DNA of 64,000 nt from Muricea muricata (lineage: Eukaryota; Cnidaria; Anthozoa; Malacalcyonacea; Plexauridae): the NCBI GenBank assembly GCA_963855995.1, contig OY979727.1, positions 8,340,446 to 8,404,445 of the forward strand, given 5' to 3'. The notes beneath the pieces were generated by a model that was given only the letters and a program-made list of their open reading frames with translations, searched no databases and was not told the origin of the DNA. Numbering within the stretch: the first letter of the stretch is position 1; every line of letters starts with the position of its first letter. Shown in pieces: positions 1-64,000 of the stretch. Made by a program: the position numbers and the translations under genes.

Positions 1-173
1 AGTTGCTCATGAAAAAACAAACGAATGTTTATAATATAGCTGAGGCACTTCCTGTTCTAAACAACAGCGAGCAACTACCCAAACGTCATAGCGAAGAGAG
101 TGTCTGGGATTCAATTCCATGGTATATTGAACTAGATTGAAATGCTTACGCGAACACAATAAGGTATTCTTGT
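1..173. other. Unannotated left edge
   Basis: No gene or repeat that I can support. Short open frames here overlap the foldback element that follows. Confidence 0.4.
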
Positions 174-339
174 CAAAGTATAATTTTGTGGAAACACCCC
201 GTAAACTTACCATCGCAAAGCTTTCGATCCGTAAGCTTGGATCCTCATCAGTGCTAATAATAATTTATTACTCCGAACTTTCGGATCGAAAGCTTTGCGA
301 TAGTAAATTTACGCGGTGTTTCCACAAAATTATGCTTTG
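174..339. mobile_element. Foldback MITE, family 1 (copy 1)
   Basis: This is an inverted repeat of about 166 bp. The left end reads CAAAGTATAATTTTGTGG and the right end is its near-perfect reverse complement. The arms continue through a motif resembling GCAAAGCTTTCGATCCG around a short loop at about 235-270. There is no coding capacity. A second full copy lies at 60.4-60.6 kb, with half copies near 12.13, 20.97 and 23.25 kb, so this is a dispersed non-autonomous DNA transposon family. Confidence 0.8.
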
Positions 340-1300
340 ATTGCTAATCACCATGCAAACATACAAGGAATTTATTAAGATATTCTTGTGTTTACACACA
401 GAAATTATAACTAGCTGTTTTTAACTCTAGCAGTTAAAGAGGGCTGTAAAACCAGACGATGCACCATGCATACATTAGAAAACACTGTTTTATACGAAAT
501 CGAAGCGATTATACGGTATCTGTCGCTTCTCAGACTTATATATTCCTGCTATAATGATACGATCATACAAGATTAATTATCATACTAATTAATAATGTAA
601 TTATCGTTGAACACAACGTATCAATTCACCAGAAATCGGAAACAAGTTATAAAAAACAAGAGTACCCGGATAATACCAAAGACATTCCATAGAGAGTCAA
701 TCATGGCGCAGTAAAACAGTGTTTTATAAGGGCGCATCAAGACTATGTCCATGCACACAAGGTTGTTTCGGAACGTTTTCATATAACAGCCTTAATGAAT
801 CAGAATTTCTCAGCGCATGAAGGTGTTAGTTTTTGTCCTTAGACGAGGTTTATACTGGTTTTCATCAAATTTTGTCAAAAGTCGGGAACGTTTTGAAACA
901 ATTCGAAATAAAAACGCTCGGAAACGACACGGTGCGCACATGGGCTAAAAACACTTGTGTTTTACGGTACTCTGATTTACCTTGGGCCCAAAATTTACGG
1001 TGCCCTGGTTTTATCGCGCTATCGATTGCAGATTCCGCCAGCACTGACAAACGTAGAAATCATGATTTAGCTAATTGTACAACATATTTTATCAAAGAAC
1101 AATTTTTAATTTCCAATGTGACATAGTTGTAAATGACAACAATAGTGAAACCTAATTACTCTTCAGCTTCACACTATAGTAATGTATAACTACTGTATTT
1201 ACAATTAAATTACGTGTAATTTATGACGTTACGATCGCCCAACTGCCTCGGACCCAGGGCATTCTGGATCGTCCATGTACGAGGCTGAAACTTTGAGTGG
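340..1300. other. Gene-free AT-rich stretch
   Basis: No exon I can support. A 97-codon frame at 833-1126 (plus) has no recognisable domain, no splice context and a random-looking composition, so it is not called. Confidence 0.4.
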
Positions 1301-1324
1301 CGATATTTGTAATTTTAAGACTAA

Positions 1325-1406
1325 TAATATACAAGGAAATGTTCCTGGACTGTGACTGGCCAATTTTAGTGCAGTTACTCGTCTCGAACATTTCCTTTTA
1401 TATTAC
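1325..1406. repeat. Short imperfect inverted repeat
   Basis: AATATACAAGGAAATGTTC is repeated in inverted form as GAACATTTCCTTTTATATT about 60 bp away. It resembles a decayed small foldback element. Confidence 0.45.
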
Positions 1407-1821
1407 TAACAAGTAATAGGATGTTTTCTCGTGCAATTTTGGCGTCTTTGAAAAACTCACTCGTGCATGTTATTTTTCAATTGCACTCGAAATCATACTA
1501 TCATTATACATATTAAATTAATTAATACCCATGTATGGAAATTAACTTTGTAGTCAAATTCGTTTTATGTCGAAATGATTGTGACTGGTAAATTTGTTCC
1601 TGTGTAGCGAATATTTGCTCAAAACTGCACAAATACATCCTCATTTAAAAGAAAATTGACTGGGCTATAACAAGAGTCGAAAATAACACATAAAGCACTT
1701 GTTATGAACGAGCTAAGAAAGCGACAAGTTGGATTATATATAGTAACGTAACAACTCAACCATATCAGTAATGTTGCCTGAAGATTGCTTGTTGCATGAA
1801 ACTTAAAGTCGTAACTTATTA

Positions 1822-1882
1822 CTATATATATATATAATATATATATATATAATATATATATATATAATATATATATATATAA
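1822..1882. repeat. TA microsatellite with period interruptions
   Basis: The tract is almost pure (TA)n, broken at regular intervals by an extra A (ATATAATATAT), giving a higher-order period of about 16 bp. The open frames crossing it are low-complexity artefacts. Confidence 0.9.
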
Positions 1883-2047
1883 ATATATTAAGGACTTCAT
1901 GTATAACTGAATTTCCACAGTAGTTACTGTGTGGTGTGCCAATAAAAGTTTTTTGAATTACATTTTGATTGCATACATTGTTTGGATTTGTGCCCTTTAA
2001 CATCGTTTTTAACTTGTGTGCTTCATAGCGTGCTTACTTGTGCATGG

Positions 2048-2840
2048 ATGAAGAAATGGCAAACATTTCCGTGGAAATTCTCAAAAATCTAAAACTGGAT
2101 TTGGTCAAACAAAAAAGGTCTACAATTTTTTTAAAGTTCTTAATTTTGTCAGCAATGGGGAAAACGAAACCTGACTTGAAAAATTCGATGACCTAGCTCT
2201 CTTATTTTTGACAGAGATTTCAATTTCATTTGATAGTTGTTTTCGAAATGTACAAAGAAGTTTGAAAACTCTGCATGAAAAACCATCAATAATAACAAAC
2301 TGGGCATTACTGCTAGATGCCCGTGGACTAGAATTATCTGTCATAACAAAACATTGTCAATATTTTAAATCATGTTTTGCAACACTTTTGGACTTTGATA
2401 GCATTGGGTGAGTGTTATGACTTGATTCTTGGATTAAGATCATGTTTTTTTTACAAATTCGTCAAATTTATTCAGCTTAACAGCCTCAACCAGTTCAGGT
2501 TTTCATGAAGAACATGCTGTAAGCTCAATTAAAGGAAAGACCATTCAAGAACATGCTGGTTAGGATTTGATAAATGCTAGCTGGTCCTCAGGTACACAAA
2601 ATTCAAGTCTCAAATAAAAGCAACGTTGCCTAGTTCAGGCTGGTTGCCTAGTACAGCCTAGTATAGCCAGGGAAGTTATAATTTACCTTCATGAAATTGC
2701 TAAAAAAAGTCAAGGACTGACTTGACATATGTGTGGACAAAGACATATGAAAATTAGGTTAAAGCCCCTTGTAAAATGTGACATATCAGTTACTTGGTGA
2801 CAATACTGATCTGTTACATGCTAGTTTTGTCTTATTACCT
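2048..2840 (+). pseudogene. Decayed inverted copy of the 3.1-4.6 kb gene
   Basis: Plus-strand translation in shifting frames matches successive parts of the neighbouring minus-strand protein. It begins at its N-terminal region (NISVEI versus NVSVEI). It continues through EISISFDSCFRNVQ near 2215-2250, KPSI.TNWALLLDA.GL near 2280-2330, a match to SS.EGKTIQEHAG near 2520-2565, and a DINAGPQVHK-like stretch near 2570-2610. It ends near a LLGD.DTDL-like stretch at about 2795-2830. Frameshifts, internal stops and small deletions break it throughout. It lies in inverted orientation about 240 bp from the 3' end of the intact gene. It could be a local inverted duplication or a retrocopy; the intact gene's coding region is nearly all one exon, so the lack of introns does not decide between these. 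Confidence 0.8.
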
Positions 2841-3075
2841 TAAAGAGTGGTTGTCATCAAGGCAACAAATAATTCTAGAGTAGCTAGAACTAAAAGCTAT
2901 ATATTAATTAGTGATGTGCCTGACTACAACAAACTGATAAATCAAGACAGAAGCTAAAATTTAAAATGTACTAATAAATCATTGCAAATGACAGAAAACC
3001 AACAGATGCTTTCATACCATAATACTGGAATTCATCTGATATCCTGTTACAACAAATTCCATGGAACATTTCATT
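2841..3075. other. Spacer and presumed 3' region between the inverted copies
   Basis: AT-rich. It would contain the polyadenylation site of the minus-strand gene just below 3076. No other feature is seen. Confidence 0.4.
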
Positions 3076-4608
3076 TCATTTTCTCTCTTTATTAAGCTGA
3101 AAAATAATAACAGGAAAATGTGCTCTTTAAAACTAGTCCAAAACATATGAGTAAAAAAATTATAAGATGCGCTGGCGGGGGTGGGGCTGATTGCAGCTCA
3201 AAGGAGGTAAATAAACTCAACATACCTTCTCAGGAAAAACAATACTCCAGCCTTTCCCAGCAGCATGATGTTTTTCAAGTAATTCAACTTGTTTGCTTTT
3301 TGCCTTCCCATTTAAACCTGGTAAGCCCAGTGATTGTAAAATTGAAGTGAGTTCAGTTCCATGCAATTTGTTTAACACAACCGAAGGCTCAGATTTACTA
3401 AAGACATCAGTTAAAAATTCCAGTACGGTAGAGGCATCTGTGGGATTACTGCGAAATGCAATGATTGATTGACTTGGAGGTTCCTTTTTTTCGTTTGGCT
3501 TTTGTCTTGATTTAACAGTTTGTCGTAGGGATGCACTTTGCTTATTAGCTTTTAGTTGAAGCTGTTCTCGAATTATTTGTTGCTTTGATTTTAAGAACAT
3601 GACAGCTACTCTTTGAAGTAACAACACAGAAGCAGCACGAAACAAATCAGTATCTTCATCACCAAGCAAATTACGCCACATTTTACGTAAGTCATTATCT
3701 TCACTTAAATATTGTATACATTTCGTTAATATGTCTTTGTCCACACATACATTGAGTCCATCCTTGACTATTTTTTCAACAATTTCATGAAGATATATAA
3801 AAACTTCCAAAACATTGCATCCTGGCATAAAAAGATATTTCCCTGGCTGAACTAGGTTGTCCTTACCCAATCTTTCAATTAATGACTGAAGATAACTCTT
3901 ATGTACTTCAATCTCAGTAGCATTTGATTTTGAGATTTTCACTTTGTGTACTTGAGGACCAGCATTTATCCAATCTCTAACTCGTTTAATAACCCAACCA
4001 GCATGTTCCTGAATAGTCTTTCCTTCCATTGAGCTTACACTATGTTCATTGTCATGAAGAGTTGAGCTTGTTGAGCTGGCTGTAGAGCTCAATGAATTTG
4101 ACAAATTTGCTACAAAATCATGCTCCTCGTACAAGTCGTGAGATTCACTCAAAACTATTGAAGTCCAAAAGTGTTGTAAAACATGATTTAAAATCTTGTT
4201 TGTTGTTTCTGATGATTGTAGTCCATAGGCATCTAACAACAAAGCCCAGTTCGTCGTTATCGATGGTTTTTCACGCAAAGTTTTAAAACTACTTTCTAGT
4301 TCTGTCATCTTGACATTCACACATTTAATGTCCTGAACATTTCGGAAACAACTGTCGAACGAAATTGAGATTTCCTTCAAAAATAAGAGAGCTGGATCAT
4401 CGTGTTGATCTTCATTATTTTGAAAAGTTTTCGACAATAATGTCCGTGCAGCACTTGACTCTGCCGTTTCGTTTTCTGGATTGCTTACAATTTCAAGAAC
4501 CTTGTGAAAGAATTTTCGACCTTTTTGTGACCAAATCCAGTTTAGATTTTGCGGAATTTCTACAGAAACGTTTGACATATTCAGCACGCTCTCACATTCC
4601 GCCGCCAT
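3076..4608 (-). CDS. Unrecognised two-exon gene (about 467 aa)
   Basis: Exon 1 is 3226-4608 (461 codons). Its ATG has a good context (A at -3, G at +4) and sits next to a GC-richer upstream block. The open frame runs into the consensus-like donor GAGAAG|GTATGT. A pyrimidine-rich acceptor, TTTTTCAG, precedes a six-codon last exon (3076-3096, ending in TGA) that also contains AATAAA. The protein is hydrophilic with no signal peptide or membrane segment. It has a Ser-rich stretch around residues 170-195, a basic, Gln-rich segment near 340-385, and a C-terminal region (about 415-455) with a leucine/lysine pattern (LGLPGLNGKAKSKQVELLEK) resembling a SAP-type helix-loop-helix. That resemblance is by eye only. 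I do not recognise the family. A decayed inverted copy lies 240 bp downstream. The gene could be host or part of a large mobile element. Exon 1 is solid; the last exon is less sure. Confidence 0.7.
3088..3093 (-). terminator. Polyadenylation signal AATAAA
   Basis: This canonical hexamer lies inside the predicted last coding exon of the 3.1-4.6 kb gene, 12 bases before its stop codon. If it is used, cleavage would fall at or just after the stop. Confidence 0.45.
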
Positions 4609-5060
4609 CTTTATTTAAGTCCGTGCGGGGGGTACGCGCATCACACATAGATCAGGGGCGCCATAGCCGTTTCCCCGCCCGTGTTTTACTACGCCCTGAT
4701 CCTATCTAGTGCCTTCCGAGAAAAATTTTGAAAAAATAGTATTCGGAAAATCTTCGAGCAGCGTCGGAAACCGACGAATTCCGAGGAACGCCGAAACTAC
4801 CACTTTGTGTCGACATGCTCCGAGCAAGTTCCTTGTTCCTGATTCAGAAGAAGCTGTATCACAGATCAGATATATACAGATAGGGAACTCGCACTCAATA
4901 ACCTCAATTTTTGTGTCCCCGTGCTCACGTCATTCCACGCGCCACGCAAATTGCTCTGGCAAGTGTCGTTCGTCGTGTTTTCAGTCAAAAGCATAGGAAA
5001 AACGCCGTTCGAAAGTACAAAAATAGGCTCGCGACGCGTGCATGTATCTACGCTATATGG
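4609..5060 (-). promoter_or_regulatory. GC-richer putative promoter of the 4.6 kb gene
   Basis: This stretch just upstream of the ATG is clearly richer in G+C and CpG than its surroundings (for example GTGCGGGGGGTACGCGCA near 4622). That fits a CpG-containing promoter. No TATA box is obvious. Confidence 0.45.
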
Positions 5061-7012
5061 AGGCATCAATGTTGCCAATAGACCTTAGAATTGCTTACGT
5101 CACACGGATTTCAATACATATATATACACGGTAATTTTTCCCGCATGTTTCCCACATTGCATTGCAATTCAATGTTTAACATTGGTGTGAAGGTTGCAAA
5201 ATCTAATTTTTCAATATTTATAAACTTTTTATATATAACCATTATTTAAAGGACAATTAATGGTTGGGACAATTGTTGTTGGGACAAGGTGTTTTGGTGT
5301 GTTAAATTTGTTTTGTTGGGACAAAACAAGTTACAATTTTGTAGTTGACTGTTATAATTAATAAAGGGAATGTACATTGTCTATTTTCTGTTTTGTTTAG
5401 AGGGGGAGGCATTGTGATAATGTAGGACAAGCAGTAATAACCACTGCGTAACTCGATCATCTTATTGTACAGGTCTTACAGAGACTGAACTTTTACTACA
5501 TTACTTCATATAATACAAGAATTTTTTCAGTAACAAAGTTTTTGACAATATTGGTATTAAATAATAATGAATATAAACTGAAGTCCCTATTACCAGCTAA
5601 ATCAAGCTCCTAGACTAGTCGACTTGTTTCTCAAATACCAGAAAGAATAAAACTTGATAACATATTGCAATGTTATGGAAATTATTTTATTAGCTAGAAT
5701 TTGTTTTGTGAGTGGCTATTTATCGTTCTACCAGCTAAGCAGTCACTATTAACCATTAAAACTTTTACGTTTTTTGCAGCTACATGAGCACTTAGTGTAC
5801 TTATATTATATACTTATAATCAGTTGCTGTCATAATCATTGATTGGTCATAATACAGAATTAATGTTGGAAGCCACTGCAGATAATTATTAGTTACAAAG
5901 CCTCCAAAAACGTCAACGTTTCTGTTATGTATGTTGCCAGAGTTCAAAAACCCAGGTAAATTATGTATAATCCAATTCAAGTCCATTGAGGGTCATACAG
6001 CAAACCAGATCCATACAGTATAATTGTGCCTTATGGTGATAAGGTTGAAAAACAGCATAGCATATTGATCCATGTAATGAATAATATTGTGTCCCAAGAT
6101 AAAATCTAATATTTGCAATAATAGCTCCAGTTTTGTACACATTGTGTGGTATTAATAAGATCCATGTGGTTGGTGCTGAAGTTAATTTCTTTTTGATTTA
6201 CAGGTGAGTTGAAATTGAGATTGTTCATTGTTCTGGAAGCAAGGCATTATATAAAATACCAAGAACACATCATCCAATGCAACCACACATTATCCAATGC
6301 ATACTGTAGTTATATTTATGTTTGCTGTTGCTGTCATCTGTAAAAAAACAATGTTTAAGACTTCAAGAAAAATAGTGGTTAAGTAGTAACACTAAAAACT
6401 TTTTCGCATGTATAGCTAATATAATTTTCTTCAAAGGTAATCTAGAAAGTTCATGATCCCTCCTGTATCGTGTACTATTTGATTGTTTAGTCAATTTTCT
6501 TACAGAAAATCTGTAATTATAGCTACTATCGACATGTAGTTTTAAATTTACCAGGTTACACTTACTTCCTAAATGGTGAATCACAGCCATCAGGTTTTAA
6601 CTGTTCAGATCTCAGAAGAGTTTGTTCTGATCTCCGAAAAGATAGTTCTGATCTCCGAAGAGATTGTTTTGCCCTCCCGAGAAGCCTATTTTTGCTTTCA
6701 AAAGCCGTATTCCCTATTAAACATGTTTGCATAAAATCCCATATGGCTCCATACAAATCACAAATTTTACTGTTATTAACACAGGTAAAACTAGTAGAAT
6801 TCATATCTAAAATACTTACCAGTCGAGGATAAATCTGGACAGAGAAAGGCGACAAAATCTACAAGCTTTCCAAGCAAAAATGACGAAAAAATATATAGGA
6901 AACTTTCCCACGAGGATGAGATATACTGTTTTTAAAAACTCAGAATACAGAACTCAGAATACAATGACGTAATTTTATAATACAAGTCGCTGATTGGCTA
7001 CAAGTGAACAAA
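5061..7012. other. Gene-free AT-rich stretch with small repeats
   Basis: GTTGGGACAA occurs three times at 5262-5325. A 21-bp unit like CTGATCTCCGAAGAGATTGTT occurs about three times in tandem at 6605-6668. No exon is supported. Confidence 0.45.
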
Positions 7013-7017
7013 GAAAG

Positions 7018-7092
7018 TGAACAGAAGTGAGTGAACAGAAGTGAGTGAACGGAAATGAGTGAACGGAAATGAGTGAACGGAAATGAGTGAAC
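7018..7092. repeat. 14-bp tandem repeat
   Basis: About five units of a sequence like GTGAACGGAAATGA. The first two carry AGAAG and the later ones GGAAA, so the array grew in two steps. Confidence 0.9.
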
Positions 7093-7139
7093 AACTCGAT
7101 AGCATAGTATCTAGCGCTTCGCGTAGATACAAAAATGAA

Positions 7140-7575
7140 TATTTTTGCGAAGTTCCTTCACCGATCTTCATTTTGTATGTATGTAGATATTTCAGTAGAA
7201 TTTGCGTTTGATTCTTGTGTAGAAATTTCTAAATTTCCTTAAAAGTAGGAATAAACCAGAAAATGACGGAAACACGCTCTCAAAACTTCACCGCGACACA
7301 TCGCTGGAATTTGTCGTTTTAAAGCATTTTGCATGAGAATCTTTGCACGTAAAACCTTCTTGCGGTTTAGATGTTCTAGCATGCACGTTTAAATGCGTGT
7401 TTTGTTGACACATTTCGCTAGAAATTGAGTTTAAACGCCGTGTTTAGGTCGGCTCACGCGGTTTGTGCCAGCGGTATCACCCATGAGCGCTGCACCGACT
7501 TCTGACACCGAAAAAAAATAATAAAAAAAAAAAAAAAAACAGAAACGGGGCGAATTTAAAACTCCGCCTCGCCTA
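7140..7575. repeat. Dispersed repeat, copy 1 (second copy at 37.06-37.54 kb)
   Basis: This shares scattered blocks with 37,060-37,540. Examples are AATTTGTCGTT, then TTTTGCACcTAAAACCTTCTT, GTTTAGATGTT and AGCATGCA/ATATGCATGTT, and a terminal CGCCTnCG...GGCGGAGTAA hairpin after an A-rich run. The order and spacing match. It is probably an old non-autonomous element; its type is unknown. Confidence 0.6.
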
Positions 7576-7576
7576 C

Positions 7577-8245
7577 GGCAGGCGGAGTAATTATGAATAA
7601 AAGATACAAAATGCAGTATTAGACCATCCTGTAAAATGTTGCTCATGAGTCTTCAAAAACATTCCGTACAAATCTCGCGCAGACGAAGTGGCAGGACTGT
7701 GACGGAGACGGGGGGGGGGGGGGGGGTGAATGTCTTCACGAGGTTAGAAGACTGCGTGTGACAACAGGCACCCAAGACGGCTTATGTTAACCTTTAATAG
7801 TTAAATTTAAACTAAAACTATGAATGTTATTTAACGAGACAAAGACGAAATTAACAAAGACCTGGACATTTTTGGTAAAGCCGATTATTTTATACAGTGG
7901 TAAACGCAGTAGCTTTTAAGGATTTTTGTAGGACCCCAGGTATTCATAATGACGTCATCGCCAGAGAATTTTCAATGTCATTTTAGCTGACAAAACATTA
8001 AGAAATGTCTCTAGGTTTTTAGCCAATAACAATGAAGACCACGGTTGTACAATAATATAATTTTTCGTTGATTTATGCATGCTATTACTTTCATTTCATT
8101 AATTCTCATTGTGCCCTGTTGTTACAGGCAGTCTTCTTCTAACTTCGTGAGGACATTCAACCCCCCGTTTTTAAAGATTCATGAGCAACATTGTCAAGAT
8201 GGCTTAATACTGCATTTTGAATCTTTTATTCATAATTTTAGTTTG
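7577..8245. mobile_element. Foldback element with about 75-bp inverted arms
   Basis: The left arm (7577-7655: AATTATGAATAAAAGAT, then AAAATGCAGTATTA, then TTGCTCATGA) is repeated in inverted form at 8170-8243. The interior has a run of G at about 7710-7726, matched by CCCCCCG at the opposite arm. There is no coding region. The length is about 670 bp. Confidence 0.75.
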
Positions 8246-10203
8246 ATATCCTTAACGAAGAGTTAAATTTGTCAATAGTGCAATTAAATAGCTTGGATGG
8301 AATTATAACAAGGTCGAATTGTTGACAACCGATACGGGACAACACAACGGCGCCGAATTGGGACAAAGTTGAGGTTTTACCCCGTCCATGGTAAAACAGC
8401 TATGATCTACTTAAAACTTAGTTAAAACCGGTGTAAACAGCGGAGTAATGTGGGAATTTGGCCAAATACCGTGATTTGCATGAGGTATGTGCATTTTAAA
8501 TTATTATTTCAATCCCCTAATATTAACTATTGTACACAAAACAATAAATATATATTTAAACAAGACTTAATTATGTTTCTATCGAGAAGATTTAGAAAAA
8601 AATGTAATTTTATTTCACTGCTGTTTATCTGAAGGTGTACGACATAAATTGACATTTGACTACGAGTATTGCATGCTCATTTTTTGAGAAATATGAGTGC
8701 TAGACATTTCACACTTACCAATGACCACCCCTAAAAGCGTCATCTCTGAACCACATAAGCACCACATAGCTTTTATGGTTTAGTAAATATGACTATGGCG
8801 AAAGCATTGTTTTTGGGTGTGGTCAGTTTGGGATGTTTCACCCTGGATTGGTGTTCGAGCTGCATTACCATGTTGACCGTCATGGTCACCTTACCTTAAA
8901 ACAGTTGAGATTATCTGTCCTAAATGAAATACACAAACTCATTTACAGGTCCCAGGTTATAACATGCATGATTGGGAATATACAGACAGAGAAAAAATGC
9001 TAGTAAAATTTCCAACATTTAACGCCTCACAAAGCCGCTTGATTACGTATTTTTTTCTAATTTGATTTGTCGGTCATTTTGGAAAAATATTTTATTCATC
9101 GCGTTAATTTATTCAAAAACAACGATTCGTGGTTTTCAAAGCCAGCCGGTGCCAGGGCATTTTCCCAGCCTCAAAAAGGTGCTGAGAACGATGTTGAGGG
9201 AATAGCTTGTGAAAATAGTATTAAAACTTTTTTCTCGGGTATTGCGCCGGCAACCTTAACAATAACGCCATGTAAACAACTTTTAACAGTAAACAGGTGA
9301 TTGTTAACGAATAATTATCATGAATACTTGACAGGAATTATCATAGGACAATTTCGGACGGAAATTTCGAGAAAAAATTCTACATATTAACAAAAATACT
9401 AATCTCGTGACATCTTGAAGCTTGTGTACTACAAACACAGAAAAACGTTCCTTTTCTGTAATTTTTTATATGATAATAGCTAATAAATTATTAATAATTA
9501 TCGTCTAATAATTCAGTTCTTTCATTTTAAAAGATGACGAGCGGCGAATAAACGCAAGAACAAAAGTCAAGGAACGACTTTCGCTGACATGGACCCACAA
9601 AAGAAGAACAATCCACATGAATAAGAAACCAATTCATTACTACCATAAAAGTAGTGGAAAATATACAAATGTGAGTTAGTAGAAAACAAGATACTTATTA
9701 TTTAAAGATCAAAGAGGATTTAAGGAAGTTTTAATGTCTCTCGTTGAAGAAAAGCAAAAAATTGAGTGAAAAATGAAAACTGAATTAACACTTAAGCCAA
9801 TAATTTTAAAGTCTTGCGATCATGACACTTCTGCTTGTTTTGTCTCATATTTCGAGTTCAAAAAATCAGGTAAAAAATAAAATACAGCATAATAGTTAAT
9901 GTGGACAATATTTCTGAAAGAAACAATAGCTTAACTCTAGGAAATCTTGCCTCCCACATTTGAATTGGGGTTATTTCTAAAAGCAAAACAAATTCTGCAT
10001 GCTACTTCATAGGTTGGATTGAACGAATCAGTTTCAAGTAATAAGTTGTAGCAAGGGGAATTTTAAAATGGTTTAAGTTTATTAATTTGTTTCTATTACA
10101 ATCATTAGCATGCGTTAAAAACAATGGTTAAAAATTAGAAAATTCCCAAGGGGAATACACCATTTCTTTGTTTCATGGTTAGCTTGATTCATATAATAAT
10201 GCA
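8246..10203. other. Gene-free AT-rich stretch
   Basis: Short open frames only. No domain, splice pattern or clear repeat was recognised. Confidence 0.4.
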
Positions 10204-10317
10204 TGAATCAGTAGGGTGTATTATATTTTTTTGTGCATTTTTAATTCCCAGGGGAATACATGAATCAGTAGGGTGTATTATATTTTTTTGTGCATTTTTA
10301 ATTCCCAGGGGAATACA
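10204..10317. repeat. 57-bp tandem duplication
   Basis: Two essentially identical 57-bp copies, each starting TGAATCAGTAGGGTGTATTA and ending CCCAGGGGAATACA, lie directly in tandem. The lack of divergence suggests a recent event. Confidence 0.95.
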
Positions 10318-11528
10318 GAATGCTTTGTTTGAATGACTTTATATTGAGAATCCTCTTTGATTAAATACAAGTGTCTTGGTGCTTTTGAGTTTGTTTTGGT
10401 AAACGAAAACAATGGAACAATTAGGTCATTGTTTCTGTGTACGAAAGCAAAAGACTGACGATTTGAGAGCAGCTGCGACGTGCCATGCAAATGAAGGCGT
10501 TTCGGTTAAATAAGTATGAGAATTGCAGTAAAGTTTTTAAATGTTTCTATCTTTTTAAACTATAAAATATACTAGGTATATGGTCCTTGAATTGCATGTC
10601 AACTACAGTTTAGGATTTAAATTTCTATCGATGAGTCTTAAATAAAAAAAGTCTATGTTCCGTTTTAAAAGATTTATTCGCATTCCCATGCTTATTTGAC
10701 CCAGCCTTAGACATTGGTAAGTATCAGATTTATATTTACTTTGGATCAGTTTAACATAACGAAAAGCCCATGACCTTTCAGCTAAGGTTTTACGTTTGAA
10801 CACTCAATCAAATACTCAGTCTAAGTGGGTTTAAGTAGCTAGAGATAAAGTAATTTATCTTTTTATTTTGCTTTTTTGTTTATAACGTAATTTATTATCT
10901 AAATGTATGGACTGCGAGGGTGTGAGCCGTGTGTAAGTTGCATGGGGTTAGGCTTATTAAAAGAATTAAAATTTTCGAAAGTATGTTAAAAAAACCAAAA
11001 TCTTCCGTGGAAAACAACACAGTGGACCTAAATAGCGGTCAAACATTGTACATTTTGAATTGTTTGTACATTTTATGTATAAAGACAAGTAGGGAGCTTA
11101 CCTGTTTTACATTGGACCTTAAATTTTCTCTTCACGTTTGGCCTAAAACAACCGAATAAATTACATCAACTGCATACTTTACCGAAATTTTAGTTCTTTT
11201 AATTTTCTGATTTGGGTGGCAGTCGGGGTGGTGGTGGGGCATGCGGGTATATTAGCTGTGAGTGACTGTGCGATGGTGAGGAAAGTGAAGGTAACGAATG
11301 GAATGCAGGAGCTTAGGACCGAGGAAGACAGCTTAGAACTGAGGCAGGTAGGCAGTTGGTAGGATCAGAGGGGGGCACTTGTCATTTTGGCCTTGGGAAT
11401 CAAATTTGCATGCTAAGTAAAGTCACTAATGTTTGTTGTTTTAATTTGTTAGGTATGCGCAGCTGCTCTCTAGGGAAGATCAACTTAGCAATTTGTATTA
11501 GCATTTGCAAGGTTGGTCTTCTCTTTGC
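10318..11528. other. Gene-free stretch
   Basis: No supported gene. GGGGTGGTGGTGGGGC near 11,226 is a short G-rich patch. Confidence 0.35.
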
Positions 11529-11655
11529 CTCGCTACCTTGGCCAGCTTTCCGAGTGCTACTTCCATCGTAAATAAGTAGAAGTACTTGTACTATACGTGT
11601 AGGTACTTCTACTTAGGTGGAAGTAGCACTTGGAGAGCTGGCCAGGGTAGGGAGA
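11529..11655. mobile_element. Short foldback MITE
   Basis: The arms CTACCTTGGCCAGCTTTCC and its inverted partner near 11,633-11,652 (GAGAGCTGGCCAGGGTAG) continue inward through GTGCTACTTCCA / TGGAAGTAGCAC and GTAGAAGTAC / GTACTTCTAC. The total length is about 125 bp and it is non-coding. Confidence 0.8.
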
Positions 11656-12633
11656 TTTTTTTTATTTAATTTCTCAATTCCCATGGGAATTGAATTTTTA
11701 ATTAAAAGGGGCCACATGTAAATTTTGTTAACAATTTATTGAAAAGATTTTGTAACAATTACAACTTGAATAACAATAAAAAGAGATAATTACCATAGAC
11801 TTGTATTAATTAAATAACAATAGAAGAAAACAGAACATGGCAGAAAAAAAACAATTAGCCCTTGTGCTTAACACAAGTGAACAAACACAAGTGAAAATAG
11901 ATAAGGCTAATAAAACAAGACAATTTTTTATACTTCAAGATATAAATAATTATGAATCAACTCGAAGTGATAAATTTTGCGAGTTTGACAGAGAAATTTT
12001 ACATTGTTACATAAACACCGAGTTGTTTCACAATTACATAGAAAATATATGGCTCAAAATCGTGCAACTGATTAAGTCTAAGTATGTTTTGTTCTCATTA
12101 GAAACGTAGTCACTGAATTTTTAATTAAAATAAAAATATAATTTTGTGAAAACACCACTAAGTTTAGTATCACAATTTATCTCAATCATCGCAATTTATA
12201 TTTCAATTTATCTCTTGTAAAAAGAGGACAGTAATCCTCATCAGGTATAACTGGAAAAGTTTCTGAGAGTTAAAACTACAATGCCAACTTCTATGATGGA
12301 AGAAACCTGCAGAGTATCCGGAGAAAACGCACGACTTTTGGCAGACCATTGACTAGCCCTTACTAAACAATGCAACCACAGAAATAAAAAGCATTTGTGC
12401 TAATAGAAAGATACGATTTTAATGAGCTGTTTCTTTATATCCAAACAAAGTAAAGTCTTTTTGCTATGTAAAGAATAAGCACATATGAGATGCCTATAGA
12501 AAATGTTTTTACAGTTTTGAAAACCTGTTTCGAACGTTCATTGAAATATCAAATTGAAAAAGTTGTGAAACCTCAACATTGAGAGCCATATATTTTCTGA
12601 TTGTGTTTTTAAACTGGCAATGTCGAATTGATT
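11656..12633. other. Gene-free stretch with a half copy of MITE family 1
   Basis: Around 12,131-12,170 the sequence ATAATTTTGTGAAAACACCAC matches one arm of MITE family 1, with no opposite arm. A 90-codon frame at 11,837-12,109 has no recognisable domain. Confidence 0.5.
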
Positions 12634-13115
12634 AAATATTGTAAACTTCATTTTTCGAACAAAAAATATATGCTGTAGACGTTAAGTTAAAAATTTTTAA
12701 GGGTATTGTGCAGAGCATGAAATTTCAGAAACAAACCCTTTGGTTAAAACCAAAGTTGTACCATCGTTTTAGCAAAGAGGTGTGCGAAGCTTTCTGTGCA
12801 AATTATGGTAATTGAGTTGGAATAACTTTTAGGAGTACCCTGCCAATCATGATTTTATTTCCTTTATATTAGTCAAATATTGTCAACTTCATTTTTCGAA
12901 CAAAAAATATATGCTGTAGACGAAAAGTTAAAAATTTTTAAGGGTATTGTGCGGAGCATGAAATTTCAGAAACAAACCCTTTGGTTAAAACCAAAGTTGT
13001 ACCATCGTTTTCAGCAAAGAGGCGAACAAAGCTTTCTGCACAAATTATGGTAATTGAGTTGGAATAACTTTTAGGAGTACCCTGCCAATCATGATTTTAT
13101 TTCCTTTACATTAGT
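12634..13115. repeat. 241-bp tandem duplication
   Basis: Two adjacent copies (12,634-12,874 and 12,875-13,115) differ at only a few positions. They share TTCATTTTTCGAACAAAAAA, TTTGGTTAAAACCAAAG and GCCAATCATGATTTTATTTC. Function is unknown and the sequence is non-coding. Confidence 0.95.
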
Positions 13116-14859
13116 CTATATTTTCATATAAAAAGAGCTCACTATACTAATTCACAAAAAACCATGTTTTGGGTGCCTTGTTTTTGATGAAGTTGCTACT
13201 CAATAGTGGACCAGTTTTTCAAGTACTTGTCAAAAGTTAAAAAATACACAGCATTTTTTACATAAAAAAGATGTATGCAAAAATATCAAGACTTTCCATG
13301 GAACAAAACACTTTGTCCCCTGTTAGAGAACTCATAGTTTTAAGAGTGAAAGAAACTAAAGCAAATTGTCGAAATATACAAGATTGGTCTTGCATTGGAA
13401 AGAAAATGCTTTAGGGTTTAATTTGGACAATTTTGGAAGGTATCATTGCCAGGTTAAAAACAAATCTCCTTGAAGTATATAAAATTATCGTTACTTACTT
13501 GTTGAAAATACCATGTTTACAAGCCATGTGAACCTGTTTTCTTATATTATTATTACTATACTATGGTTACAAAGTGGAACTATTTAAAAAGAAGACTTCT
13601 TGAACTAAAGCAAATGGAATGGACACATAAAATATCAAATTCTTTCAACTGCCAGAACACAAATTCAGCAAAAAATCAAAAGTTAAAGAAAATTTCTTGT
13701 AAGTATAAAAATACCATTTAATCTGATTTACTTGATCTAATGCCAGACTATTTTATTTTGGAATAGGAAAGACACGACATTCAAAAAACTAAATTTGGTA
13801 TGTTAAGAAATCTGCAGTACAGCATAAAATCTAAAAAATTGCTCAATATGAGCCAAATGATTAAATTGACTTATAATTATATCAAGTCTGTTGAATATGA
13901 AGAACTCTCATCAGGTATAGTTCTACTGCTTCAGTTCATCTTGATTCCAAATATTAGTTCCACTTTGCAATATTTTCACCTCAAGCAGTTCAACTTGAAG
14001 CTAGAAGTTCACTTCAAAAATCGCAACGTATTTTTAACTTTTAGGGTGTATGTAGTTTAATGGGTTCTGAGTTTGCATCAAGTAATATTAAAATTTTGCT
14101 CCAATATGCGATTTTCTGATGAACTTTTTAAACTTTTAAATGAACACTCAATGTCAACTTAAACAAAAGAAGATTAAGATGGTAAACCAGCAAACAAAAT
14201 AAATTTTCTTAAAATGCTTTTTGATTGAATTAATAAAAAAATATAATCACCGTTTTGATGTTCAGGCAGAGATGTATTTCCCATGGATAGTAAAATTAAC
14301 AGTATATTTAATGGACACATTTAGTAAGTAAAGAACTTGTTTGTGATAAAACCACCTTAATCTTCATGTTTGTTTAATCAGTATAACATTACAAATTCAA
14401 ATAATGAAAAATCTCAATTGTTTTACAGTACTTGGAACAAATTTTGAATCGGAGTTTTTTTCCAAATTGGTTGAAATAAATTTGTCAGAATTGAAATAAT
14501 CAATTAATGCATTTAGGTCTACAACAATGGACTAATTTTTCTCAGCAAAAAATTTTAATTTTCTCTTTAGAAATACAATCAATGGCTACTAAGTTCCACA
14601 CACTGTCTGGTTTTGAATAATGACAAAATTACATTATTTGACTGTACAACATGTTTTCCTAAAAACTGTTGGACATTATATGAATTTCAATTGATTTACA
14701 ATTCGAATGGATTTCATTTGATGTCTCAGCCTGCAATGAACTTTCATTTACAGAACATGCTAAATTCCAATGGAAAATTGATCTATGGGCATGACATTTT
14801 TAACATTAAATGGAACTTTTTAATGCTTTCTATATTATGTCCCTATCACAAAACATACT
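13116..14859. other. Gene-free AT-rich stretch
   Basis: Long, strongly AT-rich, only short frames (for example 13,800-14,060 and 14,613-14,861) without recognisable domains. Confidence 0.35.
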
Positions 14860-15270
14860 AATAGACCTTTCCGGTAATTATGTCACTGCTAACACTGCTT
14901 TCAACTTAGGACCACCTTAAATGTAGTGGATTTTAAGCTTGTTTCTCACAGGCTATGGTCAGAGGCCCGAAACATCCTTCGTCAATGCATGCATAAAAAA
15001 GAATTCGGGATTTTGACTATTAAACATGGAAATAAGCTTCAACATTAAAACGAGGATGAGGGTCATGGCCCCTCAGCCTCCGTTGCGTGTTTAAGCTTAT
15101 TTCCACATTTATTGGTCAAATCTAAAATTCTTTTTTATGCCTGTGTTGACGAACCATGTCCTGCACCCTGACCATAGCCTATGAGGAACAAACTTAAAAT
15201 CCACTCTATTTAAGGTGGTCCTAAGTTGAAAACGGTGTTAGCTGTGACGTAATTACCGGAAAGGTCTATT
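14860..15270. mobile_element. 411-bp foldback MITE
   Basis: The ends AATAGACCTTTCCGGTAATTA and their exact reverse complement continue as arms of about 170 bp. These run through AACTTAGGACCACCTTAAAT / TTAAGGTGGTCCTAAGTT, GGCTATGGTCAG / CTGACCATAGCC and AATAAGCTT / AAGCTTATT. The loop near 15,050-15,080 is short. It has no coding sequence and is a typical non-autonomous DNA element. Confidence 0.9.
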
Positions 15271-16069
15271 GTGATTGCTGGCATAACACGTTCCCAAAAA
15301 ATTAGCCATTAAAAACAATAAATTCAAGTGTTAAGTATGTAATCATTAATACATAAATAAAACTGGTATCAAGATTCAATGTTTTGAATATTTTAAAAGG
15401 CTTTTTGATGTGTTTTTTCAAGACCAAAGAAAAATACAACTAATTTTACCCCAACACAGCTTTTTTTACTTTTAGAAAACAATGAGTTCATCATTATTTG
15501 ACTTTTTTAAATTAAAATGCTTTGGGAGCATGAGATTTTCCATTGGAAGTGGTCACACAAAATAATGTTCTATTTGGATGAGAATAATTGTACAATGAGA
15601 AAATAATGTTCACTGACTAGCACTCATGATTATTTTTGGTGATGGAAAAAAGAAATCCATTTTTCCAAAACATACTGTAAGCATAGCCACTTCTTGTGAG
15701 AAATACCATACATTCTAAGCAATTCAATTTGAAATGATAAAACATGAAAATATTAAGACCTTCAGTGCAGTTTTCATCAACATTGTTCACTTTCTCATCA
15801 TTGACACAGCCATATAAGTACTTGAAAAACTGTCATTGCACCATAGGTCTAAAAATGTTAAAATATGACTATAAGATAAGCAAATTAAAATTTGACCAAA
15901 ATGGGTAAATCTCATTACATATAGTGAGCATATGTTATTACTCAAATCAGTAGAGCACCTTTCTGTAAGTTAACATACAGTTTAAAAATATGCACATGGT
16001 TTGTTGCAGTTTTACGGTTTAGTATGGCACAGCTCTCTTTTTTGCTTCAGAGAATGCCACTCTACTGAT
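15271..16069. other. Gene-free AT-rich stretch
   Basis: Nothing recognised apart from short frames. Confidence 0.35.
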
Positions 16070-16290
16070 TCTACCAGGAGGGCAAATCACTACAACAACA
16101 CATATCAATTACTCTGTATCTGTATTACCTAACACACCCGGTCAACTTTGCCTGCCAGGAGAAACAGGAGTACCCAGAGAAACCCACAATGTTTGGCAAA
16201 TTTGAGACTCGTTAGTACTCTTCTCACAAGAACATGGTTCAAATCATGTTGAGACCCTAATCAAACCACACTCAATATGTGGTACTTTGC
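16070..16290 (-). mobile_element. SINE-like element (minus strand)
   Basis: Read on the minus strand it contains GGGTCTCAACATGATTTGAACC followed about 60 bp later by TGGGTTTCTCTGGGTACTCC. This is the same conserved block seen on the opposite strand at 16,435-16,460. The 'CTCyGGGTACTC-GGTTTCCTCC' type of block is common in tRNA-related SINEs of marine invertebrates. It lies head to head with the next element. Confidence 0.5.
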
Positions 16291-16308
16291 AGCTATGGTA
16301 TGGTTCTT

Positions 16309-16575
16309 TGTAAGAGGCTTTGGTGTTTCAATGGTTAGACCACTCGCCTCGATCTCTAGTAAGGTCGACTTGAACCCAGTCCTCATGCATGTGAAAAGAG
16401 TATAGTCAATGCTCTGTCAAAAGTCATGGATTTTCTCCGGGTACACTGGTTTCCTCCCACACGAAAAGTTGACAGGATAGCTAATATGGGCCACAGTATG
16501 TGGCTCACGCTGTTGTGGTGATTGTGCCCTTGTGGCTATGCTAAACAAAATTAAAAATTAAAAAAAAAGTTGAAC
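16309..16575 (+). mobile_element. SINE-like element (plus strand)
   Basis: The head resembles a tRNA-derived pol III promoter. An A-box-like region near 16,330-16,345 (AATGGTTAGACCACTCG) is followed by a B-box-like GGTCGACTTGAACCC. Next comes the conserved CTCCGGGTACACTGGTTTCC block, and the element ends in an A-rich tail (AAAATTAAAAATTAAAAAAA). The identity is by pattern only. Confidence 0.55.
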
Positions 16576-17623
16576 AGAATTAAGATCAGAATAGAAAATT
16601 ATGTTGCTTTATAATTTGCAAAAAATACAGACTTTTCTTACAAACCAACACGAAAACTAACAGTAGATTTGATCTAAACAGCAGCTTTTACTTCGACAAT
16701 CAGACATAGCGAGAATAAGGGTTGCTTTAATAACACACGTGCAAATTACAAACTTCGCATGTTCAAATATTTCGTTAAAATCAGCCTTGATTGCCACAAA
16801 ATTGATATATATCGGAGGCAAAGATACTCTGCGATAACTACTGGTAAAAGATAAAGCATATTACCTTGAAATAAAGGCAGGATTGCTTGAATATCTTCGA
16901 TGAAATGTGAATGAAACCTGCATGCCATTCAGGTCAAAATTGAAATTTGGGAAATCCGCCCCGACTTGCCGACGAGCAAATCCGACGTTGTGCGTAAGCA
17001 AGTCGATGGTTCCGACCAATAAAAAGCACACGTATGTTACGGTGTGTCACGTGACTTTATTTGTAAACAAAGCGAGAAAGTTTGTACAAGCTTGCGTGTT
17101 CGAGCTATAGGAATGCATAAACAACTTGTAGAGCCGCAAACAAATTGTCGAATTATTAACTGTTTTCTTTATCGGTTGCTTTAAAAAAAAAATTAAATAT
17201 AACACGATGGATAATAAACACGAATTAGAAACTTTTTGCAGAATGAAGTAAATCAAATAAATGTAAATCAAGTAAATCAGAATGAATCAAATAACGAATT
17301 TCTTGCTTGAACGAGGAGCCATTGTGTAACTGTGTGTAACAATAAATGTGCCCTGATAAAAATCGCCTTTGCAATAGAAAGAATGGGTATGCCTTACGTA
17401 CCAATTGCATCTTGCGTTATTCTCAGACTGAAAGAGGGGGGGGGGAGGGGGTAGATTAATAATTCATGAGATGGAAAATGAAAATCCACTAAAAATGCAT
17501 ACCGCTGTAAATAACTTTATCGATTCGCCGCCGTTTGGCCAATATATATTTAATTTATTTAATTTAATTGCCATTAACCACCAATGATAACCAAGGTCTT
17601 GCTGCCTATAAAACGTTTGAAGT
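16576..17623. other. Gene-free stretch left of the CCP array
   Basis: No CCP-like translation was seen here, which matters because the orphan first exon to the right would need downstream exons here or further left. A G-rich run lies near 17,433-17,450. Confidence 0.45.
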
Positions 17624-17681
17624 GCGGTTCATCATACGTATAAATTATCATAATGATAACGAGAGCTGCTTTAACTTTCAT
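17624..17681 (-). pseudogene. Unit C: orphan signal-peptide exon of the CCP gene family
   Basis: The ATG at 17,679-17,681 starts MKVKAALVIIMIIYTYD, which matches gene A's signal-peptide exon (MKVNAALVIIVIICTYD) base for base except for a few substitutions. In gene A the exon ends GATGCATTAG|GTAAG. Here the sequence after GATGA changes to ACCGCACTTC and has no splice donor. Similarity to gene A stops at this point, and no CCP exons follow to the left. The upstream kilobase is still clearly homologous to gene A's promoter. The natural reading is the truncated end of a third tandem unit. Confidence 0.8.
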
Positions 17682-18995
17682 TCTGTCAGATTGTAACGTT
17701 GTCTTAACAAAATTCAGCGTCGGTCTTGAACTATTGTGCTGAAGCAGGAACATGTAATTCAATATGTTTAAAGACGTCTTTCGTCAAGTTTCTATAGCCA
17801 GTAGGACGCCCAAAAACAATTCAAAAAGGTCGATAAATAAGAATATAAAATAAAATGTTTATGATACAGCTATAGATTAGCAGTTGCACTAGACTGAACT
17901 TGATTCCATAGGTTTTTCTTAGAATATACAAGCTGTAATATAATTAGGTACACAAGCGTTTCTGCGAGCTAATGAAATTTGAACAGAGAATAAAACAGGC
18001 TGGAGTTGCCCTGAATGCCAGGGATACTACGTACATACCAGCATATGTCATGATTTAACTGTACCCAATAGAGCTTGTCTTTGACGAAACAGATCATTCA
18101 CGTAAAAATCCCGCAAAATAGGTCAATTATGATCATGGTGAACGAGTTGGGATTACAAGATATGACAGTTGCAATATGCCACCTTTTTCCCAAATATGGC
18201 GTCATCTTTGCGAGTTTAAGAGTAACAGAAACAATCGCAATTGTGAAACTGATGATAATTTTTGCAAAGGACATTAATGCACATGCAATAGTTAAAATAA
18301 TGCTAATCACAAAGCTTCAAATGCGTGTTTTAGCCCATTCAAGTAGTTAGTCATAAACATTACAAAATTTGATTATTATTATTAATTTTGATTATTCAGT
18401 AGATATAATTTTGCTTAAATTAAACCAATAATTTTTGACAGAGCATTGACTAACTCTTTTCTTGAAAGCAGAATTCAAATAAAATTGAGATGTTACTCAG
18501 AAACGAAGCCACAACCTTATGGTGAAGGGCGCAAGTGGTATAACCACTTTGGCACCAATGTTCCACAACTGGTGCCCATACAGGGAGGGGGGGGGGGGGT
18601 GGGGAGGGGAAAATTTGATCTGGACAGACTACACTGGCACTCAATATTTAACTGAATGCCTTTAGTTAAATTTTGCTGGAATTTTTATGCCTTTATATTT
18701 GTTCCTAAGTCCTTATATTAGTTTTCTTATTACGTTGAAAGAAAGGCAAGATTGGTTCAAATATCTTCAAATGCCGCGCCATAAGGATGCTTTCCTTCCG
18801 CCATCGCCACGGAGAACGTTTTTTTTAATGTTGGATATTCGACGAACTAATCGGAGTCTGTACGTCAAGCAGTCAATGAATCGTGAACGACTCGAAAGAG
18901 AAAAAATGTAAATTAACTTATTTCGGATCCCGTGATTATTGAAAAAGTAAGCCATTGTAGACCACATGATCTGAAATGTTTTATAATATAACTGG
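17682..18995 (-). promoter_or_regulatory. Unit C upstream region, duplicate of gene A's 5' flank
   Basis: This is collinear with 38,473-39,745. Shared blocks include the GAACATGTAATTCAATATGTTT region, AAGACGTCTTTCGTCAAGTT, ATAGGTTTTTCTTAGAATA, GGTGCCCATAC followed by a G run, and GAACGACTCGAAAGAGAAAA. It is presumed 5' UTR plus promoter, conserved in both copies. The spacer contains a G run at 18,588-18,604 that differs in length from the other copy. Confidence 0.7.
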
Positions 18996-19652
18996 CATGT
19001 AATTCACTGGTCACCGCAGCAAAGTAGAATAAATGTGCTATGCACGATTTATGCACGAGAAGGAGAGTTCAGTTATCATATTTAAAAATGCGAGGGGCAG
19101 CCGAGCGTTTTAGATATGATAAAACGCCGTCGTTCGAGTGTATCAAATGACTTCAAGTAGGATCCATTTTATACCCATCTTGTCAGTGTGTCTGCGAAAG
19201 CATCTAATTTTTAATATTGATGTTGTATAAGCCGAGAAAATCGAGGCAAACGTTTTGTGAAAATCTAGTACTTGTATTTTATCACATATAAAGACTCCTT
19301 ACGGCCATGATTTCCTTTGATTTTTCATAAATTATTAATGCCTAATGAAGTTTATTGACTAACGTTTTGTCATTTTGAGGTTAAAATCTTACAATAGATA
19401 TCTTATTAAAATTTAATTTTTTTAAAAAAACATCGAGTTCGAATGTGATTAATAAGATATCTATTGTACGATTTAAATCTCAAAATGACAAACGTTTGTC
19501 AAAAAGTTGGGGGATAATTAGATATTCATCCCCAATCTAAAGTGGGGGTGGACATGTCTCCTGGGAGGCGCCCATCTTAGTTACATTGATAACATCCTTG
19601 AATTCCAAACTAAATGCACGCAGGGAGCAGAACTAGTCCACAAAATCGCAAA
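18996..19652. other. Spacer between unit C and the gene A 3' end
   Basis: It contains an inverted repeat at 19,358-19,500 (GTCATTTTGAGGTTAAAATC ... AAATCTCAAAATGAC, with AATAGATATCTTATTAA in the arms), which looks like a small foldback element. No gene. Confidence 0.6.
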
Positions 19653-19658
19653 TTTATT
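19653..19658 (-). terminator. Gene A polyadenylation signal AATAAA
   Basis: The canonical hexamer on the minus strand lies 40 bases past gene A's stop. The aligned site in gene B reads GATAAA. Confidence 0.75.
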
Positions 19659-19697
19659 CATATATCAAACGTTATTTTGCACCAGTGTTTCATAAAA

Positions 19698-19885
19698 TCA
19701 ACTTGTTTTGTAGCAAACAGGTACACGATCGTTCCAAGACCCATTATTACATATCACTGTGGCAGACCCAAGGATGGTGTAACCTTGTTTGCATTTGAAC
19801 ACAATGACTGCTCCATGTTTGTTGCCAGATGACGTTTGGATATACCCATTTCCATTTTGTGGTGCACGAATCTCTGTACACGGTG
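19698..19885 (-). CDS. Gene A terminal exon (CCP 16)
   Basis: Acceptor TTCCTAG|CACCG. The module runs from APCTEIRAPQNG to NGSWNDRVPVC, then YKTS and TGA. It is 188 bp, 6 bp longer than the gene B counterpart (an extra NG in an NGNG run). An NGS sequon is present. Clearly diverged from gene B (about 16 residue differences). Confidence 0.9.
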
Positions 19886-22800
19886 CTAGGAATAAAGTAC
19901 AACAAGTTAAACTAGTACTTGTGAAATTCATGATCGTATTATAACTAGTACTATTATTTAAAAATCATTAATAATTGATAATAGAAAAGCAGAAACTTAA
20001 ATCTAATCATAAGCGTAACAGACTATTTAGCTACATGTGATAAAGTTTCACCTTATGTAGCTTTGATTTTAATTTCTCGGCTTAAAATGGCTTTGAACTA
20101 TATCCCTCAAACGAACTCACGCGCATATTGGTTGTTTTCAAGGTCATTTAAACAAAACACTCACAGTTCGGGCTTTATCAGATATAAAACGCTCCGCTTT
20201 CGCTCGTGTATATCACGTCGGTAAAGCACTCCTGCTTTTGTTTTGGCGAGATGTGTTTTGCCCCACCCCCTAGTAACGTCACTGGAGGGGTGCAAAACAC
20301 ACCTTTATGTGGCCATTATGTGACTACTTGGCCCTTTAGGAACTCAAAGAAGCGGCCGAATTGTTATTTAGCAATCTTGTTGTTAACATACCAAGGCATC
20401 TTGGAGGTGGTCTCAACCACTTTCCGCTCTTACATAACCTTCCTCTTTTCCCGATCATTGTGTAGTCAGGATAACACTGGAACACTACTCGACCTCCATG
20501 GAAAGACTCATTCCTGATCGCAAATCCTCCGTCGATTTTGTGCACAACTGGACAGTCAATGGCTAAACCTGAAATGAGAAAATATGTACCATGCAAAATA
20601 CACCGCAAGACAAACACGTGCATCTCCATATACGACAGCAATTCCTTAATATTAAAGTCTAGAACTACATCAATGAACATAGTGCACAATGACACAGTAA
20701 CAAGTTTCAATACGCAAGGGGTGGCGCCAAAAGTGTCTGGAAAGGGCTGCTTTATCTGTCGGGGAGCCTTACCCTCCCCCCCCCTCCCTGTCGGGAAAAT
20801 TTAATGGATTCGTTGGGGAAAGTTGAGAAAAAATTGAACAGGAATTCCGAATGCACGATGTCTTTGCCTTCACGTCCCCATATGTGTATCTTCTACTTTT
20901 TCTGGTGCTAAGTTAAGAAAAATAGCTTTGCTATTAATAAGTTCCTTGTATGTTTGCATGGTGAATATCAAATTAAAATACAATTTTGTGAAAACACCAC
21001 GTAAGTTTATTTTCAAACTCTTATGTCGCCATACGATTTGTTTACAAATATTTTATTCATCACTTCGTTGAACTTTTAATTATATTATACAGTAGGTGCC
21101 AAAAGTATGAGCTGAGTCCAGTTGATTATGAATAGTTAGCTATTTGTCATTTCATATAACATTACCGCTTTGCATCATGACACAAATATTTTTTCTAAAT
21201 TAAGTAATTTAAACAAGTAACAACATAACTCTAGTACTTGATGTCTGAAATCTTTCCCTTTGAATTATTTTGTACTATTGATTTCGCAATAGATTAAGTA
21301 TTGCCAATGTGAAATATCACTCTAACAAGGAGCAATTACATCCCATGACTTGTCTTGGCCCTGGCTACCCACTTGATTTTTTTCTTTAAAATGTTTCTAC
21401 TACATGGTGTCCCAAAAACCCCAAAAACTATTGAAATCACCTATTGTTAACATTTGAATGCCCTAGCACTTGTTAAAAAATTAAAATATCTTTGTAAAGT
21501 ACGTTTTGCTCATGGGAATATTGATAAAAACCAAATTGAATAGGCTAAAATAAACCATGCATAAAATTTGATTGCATTTTTAATATGCACTCGTAGGTTT
21601 AGTTTTTTTGTCTGGCATAAAAATGGTTAACACCGAGTATTACTATTAACTATGACGGTTATGTATCAGTTTATCCACTCGAGGGTTCAATTTAGTGCTA
21701 GGCATTGAAATTCTAACAATAGATCATTTTCAATAGTTTTTGGGGTTTTTTGGGACACCCTGTAGTTTGGAATTTCATAAACTTTAGGAGGTTGATGATG
21801 GAATATTACATGAGCGCTAAATTTTCTTCGTAGCCTTCCATTTTTTGTTCTATGCATATAACATGCATCCTATTCCAGAAGACTCTTCGTTTAGACATGT
21901 AATTTGTGCCGCAATGCAATTTCTCACACATAAGACTGGACAAGTTCAGATGCAGCAAGGACAGCGGCAAATGACTTCACATGTCAAACAATACAGAACT
22001 TACACAAGGTACATGATACATATATCATGAAACGTTTTTGGCTTTAAACAATGTACCACATGAGCCTCGGCTTGAGTCAGACAAGCAATTGTGTTAATAA
22101 ATGGCCTGAAATTCGACCGTGTTAATTTTGTGCTTCTAAAATTGCATTTGCTCGTTCAGGTTTCTCTTTGCTATCGTGTAAAGACTGATCTTTCTCAGCT
22201 CTGACAATTTCATATATCAGTGTAATGTGCTGTAGTAAGGGCTGTAGCATGCTCGAAAATAATTAGAGCGTAGTTGCTGTAGATGGCAATGGAAATCTTA
22301 AGCACTCATCTAAATTCAATCATCGTCCAAAAGAAAATCAAGAGTTTGACAGCCTAGAGTCTGTGAATGGGTGTAAAACTATTTAATGAATAGGTATAAG
22401 CTCATCTGCGGCGTAAATTTATACTTTTTGAATCGATTACTTTCAATTATTACCTTAATTTTATTCCGTTGTATTAACCGACGGATATACTCAAAACATC
22501 AACTTTTTTATATCTGGCGGGCAAAATCATATTATATTAATGTTTTTTTTCTCTCACCTCGAAGTTTGCACGTTGGCGATGGTGCACTCCATTGACCATT
22601 TTCCAAACAAGTTATCACTTTTGCTCCAGATATCTTCCAATGCCTGGCACAAGAAAATGTTCTTTCGGATCCAGGACTTACGCCGGATCCTTTAACTTTC
22701 CTTTTATATTCCATTGAGATTTCTTGACAAAACTTTGGTTTACCTAAAAAATATTACAGTATATTATTAAAATATTAAATATTATTAAAAAATTATCACA

Positions 22801-25800
22801 TATCATTTAAATTTTGGCTCGTTATCGTAAAGCTTACTAACTAATTTCACAGCGGAAACATGTGACAACTAATGTATTAGCTTTTATTGCTTCCATATAA
22901 ATGTTCTCCACGCTTTGCTTTCTACACGCCCCATTCTTCAGCAAAGGAGGCCGGGGTCGGGTGGGGTGAGGTGGAGTTGGGGGAAAGGTGTTGCCTCCTT
23001 TGTTTGGTTAAAACCAAACAGAAAATAAATCGCATTCGGATTCAACTGTATGTAGTGGTGTAACGGCATACCAAGGGGCATCTTGGTTGATGACGATGAT
23101 CATGATAAGCTTTATTTAAAAATCCCACGCTAGCCTTGTCATCATTCGCTAATTTCAACGAGGGTCACGTTAATTAAAAATATATATAAATAATAGCAAA
23201 TACAGAAAAGATAGAAAAACAAGTAGATATTTAAGTTCCTTGTATGTTTGCATGGAACTTACGAATCGAAAGCTCTGCGATAATAAACTTACGTGGTGTT
23301 TCCACAAAATTATATTTCAAGTAGATATTTACATATTTACAATAATGGAATGGAACATTTCAATGTTTCATTCCACTATTGTAAATACTGTATGTATGGG
23401 ATAGACAATGATCACGTGTGCTCAGTGGAATATAGACTCCCGAGAATAAGTTAGACGACCACGAGAGCCGTAGGCCCGAGTTGGCGTCTAACTTTTTCGA
23501 GGGAGTTTATATTCCACTGAACACGAGTGGTCATTGTCTATCCATCTTAGAACATGATCACACCACGAGAAATATGCCCATAAGTTTGATTCTCGTGGTT
23601 TTAAATATACTTCTATTGGTAAGCCGTGTATCTGATTAATATGATCTATATAGAGCATACTAATGAGCCTATTGTTCTCCTTTGTTTTACTAGCTCATCA
23701 GTATGCTCCATATAGAACGTGTGGTCTATGGAATATAGACCACTCAAATACAACATTATGATTGGTCAAGTGGATGTGATCATGTTCTAATTTTAAGATA
23801 CAACTATGACCATACAACCATGACCTTTAGAGGCTTCTCAAATTAGATTTCTTTTGAATTCTCGAAACATAGAATTTACCATGAAAAATTCAACAACCGC
23901 TAACAATAACAAAAACCAAAACAAGAACGTCAACGACAGCATCAACATCAACAGCAATGACAACTTATGGTAGAAACAGCTGAAACAGAGATAAGCTAGT
24001 GAACCATGAATGGCACAAATATTTTTAATCATCTCATACCTATGCAGAAAGGTATTGTTCCTCTCCAATCACTGCCTTGGCACGTTATCTTCCTTGAGCT
24101 TGAAGGATGAAGAACCGAGTCTCTGGGACAGACAAACTCTACTTCCTTGCCATGATAAAACTGATTGCCAATCACAGTTGCATTAGTTTTTCCTGATGGA
24201 TCTGAACACTTTTCTGAAAAACACATCAGAGTTAGAATGATATCCAAACTTGCATGGGACCATTTAAATCGCTATTGGTAACTTTCGTTTAATGACAATT
24301 GCGTCACTAGACGTTCTTTCATATTGACAAAGAAAATGCTTTTTCTATAGCTACATTCATTCACTAATTCTTGATAGGTATGCATTTATTGAGAACCATT
24401 GTGTACGTATTATTCCAACCCTTTATATCATAATTCAGATAAGGATCTAATTTTGCTTCCCTTTCCTTAGCATACGTAACCTTTACTATAATATATTTGT
24501 ATATTTTATATCTGTTCATCACTATGCTAATTTGTATAGTACTTGTTTTTTCACTACTTTGAGACAAACTTATCTAAATACCATAAATCTAACAAGCACA
24601 CCTTAAGACTAAATTGGCATGGACCTTTGAGTTAGCGTCGGGTTTTCGTAATAGATGCACTATAGTCATGATATTCTTACGTAAACATTGTGGCTGTTTT
24701 TGTGTCCATCGCCCAGCGAAACACCGAGAAATGATTAAGCCAACAAGATGATAGCCTGGATCACAGGAAAAAAATCTGACAGAGCCGTGTGTGCGAGATT
24801 TGTCGCCAGTTATATTGCCATTCTGTATTTCTGGCATATGCGGACAGGGCGCTATAAATTAAATGAATGACATTTGATTAACTAAGGACTGAAGCTTTAA
24901 TGTTATACAGTTTTAAAGAGATTAGCCCGTATAAGTATATAAAACCTAAAATTTTTACGATTTACATTTATACTAAAATTTTGGTTCATAAAACACATTG
25001 CCTGATTTGCACTTACTAGGTCTCGTGATCTCTACCGCTATGTTGGATCAAAATCGTGGTGCATTTCACGATGTAAGTTTGGAGACTTCAAGAGGCTTTG
25101 TCAACTATATTGTGCTTACGTCAGGGATGAGAGATCACCCAAATAAATAATGTATGTAGCTTTGTATGTACTTTTTCTGTTCTTGTTTTCTTGACCGCAT
25201 TTAATGGTTTGGCTTATATGTTGAGAAAATCTACCCACTCTGGTTTATGTTGTGAGCCAGAGGTAGACGCTTTCGTGGCGGCGAAAATGGCGTCAGTTAT
25301 TGTTATTGCAAAAAATTATGGCAAAACACCGTAAATAATCCTATATTTATAGACATTTTGATAAGTGCTTTGGGGGAAAAGTCGCTTATCTGGTTAATAC
25401 ATATACTTGTGTTTATACTTGCAAAGTTTTTATGGCTATTTTAAATGTGGTTTTGTACTTTTCGAACATCTTAGAATATGCTCTTTTCAAAGTACAGGCC
25501 AGACTTTCCCACCCTAATTATAAATAAAGCTAATTTTATTTTACTCGAATTTCTTCAAATTTTAAGAAACGATAATATTTAAATGCACACGTGAAGGCAA
25601 AAAGACAACTGGAATATTACAATGCACTCAAGTAGTGGGCAACAATAATTTAGACGTCACGTTTGAAATCAAATTGACTTATTCATGCAATGACAGTCCC
25701 TTTTCGAAATATAAAACGTCAATGCCTACATAAGCAGAATGGAGTAACGCCATTCCACTTTCCATCTGAGCATGTCAGGATGTCTTCTCCAAGTAAGTAG

Positions 25801-28800
25801 TAGTCGCGATCACATTCAAATTTAACGTCCTCGTTATGTCTAAAACCCTGTTGCGTGATTCTCCCATATGCTGGTACACGAAGTATCCTCTCACATGGTG
25901 CTAAGAGCATAAAATAAGCAAATATCTTTTAGATTATCCTTATTAGCACCCATAGATTACTCTTTACAAGGCACTGAATACTGTATAGCCTGGAGCATCT
26001 AGCCAGTTTTGGATACCTATTGCGTAACGAAAAACACTGGAAAAGTCTAAAAAGTATGAGATATTTTCCACTGAACTTTTCCCTACAGCTTTTCAACAGG
26101 ATTGTCCGGCTGTTGCAAGGAGGTAGAGTTGCAAAATTTCGTTGTCTGTTAGACTTAAGAATTCTTGTGATCTATGAAAAAGCTAACGGAATTAGCTGAG
26201 GAAAGTTGATATGTTAAAGAGCTTATGGCAATTATAGTCGATTTCTCCATCTTGGCTTCAAGCAAACACTAGGCGGTTACAGCTAAAACACTAGGCGGTT
26301 ATCGGTGCAGACATTATTATAAAATTTACTGGCACAAATACAACTGTAATTGCTCTGCCTACCCACGGCCCAAGTAGGATGTGTCCTATATTTTGGGTTT
26401 TGGAAGTTAGCGCTCAAAGAAAATGGTAACATCACCTTTACACGTTGGTGTCGTGTGACTCCATCTTCTATTTCCTGTGCACGTGATGCTGCGCTCACCA
26501 TCCAAGACGTAATCTGTTCTGCAACGGAAACTTAGTTTGTCTCCTTCTAAGTAACCATTTCCATCAATCCAAGCATTGGCAATTTTTAGAATGCGACGGC
26601 ATACAGCTGCAGAAAACAATGCAATGCTAGCTAAATCGTTTTCTGTTTGCTACGTTCATTATCAAGTAAGATGGCGTTAACGTTTTAGGAATTTAGTTTA
26701 ATGACAAACAAAAGTGTTTAATAACTAATTTGTGTATTTGGGGATTGCACAAATTGGAAAGAGTGGGAATCATGCATGAAATTTATCAGGAAATCAACTT
26801 TTTAATTCGCACAAACTTTGAAAGCTTTGAAACTTTGTAAAATCGTTTTGAATTGGCAGATGTCAATTTGGCTTGCAGCATACTGGTCCGAAGGAAAGAT
26901 TCCTTAATGTCGAGGGTCGAGAGTAACAGTCGTGAGTCGAGAGCAAAAGTTGAGAGTCGAGACTAATTCATCGCCAATCGAGTCTTTTGTCAATAGTGTG
27001 AAAGACGAGGAATACGTTACAGAACGGGAAAAAATAAGTTAAAAAAACAAAAACAACGGACAAAAAAACTGACAAAAATCTATTTTATGTTTGTTACTTA
27101 TTCTTTATTCTTTCAACTATTTACAAAAAACTCGATTAGCGATTTCGACTCTCGACTTTTGCTCTCGACACTTACACTCGATAGTTACTCTACTCAGTTC
27201 TCGACCACAAATCGCGTAAAAGAAATCGGAAAAATTAGCCGAATGAAAAAAGATGTTGCCTATTTTACTGAATGAAATAAGACTATAGCAGTTCAAAACG
27301 AAAATAGATAAGGTTAGCATAGCAAGACTAAAACTGTTGCTGCATGTTTTATCCTTAAAAGGTGAAAGTTATACCTAAACTACTCGAATTTTTAAAGAAT
27401 AGTAGGAAGCCACCATAAATTCAATGTATTTTTCGGTGTATCATAGATAACATACCTAAGCATCGAGGCACTTGGTCTGACCATGTGCCGTCATTGCATG
27501 TTAGTCTTGGTGAACCCACCAATTGGTGACCATAGGCGCAGTAAAATCGAACATAAGCACCGTGTGTTCGAAGTGTACTATATTTATAACCGTCCGATAG
27601 TCGTGGCAAAGGTGGACACGGTGCTAGAATAGTAGATAACAGAGTACAAAATAAAAGTCACAAAGAGGTCTAAAAACGTTACACTGAGTGTTTTATTCAT
27701 TTTTAAGTCCGTGGCTCCGAAAGAAACTTAAACCTACGATGGCAGCCATATAAAAAGAGCACTTACTTCTGAGGTTAATTTTTGTTGGCTTTATTCTTCC
27801 GTTATCAATGGAATCTCTACATATAACCTGCACCACAGACCGCTCGAGCGAAATTTACAGTGGATGGTTTAACCGCTAGGTTACAGGCTATCTAGGGTAT
27901 TTGGGGGCATAATAATATAATATGATCCTCAATTAATTTTGCCATTGATTTAGGCATCGATTTTTAGCTTCAATTTTTGATAAGCTTACAGGGTTAGGTG
28001 ACCTTGCTGCTGATAGAAACTTCTTGTTGTCAAAGAAGCACTTTAATCTGCGATATTTCATCATTTGAAAGCTGTGGTTTAACATATTTTAAATCATATA
28101 GATTTTTTATGTCCTTCTTTTGCACCCAAGATGCGATATTTCATTTCAAACAAAATCACCATGCATTTCGTTACAATACAGGTATAAGGTTTGTAAGGAT
28201 GTCCACAAATTGCAGCATGTACATTTTCCCAGAGTGCATTGCCAACTTTAAGTGGAAACTATTGAATAAAGATGACACAAGATCAACAAACGATGAGAAA
28301 TTTTAGCACAGTAAACTAAATCGACCTCCAGCCTTACGTCTGGGCTTCAAAAGGCTTCTATATATTTGCTTTCTTTAATATGATTTTCGACCCCAATGCA
28401 TCACTGGGAAAATGCACAGCCGCCATATTTACTGGGGTCGTGGATTGTGTCATAGAATTGTATATAATTGGATTCAGTATTATGGAACAAGTCAACTCGG
28501 GTATGGCAAAGGAATTTTGGTCTCAAAGCATAAGACAATCAGAAAAAAGTGTAAAAGGTCTTGTACATAAATCGACTATCTACTCACATGAGGAGATCAA
28601 TTTTCTAATCTACGCTTTGGATAGTGCTTTGAGAATATTTCGAAAATTACGTAATAAAGGAATCAAACGTAAGCTTGACTATATGAATAATTAATTTTTA
28701 AGTAATACCTTAATAGTTTTTTTATGTACATGTCTATAGACTATGTGTTGTACCGAGAAATTACTAAGATCACAAGGTATTTAAAACATAAACAAAAAAA

Positions 28801-31800
28801 TCTAACATCAGCGACACGTTTAATAATAGTGACAACAATAGGGGCAAAATTTAAATACACGAGCTACAAAACCATGAAGGTTTGGTTTAAAAATCGTATC
28901 GTACCTTTACATGAAGGTATTGTTCCTTTCCAATCACCGTCTTGGCACGTTAACTTCTTAGAACTTGATGGAACAAGAGTGTAGTCTTTTAAACAAGAAA
29001 ACTCTACTTCCTTGCCATGATAAAACGTATTGTCATTCACGTATGCATTACTTCTCCCTGATGGATCCGAACACTTTTCTACAAAACACATCAAATTAAA
29101 TCATAACTTATATGTGGTAAATTTTCCCAGTACTTACATTTGAATAAGCAAACTGGACTAAACAAAAATTATTACAGCATATATCGGTTGAACTTCATCA
29201 TTAATCAGCCGGAACAAAATCAAAGAATAATATTCCTTGCCTAAACACATGGGCAGGTTCTTTGACCATTTTCCATCGATTTGACACGTTGCATTAAAAC
29301 TTCCTTTCAAAACATAGTTGTCGTTACAAGAAAATGTAATGATGTTTTCGTATGTGAAACCGCCAATTGCCGTTGTCAACCCGTTTGTTGGATGACCTGG
29401 ATCTCCACAATTGACTAAAAATGAAATAAATATATTAAATTGAATAATACACTTTTCTTCAACATTGAACGTGGCAGCTTCGCTTTAAATACATTCGAGG
29501 ACATTTGAAAAATATTCTAAACAGGAATGGCAATTATTCTATGCAGCAAAAACTTTTCAAAAATCCTTTTGTGCTATTTTTGACAACAGAAATAACATCG
29601 CCATACTCTGAAAAAGTTTGAAAAGTCATCGTCGTGCATGGACATCAGGACCGCTCTTGTTTAGATTATGTAAATACAAAGTCATTGGACCATTCCCCAA
29701 TTACACAAACTTTTAAATTTGAAAACAATTTTAGCACAGTTGGAAAGAGCTTCTTAAATTTAGTTAAACTGTAAAGTTTGGTTGTAAAATATTGTAAAAT
29801 GTCGAAAATATTGTAATGTAAAGTTTTCAAATTTTGTATAGCTACTTTTGTATTACGCGAGAAAAAGCGTTACCACATTTCCACAGAGTGGTAACGCTTT
29901 TCCGTTCGTAATACAAAAGTATACAAAATTTGCAAACTTTACTGGACTATATTTTCCCCATTTTACAATAATTTGCAACCAAATTCACAATTTCACTAAA
30001 TTTAGAAAGCTCTTTCCAACTGTCCTAAAATTGTTTCGAATTTAAAAGTTTGTCTAATTGGGGAATGGTCCATTCCAATGTAAGTAGATCGTAGGATGTC
30101 GTTTCCACTGTATTCCTTCGATTCTCTAGGATTTAAGTTAACAATAAAAAAATCTATGTTACCCATATGCGGTGACATTTCACTTCCGCAGTGAAGGAAA
30201 AAAATGAAAACCTTACCTTTGCAACGAGGCACAGCGGAATCGTTCCATACCCCAAAATTACACAATCTGTCTGAACTACCGACCAGTTGAAATCCTGGTT
30301 TGCATCTAAACTTAACAGTTTCTTTGTGTTTAAATCCATCTTTTACGATTTCACCGTTTGCGGGAGAAGCAAACCGTCTGCAAGGACCTGTAATAAAAAT
30401 ATATAGTCACAGCTGAAATAGGCACAGGTCACTGATATCTTGACTACAATTACTGTACGAAACAATGATTCTCATTTCTTTAATGGAACACATGCGCCTA
30501 CACATAAAAACAAACCTCCACAACTAGGTAATCTGTTGCTCCAGGCTCCATCATCACAGCGTAAAGTCTCTTGGCCATCTATGACGTAGGGTTCGCGGCA
30601 TCCAAATGTCACTTCCTCATTATGTTTATAACCATCTCTCTTTATATAACCACCAGCAAATGGTCGAGCATCAAACTGTTTACAAGGAGCTGAAGGAAGA
30701 TGTCATTTTGTCACAAATAAACTATATATACGTGTATGTAAAATTATACTGTCTATAAATTTTCTGCTCCAACACATTAAATACGGTTTTCGTAAGACGA
30801 ATAGTTTGTCGCAACATTTGTTTTCGTTACCAGTTACGAAACTCGGTGCCCGGCATTACATAAGCAATACGCTGACTTTAGCATTTTGTCTGCGTTGCAA
30901 TACAGTTCGAAGAATTATCGAGCAAAGTTTACTGCATGGTTTAGACATGGACAGGGATATGTATGGGGTGTTGCCTTGGCTAAAGATTGGAACCTGCATG
31001 TGTTAATATGGCCGCAACGCAACATGCTAGTCACCGTACTGTTATCTTCTTAAGGGTGATATTATTTGTAAAAAATACAAGAACTTTGGGGAAGTTTAAC
31101 TACATAGTTTTTACACAAATTTACGCGTTGGTCGATACTTTTTGAAAACACATGAGCTACAGTTTGTTTGACATCTTTATTTTCGCACTGTTAAATTTAA
31201 ATAAATTCGTATTGAATTGTTCATGTATTTTAACTTTTAGTCTTTCAAATTATGACAATTTTGATTACCAATGATCCGTTGCTATGGTAACACGTCGGTA
31301 TGAAATTCACTAAAAATATGGCATTGTGCTGCATAAAGGCCGGTTTCCACTTCAATCGTATCGTAGCGAAACGTAGCGTATTTCATTGTGTTCATATCAT
31401 TTGTTCTGCTTGAGTGTTCACAAAACAATGAAATACGCTACGTTTCGCTACGATACGATTGAAGTGGAAACCGGCCTTAATCCAAAGCGATCGAAGCACA
31501 GTGACCCGGATTTTATCCCATCGCATTATGTTACAAACTCTATGGACCAACATTATGCAAAATTTCAAAGAATTATATAATGCCAAGATTTTTCAAGCTA
31601 CGAAAGTTCGGCTTTGTCAAGTAATGTCAGCGAACAAATATCAATACCTACCTAAGCAGGTTGGAAGAGTGGCATTCCATAGTCCATCCGAGCATGTCAA
31701 GACGTTTCTTCCTTGTAAGTAATAGTCACGATCACATTCAAATTTTATATCCTCGTTATGTCTAAAACCTTGTTGTGTTATTCCTCCATGAGCGAGTGAA

Positions 31801-34800
31801 TTAATTCTCGTACACGGTGCTAAGGGCAGAAAGATAGATAAACGTGTAGTTATAGTTTATGACTTAAATTACCTTTGCAACCTAGCACTGCTTATAGAAC
31901 ACTTTACTACCTTATATGGTGCGAATATTATGCAAAATATTAAAGCACTAAAAAGTTAAACGAAATTTTGTCCACATTTTGCTGAGTGCATAGGAAAGAT
32001 TAATTAAAATAACAATATATATATATATTTTACATTTTTATTAATACAATACATATATATCGAGCTCAAATAACAAATATACATAACTTTTACAGTTAAA
32101 ATCATTCAAATGACGATTACATGATGGCTTCGAAACATTGTTCTTCAATAAAACTTTTATCGCTTACGTTTGTCTCGAAATCTATTTCAAAAGTTTATTG
32201 ATAAAAATACAAATATATTTGTAGAATTGCTGTAATTCTCCCCTTTTTCGAGACATTCAACTTTCTTGGATGTTCAGATAACACAGTGACTGCGAAAAAA
32301 TCTTGAAATATTTTTATCAATCTTTTAAAAATTCATTGGATCTCTCCTCTAATTTGCATTGATTTAACATACGATTATACGTATTGTCCAAAATAGTCAT
32401 TCATGCATCTTACTAGAAGAGAAAAGAGTTGTACAACAAAGCAGCAAGACACAAAGGCTAATAAACATTGTTGACTGGTATAGCATAGTCATACTAAGAA
32501 GGAAAATTTACTTTGTGAAATAAAATCCTAAAAATGTAATAAGTACTTTATAGCTACAGTAGCTATAAATTTTTTATACAAAACGGCAAATTGGGGAAGG
32601 AAAAAACATTCCTCGGAAAATAGCATCATTTTAGTCGCCGACGTAAAACTCTGGAGCTATTTAAAAACCTCTAAACATCGTTTACCAACCTTTACAAGTT
32701 GGTTTCTTGTGATTCCATTGTAAATGTCCGATACAGGTGATCTTGTGCTCCCCTTCCAAGACGTAATCTGCTTTACAACGAAAACTTAGCGTGTCTCCTT
32801 TTAAGTTTCCGCCTCCATCAACCCAACCATTTCTGATACTTTTAATTGGAATACATATAGCTGAAGTAAACAATACAATATGTGAATATTTTATTAGTTT
32901 TGTCATTTTGTACCAGGTGTTGGGCAAAACAGTCCAGAACTATGCCTTAATTGAGAGCGTGCATTAGAAGCATTTAAAAACAAATTTCGGAAGTTCCATA
33001 TATTCTAATGAATTTTAAAAATCTATGCTTTTGTTATCGAAATATTCAAAGTGGTTAATTTTCCGGAAAAAATTTTGAAAGGAATCGAATGGTTCAGTTT
33101 TATCACTACCAACATTGAGCCATCAATATGATTAATAGGTTGAAATACTCACTGAATGATTAACATAAAAAAATCGTTAAAATTATAACTAGTTGACTTA
33201 TGCTAGAATAATTAGTGCACTGAATGATGATTTTCTCAGCACAGTTATATAATATGATTTTAAAGCAGGTCTGTCACAACTAATTTGCACAGTGCTGCAC
33301 TCATTGTGTAGTGCCACTGGACAAAAGAAAGAGACAAGGAACTGATGAAAATATGGCATAACATACACCATCATGTTGGCTCACCTCCCTTATGGTTAAG
33401 CTACACATCTTTTGTCTTCTTATTTTCTTGAAGCGAAAGGGGTGAGGGGGGGGGGGGTAAGGTTCAAGATTAATCATTTAGTAGAATCATACTTGGATAC
33501 TAATGTTGATGCTGCAATTTATTGGCTAGTACTCTACTCGCTATCTATTGCTCGACTGCTGGCGAGTAGCAAAACATTAATTTTTCTAGTGCATTTTTTT
33601 AATCCAAATACAATTTGTATTAGTTTTTAATGTAAAATGACTTAAAAATCTATTATTTATCTCAAATTCTACTAAAACAATTAGATTAATCGCTTTTAAT
33701 TTTTATGCAGTGATAGTGGATTCGGGCTTTGCCCTCGTCAACTATCACCGCAAAGAAATCTCGAGCTTGTATGTAATTGTTTCATATAATGCAAGCTTTG
33801 CAAATTTTCTTGTCTCTTTCATTGATCGTATCCACTCAACTTCCTTGTGTTTTTTTTTTTGTAAGTTTATTTCTTACCAGAAATATACCTATTCTTATCG
33901 CTATCATTTTGTGGAACAGTCAGTTCCATAACTAATATAATTTACAAGGAACTTATCCCTAGTATTCTTTTCAAATGAAACGTACTAGAAATTAAAGTTT
34001 GTCGAAAGAACGTCATGTAAATTCTCCTAAAATTAATAACGACGCCTGAAACGCAACTGTAGTCCCCTTCAGCGACAGTTTGAGCTCTTGCTCCTCTTTA
34101 ACAAGTAAATATTGTACATGAGCTGCTATCTTATTCCAATTAGTGTAAATGAAGTGGAACGCCCCTGTAACAGAGCCTTAAAAATTTCGTCTCATACTAT
34201 ATTTTTTCACTAGCTCACATACCTAAGCATCTGGGCATTCGGTCTGACCAATTACCATTATTGCATTTCAGTCTTGATGAACCAACCAGTTGATGACCAT
34301 AGGCGCAACCAAATAAAACATACGAACCATGTTTTCGACTTGCACCATATGTGTAACCGTCTGATAATAGCGGTAAGGGCGAACATGAAGCTAGAGTGGC
34401 GGATTAATAAAAAACTCGTATTTTACAGGTAAAAATAAGAACGTTTCGCTGACGTGGGCTTTTATACAACAACAGTTAAACAACCAAGCGACAGCACGAT
34501 CAGCTGTAGCAAATGCTAGTAAAATTTTTTGTAACTTTGCACACAAGATGACGATTGAAAAAGCAAACTACTTCAACACTTTGATCAATTAGGTTAATTC
34601 GGGGCATACTTGACGGTGGTGCTAAATGAGATAAAAGCTGTTTTCCGTAAAATAACTGAGAAAATTTTTCAGTGACTTTTTATAGCTTATAGGTATTTTC
34701 CTTTACTTGAAATAAAGCATCATGGTAAAGAAGAGCATCTTACACGTACGTTTAGAATCCTTATATATCTCGTTTACCCTATTTTCTATTCCCAAATGCA

Positions 34801-37800
34801 CATGGCTACGAGAAAAGAAAACCTTGTTTTCACAGATAGTTGATAAACTGAGTATAGCGTAAACAGACGAACTGTTCTTTGACTATTTCATGTTTCATAT
34901 GAGTCACGATTTAGGGGTTGTTACTATTTTTAGATTCTCAGAATTCGGATTAGGGTTAGTATTGGGGTAGGATTAGGATTAGGACTCGGTTAAAGGTTAG
35001 GATTGGGATTTAGATTATGGTTAGAGATAGGTTTAGGGTTAGGATTGGGATTAAGATTAGGATTTTGGTTAGGATTATAATACAAAAAGTCTAAAAATAG
35101 AAACAACCCCTAAAACGTGACAGGTATATCATGTTTATTTGTTGTATTAGTAAAACCTGCACAGTTAATGCTCTTGTTTAATCTGAGTAAAACCCCTGAT
35201 AATACGTTCTAATACCAACCTTTACATGCTGGTGTCCCGTGGCTCCACCGTCCTTTTCTGGTACATATGACTCTGCGCTCCCCTTCCAAAACATAATCTT
35301 TTTTGCAACGAAAACTTAGCGAGTCTCCAGCCATATAACCGTTTCCTTCAACCCAACCGTTTTCAATTGTTTGAATTCGAGGGCATAGAGCTGTAAAAGG
35401 CACATTCTCTGCATTTGTAGAGGTTGCATTATGTCAGGGGCAGGGGTCGCAGAATATTCATAGTTGAGGGGGCACATATTCATGTAATCGTGATCACAGA
35501 TTGCAGTAATAATCCATTCAGTGTAACTGCTAATTGCCACAAGTGTCCCAATTTCTGTATGGTAGCTATATCAGGTGTAGTGGGTTTTTATAAATTCGTT
35601 TAAAAACAAATTTTCTAATACAAAATTTTACGGCATTAATGCGATCGCTCCCGGCAGTTCAAGATTATTTCAAAATATATATTTGAGATTGACTGATGGC
35701 GATAGATTCTACAACTCTTAGAATGTTTGCATGTCTGACTTTATGTTTTTGACTTTGAAAGTGGGAGTGATGATCCTTTGTATTTTATATGTCATATTGT
35801 AACAACACGCAAGAAACGCGTGTTGAAAAGCTGCTCTAAATTATCGAGTTCACTGAATAATTAAATAATATTATTATAATATTGTGTTATTTATAAAATT
35901 GTGTATTATTATAAAATGTTGTTATTTGACTAATCTGAGAATGTGTCTACTGGAGCTAAAACGAGAGTCATAATTTCGGTCTGATTCTTTTTTTTTTTCG
36001 CCCAAGGCTAATTCTCCCACGCGGCCACTCTATATATTGACCCCTCGTTATAAGTCTTACAGGCATGTGATTATTCAAGCTTAACTCATTGGTAGCTCTT
36101 CAGTCACATCAGTTTCTCATCTCATTCGACCTCCTGTCCTTGATCACGACGGGTCTAGTAAGTGGCAACATTTTGCTTTCTTTGCGTACTCGATCCATAA
36201 AAAACGGCGATACGCTTTCTATGCGCACTCGATCCAAGCAAAACTGGCAGTATACACCCTTTCTGGGCGTAGGCGATCAAAACTAAATGCACGCGTACTC
36301 CATCAAATATATGTGAATGTATGCATGCTTTCTAGGCGTACTCGATCCAAACAAAACGGCTGTACGCCTTCTGTACGTACTCGATCCAAACAAAATGGCC
36401 GTATTTACGCTTTCTACGCGTACGTAATTAAAACTAACCAACCATAGACATACTTCGACTACTCGATCTAGTTTATGCCCTATCGTTATCCACCATATGG
36501 GAAGAAAATGTTCCCCTGAGAGTACTTAATTATTATGTACTGTAAATGGCCTCAGCGAATGAAAAGTGAATCTTGATGTGAATACGACTGAATACGACTA
36601 TACGATATCAAAGAGTAGAGACTACAAAGAGGGTCCACTTCATTCAAAAAAGCGTAAGGTGCTGTCGTCATGATACGTCATGTTCTTAGCTAGTGCCCTA
36701 AACAGAAGCATTTCCCCCCGGTATTAGTACCCATTTTAAAATATTTCCGGGGGGTTGACTTCCTCTGTTTAGGGCACTGGCTAGGAACATGGCGCCCATG
36801 ACCAATATTGCATGCTCGTTCCTCCGGAAATATTGAAAATGGTTACTAATACCGGAGGGAAATGCTTCTGTTTAGAGCACTGGCTAGGAACATGGCGCCC
36901 ATGACGTATCATGACGACAACACCTTGTCGGTCCCTCTGGACCCTGGAAGTGGACCCTCTTTGTAGTCTCTACTCTTTGACGATATGTTTTGATATTAAT
37001 TAAGCACAGCTTGCATACGTGTCTGTAAAGATGGACAGCATGATTGAGGCCCAATTCGTATTCAATTCGTATACCCCTTCGCGTTTCCGGATCCGTTAAA
37101 ATTGGTCGTTTTAGAACCTTTTGAATGAGAATTTTGCACGGGGACTTGTTGCCGATTTAATGTTTCAGAATATATGCTGAATGTGTTCTAAACGTTGTGT
37201 CGCTGATGTAGATAAACACAGCAATGTTTCGCGATGGCACGCGGCCAAGAGTGATAGAATCTGTCGAAATTTGTCGTTCTGAAACATGTTGGTTGAGCAT
37301 TTTTGCACCTAAAACCTTCTTTCAGTTTAGATGTTTCAATATGCATGTTAAAATTTGCTTTTTGACTTTCGACTTAAGGTTTCAAAAATGTAAATGATGT
37401 GTCATCCGTGCTTGTTTTCCATGCACCATCCATTATCCATGAACACCGAGCCCGTTTCTGACACTGACGAACAAAAAAACAGACGAGCCATTAAGATTCG
37501 GCTGCTCCGCCTGCGCAGACGGAGTAAATATATTGGCGTTGGTGCCAATAGCACAACCTTGGTAGCCCAAAATTGCTTCAATATAGATATATGTTCATTT
37601 ATGCTATAGGTGTAAAGATTGTTACTCAGCTTTTAATGCGCCGCCAGCGCCGTCATCAGTTACATCACATGCAAGAAAATATATATAAACATGACGCATC
37701 GTGAGCAGAGCGCGGCTAAGCGCCCCTTTTGCTCGAGTAAACGCGCAGCAATATTACGCGTAGCAGTATTATAAAATTCGTTAAAATGGATTAATAAAAA

Positions 37801-38472
37801 CCCGCCACACCTGAAAATTTGATGCTCAAGCTGTAGCGTTATTGTCAGCCAGCATAACGATTTAGCCCGGCTAGATGCAAATATTATCATGCTCGTTGAC
37901 AGTGAAAGCGACTCGACTATCAAAGAAATTATTACTATAGGTATGCGTTAAAATATGCAGCTTATACAGTTGCTCAGAGACATGTATAACTGGATAGAGC
38001 ATTCCCCTGAATTCAATCAAACAATTGTGAAGCTTGAATATTTAAAATGAGATGAGATTTCCACAAGTCGCATCGTGACCCGTACAACGTGGCCAAATTA
38101 TTAAGGAAATGACATTGCACATTTAAGCGCTCATATGCATGCGCGTGCAATTGAATCAGTTAGAAATTCGTTATGTTGATCCTACCGCATTAAAATCACA
38201 AAATAGGAGAATAGAATTGTTAAGCAGTTTATACTAGCTCAGTAAACTTACGTTTTAAAAGATACTAGATATAGTCGTTTTAATGTTCAAATTGTAGGGG
38301 AAGATTATTTTACAAACATCTTTCTGTGAATATCTTTGCGCACCGACCTTTAATAAACATTACTGTGACAGTATATGGACGTTAAGTGGCGTTTCTAAAA
38401 ACTGTTCAACTTACCTAATGCATCATACGTACAAATTATCACAATGATGACGAGAGCTGCGTTAACTTTCAT
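19698..38472 (-). CDS. Gene A: secreted protein with 16 CCP (sushi) modules, 17 exons, about 944 aa
   Basis: The exons (listed singly) are a 58-bp signal-peptide exon followed by 16 exons of 168-188 bp. Each encodes exactly one CCP module: four Cys, a Trp before the last Cys, and the Gly/Tyr/Phe framework. All introns are phase 1, so any module can be added or removed without a frameshift. The summed coding length, 2835 bp, is a multiple of three. The N-terminus is a typical short hydrophobic signal (MKVNAALVIIVIICTY). The last module runs straight into a short tail ending KTS and a stop, with no membrane span or GPI-like tail, so the product should be soluble and extracellular. CCP strings are typical of complement regulators and adhesion or recognition proteins; the ligand is unknown. 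Several N-glycosylation sequons are present. It is transcribed toward the left, with gene B upstream and the unit C relic downstream. Confidence 0.88.
20392..20568 (-). CDS. Gene A CCP 15 exon
   Basis: 177 bp, acceptor TTTCAG|GTTTA, donor CTTG|GTATGT. The module contains DCPVVHKIDGGFAIRNESFH and ends PPPRCL. It has an NES sequon. Counterpart: gene B exon at 43,654. Confidence 0.9.
20569..22557. other. Gene A intron 15 (between CCP 14 and CCP 15)
   Basis: About 2 kb. It holds a half copy of MITE family 1 near 20,975-21,010 and the 'TGTCCC' foldback element at 21,403-21,762. No further CCP exon is seen. Confidence 0.5.
21403..21762. mobile_element. TA-flanked MITE with GGTGTCCC ends
   Basis: The 360-bp element begins CATGGTGTCCCAAAAACCCC and ends with the inverted GGGGTTTTTTGGGACACCCTG. 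The arms continue through AACTATTGAAA / TTTCAATAGTT. A TA dinucleotide flanks both sides (21,401-2 and 21,763-4), as expected for Tc1/mariner-type target duplication. It is non-coding. Confidence 0.88.
22558..22743 (-). CDS. Gene A CCP 14 exon
   Basis: 186 bp, the longest internal module; acceptor TTTTTTAG|GTAAA, donor CGAG|GTGAGA. The sequence runs KPKFCQEISMEYKRKV... to WSAPSPTCKLR. The counterpart at 45,650 in gene B has Pro instead of Gln after the first Cys. Confidence 0.88.
23399..23544. mobile_element. Foldback element
   Basis: GATAGACAATGATCACG and AGTGGAATATAGACTCCC on the left are matched in inverted form by GGGAGTTTATATTCCACT and the CATTGTCTATC end. About 145 bp, non-coding. Confidence 0.82.
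23547..23793. mobile_element. Second, adjacent foldback element
   Basis: TTAGAACATGATCACA and its inverted TGTGATCATGTTCTAA bound about 245 bp. Inner arms AGAGCATACTAATGAGCC and the inverted CTCATCAGTATGCTC form a nested hairpin. It abuts the previous element by a few bases. Confidence 0.78.
24040..24213 (-). CDS. Gene A CCP 13 exon
   Basis: 174 bp, acceptor TTTCAG|AAAAG, donor CATAG|GTATGA. KCSDPSGKTNATVIGNQFYH start; ends GTIPFCI. It is the KCSDP subtype, the same as CCP 8. NAT sequon. Confidence 0.9.
24681..24851 (-). CDS. Gene A CCP 12 exon
   Basis: 171 bp, acceptor TTATAG|CGCCC, donor TTAC|GTAAGA. Module APCPHMPEIQNGNITG to WTQKQPQCL. The counterpart is gene B 50,220-50,390, with the same donor. 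Confidence 0.9.
25730..25900 (-). CDS. Gene A CCP 11 exon
   Basis: 171 bp, acceptor CTCTTAG|CACCA. Module APCERILRVPAYGRITQQ to GVTPFCL. The donor is TTAT|GTAGGC, where sister exons have TTAG|GTAGGT or TTAG|GTAAGC, so it is weakened at the last exon base. It is a paralogue of CCP 4 (31,652) with one extra residue. Confidence 0.82.
26436..26606 (-). CDS. Gene A CCP 10 exon
   Basis: 171 bp, acceptor CTGCAG|CTGTA, donor AAAG|GTGATG. AVCRRILKIANAWIDGNG start; ends TTPTCK. W subtype (W(I/V)(D/E)G.G followed by DYVL.GE). Closest to gene B exon 59,703. Confidence 0.9.
26911..27206. repeat. Inverted repeat built on TCGAGAGTCGA motifs
   Basis: GAGTCGAGAGCAAAAGTTGA on the left and CGACTTTTGCTCTCGACAC on the right are inverted copies, with flanking GAGTAAC / GTTACTC. 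This is a foldback element in gene A intron 10. Confidence 0.7.
27456..27623 (-). CDS. Gene A CCP 9 exon
   Basis: 168 bp, acceptor TTCTAG|CACCG, donor TTAG|GTATGT. APCPPLPRLSDGYKYSTL start; ends DQVPRCL. L subtype (DGY.Y...HG.YV.F.CAYGH.LVGS). Closest to gene B exon 60,147. Confidence 0.9.
27624..28904. other. Gene A intron 9
   Basis: It holds plus-strand open frames, the longest at 28,380-28,694, with no recognised domain. No exon is supported. Confidence 0.4.
28905..29078 (-). CDS. Gene A CCP 8 exon
   Basis: 174 bp, acceptor TTGTAG|AAAAG, donor AAAG|GTACGA. KCSDPSGRSNAYVNDNTFYH start; ends TIPSCK. KCSDP subtype, counterpart of gene B 51,053. Confidence 0.9.
29241..29414 (-). CDS. Gene A CCP 7 exon (GC-AG intron)
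   Basis: 174 bp, acceptor TTTTTAG|TCAAT. VNCGDPGHPTNGLTTAIGG start; ends KNLPMCL. The donor is TTAG|GCAAGG, a GC rather than GT donor with an otherwise strong consensus. No counterpart was found in gene B, so this module is A-specific or lost from B. NAT sequon. Confidence 0.86.
29683..30080. mobile_element. Foldback MITE of about 400 bp in gene A intron 7
   Basis: The ends CATTGGACCATTCCCCAATTA / TAATTGGGGAATGGTCC...CCAATG bound long imperfect arms. These include TTTGTATTACGCGAG / CGTAATACAAA and GCGTTACCAC / GTGGTAACGC around a central loop near 29,880. It is non-coding. Confidence 0.88.
30217..30387 (-). CDS. Gene A CCP 6 exon
   Basis: 171 bp, acceptor TTACAG|GTCCT, donor AAAG|GTAAGG. 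GPCRRFASPANGEIVKDG start; ends SAVPRCK. Counterpart: gene B 52,273, which has one more residue. Confidence 0.9.
30516..30689 (-). CDS. Gene A CCP 5 exon
   Basis: 174 bp, acceptor TTCAG|CTCCT, donor GGAG|GTTTGT. APCKQFDARPFAGGYIKR start; ends NRLPSCG. No internal Met, so it is easy to miss. Counterpart: gene B 53,303. Confidence 0.9.
30690..31651. other. Gene A intron 5
   Basis: Contains the 141-bp near-perfect palindrome at 31,337-31,477. No exon. Confidence 0.5.
31337..31477. mobile_element. 141-bp near-perfect palindromic MITE
   Basis: The arms AGGCCGGTTTCCACTTCAAT through CGAAACGTAGCGTATTTCAT are repeated almost without error in inverted orientation around a loop of about 30 bp. TAA on both sides (31,334-36 and 31,478-80) is a possible 3-bp target duplication, as in Harbinger-type elements. 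Confidence 0.9.
31652..31819 (-). CDS. Gene A CCP 4 exon
   Basis: 168 bp, acceptor CCTTAG|CACCG, donor TTAG|GTAGGT. APCTRINSLAHGGITQQG start; ends ATLPTCL. R subtype (GFRHNE..KFECDRDYYL). Nearest to gene B 54,216; CCP 11 is a more distant paralogue. NAT sequon. Confidence 0.9.
31820..32689. other. Gene A intron 4
   Basis: AT-rich, with short TA runs near 32,010. The stretch at 32,460-32,650 matches 60,620-60,810 in gene B. MITE family 1, which precedes that stretch in gene B, is absent here. Confidence 0.5.
32690..32860 (-). CDS. Gene A CCP 3 exon
   Basis: 171 bp, acceptor CTTCAG|CTATA, donor AAAG|GTTGGT. AICIPIKSIRNGWVDGGG start; ends KKPTCK. W subtype. Nine residue differences from gene B 60,827. 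Confidence 0.9.
32861..34222. other. Gene A intron 3
   Basis: It is collinear with gene B 60,998-62,416, including the GGCGAGTAGCAAAAC and CAGTCAGTTCCATAACTAAT blocks, and carries a G run near 33,449. No exon. Confidence 0.55.
34223..34390 (-). CDS. Gene A CCP 2 exon
   Basis: 168 bp, acceptor CTCTAG|CTTCA, donor TTAG|GTATGT. ASCSPLPLLSDGYTYGAS start; ends DRMPRCL. L subtype. Almost identical to gene B 62,417 (differences A/G, L/Q, A/T, Q/R). NWS sequon. Confidence 0.9.
34903..35121. mobile_element. 219-bp MITE filled with telomere-like repeats
   Basis: The ends GTCACGATTTAGGGGTTGTT and the inverted AACAACCCCTAAAACGTGAC (with CTATTTTTAGA / TCTAAAAATAG) enclose about 130 bp of degenerate (TTAGGG/TTAGGATT)n. 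The matching intron of gene B (about 63,105-63,160) lacks the whole element, so it inserted after, or was lost since, the duplication. Confidence 0.85.
35220..35390 (-). CDS. Gene A CCP 1 exon
   Basis: 171 bp, acceptor TTTACAG|CTCTA, donor AAAG|GTTGGT. ALCPRIQTIENGWVEGNG start; ends GTPACK. W subtype. It differs from gene B 63,232 at only six bases, four of which change amino acids. Confidence 0.92.
36172..36425. repeat. Degenerate tandem repeat
   Basis: About five irregular units share GCGTACTCGATCCAAACAAAA followed by CGGC and TACGCTTTCT. Units have diverged and the spacing varies. Confidence 0.75.
36605..36986. mobile_element. Foldback MITE with nested inner repeats
   Basis: The outer ends ATATCAAAGAGTAGAGACTA and the inverted TAGTCTCTACTCTTTGACGATAT bound about 380 bp. 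Inside, TAGGAACATGGCGCCCATGA occurs twice in direct orientation, and blocks with AATACCGG and AAATATTTCCGG pair in inverted form. It is non-coding. Confidence 0.85.
37060..37545. repeat. Dispersed repeat, copy 2 (copy 1 at 7.14-7.58 kb)
   Basis: Shares ordered blocks with 7,140-7,575 (AATTTGTCGTT, CTAAAACCTTCTT, GTTTAGATGTT, an A run, and a short GC-rich hairpin ending GGAGTAA). Confidence 0.6.
38415..38472 (-). CDS. Gene A exon 1: signal peptide
   Basis: 58 bp from ATG (GACAGG before it, A at -3) to donor CATTAG|GTAAG, phase 1. It encodes MKVNAALVIIVIICTYDAL: a Lys near the start, an 11-residue hydrophobic core, then small/polar residues. Its phase fits the first CCP exon. The unit C copy at 17.6 kb confirms that the exon is a duplicated family feature. 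Confidence 0.88.
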
Positions 38473-39745
38473 CCTGTCAGATTGTAAATTTGTAGCGGAG
38501 TAAGAGCTTTAGTCTAGGCTCGTCGTCTTAACAAAATTCAACGTTGGACTTGAACTATTGTGCTGAAACAGGAACATGTAATTCAATATGTTTGAAGACG
38601 TCTTTCGTCAAGTTTCTATAGCCAGTAGGACGCCGAAAAACAATTCAAAAAGGTCGAATAAATAAGAGTATATAAAATAAAATGTTACTGATATAGCTAT
38701 AGATGAGCAGTTGCACTCGACTGAACTTGATTTCATAGGTTTTTCTTAGAATACACAAGCTGTAATTAGGTACACAATTAGCGTCACTTCGAGCTAATGT
38801 GAAATTTGAACAAAGAATAAAACAAGCTGAAGTTGCCCTGAAAGCCAGGCATACCATGTACATATCAGCATATGCCTTTTAACTGTACCTTATAGAGCTT
38901 AGCTGTCTTTGAAGAAACAGATCCAATTATTTACGTACAAATACCGCAAAATAGGTCATTTATGGTACATGGTTGAACGAGTTGGGATTAAAAGATATGA
39001 CAGGTGCAATATGCCACCTTTTTCCCAAATGGCGCCATCTTTGCCAGTTTAAGAGTAACAGAAACAATCGCAATTCTGCAACTGATGACAAAATTTGTGA
39101 TTAATGCACATGCAATAGTTAAAATAGTGCTTATCGCAAAGCTTCAATGTATGTTTTAGCACATAAACATTACCAAATTTCATTATTTTCATTAATTTTA
39201 ATTACTTAGTCGATATAATTTTCCCTAAATTAAACCAATAACTTTTGACAGAGCACTGACTTACTCTTTTCTTGAAAGCAGGATTCAAATAACATTGAGA
39301 TGTTACTCAGAAACGAAGCGACAACCTTATGGTGAAGGGCAAGTGGTATAACCACTTTGCCACCAATGTTCCACAACTGGTGCCCATACATGGGGGGGGA
39401 GAGGGATGGGAAAATTTGATCTGGACAGACTACACTGGCACTCAATATTTAACTGAATGCCTTTTGTTATCTTGGGTAGAAAGAGGTAGGGCCTATTTGT
39501 CATATATATCACAATCCACTGTTTAAGTTCACACGCGGTTCGATCTGTTCGACCTGCTGACGATGCGATGAACTAATCCGACTCTGTGCGTAAAGCAGTC
39601 GTTGAATCGCGAACGACTCGAAAGAGAAAAAAAAATGTAAATTAACCCATTTCAGGAGTACGTGATTATTGAATGATCCATAAAAGTAAACCATTTCAGA
39701 CCACATGATGTGAAAAATGTTAGTTTGACATGTAATTCACACACC
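38473..39745 (-). promoter_or_regulatory. Gene A 5' flank, conserved with unit C
   Basis: Collinear with 17,682-18,995. It is the likely promoter and 5' UTR. An AT-rich TTTTATATA stretch near 38,670 could act as a TATA element. Both copies also keep a CTG(T/C)TTCAG sequence about 95 bp (A) or 65 bp (unit C) upstream of the ATG that could be a 5'-UTR splice acceptor. Confidence 0.55.
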
Positions 39746-40248
39746 ACTCACCACAGCAAATTAGAAGAAGAGTGATTAAAGTGCTTGAAATTAAAACAGG
39801 TAACGCCACAAGTTTTACACTTTAATAACTAAGCGTTCGATTGATATCGATGACTGCGCGTCCCATAACGTACAAAACGTTCATGTAAAAATGAAAAAAT
39901 AATGGGCGAATACAGTAACACATAGGAACAAACGTTATTGTTTGAGAGATATTAATGGTGACTTGTAGCCCTTGGTATTTACCATAATTTAATATACAGG
40001 GTGTCCCAAAAAAATGCCCCCCCCCCCCCCCGTTAAACTGTGGAGGATAGTTATTTAAGCAATGGCTCAGCTTGTAAATTGTTACTGTCTAGCGAAAGTT
40101 TAACATCATATCGTCCTGAGTCCAAATTTTCAGATCAAAATGTTGAAATGTATTATTTTGCAGTAATTCAAAGAAGCAGGGTCAAAATTCTGACTTGTCC
40201 AAGTTTTGCATAATGTATTAACATTAAAAATTCCAAGAGGTTACTGTA

Positions 40249-40485
40249 CAGAGTGTCCCAGAAAAAAGTGACACTATAGAAATCATCTCATTGTTCTTAA
40301 ACCGCTCTCAAACGCGCGTGATTACACATCTGGGCATTTAATGAAATTGTATATTTACATTTAAGCATTTTAAAACGTTTTCGCTTCGTCCAAATATTTT
40401 AACGCCTGAGTAGCATAGTGCTCAGACATTCAGATTATAACAATATGTTAATTTCTATAGTGTCACTTTTTTCTGGGACACTCTG
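40249..40485. mobile_element. 237-bp MITE nested in the larger transposon
   Basis: The ends CAGAGTGTCCCAGAAAAAAG and AGTGACACTATAGAAA are present in inverted form on the right. A TA duplication flanks both sides (40,247-48 and 40,486-87). The opposite arm of the host element still shows the unoccupied site (GTTACTGCACAGTGTGAAAT), which proves the insertion. Confidence 0.93.
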
Positions 40486-40601
40486 TACAGTGTGAAATTG
40501 TTGAACAACACATTTAATTGACAAGGTTTACACATAACCAAATGGAACGTAAACTAGCTTAAATGCCATATCATCAATTTCTTCCTTCAACGTGTCCGCC
40601 T

Positions 40602-40859
40602 TTAAGTTCCACGCATTTTATTGCTCTTGTTCTCATGTCTCTCATGGCCATGTCTAGCCATACTCGTTCGTCGTAGTGCTACGAACGCATTAGCGATTCG
40701 CTCTCGTAGCTCGTCAAGATTAGCTGGAAGCGTTTTAAAACCTGGCTTCCTGTTTGGTGATAAGATAGCAACATAAACTTTCTTTGCTCCGGAGTAAATT
40801 GTTGTCCAACCATTTTTGAACAAAGATGACGCAAAAGAATGGATTGCACGTTCCTGCAT
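40602..40859 (-). pseudogene. Relic of a DDE transposase C-terminus (tentative)
   Basis: An 85-codon minus-strand frame sits in the centre of the CAGGGTGTCCC transposon. The stretch ending LPANLDELRERIANAFVAL resembles the '..NLEELK.RI..' segment near the C-terminus of Tc1/mariner-type transposases. The frame appears to break after FVALRR. It is too short and decayed to be active. The identification is by eye. Confidence 0.4.
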
Positions 40860-41738
40860 GTTTTATTTGTGCATATTTGGTAAAAAAACTTAAATTCTTA
40901 AGGGTATTTTAATTGAGCCAAATTCGTTTTACGTTGTGACATTTAAACTAGTTTACGTTGTATTTCGTTATGTGTAAACCTTGTCAATTAAATGTGTTGT
41001 TAAACAATTTCACACTGTGCAGTAACTTCTTGAAACTTTTAATGTTAATAAATTATGCAAAAATTGGACAAGTCAGAATTTTGACCCTGCTTCTTTGAAT
41101 TGCTGCAAAAATAACACATTTAAACATTTTGATCTGAAAATTTGGACTCAAGAAGATATGATGTTAAACTTTTAGCTAGAGAGTAACAATTCACAAACTG
41201 GCCTATTGCCTAAATAACTATGCTTCAAGGTTTAGGGGGGGGCATTTTTTTGGGACACCCTGCATAGTTTGTTTCAATAAACTTACCTCAAAAGAATTAA
41301 ACCTCAACATTCTTATAACTCAAAATCATATATTAATGACTAAAGCTAGTTATGTGAATTGACCTTCCTGTAACTTAAGTGACAAATAGAAGTGGGACTC
41401 AACAACTTAACAAGTTAACTATAACTTGAACGTCGAGCTATTTCCTGACAATGCTACAGAATGGTGGAGAATTGCTTTTCTGTTTGTAAAAAATCAGCTT
41501 AACTTAACTCTGGGTTAACGTAAATTGCAAAAAAAACCTTTTTCAAAACTTCGAAATATTTCCTCAGAAATCTTGCCTACATCAGTAGCAGTTTTGTTTT
41601 CTAATTTCTTCAAATAAAGTAGTAGGTTAAACGTTAACCCAGGGTCAGCACTAACTCAGCTTTGAACGTCAATCTAAAATTACCGAAAGGTTTGTTACTT
41701 CGTGAGTTGTGAACAAAACTACTCCAGAGGTCGCGATA

Positions 41739-41744
41739 TTTATC
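41739..41744 (-). terminator. Gene B polyadenylation signal variant GATAAA
   Basis: It aligns with gene A's AATAAA (19,653-19,658) in an otherwise similar 3' UTR. No canonical hexamer was seen nearby. Confidence 0.4.
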
Positions 41745-41804
41745 AATATATCTAAAGGTTATTTTCAAATTTTGCATCACTGTTTCATAAAATCTCGGAT
41801 AAAA

Positions 41805-41986
41805 TCAACTTGTTTTTTGGCAAACAGGCAGAACATCGGTCCAAGACCCATTATTACACCACATTGTGGCAGACCCAAGCATGGTGTAACCTTGGTTGCA
41901 TTTGAACACAATGACTCCTCCATGTTTGTTGCCAGATGACTTTTGGATAAATCCATTTTTTGGTGCACGAAGTTTTACACATGGTG
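41805..41986 (-). CDS. Gene B terminal exon (CCP b14)
   Basis: 182 bp, acceptor TTCATAG|CACCA. APCVKLRAPKNGFIQKSSG start; ends DVLPVCQKTS and TGA. Two residues shorter than gene A's. NGS sequon. Confidence 0.9.
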
Positions 41987-44900
41987 CTATGAATAAAATA
42001 TCGAAGGTGTAATTATGAATTTCATTATCATATGGCAAGCGATTTTTTTGCCGAATGGCGCAATCTGATTGGTCAGTTTGAGGTCCGGATTTTGCCGTAA
42101 TGCCCTCCGCTGTCCTCGCAGGGCATTACGAAATTTTTAATGCCCCATACCAAAAACCAAAACGAAACAGTAAAAACAGTAAACTAGTATTTTTTAGAAA
42201 TCATGTAAATTGCTGTAAGAAAGAGAAAGGAATGAGCGACGACGAACACTCAGAGAGTGAGTTTTATTACCCTGAGGAATGCAATTTAAATGTAAGTTTG
42301 CAAAATGAAAAATTCGAAGCAAGCGAATTTTTTTTTAAGCCAGCGAAGTTCTTAATAACAACGAGTATAAAAAACTTCAAAATGCCATAAAATAAACAGC
42401 TTATTAACCTCGACCGCTCGGTCTTTACGGTAAAATATTACACCTCGGTTTTGCCGTATTGACCGAACGATTAATATTTTACCCTAAAGACCTCGCTCTC
42501 GGTTAATAAGTAGTTATTATAAGTTTTACAAATGTTCTTATTTTACCGATGTGCCCAAGAAATCGACGATAGGCTATTTGGTGAGAAAATCAAAGCTAAA
42601 ATTTATGTAAATCACAGCAAAATCTGTCTTTGATTTACAGTATGATTTTAATAGTTAGCAATAGCTGTTATAGTAAAGCCTAGCTAGTTTCCATTTGGAC
42701 TGTCGTCGCAAAAATATTCTCTAAGATATCACATAGTCCAGGTGTGGTCTACCTTTTCTTTTGCTGGCTTTATTCAAATTAGTCATACTAACTGCAGATC
42801 AGCATACATATAGTCTATCACATTGGTCACTTTGATATTATATTCACGACTGAATACTGACCGCGTGTGCTTAATGAACAACAATAAATATAATTTAAAC
42901 ATTTTCGAACAGTCTGCGTTGTTTTTGTTATAATGATAAAATATTACTCAGGATTCTTACTCAAAGGTTTTCTTTAATAAACCTTTTATTTTTGCGACGT
43001 TTCGGACAGTTTTAGTATCCGTTTTCAAGCTTTTTACATGCTTAAGTTTACAAAAATCACCCCTACAACTACGAAACTGTCACCAACCGTCACTTGCTCA
43101 CGCATTTCAAAACTATCTATACGCTCGTGCTCATGCAAGTGTTTTTAGATTTACTATCTAAATATCTGTTTATGGCGTACGTCGCCACGTTGTTAATGGT
43201 TCATATATAGTTATTTAATACCACTTTCCCATTGCTTTTCTCTCGTATAGTGACTCTATTCCTTCCCTTGCCTTTCTTTGCCGTAACCCACACTCGCATG
43301 CTACAACCCTTGCTTCACCCCAAACGATTCCACTTCCACAATCAACACTATGCCTTGCAAACTAGCCGTCTTCTTTTCCCATCTGTTCTCTCGCTGCATC
43401 CAGCCTCCCATTCCGTATATCTTCGCCCGTCAACCTAACTTTGCTTTCGTGTTCCTTCTTCCGAGTTCCAAATAACCCGGAAAAAGGAACTCGGAGAAAG
43501 GAACACAAAAGCAAAGTTAGGTTGACGGGCGAAGATATACGGAATGGGAGGTTGGATGCAGCGAGAGAACGGATGGGAAAAGAAGATGGCGGGTTGGCAA
43601 GCCACGGACAAGCTATAGCAGAGTATTATTTAGAAATCATGCAGTTAACATACCAAGACACTTTGGAGCTAGTCTGTTCCATTTTCCGCTTTTACACAAC
43701 ATTCCTCTTTTCCCAATCATTATGTAATCAGGATTACACTGGAACACCACTCGGCCACCATGGTAAGACTCATTCCTGATCGCAAATCCTCCCTCGATTT
43801 TGTGCACAACTGGACAGTCAATGGTTACACCTAAATGAGGAAAAATACCATACATAATACACAAACATAAAGCTTAACTTGTTACGAAAGCCTATGCCTC
43901 TTTCTTCCATAGAAACATCTTTTTATTATATTAGTTCCAGTAGAATACAATAGCCCCATTGTCAACGCATAGAATGTAAACTTTTTTATCATAAACATCT
44001 CTTTTTTTCGGATACTTCTTGTTCGAGATTGAATCCATTACATGCACGCACCATCCCACTGCGGAAAGGTACTAGCTTTCCGTTTAAAAATGTAGCTAAT
44101 TCATACCTAATTTTGAAGAATATTTATCACCGCACATTTAATGGTAGCTATTTTTGTTGCCCACCAAAAGGATCATGTCACGAGCGTAAGGATTTCTTCC
44201 TCCAAAAACTCACAAAAGTCTTAGATGTGTTGGTGCAAGCTTCCATTTTATCAAATGTGAAATTTAGCGTATTTCTTTGTCATATTAAGTGTTCTAGGTC
44301 TATACAGGTAATAATAAACACAGCTCTTGCAGAATGAGAAACTGAGCTTACGTATGGAAAGCTTTGCAACAATATAATACTTATAAGTGTTGCAAAGCTA
44401 AATTTAAGTGTTGTTCACCAAGCAAATCTGCAAAAAGCTTGGTTTTTATTGCCTTTCGTGTTAAACATGTGTTTAAACAGGAATCTAATGCCCTGCACAT
44501 TTTACTTTTAACGCTGCACAAATTGGTTCACTTCACAGTAAAACTATGTAATTTGTGTGCAGCTTCTTATACTTAGGACTGAACAGTAAGCTGTGCAAAA
44601 TAACAACTAGATTAGATTAAGTACACATGCATATACTAATCAAAACTGTTTGCCTGCATGTAGGACGAGTTTTGGCTTGCAATATTATTATAGTAAATAG
44701 ACATCGACAAAAACTCGAGTCAGCTGAATAACTCAGGAACTGAAATTTGGTCGTTTAAATCAGGTTTAAATCATGCGCTATGCTGCCAGTGAAGTGTCCT
44801 TGTTACAACTTCACTTATCATTGCTATATAAATTATAAATCAGGAATGTTTTTAGGAAAATGTTATCTTGAGAGATTTATATAGAGAATAATACATGGGT

Positions 44901-47900
44901 GCGTGGAAATACCAGATTTATTTCGAGTGTTGAACATGATATCTCACGAGTGAGCGCACCGAACAAGTGAGAAATATCATGTTCAACACGAGAAATAAAT
45001 CTGTTATTTCCAAGCACCCATGTATTTTTCTGTTTACTATATAAACTACAGGTTTTCCACCAATATAAAATGTCCAGAAGCTATGATTGGTGATTGTTTG
45101 AAAAGCGATAATTTTCACATGTGAAATTATCATAAATAATCTCCAATGTGAGATATCAGTTTTATCAGTGCCCGAAATCCTTATAAAGCACTGTACTTTA
45201 TATAATAATAGCTGTTAAAGTTGTAGGACATGATGTCAAAAGAAGGATTGCAAATCAATTTTCTTTTGTCTCATTGCAACAAATCCCCTTTTGACGGCAT
45301 CCCTTAACTTATAAATTTAGCTGTTATGAATCCATAAGGATGAGATTGTTACAATAAAAAATATATTGCAAATTTTATTAAAATAAACCAAACTTTCGCA
45401 GAAGAACAAGCAGTGTACAATCTGGACACAATTGCCCTAGAAGCATGCCAAAGAGGCTGAATGTGGCAGTCAACTGACTGCACGCAGACTGTGGTTGTAT
45501 AACTGTTTATATCTGGGAATTAATTATTTGGGCATAACTAAATTGACTTTCCTTACTAATATGATGTTGTGAAATACTTAGAATATCGACTCCTCTATAT
45601 TCGGCAGAAAAAATTGTAAGAGAAATATCGGAGGCGTTTTTCCTCTCACCTCCAAGTTTGCAAGTTGGCGAAGGTGCACTCCATTGACCATTGTCCAAAC
45701 AAGTTATCGATTTTGCTCCAGATATCTTCCAGTTCTTGGCACAAGAAAATTTTCTTTCGGATCCAGGACTTACGCCGGATCCTTGAACTTTCCTTTTAAA
45801 TTCCGTCGGGATTTCTGGACAAAACTTCGGTTTAGCTAAAAATAATATTAAGAAATATTTAGATCTCAGCTACCTGATGCGACTGCCAAGTAGGGATAAT
45901 TAGTCTCTCCAGTTACGCTTTATACATGATTTCGAGGAGTACATACTGAAGCCATATTTTGTTGCTATGGCTTGAAATAAATTTATGTGGGTGCGCAAAA
46001 TTTCTAGCAAGACTAAAATATCACACCTTGTTGCGCTTGAATTCCACTTAAATTTCACTTGCATGAAAGAGCGCTTTAGAAGAAAAAAAACCCACTCAAA
46101 AAAGCGCTGTGAAAATTAGAAGTGTAGCCGAGCATTTATAGAAACAAATATTTTTTTCAGTTTATTGCCCGAAAGCTTAGTTTTACTTTTTCCCGTGACG
46201 AATGGCCTCCATTTTAACGGTTAAAGCCAGCCTTTCAGTTTCGCATGCAACTTTCATGCTGGTTTAATTATTGTATGATGACAAGGGCGTATAGCCAGCC
46301 CTAAGCAAGTGAGGGGATCCAATCATCCAGTACACGCAGGCATCAAGTCTAAAAAGAAAACGTTGTATAGGGTACTGACCAGTGCGTGACTGATAAAAGT
46401 TATCAGTTCCTTGAAGTCCCTAAAACGGACACGAAAACGTTTTGGGGCAATGGAGCGTGCTTGATGTTTCTTGTACACTCTAGCACCCACCTGCATTTCT
46501 ACCCGATTCTGACCGGATCCCCCCCCTGGCTGCGACCCAGTATGATCCTGCAATTAAAGTAGAATTGTATATACCTGGAGCTGAGATTTTGGTTTTTGCA
46601 TCTGACGTTGTTGAAATTTTGGTTGGAATAGTTCTAACTAAAAAGCAATGGAATTTAATGATACATTAATTCGTCGAACCTTGTTTGAAATACAAGAGAT
46701 CTAAATTCATTGAATTTCATTAGAAATATAACTGTAGTTTTAATAAAAATTCATATCCTTTATAAGTCGTATTGTGGGAGAATTACTATTAAAATGACCC
46801 GATAATTTACCTTCAATTCTCTTGATATAGGGAGTGGGAAATTAAATAGCAACATATCGAAAGTGTACTGAAAGGCTCCTACTGTAAATTCAAAATAGTT
46901 GTCTTGAACGCGTAGTTTCAACTCTACGCGCAAAGGTCGTTCAGCTCCCAGGGTAGTTTTGACTTCACTAAGAGATCAAAATGATTACTCGAGGAGTCTC
47001 GCGACTCCTTCTAAAGGGTACACTAACTCCTTTAATGACTAAACTTACCCCTTTGAGGGGCTAAAACGCCTTAGCTTCTTTCAAAGGGATCGAATCTACC
47101 ATTTTGACGAATAACCAGCAGAAGAGCTGAAAACGACCTTTTTGAAACGGTAGTTCATGCATAGGTAAAACAACCCTACCCCTTTGAAGAGCTCAAAAAG
47201 GCAAATTCGGTTTTAAGTTTAGAAAGCAAAACGTATTCTTGTCGTAGCATCATACTTATTTCGTTGATATTAAATAAAAACTTAACCGACTTTTTTTAAA
47301 TACCACATGGTCTGGAGGCCCTCTTTGATAGTTGCCTACCTGGTGTCACGACTTTGGTTGTCGCAGACGTTGCTCTAACTGTCGAAGGTGGATCAGTTCG
47401 GGCTGAAAAGCAACAGAGATCAACGACCTACTACAGTGTCTATAAAAAAAACAATATTCGAATTTTTGGTCTTGTATAGAGCGCTTAAAATTTATTCCAC
47501 AGAAATTACCCTTTCACCGTCGGAAAGACCAGACTTTTAGCTTTTTAACATCATTAACGTTTTTATAAAATTTGAAGAAAAATTGAGCATGAATCTTATC
47601 GCTCGAAATCGCCTACTTTGAAACCACGGATTTGCACATGGTGCGCATGCCTAAAAGTAAAAGATGAGTAACCTTCTCTCAGTACTTAACAATTATATCA
47701 CTAATTAGTTAGGTAGCCACTCTCGATTAAGCGGTTGGCATGACGCCATTTTGTTTTGGTACCAATGGGAGGCAATGGTATACGAATGAACCTTGATGTA
47801 TCTATGCAGTGAGGCTGCATGAAAGTGTAATGAATTAGAAATATAATCAGCAATTGACGTCCTTATTTAAAGGAAATTTACTGAAAGTCAGAACACTCGA

Positions 47901-50900
47901 TAAAAAATATCTCCTATACACGCAAAAACACCGGACCTGCGCACAAAGATGATAGCGATGACATTTAAATTACTGAGTTGCGTTATTTATCGGACTGCCA
48001 GCTGTATATTTTCTGCCGTAGTAGTAAAATGCACAAGATCAAAGGCTTATGCCCACTAGTACTCGCCTTAGCTGGGTAACTCGACTCCATATATATAAAT
48101 AAAACCAACAAAATGACAAGATTTCTTGATACAAATATTTTTAATGATGGTATCTACTACCTTGACATGAAGGTATTACTCCTTCCCAATCTCCGTCTCG
48201 ACATCGTAGCTTCCTGGAACTTGAAGGATGAAGAACGGCGTCTCCGGGACAAGCAAACTCTACTTCCTTGCCGTGATAAAACTGATCGCCAATCACGTTT
48301 GCATTAGTTTTTGGTGACGGATCTGAACACTTTTCTAAAGAACATCGGAACATGCAACAAGTGTAAGAACCCACTGAAGCCACTATATTCATTGAAAGAT
48401 AGCTATATGTTTACACTTTTTTGTTATTTACAGTGCAACCCGTCAGGGGTCCCAAAGATTGCGCAAAGTTGACATTGAAAATGAACCTGACCAGTCACAC
48501 ACGCATAACAGGATAATTTAATAAGTCTTTGAATCCAACTGATCCTGAATACGAGTCCAAGCTGGACGAAATTGGGAAGCGATTAATTTACAAAATTTCC
48601 TGTCTAAAATTTCCTCTTTCCATAAAATTTCATCTTGCTTGCCAGGCCAGTTATGGTGTTTTGATATTCCTATGCAGTGGAGGCCGGAGGGATGTTTTGA
48701 CCACATATGATAGTTGTCTCAAAGCCTCTTAGACGCATTGCGTGGCGTAATCAGCTCGATATAGATTGATCCAGGTAAATATAAACAGTTGAAAATTAGT
48801 AAAGTTGAAAAGTTTTCAGGCGAAATGTTGTAGACAACGGAAAATATAACCCCACGCTTGCGAAGGTTGCGAATTTTATATATATTTGTATTACGTACAC
48901 TGCATGAAAAACGCAATATTCTAACGCGAATACTTATGAATACTGTTTAGAATATTATTAGTATTGACACATATTCCGACGTATTACCAGCGAATATTGT
49001 GAGATTATTGGTGGTATTCAGACGTGAATATGTTGGAATATGACACACCTAGTATTCGTACATATAATACGTGAGAATATTCTGTGAATATTTTTCTAGA
49101 CCGAATATTCACACTTGCGCTTCTTAATAGACAGTATTAGCGTTTGATTTACCTAAACGTTTTACAAACCTAAACATTTTCTTTATGGAACAAGTATTGT
49201 TTTGTATTCCATCGTAATTTTAGCATGTCGTTTTGTATTTGTTAAGTATGGTTACGCATGCAATGAGCGCGTTTCGTGATTCGAGTAGAAAATATCTATC
49301 AATGTAGAGAACAGTAGTGAATAAACTGCATGCTGATACATGTAGCAAAACTTTCTGGAAGTCTGTTATAAATTCTATAGCTGCATTTAGTTGCTCTTAA
49401 TGCTCTATGCACTACGCTGTGTCTGTTAGATTTTTACCGTTACGAAACTAGAAATATATTGACCTAGGTTTTCATTGAAAATATAGTGTCAAAGCGGAAG
49501 CACCTAGAAAGGAATTCCAAATTTCGAACACAGACTTGAAGCCAAACATGCAATTTCCTTTCAAATTGCCTTGGTTGTGAACACTTACATTCGGAATATA
49601 AAATCGCCCAAAGCAGACGAAAATAAAACCTATTATCAACTTGCAGATATGGTGACAGCAATATATTAAAAGCTTAAAAATTAAAAGATTACAAAAGGAT
49701 CAATGAAAAGGTATAATTTTGACTCTGAACTCCATATACTAACAAGCTCCAAAGAATATGTCTTTTTTCATGCAGTGTACGCGGGTGAGCCTACCACTTT
49801 CGTCTCAAATTCGCACGGGTATATTTTTCGTATTTTACAAAACTTAGCCACCAAACCTTGCTATTTAACAAGTTTTAGGATGGCATTTTTAACTGCGATG
49901 AAGCTAGAAGTTTTTAGCTGTGATAAAGCTTTTTCATTGGGGCGATTTTGTAATAATATGTTCATGCTCATAGACCAGGTACTTCATTTACCGCCATTTT
50001 TCGGCGCATAACAAAGATGAATTACCGCCCTGTCTGGAATTTTGATTTAAGTGAGCTCTTTCTTTTCCAGATAAATAAAAAAAAACTAACTTTAATACTC
50101 ATTTCTTTTGAAGAGACTTTTTATGCACAGAAAAAATTAAGCGCACAATGAACTTGACCGGCTCTTTACAGTAAGTCATGAATTACTATAATGAGTGTTT
50201 TAAGTTATGATATTCTTACGTAAGCACTGAGGCTGCTGTTGAGTCCATGTCCCATTAAGACAATCAGAAATGCTTGGGCCAATCTGTTGATAACCAGCCT
50301 TGCAAGAAAATACAGCAACAGAACCATGCGTGCGTGATTTGCTGCCGTGTATGTTGCCATTCCGTATTTGTGGCAAATGCGGGCACGGTGCTATACAAAT
50401 CAAATGAATAAATAAATAAAATTGGCTTCAAAACACTATTGGGCCTAACTATGGGAAAAGTAGCCGTGCATTGGGCCTTAAGTCTTTCTCAACGATCAGG
50501 CCTTAAATTAAAATCTACCATACTTTGGTGGAAATACCGACACTAAATTCCTTCATAGTTGTTAAAAATATAAGTTAAATTGCTAAATTTTTCCAAAAAT
50601 ATTCCCTTGGACGAAGTCTGGCGAACGGTGCATGCTAAGTGCACATTGATTCTTGAGACATTTGAACTCAAATATGCGAGCTGTCCGCCATCCTGAATAA
50701 ACTCTAGCGTTCATTACATGACTTCACAAGTGAGATAATAGAGTAAGTAATAAACACTAGTAGGCCAAAAAGCTTTAATTTACTCATTGCGTTAGATCAA
50801 ATTGCAAGTAGAAGCGAATTTCTGGCTCGTTTTCATCATTGCTTGTCAATAATTAAACGAGACGTAACATGCATATCCTTGATAATCCAAGATGGCGGAT

Positions 50901-53900
50901 ACCTCGTGCGTTTCAGGTGGAATGTTTAAAGAATCAAGCAAGGTATGAAATAGCTGCAAAAAGCTTTATTAGTTATTTCAAAGCTCTTTCAAATGAGCCA
51001 AGAATATTTTCTTGCATTACCATTAAGATGAAAGTTTTTGCGTTTACTATACCTTTACACGATGGAATTCTTCCATTCCATCTTCCGTTTTCACATGTCA
51101 ACTTCTTTGAATGTCTTGGTTCAAGAACATAATCCTGCTCACAGCGAAATTCCACTTCCTTCCCATTGTAGAATTCATCCCCCAGCACCCAGGCATTGGA
51201 ATGTATGGACGGATCCGAACATTTTGCTGTGAAAATCAAGAGAATTTACCAAGCGCGTTGGAAATTATGTCGTGTTACTGTACTACAATACGTGATAGAC
51301 ACTTTAATTATTATGTCCGTTTGTAGAGCAAAGCCAGTTATGTGATGTGCAAAATTAACCGCTCTGCAGAAAGATAAATAAATTTCCATATTTTTTATCA
51401 TATGCCCTTAAAAATTGTCAGACATGCACACTTAATAAAACGGTCACGTTTAACACAAATATTAACTAGAGCACATTTCGTGGCGAATGCATAAGGCTAT
51501 TATAAACTTCCCTAACTTGATACATTTTTACCTCTTGTTCCCCATACATGCAAGTGTCTATTAGATCTCACGCAAAAATTGCTCAAAACAAGCCTATATT
51601 TTGGCTGCAGTAGGCCGATTAGGCTGAGATGTGCACATTTCAATCTACCTGATGATTTTAATTTACGAAACTCTTTAGAATGTATACCTCTTTACTTGGG
51701 TAAAACGTCACACAAAGTTAGAAGAGTCGTTGTCAATCTATCCATCAAAGTAATTAAGGTGATAAAACTAGTATAAAATTTAGCTTTCGCAAAAACTGAG
51801 ATCAATCTTTATATTTTGTCAAAAAAGGTACGCTGACATAGATTATCAGACAAGTTGTCTGTTACAAACATTTGGTCAATAAAGTGCAGCCTTAAATTTC
51901 CTGTAGCTCGATCGACAAAGTTGTTTAGTTTTAAGTGATATTAGATGATGAATTTCGCTTAAATGACTTTGAAATACAGTCAAAATATCCCCGCAAAATT
52001 GTTGTTTTACTGTTATAGCTCATATCGTGAGTTTAAGAGATGTCATTCTTCGGAGTATGTTTTTTCTTGTAGGACTACATTATAAAAGAACTACATGAAG
52101 GGATTAAATCTAAGACAATTAATTGTTTTGAGCAAATGATTTTCGACCATTAATTGTTTCTTCACAGTATGGACGCAAAAATAACGCAGCAAGTGTCATG
52201 GAACAAGATGTTTATGACGTGTCTGAGTTTTTGACTCCTTCAAATTTTACTATTCTGTTTTTATAACCTTACCTTCACAACGAGGTAGAGCGGAATCGTC
52301 CCATACTCCAAAATTACACACCCTGACTGGGGTACCGACCATTTGAAATCCTGGTTTGCAACTGAACCTAACAGTTTCTTTATGTTTAAATCCTTGTAGT
52401 ACAATTTCTCCGTTTGTAGGTGCAGCGGCAAACCGTCTGCAAGGACCTGAAAATAAAGTACTGTAATATACTGACCTTCTTGCTAAATTGCAACACATAC
52501 GTATCTACCGTCTGGCATTCTTTGATGGTGGAATCGATGGGACATTTTGTATTCAGTTCTGGTTTTCACACAAATGCCACACAGTTCATCTGAGCTTCAT
52601 GATATATTAAGTCAACCAAAAATGCTAAAATACTGTGTTAGAAACGAAATTCCTATGCATGTAACTAAATTACTTACAAACTGGTTTTGCTATAAGTTTC
52701 AGAACATAAATACAGTATAAAAATAAAAATCATTTTTAGCGAACATTACTGTATTCTGGCATATTATATTTTTAACCTTATGGGAATTTTACCATTCCAC
52801 CAGAAACTCATTAATGTATATGTAATTAAAAAACCAATTAATAACTCATCAGCCAAACACAAGGGAAATCATGGCCGTGGACGAGTCTTTATATGTGATA
52901 TAACAACGCATTGACTTTCACGAAAATTTTGTTTCGATTTTTTCGGCCTTTACAACATCTACAGATATTGAAAATTCTTTCGCAAACAAAAATGCTCTCA
53001 ATTCGTGCTTTATCAGATATAGAAGGTCGACTGCGCCTTGAGTTTTATATCTGCTATACACGTGCTCTTGTTTGAAATGGTACATAATCCACGGTTACAA
53101 AAAGTTCAATATTATGATATTTTAATATATTATAGTACCTCCTTGCGAATAAACGAGAATGGCAGAAATGGATTCGTTTCACGATTCTAACTAGTTTCCT
53201 TGTTATCCTCGTTATTCTACAACTTAATTGTGAGTTGCATTGCAAATCAAACCTTTATCCTCATTTTGAACGGTTTGCAGAAACAAAGATAGAAATACAA
53301 ACCTCCACAACTAGGTAATCTATTGCTCCAGGTTCCATCATCACAGCGTAAAGTCTCTTGGCCATCTATGGCGTAAGGTTCGCGGCATCCAAATGTCACT
53401 TCCTCATTATGTCTATAACCATCTTTCTTTATATAACCACCAGCAAATGGTCGAGCATCATGCTTTTTACAAGGAGCTAAAATAAGAAGTTTTTAAAACA
53501 AAACTAAACATCAAAATGTAAATAGAAGCAATAGATTTCCAGTGAGAGTAAAACTACACATAAAACCATACCGTCTATAAATTAATCACTAAATGCCCAT
53601 TCACGTAATACGTGACGTTTTCTCCCATTGTTTCATTCCACTCTTCAACCCTTGTGACAGTATTTGAGAGTTTAAATGAGTACTAGTTAAAATACGAGCG
53701 GCAGCTGTGCATATATGGTGGGTATTTACAATGGACAATATAGAACAGAAATTGTGTGAAATTGAATTTGATGGATAATTTTTCATCGAGCTTCCAAATT
53801 TTTTTCTATCAAAATTTCCAATTTGGGTGATTAGGAGAACCGAACCACTCGAAATGCATATAGATCTGGTTAATCCTTATCTGAACATTTTCAAAACGAT

Positions 53901-56900
53901 TCTGTACTATATTTCTTCGTCCTCATCTCCAAGGTTAATGGATCACTCCTGTAAAGTTATCCTGAATATTGAATCGAATTATCATTAGCTGCATCAAGAG
54001 ATTAAATGGCGCGAGAAATTAGATCAATTCATTTAGAATGAGCAGTTGTAAAAATAAAGCTTTTCTACTCAACAACGCCGCCGTACATTCGTAGTATCGT
54101 CGCAGTAACATGATGGCCATCACTGGAAATTCATGATCAGATTTAGTCAACCGTTATTTTCTTTTCATTACTTCAATTGAATCGAAAAATTTCGACGCAA
54201 ACCGTCAGTGCTTACCTAAACAGGTCGGACGATCTGCATTCCACCTTCCATCTGAGCATGTCAAGACATTTCTTCCTTGTAAGTAATAGTCGCGATCACA
54301 TTCGAACTTGATAACCTCGTTATGTCTAAAACCTTCTTGCGTGACTCTCCCATGATCGGGCGCGTTAATTCCCCGACACGGTGCTAAGGGCAGAGAAATA
54401 CACAAACCTTAATTTCAAGTCATGTCCTAGATCATCACTCAGAATAGAACTGCCAGTAGTAACATAAAGTTGTGAAGACGCTAAACAATTCCTGCAAACT
54501 ATTCTTGGATACTACAGCCCCTAATTAAGTCTTGGAGTACCTATTATACGTGCCTATGGATTACCTACAGTATTATACGTTTGGATTGAAAGATTAGTGG
54601 GAAAAGCTAGGGCAATAGTGCAAAATCAGGCATTATTTTAAAGGGATGTGGAAATATGTTTTCTTTTTAGCTTAGTAATTAGAACATTTGATGTAAATGT
54701 AATATCAGTTGTTTTTTCGTAGCAGGCTTTGTTGAAGGACATGCATTGAAGGACAAATGACTCCATAATGCCGTACGCCATCTTGTTTTATAAATAGGTC
54801 AATTTTAATGACGTCACAACAGGGTAGACTAACAAACTTTCTGCCAATTAGTCTCAATTATTCAAATATTTTATCCAGGCATTATATTAAACTCTAGATA
54901 CAGTGAATATTAACTATTTTTGTTAACAAGCGATAGGGTTGCAAAAAAGTGTTTTTATCACTGCACATTTTGTCAGTGCATATAGTTATCATATTTATTA
55001 TACAGATACTGATATTTACGCACGATTTTTCTCGTATGAAAAGTCGTTTCGTGATTTGTTCTTAACGAGCATTATCCAATCAGAATCATGAAACGATTTT
55101 TTCACACGTGAAAAAACCGTTTCGTCCAATCAGTGCGAGCCTGTGTTTACATGGCAGTGAATTCGTTCACAGCCGGCAAACTTTTCGGCGAGATTTTTTT
55201 TCAAGTTGCTGACTGTGTCTTGTGGCTGAAAGTCTATTTTAGATTTAAATTCGACACGTTGGGCAATTTACCATGTTTACAAAGATTTACAATTTTATAA
55301 AAAACCGAAAATATATTTTTGAAAGAGAAATATGCAAGCAAAAGACACGGTAGTTATACCAAAACAAACAGCTAGGTAAGTTGCATTTACATTATATTAA
55401 CTTTTTGAGATTTTGAAAACATAGGCTTTGTATTCTTTGCTTATTTGAAGGAAAAATTAAAAACTGCTGGTTTATTAGGGTTTATATTATTAGATCTGGC
55501 TTCAAAAAGCAAAGTAATTTTCATATACTGTACATACGGCATCGTACACGATGACGTTCTGTTTTGGGTTTTAAAGTAAAGTGCTCTTTGCCAGGCGCTT
55601 GACGTTTAAGCGAGCCAAATTTAGGTTGGGTAAAGGCAATCTTTTGAATAGAAAATATCAGTTTCTATAAAATAAACAAACTTCTTAATGGAAAGTGCTT
55701 ATGTACGGTATTTACGCACTTGTTGATTTGTTTTCGCCAAACTCACTCGCTCGTTGCACTCGCTCGTTCTTAACGCGTGTGTAAATACCATATCCATCGA
55801 AATGACAATGCGTAATAATCGTTCCAAAATTAGCAACAGCCAATCAGCAACGCGAACGATGAAATTTCGCAGTGAAAAATCATCGGTCGCGGCGTTTGAT
55901 TGGACGAACGATATTTTTTCACTGCCTCGTTCCCGGCGTCCCCGATATATACATTACATGAAGTATCGCTGTAATTAGGCAAGCGCGAAGGGGTTTGTGG
56001 GATGATACCACATGAAATCGGAGACGCCTGGCAGATCTTGATCAATTTCTTGCAAGAATATACGATTTCTTGCAAGTTGCGCTATTACTCGGTTTTTTAG
56101 TTTTTTAAAAGCTCTTTTCAATCGTATTGACGAAATCCGGTCTCAATAGGTTATGCTGCGTGTTTCCAATTCCGCGTGGCCTATGACCTTTTATATAAGC
56201 ATAATTGAAAAAGATACCAAGATGTCAACACTTGACCTCGTTGAAGAAGACTTAGAGGGATTAAATTTGCAAGGTATGTTCAAAACTTCATTAATAACTC
56301 ATAAGCAAAACACACAGGAAATCATAGCCGTGAAGGAGCCTTTATATGTGATAAATGACTCTATTCTTCTCGGACTTCTCCGCACTCGTTCGCCGCCATG
56401 ACAGTATACAAGATCTGCCAGGCGCTCCTCAAAATGCATTCTTCCCATCATCCCCTTCGCGCTTTGTTCGCATTACTCATACTTCATGCGCTACTTTATA
56501 TAAGCCTGATAATAAGCGCCTGGGTACGAGGCAGATTTTTTCACCAGTGAGAAATGATCGAACGGGAAAATACTTCATTTTCCCATCTGGTGCGAATGAC
56601 CTAAATGGCTTTGAGATTTGTAGACGCCGCCGGTTTTGTTGACTTAAACCTTTGGACGACAGTGAACATGAGTTTTAAAGGACAATGGCACTAAAATTTT
56701 TTATTGCCCAGATTGAAAGTGTTACCTTTCCTGGTAATGAATATAATATTAAAACCTCACCGATCGTTTTCGTCCCGGAGTTATTTGCATGTTATTTGAC
56801 TGCTAATTTACTTCTTGGCGGCCATCTTGGCTCGTATTTTCGAAAAATTATCTTTGCGTCACATGACCAGAATGACGTAGATGGCTGGGTAGAATCAAAA

Positions 56901-59900
56901 CACGCAATATATTTTATTTAGTGTCTGTCGAGATTACGAACGTTTTGTAAAGAAATTATTGATTTTAAACCATTGTTATGGAAAATATTCGCGAGAATCA
57001 AATAGGAGAAGTGTTACCCTACCAATATGAGCCTGAAGTAGGGGGAAAAGGCACCAATATAAGCGATAGATGAAAGCGACTCGGACCGAGAGAGCAATTC
57101 GTCGTCCTCGAGCGAAGAAATCGATCAAGAGTTTGAAACAGCTAATGCATGGCGCCTTCACACTCTAAGCTGGTGTAAATGTGGACATAGCACTATATCA
57201 AAAAAATTGATTGAATGTTTTTTTTTGCCATGAGAGTACGACGAGTATGATGATCTTCTTCACCATTGTGAAACACAGGGACAGAAGTGCATGACATTAC
57301 ACCCAGACTTTCAAGACAACATGCTGTCAGAAAGTGTTTTAAAGATAGATGTATGACGCTATCTTGAAGAAGACTGGCCACTTGACGACGAAGATCTGGA
57401 ACGGGTACACAAACTGTATCACTGGTAGCGTACCAGCGATGTTCTCGCTGGGTTTTCCAGATTTTTTGGGGAAAAAACAGAAGGCCTTTTCCTGCTTGTA
57501 TTTATACAAAAATACGAGAACGATTCGCATTACCAGATGGACTGTATACTCATTTTAAATTCGCTAAAAAATCGAACCACTACTTGTACGTCAAAAGATA
57601 TAATCTAATAATCTGTGGGTTAGGCTTTGCACGAAATATTACGTGTCACTATGAACGCGTGCATAAGTGTATGCACACAGAAATAATTGAATGTTCTAGT
57701 ATCTGTCCTGTATATTAAACTTGCGTATTTAGTTTACAGTCAAACATGGCAAATACACACAAAGGAAGCATAACATTTGTGTATAATGCGCTAATACTCT
57801 GTTTGTTGTGATGATGGAGGTGGTGACATGCTGACATATATAGATTATATAGTGTATACTTTCAAAGCGGCATACTTCATAACCCAGACTCGGACTCAGA
57901 CCCGGACTCGTGTTCTTTAAGACTATTTTAGTTCATATTTTATGTTTTGCGTAACTATTTTTGCAGCGAAGCATGTATATGCACGTTGGAAAATATTATA
58001 TATGTGTAGTATGTTATAGAATTACACACCATTGCCTTTATTCAGTCAATGTCTGTACGCTTCTCACAGCACAAATATATGTACCTTACGGCCGAAAATG
58101 CATCTACAATCTAGTTTTGGTACATTACTATACAATACTTCACTTAATAAATCAAATTGGGATGCATTTGTATGTTTTAGTTGAGCCTTTCTTTGATCTT
58201 TCAAGCTTATCGCATTGTAGCTTATATTGTTGGATTTGCGCTTACCCAGCCATCTACGTCACAAGCATAAACTAGCATACGCGGAATTTGTTCAAGATGG
58301 CGCCCGGCAGTTAAAATTTCGCGAATGTTACTTCGATATTTCTTCACAACTATATGCCGTAGAAAGGTAAAAATACGAAATTAAGTATTCCATAGGTGAA
58401 CCTGATAAGTCTGGCCAATAAAAATTTTTAGTGCCATTGTCCTTTAAACATTTTTATAGGGCTAAATACTTAATAGCTTTTATAAAAGTATTCTTAAAAT
58501 ACATGTACTTGTTAATTTCATATTTTCTTCGCGTTGAAATTCTTAAATTGTTTTGTTGTGTTGTGAGAATGAGCTTTTCAAATTGCTCTCGCGGTGGGTA
58601 ATTACATTGAACACACAATTAAATAAAAGTAAATAAAATCGCTTTTCAGGTGCGGTGGTACGGCCACACACAATTCGTTGTGTTTAAAAACAAAGCCGGT
58701 ATTTTGAAACACAAGTTGATTTATGCAACCGGAAAACATCGAATGCTGTTAATTAATATTACTAATCTATTTTAGAATATCAAAATTCTAATCTTTAATA
58801 TTTGATATATTTCGAATGAAATCTCAATACACAAATAACATCGTGGTTGATTCGCGAATACGGTTTTTATTAACTCGTGAATTATTACAAGCTCACGCGT
58901 TCGTTTGTAATAATTCACTCGTGAATAAAAACCGTACACGCTCACCAACCATGAAGTAATCTCTATTTTTCACTGCTCAAATTAGTTATTATAGCACCTT
59001 AAAACAATTCCTGATTAAAGATAAAAAATTCGGCGCGCAAAATTCTGCCTTGTGTAAAAACAGGTTAAGACAAACTTGTGAACCTAAAATTGATTCATAT
59101 CATCTCCAACTCATTAATAATTCATGAGCAAATTAGCGAATGAACTCGCCCTAATTCGTCACATGATTGACGTTGGATACCCAAGGAAACACGCTAAAAA
59201 TCATATACCATCACTGTTGTTAGATCAAAAACGGTTTTAATCTAATAACTGAAATCATAATTACAAATTCATCCTAATTACTCCATCTTCGCTCATGTTC
59301 AAATGATCAAGGTCTGTAATAAATTCTACACGCCCTACACATTTCTGTCTTACAATGGACTATAGAAATTAACTTACAAAAGCAGGAAGTAGAATACTTA
59401 TCTCCATTGTTCTCAAAGACAAAAACAAATTGCTTTCATAGGTCCCCCGTTAGCGCTTAATAAATTGAACAGCCAATGAAATGTTTTCGTTTGAGATGTT
59501 ATGTAAACAACTCGTTTCTCGTGTGTCATCAGGGGAACCAAATGCTCGAAAACAATAAAACACTCGCGCTTCGCGCTCGTGTTTCATACCGTTTTCTCGT
59601 GTTTGGATCCCCTGATGAAACACTCAAACTCGTTGTTTACATATAACATCACGTAATATTCCGGCGTGATTAAAAACCTGAAAAACTGATTCTGATACCA
59701 ACCTCTACATGTTGGTGTCCTGTGACTCCATCTTCTATTTCCAGTGCACGCGATGCTGTGTTCACCATCCAAAACGTAATCTGTTGTGCAACGGAAACTC
59801 AGAGTGTCTCCTTCTAAGTAACCGTTTCCATCGATCCAACCATTGCCAATTCCTTGAATGCGACGACATACGGCTACAGGAAACAACACAGTATCCGAAG

Positions 59901-62900
59901 TTTTGTTATTAACTAAATGATTATTATCAACTATGGTCGCGTTAACGTTTTAGAAATTACTTTAGGGACCAACGAAAATGCCCACTGACGATTTGGGGTG
60001 CAGGTAACGACAATGGACATTACCGATTCTTGCCATAAATGAGAGCAACCACTCGTAAATATCTTAGCAGTTAGACATTTTCTCCGAAGCCGAGCGTGCA
60101 ATGGTATTCACTTTCTTAATTCATCGTTGTACCATAAATCACATACCTAAGCATCTTGGCATTTTGTCCGACCACGCGCCGTCATTACATGTTAGTCTTG
60201 GTGAACCCACCAATCGGTGACCATAGGCGCATCGAAATTCAACATAGGCGCCGTGTGTTCGCTTTTTGCCATATTTATAACCATTTGATAGTCGTGGTAA
60301 AGGTGGACATGGTGCTAACAAAACAAGGTTTGTACCTATAACTGTTCTAACGGAAACACTGGTTCTGCTAAAACCACAGTAACACACTAACAATTACTTC
60401 ACAATTATTCAAAGCATAATTTTGTGGAAACACCAGGTAAATTTACCATCGCAAAGCTTTCGATCCGTAAGCTCATATCTTCTTAAGAGCTTCACAATCT
60501 TCGTAATGCATTATTATTATAGCACTGATGAGAATGCGAGCGTACGGATCGAAAGCTTAGTAAATTTACGTGGTTCAGTGTTTCCACAAAATTATACTTT
60601 GATTGATATTCATCATGCAAATAAACATTGTTGACTGGTGTAGCATAGTCATACTAAAAAAAGAAAATTTGCTTTCTAAAATCGTAGAAATGTAATAAGT
60701 AGCTATAGAGATTTTTTATACAAAACGCGAAATTGGGGAAAGAAAAAGCATTCCTCCGATAATAGCATAATGTTAGTTGGCGACTTAAAACTCTAGCTAG
60801 AGCTATTTAAAACAGTGTTTACCAACCTTTACAACTGGGTTTCTTGTGATTCCATCGTAAATGTCCGATACATGTGATATTGTGCTCGCCTTCTAAGACG
60901 TAATCTATTCCACAGCGGAAATTTAGCGTGTCTCCTTTTAAGTTTCCGTCTCCATCAACCCATCCATTTCTGATTCTTTCAATTGGAATACATATGGCTG
61001 AAGTAAACAATACACTATGTGAACATTTCATTAGTTTGCCATTTTGTACCATGTGTTGGGCAAAAAAGTCCAAAACAATACCTTAATTGAGAGCGTGCAT
61101 TAGAAGCATTTAAAAACGAATTTCGGACATTCCATATGTTCGAACGAATTTTAAAAATCTATGCTTTTGTCATCGAAATATTCAAGGTGGTTAATTTTCC
61201 GGAAAAAATGGCTCAGTTTTATCACTACTAACATTGAGCCATCAACATGATTAATACTTTGATTCATATAAAAAAATCGTTAAAATTATAACGAATTAAC
61301 TTGTTGCTATTTTCATTTTAGGACAGTAATGTTAATATAATATACATTGTTAGTAATAGTCTAGTGGTTAATTTCACATAGGTGCTAAAACTAAACAAGC
61401 TATCTATTGTCACTGAATGGTGATTTTCTCAACACAGTTACATATAACATGATTGATATAAAGCACGTCTTTCACAAAAAATTTGCATAGTACTGCACCC
61501 ATTGTGTAGTACCCTCGGACAAAAGAAAGAGACAAGGAACTAATGAAAAGATGACGTAACGTATATCGTTCATGTTGACTCATCCCCCATATGGTTAATT
61601 TACACATTTTTTGTCTTTTTATTTTTTTAAGAGAAGGGGGAGTAAGGTTCAAGATTGATTGCATTTATTAGAATCATACTAGCATATTAATGCAAATGCT
61701 CTAATTTGATTGGCTACTTTACTCGCTATCTATTGCCCGACTGCTGGCGAGTAGCAAAACAATAATTTTACTGGTGTATTTTTTTGTGATTCAAATACAA
61801 TTTGTATTAATCTTTAATGTAAAATGACTTAAAAATCAATTATTTATCTCAAATTCTACTAAAACAATTAGATTAATCGCTTTTGATTTCTATGCAGTGG
61901 TAGTGGATTCGGGCTTTGCCCTCGTCAACCACCACCCCACAGAAATCTCGAGCTCGTAATCTAATTGTTTAATATATTAATAATTGATCATATCCAATCA
62001 ACTTCCTTGTGTTCTTTTTTGGTGAGTTTATTTTTTTCGCTCTTATCAGAAATATACCTATTCTTATCGCTATCATTTAGTGGAACAGTCAGTTCCATAA
62101 CTAATATAATTTATAAGGAACTTATCCCTAGTATTCTTTTCAAATGAAACGTATTGGAAATGTAAGTTTGTCCAAAGAACGTCCAGTAAATTCTCCTAAA
62201 ATTAATAACGACGCCTGATACACAACTGTAGTCCCCTTCAGCGACAGTTGAGCTTGTGTTAACGCTTGCTCCTCTTTAACAAGTAAATATTGTACGTGAG
62301 CTATTGACATATTCCGATGCGTGTAAATGAAGTGTAACGGCCCCTGTAACCTAGCCTTGGAAAATTTCGCCTCATACTCTATTTTTTTCTTAATTTTGTT
62401 TCACTAGCTCACATACCTAAGCATCTGGGCATTCGGTCTGACCAATTACCATTATTGCATTTCAGTCTTGATGAACCAACCAGTCGATGACCATAGGCGC
62501 AACCAAATAAAACATACGAACCATGTTTTCGACTTGTACCATATGTGTAACCGTCTGATAATTGCGGTAAGGGCGAACATGAACCTAGAGTGGCGGATTA
62601 ATAAAAAACTCGTATTTTACAGGAAAGAAAAAAAAAACGTCCCGCTGACGTGGGCTACAACAACAGTTAAACGACCAAACGACAGCGTGATCAGCTATAG
62701 CAAATGCTGGTAAAATTTTTTGTAACTTTGCACACGAGATGACGATTGAAAGAGCAAACTGTTTTAATACTTTTATCAATTAGGTTAAGCCGGGGCATAC
62801 TTGACGGTGGTCCTAAATGAGATAAAAGTTGTTTTCCGTAAAATAACTGAGAAAATTTTTCAGTGACTTTTTATAGCTTATAGGTATTTTCCTTTACTTG

Positions 62901-63402
62901 AAATAAAGCATCATTGTAAAAAAAAGCGTTTCAATCTTGCATGTACGTTTAGAATCTTTATATGTCTCGTTTACCCTATTTTCTATTCCCAAATGCACAT
63001 GGCTATGAGAAAAGAAAACAAATCTTTGTTTTTGACAGAAACTAAGTTGATAAACTGAGTATAGCGTGAACTGACGAACTTTAATTAACAAACTGTTCTT
63101 TGACTATTTCATGTTTACTTGTTGTCTAATGCCGGGATCATCCCCTAAGATTGTTGTATTAGTAACACCTGCACAGTTAATGCTCTTGTTTAATCTGAGT
63201 AAAACGCCTGATAATACGTTCTAATACCAACCTTTACATGTTGGTGTCCCGTGGCTCCACCGTCCTTTTCTGGTACATATGACTCTCCACTTCCCTTCCA
63301 AAACGTAATCTTTTTTGCAACGAAAACTTAGCGAGTCTCCAGCCATATAACCGTTTCCTTCAACCCAACCGTTCTCAATTGTTTGAATTCGAGGGCATAG
63401 AG
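41805..63402 (-). CDS. Gene B (5' end outside window): secreted CCP protein, at least 14 CCP modules plus a Ser/Thr stalk
   Basis: Sixteen exons in the window: 14 CCP exons and two 63-bp stalk exons, all phase 1-1, ending QKTS and a stop as in gene A. With a 58-bp signal exon like gene A's (expected right of 64,000) the coding length would be 2613 bp, a multiple of three, about 870 aa. The exons correspond to gene A modules in the order 1, 2, 3, 9, 10, 4, 5, 6, 8, 12, 13, [stalk], 14, 15, 16, so the order differs from gene A and the GC-donor module (A CCP 7) is missing. It should be soluble and extracellular, like gene A. The Thr/Ser/Pro stalk could carry O-glycans and separate two CCP blocks. 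Introns are longer than in gene A because of transposon insertions, notably 5.3 kb between exons 59,703 and 54,383. Confidence 0.87.
41987..43653. other. Gene B last intron, with transposon debris
   Basis: It holds a short open frame at 42,232-42,291 (MSDDEHSESEFYYPEECNLN) running into a good donor, AAT|GTAAGT, which could be the first exon of a lost mobile-element gene. A palindromic stretch lies at 42,396-42,505 (ACGGTAAAATATTA / TAATATTTTACC). A large inverted repeat lies at 43,350-43,605. Confidence 0.45.
43350..43605. mobile_element. Near-perfect inverted repeat close to an exon
   Basis: The arms of about 115 bp include CATTCCGTATATCTTCGCCC, TCAACCTAACTTTGCTTT and AAGGAACTCGG, around a loop of about 10 bp. 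The right end lies only about 50 bp from the donor of the CCP b13 exon. A stable hairpin is expected in the pre-mRNA. Confidence 0.88.
43654..43830 (-). CDS. Gene B CCP b13 exon
   Basis: 177 bp, acceptor CATTTAG|GTGTA, donor CTTG|GTATGT. DCPVVHKIEGGFAIRNESYH; ends LAPKCL. Counterpart of gene A CCP 15. Confidence 0.9.
43831..45649. other. Gene B intron between b12 and b13
   Basis: AT-rich. It contains a foldback element at 44,889-45,027. No exon recognised. Confidence 0.5.
44889..45027. mobile_element. 139-bp foldback MITE
   Basis: AATACATGGGTGC ... GCACCCATGTATT ends; the arms pair through CAGATTTATTTC and GTGTTGAACATGATAT. Non-coding. Confidence 0.88.
45650..45835 (-). CDS. Gene B CCP b12 exon
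   Basis: 186 bp, acceptor TTTTAG|CTAAA, donor GGAG|GTGAGA. KPKFCPEIPTEFKRKV start; ends SAPSPTCKLG. Counterpart of gene A CCP 14. Confidence 0.9.
45836..46574. other. Gene B intron between stalk exon 2 and b12
   Basis: No exon. A minus-strand frame at 46,323-46,553 has no recognised domain. Confidence 0.4.
46575..46637 (-). CDS. Gene B stalk exon 2
   Basis: 63 bp, phase 1-1. Acceptor TTTTTAG|TTAGA, donor CTCCAG|GTATAT. It encodes VRTIPTKISTTSDAKTKISA: rich in Thr/Ser/Lys, no Cys. It is likely an extended, possibly O-glycosylated linker. It has the same length as stalk exon 1, and both begin with x-R-T. Confidence 0.72.
46638..47339. other. Intron between stalk exons
   Basis: It contains several short repeats of ACCCCTTTGA(A/G)G(A/G)GCT with inverted partners near 46,990-47,190. 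No further exon is seen. Confidence 0.45.
47340..47402 (-). CDS. Gene B stalk exon 1
   Basis: 63 bp, phase 1-1. Acceptor CTTTTCAG|CCCGA, donor ACACCAG|GTAGGC. It encodes ARTDPPSTVRATSATTKVVT: Thr/Ser/Pro-rich and Cys-free. It is probably a duplicate of stalk exon 2. No equivalent was found in gene A. Confidence 0.74.
47403..48160. other. Gene B intron before stalk exon 1
   Basis: Nothing recognised. Confidence 0.4.
48161..48334 (-). CDS. Gene B CCP b11 exon
   Basis: 174 bp, acceptor CTTTAG|AAAAG, donor TCAAG|GTAGTA. KCSDPSPKTNANVIGDQFYH; ends GVIPSCQ. KCSDP subtype, counterpart of gene A CCP 13, but the NAT sequon is lost (NAN). Confidence 0.9.
48335..50219. other. Gene B intron between b10 and b11
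   Basis: About 1.9 kb with no exon. The stretch 48,900-49,110 is dense in GAATATT-type words in both orientations, likely a decayed foldback element. Confidence 0.45.
50220..50390 (-). CDS. Gene B CCP b10 exon
   Basis: 171 bp, acceptor TATAG|CACCG, donor TTAC|GTAAGA. APCPHLPQIRNGNIHGSK; ends QQQPQCL. Counterpart of gene A CCP 12. NGT sequon. Confidence 0.9.
50391..51052. other. Gene B intron between b9 and b10
   Basis: Gene A has three more modules at this place (CCP 9-11), all missing here. Nothing else recognised. Confidence 0.5.
51053..51226 (-). CDS. Gene B CCP b9 exon
   Basis: 174 bp, acceptor TTCACAG|CAAAA, donor AAAG|GTATAG. KCSDPSIHSNAWVLGDEFYN; ends GRIPSCK. KCSDP subtype; counterpart of gene A CCP 8. 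Confidence 0.9.
51227..52272. other. Gene B intron between b8 and b9
   Basis: In gene A this interval holds CCP 7 (CGDPG type). I searched for the CGDPG start and NLPMCL end and found neither. AT-rich. Confidence 0.5.
52273..52446 (-). CDS. Gene B CCP b8 exon
   Basis: 174 bp, acceptor TTTCAG|GTCCT, donor GAAG|GTAAGG. GPCRRFAAAPTNGEIVLQG; ends SALPRCE. Counterpart of gene A CCP 6. Confidence 0.9.
52447..53302. other. Gene B intron between b7 and b8
   Basis: Contains a repeat at about 52,845-52,905 that recurs near 56,290-56,350 (AAATCATGGCCGTG.A / TTTATATGTGATA), and a CTTTATCAGATATA block near 53,010 also found near 20,170. Confidence 0.5.
53303..53476 (-). CDS. Gene B CCP b7 exon
   Basis: 174 bp, acceptor TTTTAG|CTCCT, donor GGAG|GTTTGT. 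APCKKHDARPFAGGYIKK; ends NRLPSCG. No Met codon. Counterpart of gene A CCP 5. Confidence 0.9.
53477..54215. other. Gene B intron between b6 and b7
   Basis: No exon or clear repeat. Confidence 0.4.
54216..54383 (-). CDS. Gene B CCP b6 exon
   Basis: 168 bp, acceptor CTTAG|CACCG, donor TTAG|GTAAGC. APCRGINAPDHGRVTQEG; ends DRPTCL. R subtype, counterpart of gene A CCP 4. Confidence 0.9.
55900..56590. mobile_element. Foldback element with long arms
   Basis: The left arm (about 55,900-56,040) includes GCGCGAAGGGG and CGCCTGGCAGATCTTG. The right arm (about 56,407-56,590) has the same words in inverted form, plus CGAACGATATTTTTTCACT / AGTGAGAAATGATCG and TTACATGAAGTAT / ATACTTCATGCG. The loop holds a short plus-strand frame (MSTLDLVEEDLEGLNLQ) that may be the start of a lost element gene. 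Confidence 0.7.
56679..58443. mobile_element. 1.77-kb DNA transposon with TTAA target duplication
   Basis: It begins AGGACAATGGCACTAAAATT and ends with its inverted form. The imperfect terminal repeats are about 48 bp. Each end is flanked by TTAA (56,675-78 and 58,444-47), the target used by piggyBac and Kolobok elements. The interior carries a broken P2X7-type C-terminal domain rather than a recognisable transposase. Confidence 0.85.
56978..57540 (+). pseudogene. Broken P2X7-type C-terminal domain gene inside the transposon
   Basis: Plus-strand translation in three successive frames gives the order expected for this domain. An ATG start is followed by a PYQYEPE motif, an acidic/Ser stretch (DESDSDRESNSSSSSEE), then LSWCKCGH and LIEC, then QKCMTLHPDF, and finally a YLEEDWPLDDEDLE tail. 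One frameshift lies near 57,065, another near 57,225, and stops near 57,355 and 57,426. The WC.CG and C-x-T-x-HP-x-F motifs are what identify it; in the family such Cys/His residues bind zinc in the cytosolic region of P2X7 receptors. Some Cys of the full motif are missing here. It is non-functional. Confidence 0.65.
58844..58951. mobile_element. 108-bp palindromic element
   Basis: ATACGGTTTTTATTAACTCG and GTGAATTATTACAA are repeated in inverted form around a 13-bp loop. The ends TGGTTGA / TCACCAACCA also pair. Confidence 0.85.
59494..59650. mobile_element. Inverted repeat next to the CCP b5 exon
   Basis: TTATGTAAACAACTCG and TCATCAGGGGAACCAAA pair with inverted copies at 59,605-59,650. It lies about 50 bp from the exon's donor. 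Confidence 0.8.
59703..59873 (-). CDS. Gene B CCP b5 exon
   Basis: 171 bp, acceptor CTGTAG|CCGTA, donor AGAG|GTTGGT. AVCRRIQGIGNGWIDGNG; ends RTPTCR. W subtype, counterpart of gene A CCP 10. Confidence 0.9.
60147..60314 (-). CDS. Gene B CCP b4 exon
   Basis: 168 bp, acceptor TTAG|CACCA, donor TTAG|GTATGT. APCPPLPRLSNGYKYGKK; ends DKMPRCL. L subtype, counterpart of gene A CCP 9. Confidence 0.9.
60409..60602. mobile_element. Foldback MITE, family 1 (copy 2)
   Basis: The same ends as copy 1 at 174-339 (TCAAAGCATAATTTTGTGG and inverse) and the same CGCAAAGCTTTCGATCCGTA arm. It sits in gene B between b3 and b4. Confidence 0.88.
60827..60997 (-). CDS. Gene B CCP b3 exon
   Basis: 171 bp, acceptor CTTCAG|CCATA, donor AAAG|GTTGGT. 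AICIPIERIRNGWVDGDG; ends KKPSCK. W subtype, counterpart of gene A CCP 3. Confidence 0.9.
60998..62416. other. Gene B intron between b2 and b3
   Basis: Collinear with gene A 32,861-34,222 over most of its length. No exon. Confidence 0.55.
62417..62584 (-). CDS. Gene B CCP b2 exon
   Basis: 168 bp, acceptor CTCTAG|GTTCA, donor TTAG|GTATGT. GSCSPLPQLSDGYTYGTS; ends DRMPRCL. L subtype; nearly identical to gene A CCP 2. No Met in the upstream frame, so easily missed. NWS sequon. Confidence 0.9.
62585..63231. other. Gene B intron between b1 and b2
   Basis: Collinear with gene A 34,391-35,219, but lacking the telomere-like MITE. Confidence 0.6.
63232..63402 (-). CDS. Gene B CCP b1 exon
   Basis: 171 bp, acceptor TTTACAG|CTCTA, donor AAAG|GTTGGT. 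ALCPRIQTIENGWVEGNG; ends GTPTCK. It is preceded, by phase and by analogy to gene A, by a signal-peptide exon beyond the window. Confidence 0.91.
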
Positions 63403-64000
63403 CTGTAAAATGCGCATTCTCAGAATTTTTGGAGGTTTCATTATGCCAGGGGCAGGGGTCGCAGAACATTCATTGTTGAGGAGGCACATATTAATGTATT
63501 CGTGTTGACAGATTGTAGTAATAATCCATTCAGTGTAACTGCTAATTGCCACAAGCGTCCCAATTTCAGTATGGTATATCAGGTGTAGCGAGTTTTTATT
63601 AATCCGTTATAAGCAAATTTTCTAATACAAAATTATACGGCGTTAACGCGATCGTTCCCTACAGTTCAAAGTTATTTCAAAATATATTTGAGATTGACTG
63701 ATGACGATAGATTCTACAACTCTTCTTGACTCGGTGTCCGACTTTATATTTTTTACTTTGAAAGTGGAAGTGATGAGCCTTTGTATTTTACATGTCATAT
63801 AGTAACAGCGCGCTAGAAAAGCGTGTTGAAAAGCTGCTCTAAATTATCGAGTTCATTGAATAATTAACAGACCGCAAATACATTATAATATTGTGTTATT
63901 TATAAAATTGTGTATTATAAAATTGTTATTTGACTAATCTGAGAATGTGTCGACTAGAGCTAATTTCCATAATTTTTGTCTGGTTCTTTTTTTTCGCCCA
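63403..64000. other. Start of gene B intron 1
   Basis: Collinear with gene A 35,391-36,005 up to the window edge. No exon. Confidence 0.6.

Follow-up and report, generated by a model that had tools for sequence, protein, structure and literature searches.

The 64,000-nt stretch of DNA analysed here (the window) carries on its minus strand, head to tail, gene A, gene B and a broken third unit, and the CCP (complement-control, or sushi) part of both genes is built of exons that each encode a single module. This one-module, phase-1 anatomy, with a signal exon in gene A, is practically certain. We put at about even the chance that the locus represents a tandem family of secreted, CCP-only proteins that would serve as soluble, multi-site ligand binders and that change by duplication and module turnover.

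Anatomy of the array

Gene A, 38472-19698 (-), consists of a 58-nt signal exon and 16 CCP exons, and gene B, 63402-41805 (-), shows 14 CCP exons; the 5' end of gene B lies beyond the window, and its signal exon is presumably found past position 64000 (Table 1). GC content is 30-42% across the window in 2-kb steps, the introns are spliceosomal, and the DNA is animal-like. When the exons of gene A are joined in silico, they give an open frame of 944 aa with 0 internal stops. An AG acceptor and a phase-1 start are found for 30 out of 30 CCP exons, and a phase-1 donor for 28 out of 30, with 27 GT donors and one GC donor (A7, TTAG/GCAAGG); the GT donor of A11 (TTAT/GTAGGC) is a weak one. These 28 exons are class 1-1 modules, each exon holding a single module and being bounded on either side by phase 1, and the other two are the terminal exons. 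The preliminary description had called all 30 symmetrical, which slightly overstates the case, as the last exon of A and that of B end in a stop codon. These ends read PVC-YKTS-stop in A16 and PVC-QKTS-stop in B14; in each exon a phase-1 GT in poor context (ACAA/GTTGAT) lies 10 bases past the last cysteine codon, and some reading on by splicing at this GT is conceivable. On the 3' side of gene B, the only counterpart of the AATAAA of gene A within 400 nt of the stop is a GATAAA at 61 nt.

The third unit resembles gene A at 84% from the 5' region through the start codon into the signal exon, most of which it covers. Translation from its start codon at 17681 meets a stop after 35 aa. Similarity to gene A stops about 6 bases short of the donor, the splice donor is lost, and no CCP exon was detected beyond this unit within the window. 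Because the unit is broken, at least three units were probably present in the array at an earlier time. Our exon-by-exon check agrees with the preliminary description on the head-to-tail, minus-strand array, on its one-module, phase-1 build and on the truncated unit, whose break point matches the start given there, 17624. By eye, 18480-18580 and 39280-39400 (-), both in the conserved 5' region, resemble a tRNA-derived short element; a sigma-70 scan of the 5' region is uninformative for an animal gene.

Several other features lie in the window. Between genes A and B, at 39993-41266, is an element of ~1.27 kb whose 32-nt inverted-repeat termini (97%) adjoin TA; it holds several long inverted repeats, one pair of which marks a second element at 40243-40491. 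A dispersed repeat (60409-60627, 173-365 and 23255-23313; both orientations, 71-88% alike) is perhaps a small mobile element. The gene A intron between CCP exons 1 and 2 contains a degenerate ATTAGG array at 34943-35077 (22.7 copies, 64% match), and in a long gene B intron an open frame at 57386-57715 (+) weakly resembles the P2X7 C-terminal domain (E 0.00081, with 19.8 bits against a cut-off of 23.5). At 3217-4608 (-) there is a single open frame of 463 aa, the next longest listed being 124 aa; it gave no Pfam match at 0.001 and no PDB match at E 1, and Beta-Casp at E 0.4 is below the Pfam cut-off. Rfam gave no match at gathering score over the window.

Table 1. Positions of the features of the array within the window
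Feature	Position	Strand	Evidence or remark
Truncated third unit: 5' region and signal exon copy	17630..18668	-	DNA match
Gene A 5' region (presumed promoter and leader) and signal exon	38421..39469	-	84% to truncated unit
Gene A exon 1: start codon and signal peptide MKVNAALVIIVIICTYDAL	38415..38472	-	donor G/GTAAGT, phase 1
Gene A CCP exons 1-4	35390-35220, 34390-34223, 32860-32690, 31819-31652	-	profile and splice sites
Gene A CCP exons 5-8	30689-30516, 30387-30217, 29414-29241 (GC donor), 29078-28905	-	
Gene A CCP exons 9-12	27623-27456, 26606-26436, 25900-25730, 24851-24681	-	
Gene A CCP exons 13-16	24213-24040, 22743-22558, 20568-20392, 19885-19698 (stop TGA)	-	
Candidate poly(A) signal AATAAA, gene A	19653..19658	-	40 nt past stop codon
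Gene B CCP exons 1-5	63402-63232, 62584-62417, 60997-60827, 60314-60147, 59873-59703	-	
Gene B CCP exons 6-10	54383-54216, 53476-53303, 52446-52273, 51226-51053, 50390-50220	-	
Gene B CCP exons 11-14	48334-48161, 45835-45650, 43830-43654, 41986-41805 (stop TGA)	-	
Young 5' block, gene A (exons 1-3 and introns)	32457..36004	-	82-89% to 60617-64000
Young 5' block, gene B, partner of 32457-36004	60617..64000	-	reaches window edge

CCP modules and the predicted product

Each of the 30 CCP exons (16 in A, 14 in B) encodes one complete four-cysteine module, and the columns C, F, C, C, W, P and C are invariant in all of them. Pfam Sushi (PF00084; cut-off 20.7 bits) matches gene A in 16 stretches (438.5 bits, E 2e-134) and the visible part of gene B in 14 (385.1 bits, E 9.1e-118). 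An HMM built from the 30 modules and searched against six-frame, stop-to-stop translations no shorter than 15 aa scored these modules at 59.8-79.7 bits, as expected for the modules it was built from, and found no further CCP module in the window, where the best other score was 7.6 bits and one residue-shuffled set reached 9.7. Neither this HMM nor nhmmer nor tblastn revealed a convincing CCP pseudo-exon in the window. Outside known exons tblastn gave 11 weak matches (best E 0.013); those at 11329-11400 (+) and 17427-17293 (-) are without the CCP cysteine pattern and were rejected as CCP. Module A01, the one of the 30 that was modelled, the other 29 being treated as an alignment, is predicted to adopt the CCP beta fold (pLDDT 94.1), with a TM-score by query of up to 0.94 to solved CCP modules among the matches listed; its fold neighbours are beta-2-glycoprotein I, an E-selectin SCR, CD46, factor B, DAF and factor H.

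The linkers between modules measure three residues in 24 of 28 cases, and longer ones of 6 and 8 residues precede modules 14 and 15 of A as well as 12 and 13 of B. Hydropathy peaks at 2.26 in the gene A signal, and the ALA directly ahead of the first CCP is, judged by eye, compatible with cleavage by signal peptidase. Past residue 25 values stay at or below 1.13 in A, the maximum in B is 0.80, and the scan found no second long hydrophobic segment behind the signal in A and none in visible B. Pfam at E 0.01 detected no domains other than Sushi-type ones in A or visible B, the weaker match F54D1_6_C being described as sushi-like. This is in accord with the earlier reading of a product that has a signal-like N-terminus and consists of CCP modules alone. 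Since there is neither another Pfam domain nor a hydrophobic stretch past the signal, solubility is probable, and secretion is predicted from the N-terminus. Its anatomy would make it a rod of 16 modules that might bind surfaces, glycans or complement-like fragments, and that it acts as a soluble ligand binder or regulator seems to us an evenly poised proposition.

A complement or immune role of A and B is possible on the strength of the CCP fold, a fold found as well in proteins of matrix, adhesion, synapses and clotting. More specifically, the product could be a soluble inhibitor of the factor H kind, binding C3b-like fragments and keeping an invertebrate complement pathway in check, which we regard as rather unlikely. 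Such a role would be consistent with a CCP-only, probably secreted and clustered protein having one exon per module, and when solved structures are searched by sequence, complement receptor 1, factor H and complement receptor 2 come out on top (best 60 of 108 matches). However, the top-ranked chains are also the longest CCP strings, which suggests that the ranking tracks module number, and module A01 on its own fits many different CCP proteins about equally. Moreover, the best factor H stretch among the best 60 of 108 matches covers residues 566-1205 and not the N-terminal SCR1-4, the regulatory end of factor H in PMC6404389. According to PMC6683126, a four-motif regulator pattern, M5-M3-M1-M2(-M4) across three neighbouring CCPs, is found in several invertebrate phyla down to Cnidaria, but also in nematodes and flatworms without C3-like proteins. 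Sushi strings are in addition prone to false grouping: PMC3927616 notes the mistaken placing of factor H, factor XIIIb and sushi strings of invertebrates in a single family. CCP-only strings arise repeatedly, so that kinship with factor H may or may not lie behind the likeness. Searches with the first 476 of the 944 residues of gene A found no relatives in prokaryote contigs (10 pattern matches, 0 relatives) and none in viral contigs, collections in which an animal gene is not expected.

Module pairing and order

All 14 B modules have a best match in A, reciprocal for 13 of them, and written in A numbers the order of B is 1 2 3 9 10 4 5 6 x 12 13 14 15 16, where x is B9. Thirteen of the 14 B modules are paired, and A7, A8, A11 and B9 are without a partner. 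Module A7 has no close relative (best 33%), and A11 is equidistant from A4 and B6 (dS 0.80 and 0.77). The pair A8/B9 was rejected, as it is saturated while A8 is nearer to A13 and B11 (dS 0.38 and 0.42). Module 13 seems to have been copied later to give A8, which stands between modules 7 and 9, and B9 looks like an old relative of the module-13 type.

Block 9-10 stands at a different place in the two genes. Its dS is 0.40 for B4/A9, compared with 1.00 for both B4/A2 and B4/B2, and 0.30 for B5/A10, compared with 0.81-1.19 for the other four pairings tried; the comparison modules are similar ones from the 5' block. Either the block moved, or the ancestor had two such blocks and each gene lost another one. 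The trees back the rearrangement of this block in part: in the protein tree (54 columns) eight of the 14 pairs form strongly supported sister forks, A9/B4 and A10/B5 not among them, and in the DNA tree A10/B5 forms a moderate fork (88.6/83) and A9/B4 none. Taken together, pairing and dS make it highly probable that modules have been rearranged between A and B, in keeping with the earlier proposal that they could be duplicated, deleted or swapped.

Divergence of exons and introns

Over 14 pairs, A8/B9 included, dN is 0.12, dS 0.34 and dN/dS 0.36; over the 13 pairs without A8/B9 the values are 0.11, 0.29 and 0.38. Judged by these ratios, the A and B proteins are constrained on average. Accelerated evolution of the whole gene is therefore rejected, and the epithet "rapidly evolving" in the preliminary description is not supported for amino acid change. 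The last CCP, A16/B14 (-), has 17.5 nonsynonymous and 3.5 synonymous changes, with a Fisher p of 0.04 against the other 13 pairs (rounded counts, uncorrected). A dN/dS below 1 speaks against an arms race across the whole protein, whereas A16/B14 alone leans the other way.

Constraint of this degree, together with a CCP-only product and uniform short linkers, would also fit a structural or adhesive secretion, in which the chains belong to matrix, mucus, egg coat or gland, play no immune role, and have their length and avidity set by module number. CCP modules do occur in synaptic and other non-immune proteins (PMC9083331), but Pfam finds no partner domain typical of matrix proteins, and we hold this reading to be possible yet somewhat doubtful.

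Synonymous divergence is very uneven among partner exons. Each value is estimated from ~32-39 synonymous sites, and dS is 0 for A2/B2, 0.06 for A5/B7, 0.10 for A16/B14, 0.12 for A14/B12 and 1.16 for A12/B10. When codons were permuted among exons, 0 of 5000 permutations matched the unevenness in each of the sets of 14, 13, 11 and 10 pairs; with A8/B9 and A12/B10 both left out, the remaining nine pairs gave 11 of 5000 (A8/B9 was included in the 14- and 11-pair sets and left out of those of 13, 10 and 9). It would be tempting to see in this unevenness, in the differing module order and content of A and B, and in the broken third unit as a sign of turnover, a locus for self/non-self or pathogen recognition that is kept variable by module exchange among copies and alleles. 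However, overall constraint (dN/dS 0.36-0.38) and an array of two genes and one fragment in a single window make this improbable.

Introns were compared in nine matched pairs, with 40 nt trimmed from each end, against 30 shuffles. The two pairs inside the young 5' block align strongly (scores 344 and 722); five of the seven outside it fall within the range of the shuffles, and two keep a remnant (18 and 34). Among the latter is intron A4-5 (score 18, z 4.2), and intron A5-6 measures 48 nt after trimming. A simulated 882-nt intron still scores 244 or more at d 0.06-0.12 when indels are numerous; at d 0.4 numerous indels bring the mean down to 21, and the simulated intron is lost too. This simulation represents one intron, longer than A15-16 (426 nt). 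Outside the 5' block, alignments extend 2-40 nt past the edge of most exons, the longest being those of A10/B5 (129 nt) and A14/B12 (74 nt), and that of A16/B14 runs into the 3' part. In an ungapped comparison of 10 pairs, identity is at chance level 10-30 nt beyond the exons, which fits exon exchange and also silent-site constraint with fast intron turnover.

Because introns are unalignable beside exons of low dS, the histories of exons and introns seem to differ at A14/B12 and A16/B14, and less clearly at A5/B7; for the remaining exons ordinary divergence may suffice. We would give even odds to homogenisation or exchange between A and B at the scale of single exons, an estimate that we lowered because, of the five informative introns, one measures just 48 nt once trimmed and a remnant survives in another. 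A bolder version, in which the locus is a cassette system for recognition or regulation, with single CCP exons swapped between neighbours while introns drift apart, strikes us as a long shot. Exchange would then proceed by short-tract gene conversion or through spliced cDNA, keeping some modules uniform while others diverge or move.

The same comparisons bear on whether the second copy might be an assembly artefact, namely a misplaced allele or a false duplication. The 5' block shared by A and B at 82-89% could suggest this, but the best DNA alignments between the two halves reach about 90% or less, most introns outside the block are unalignable, and the module orders differ. Alleles or false duplicates should align throughout, and A and B do not, so false duplication is rejected; we consider an artefact scarcely credible.

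Discussion

We speculate that tandem duplication of whole units founded the array, that the 5' block was copied later, and that modules were gained and lost through phase-1 introns. Short conversion tracts might also have acted, possibly confined to exons, since only the exons are still alike; spliced-cDNA copying or silent-site constraint may be alternatives to conversion, which the present data do not separate. If relatives and other individuals prove alike, module birth, loss and exchange could be read exon by exon in a secreted CCP family, which would tell whether long CCP strings are diversified for recognition, as the preliminary description supposes.

The locus is a clean yet ordinary case of class 1-1 module shuffling, and the type of gene is familiar. 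What is new here is the pairing of modules between A and B, the displacement of block 9-10 and the uneven dS between partner exons. The excerpts of the literature searched hold no published description of the A/B CCP gene family. From class 1-1 shuffling in animal proteins generally, A and B do not differ in principle; the distinctive point is that two neighbouring copies differ in module order.

By anatomy, A and B would stand nearest to factor H or to the factor XIII B chain. In the human CFH-CFHR cluster one SCR is encoded per phase-1 exon. As in that cluster, A and B are CCP-only strings from tandem copies, with secretion predicted from the N-terminus. PMC6404389 describes an FH of 20 SCRs with FHR1-5 in tandem beside it, and segmental duplications that lead to deletions and hybrid genes. 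In contrast, the window holds no short FHR-like gene, the regulatory and surface-binding ends are not recognised in A and B, and alignment between the two copies fails for most introns. The likeness is one of anatomy, and orthology would be putative. The factor XIII B chain, beta-2-glycoprotein I and C4b-binding protein are likewise secreted and made of CCP modules, with fewer modules per chain and in some cases special C-terminal features. The first two are among the sequence matches to A and B (best 60 of 108 matches), and for all three the CCP build is alike in anatomy, shared descent being again putative. Long CCP runs also occur in Polydom/SVEP1, beside vWA, EGF and pentraxin domains, and in CSMD, where CUB and CCP domains alternate. 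Unlike these proteins, A and visible B show neither vWA, EGF nor pentraxin domains and no CUB match (Pfam, E 0.01).
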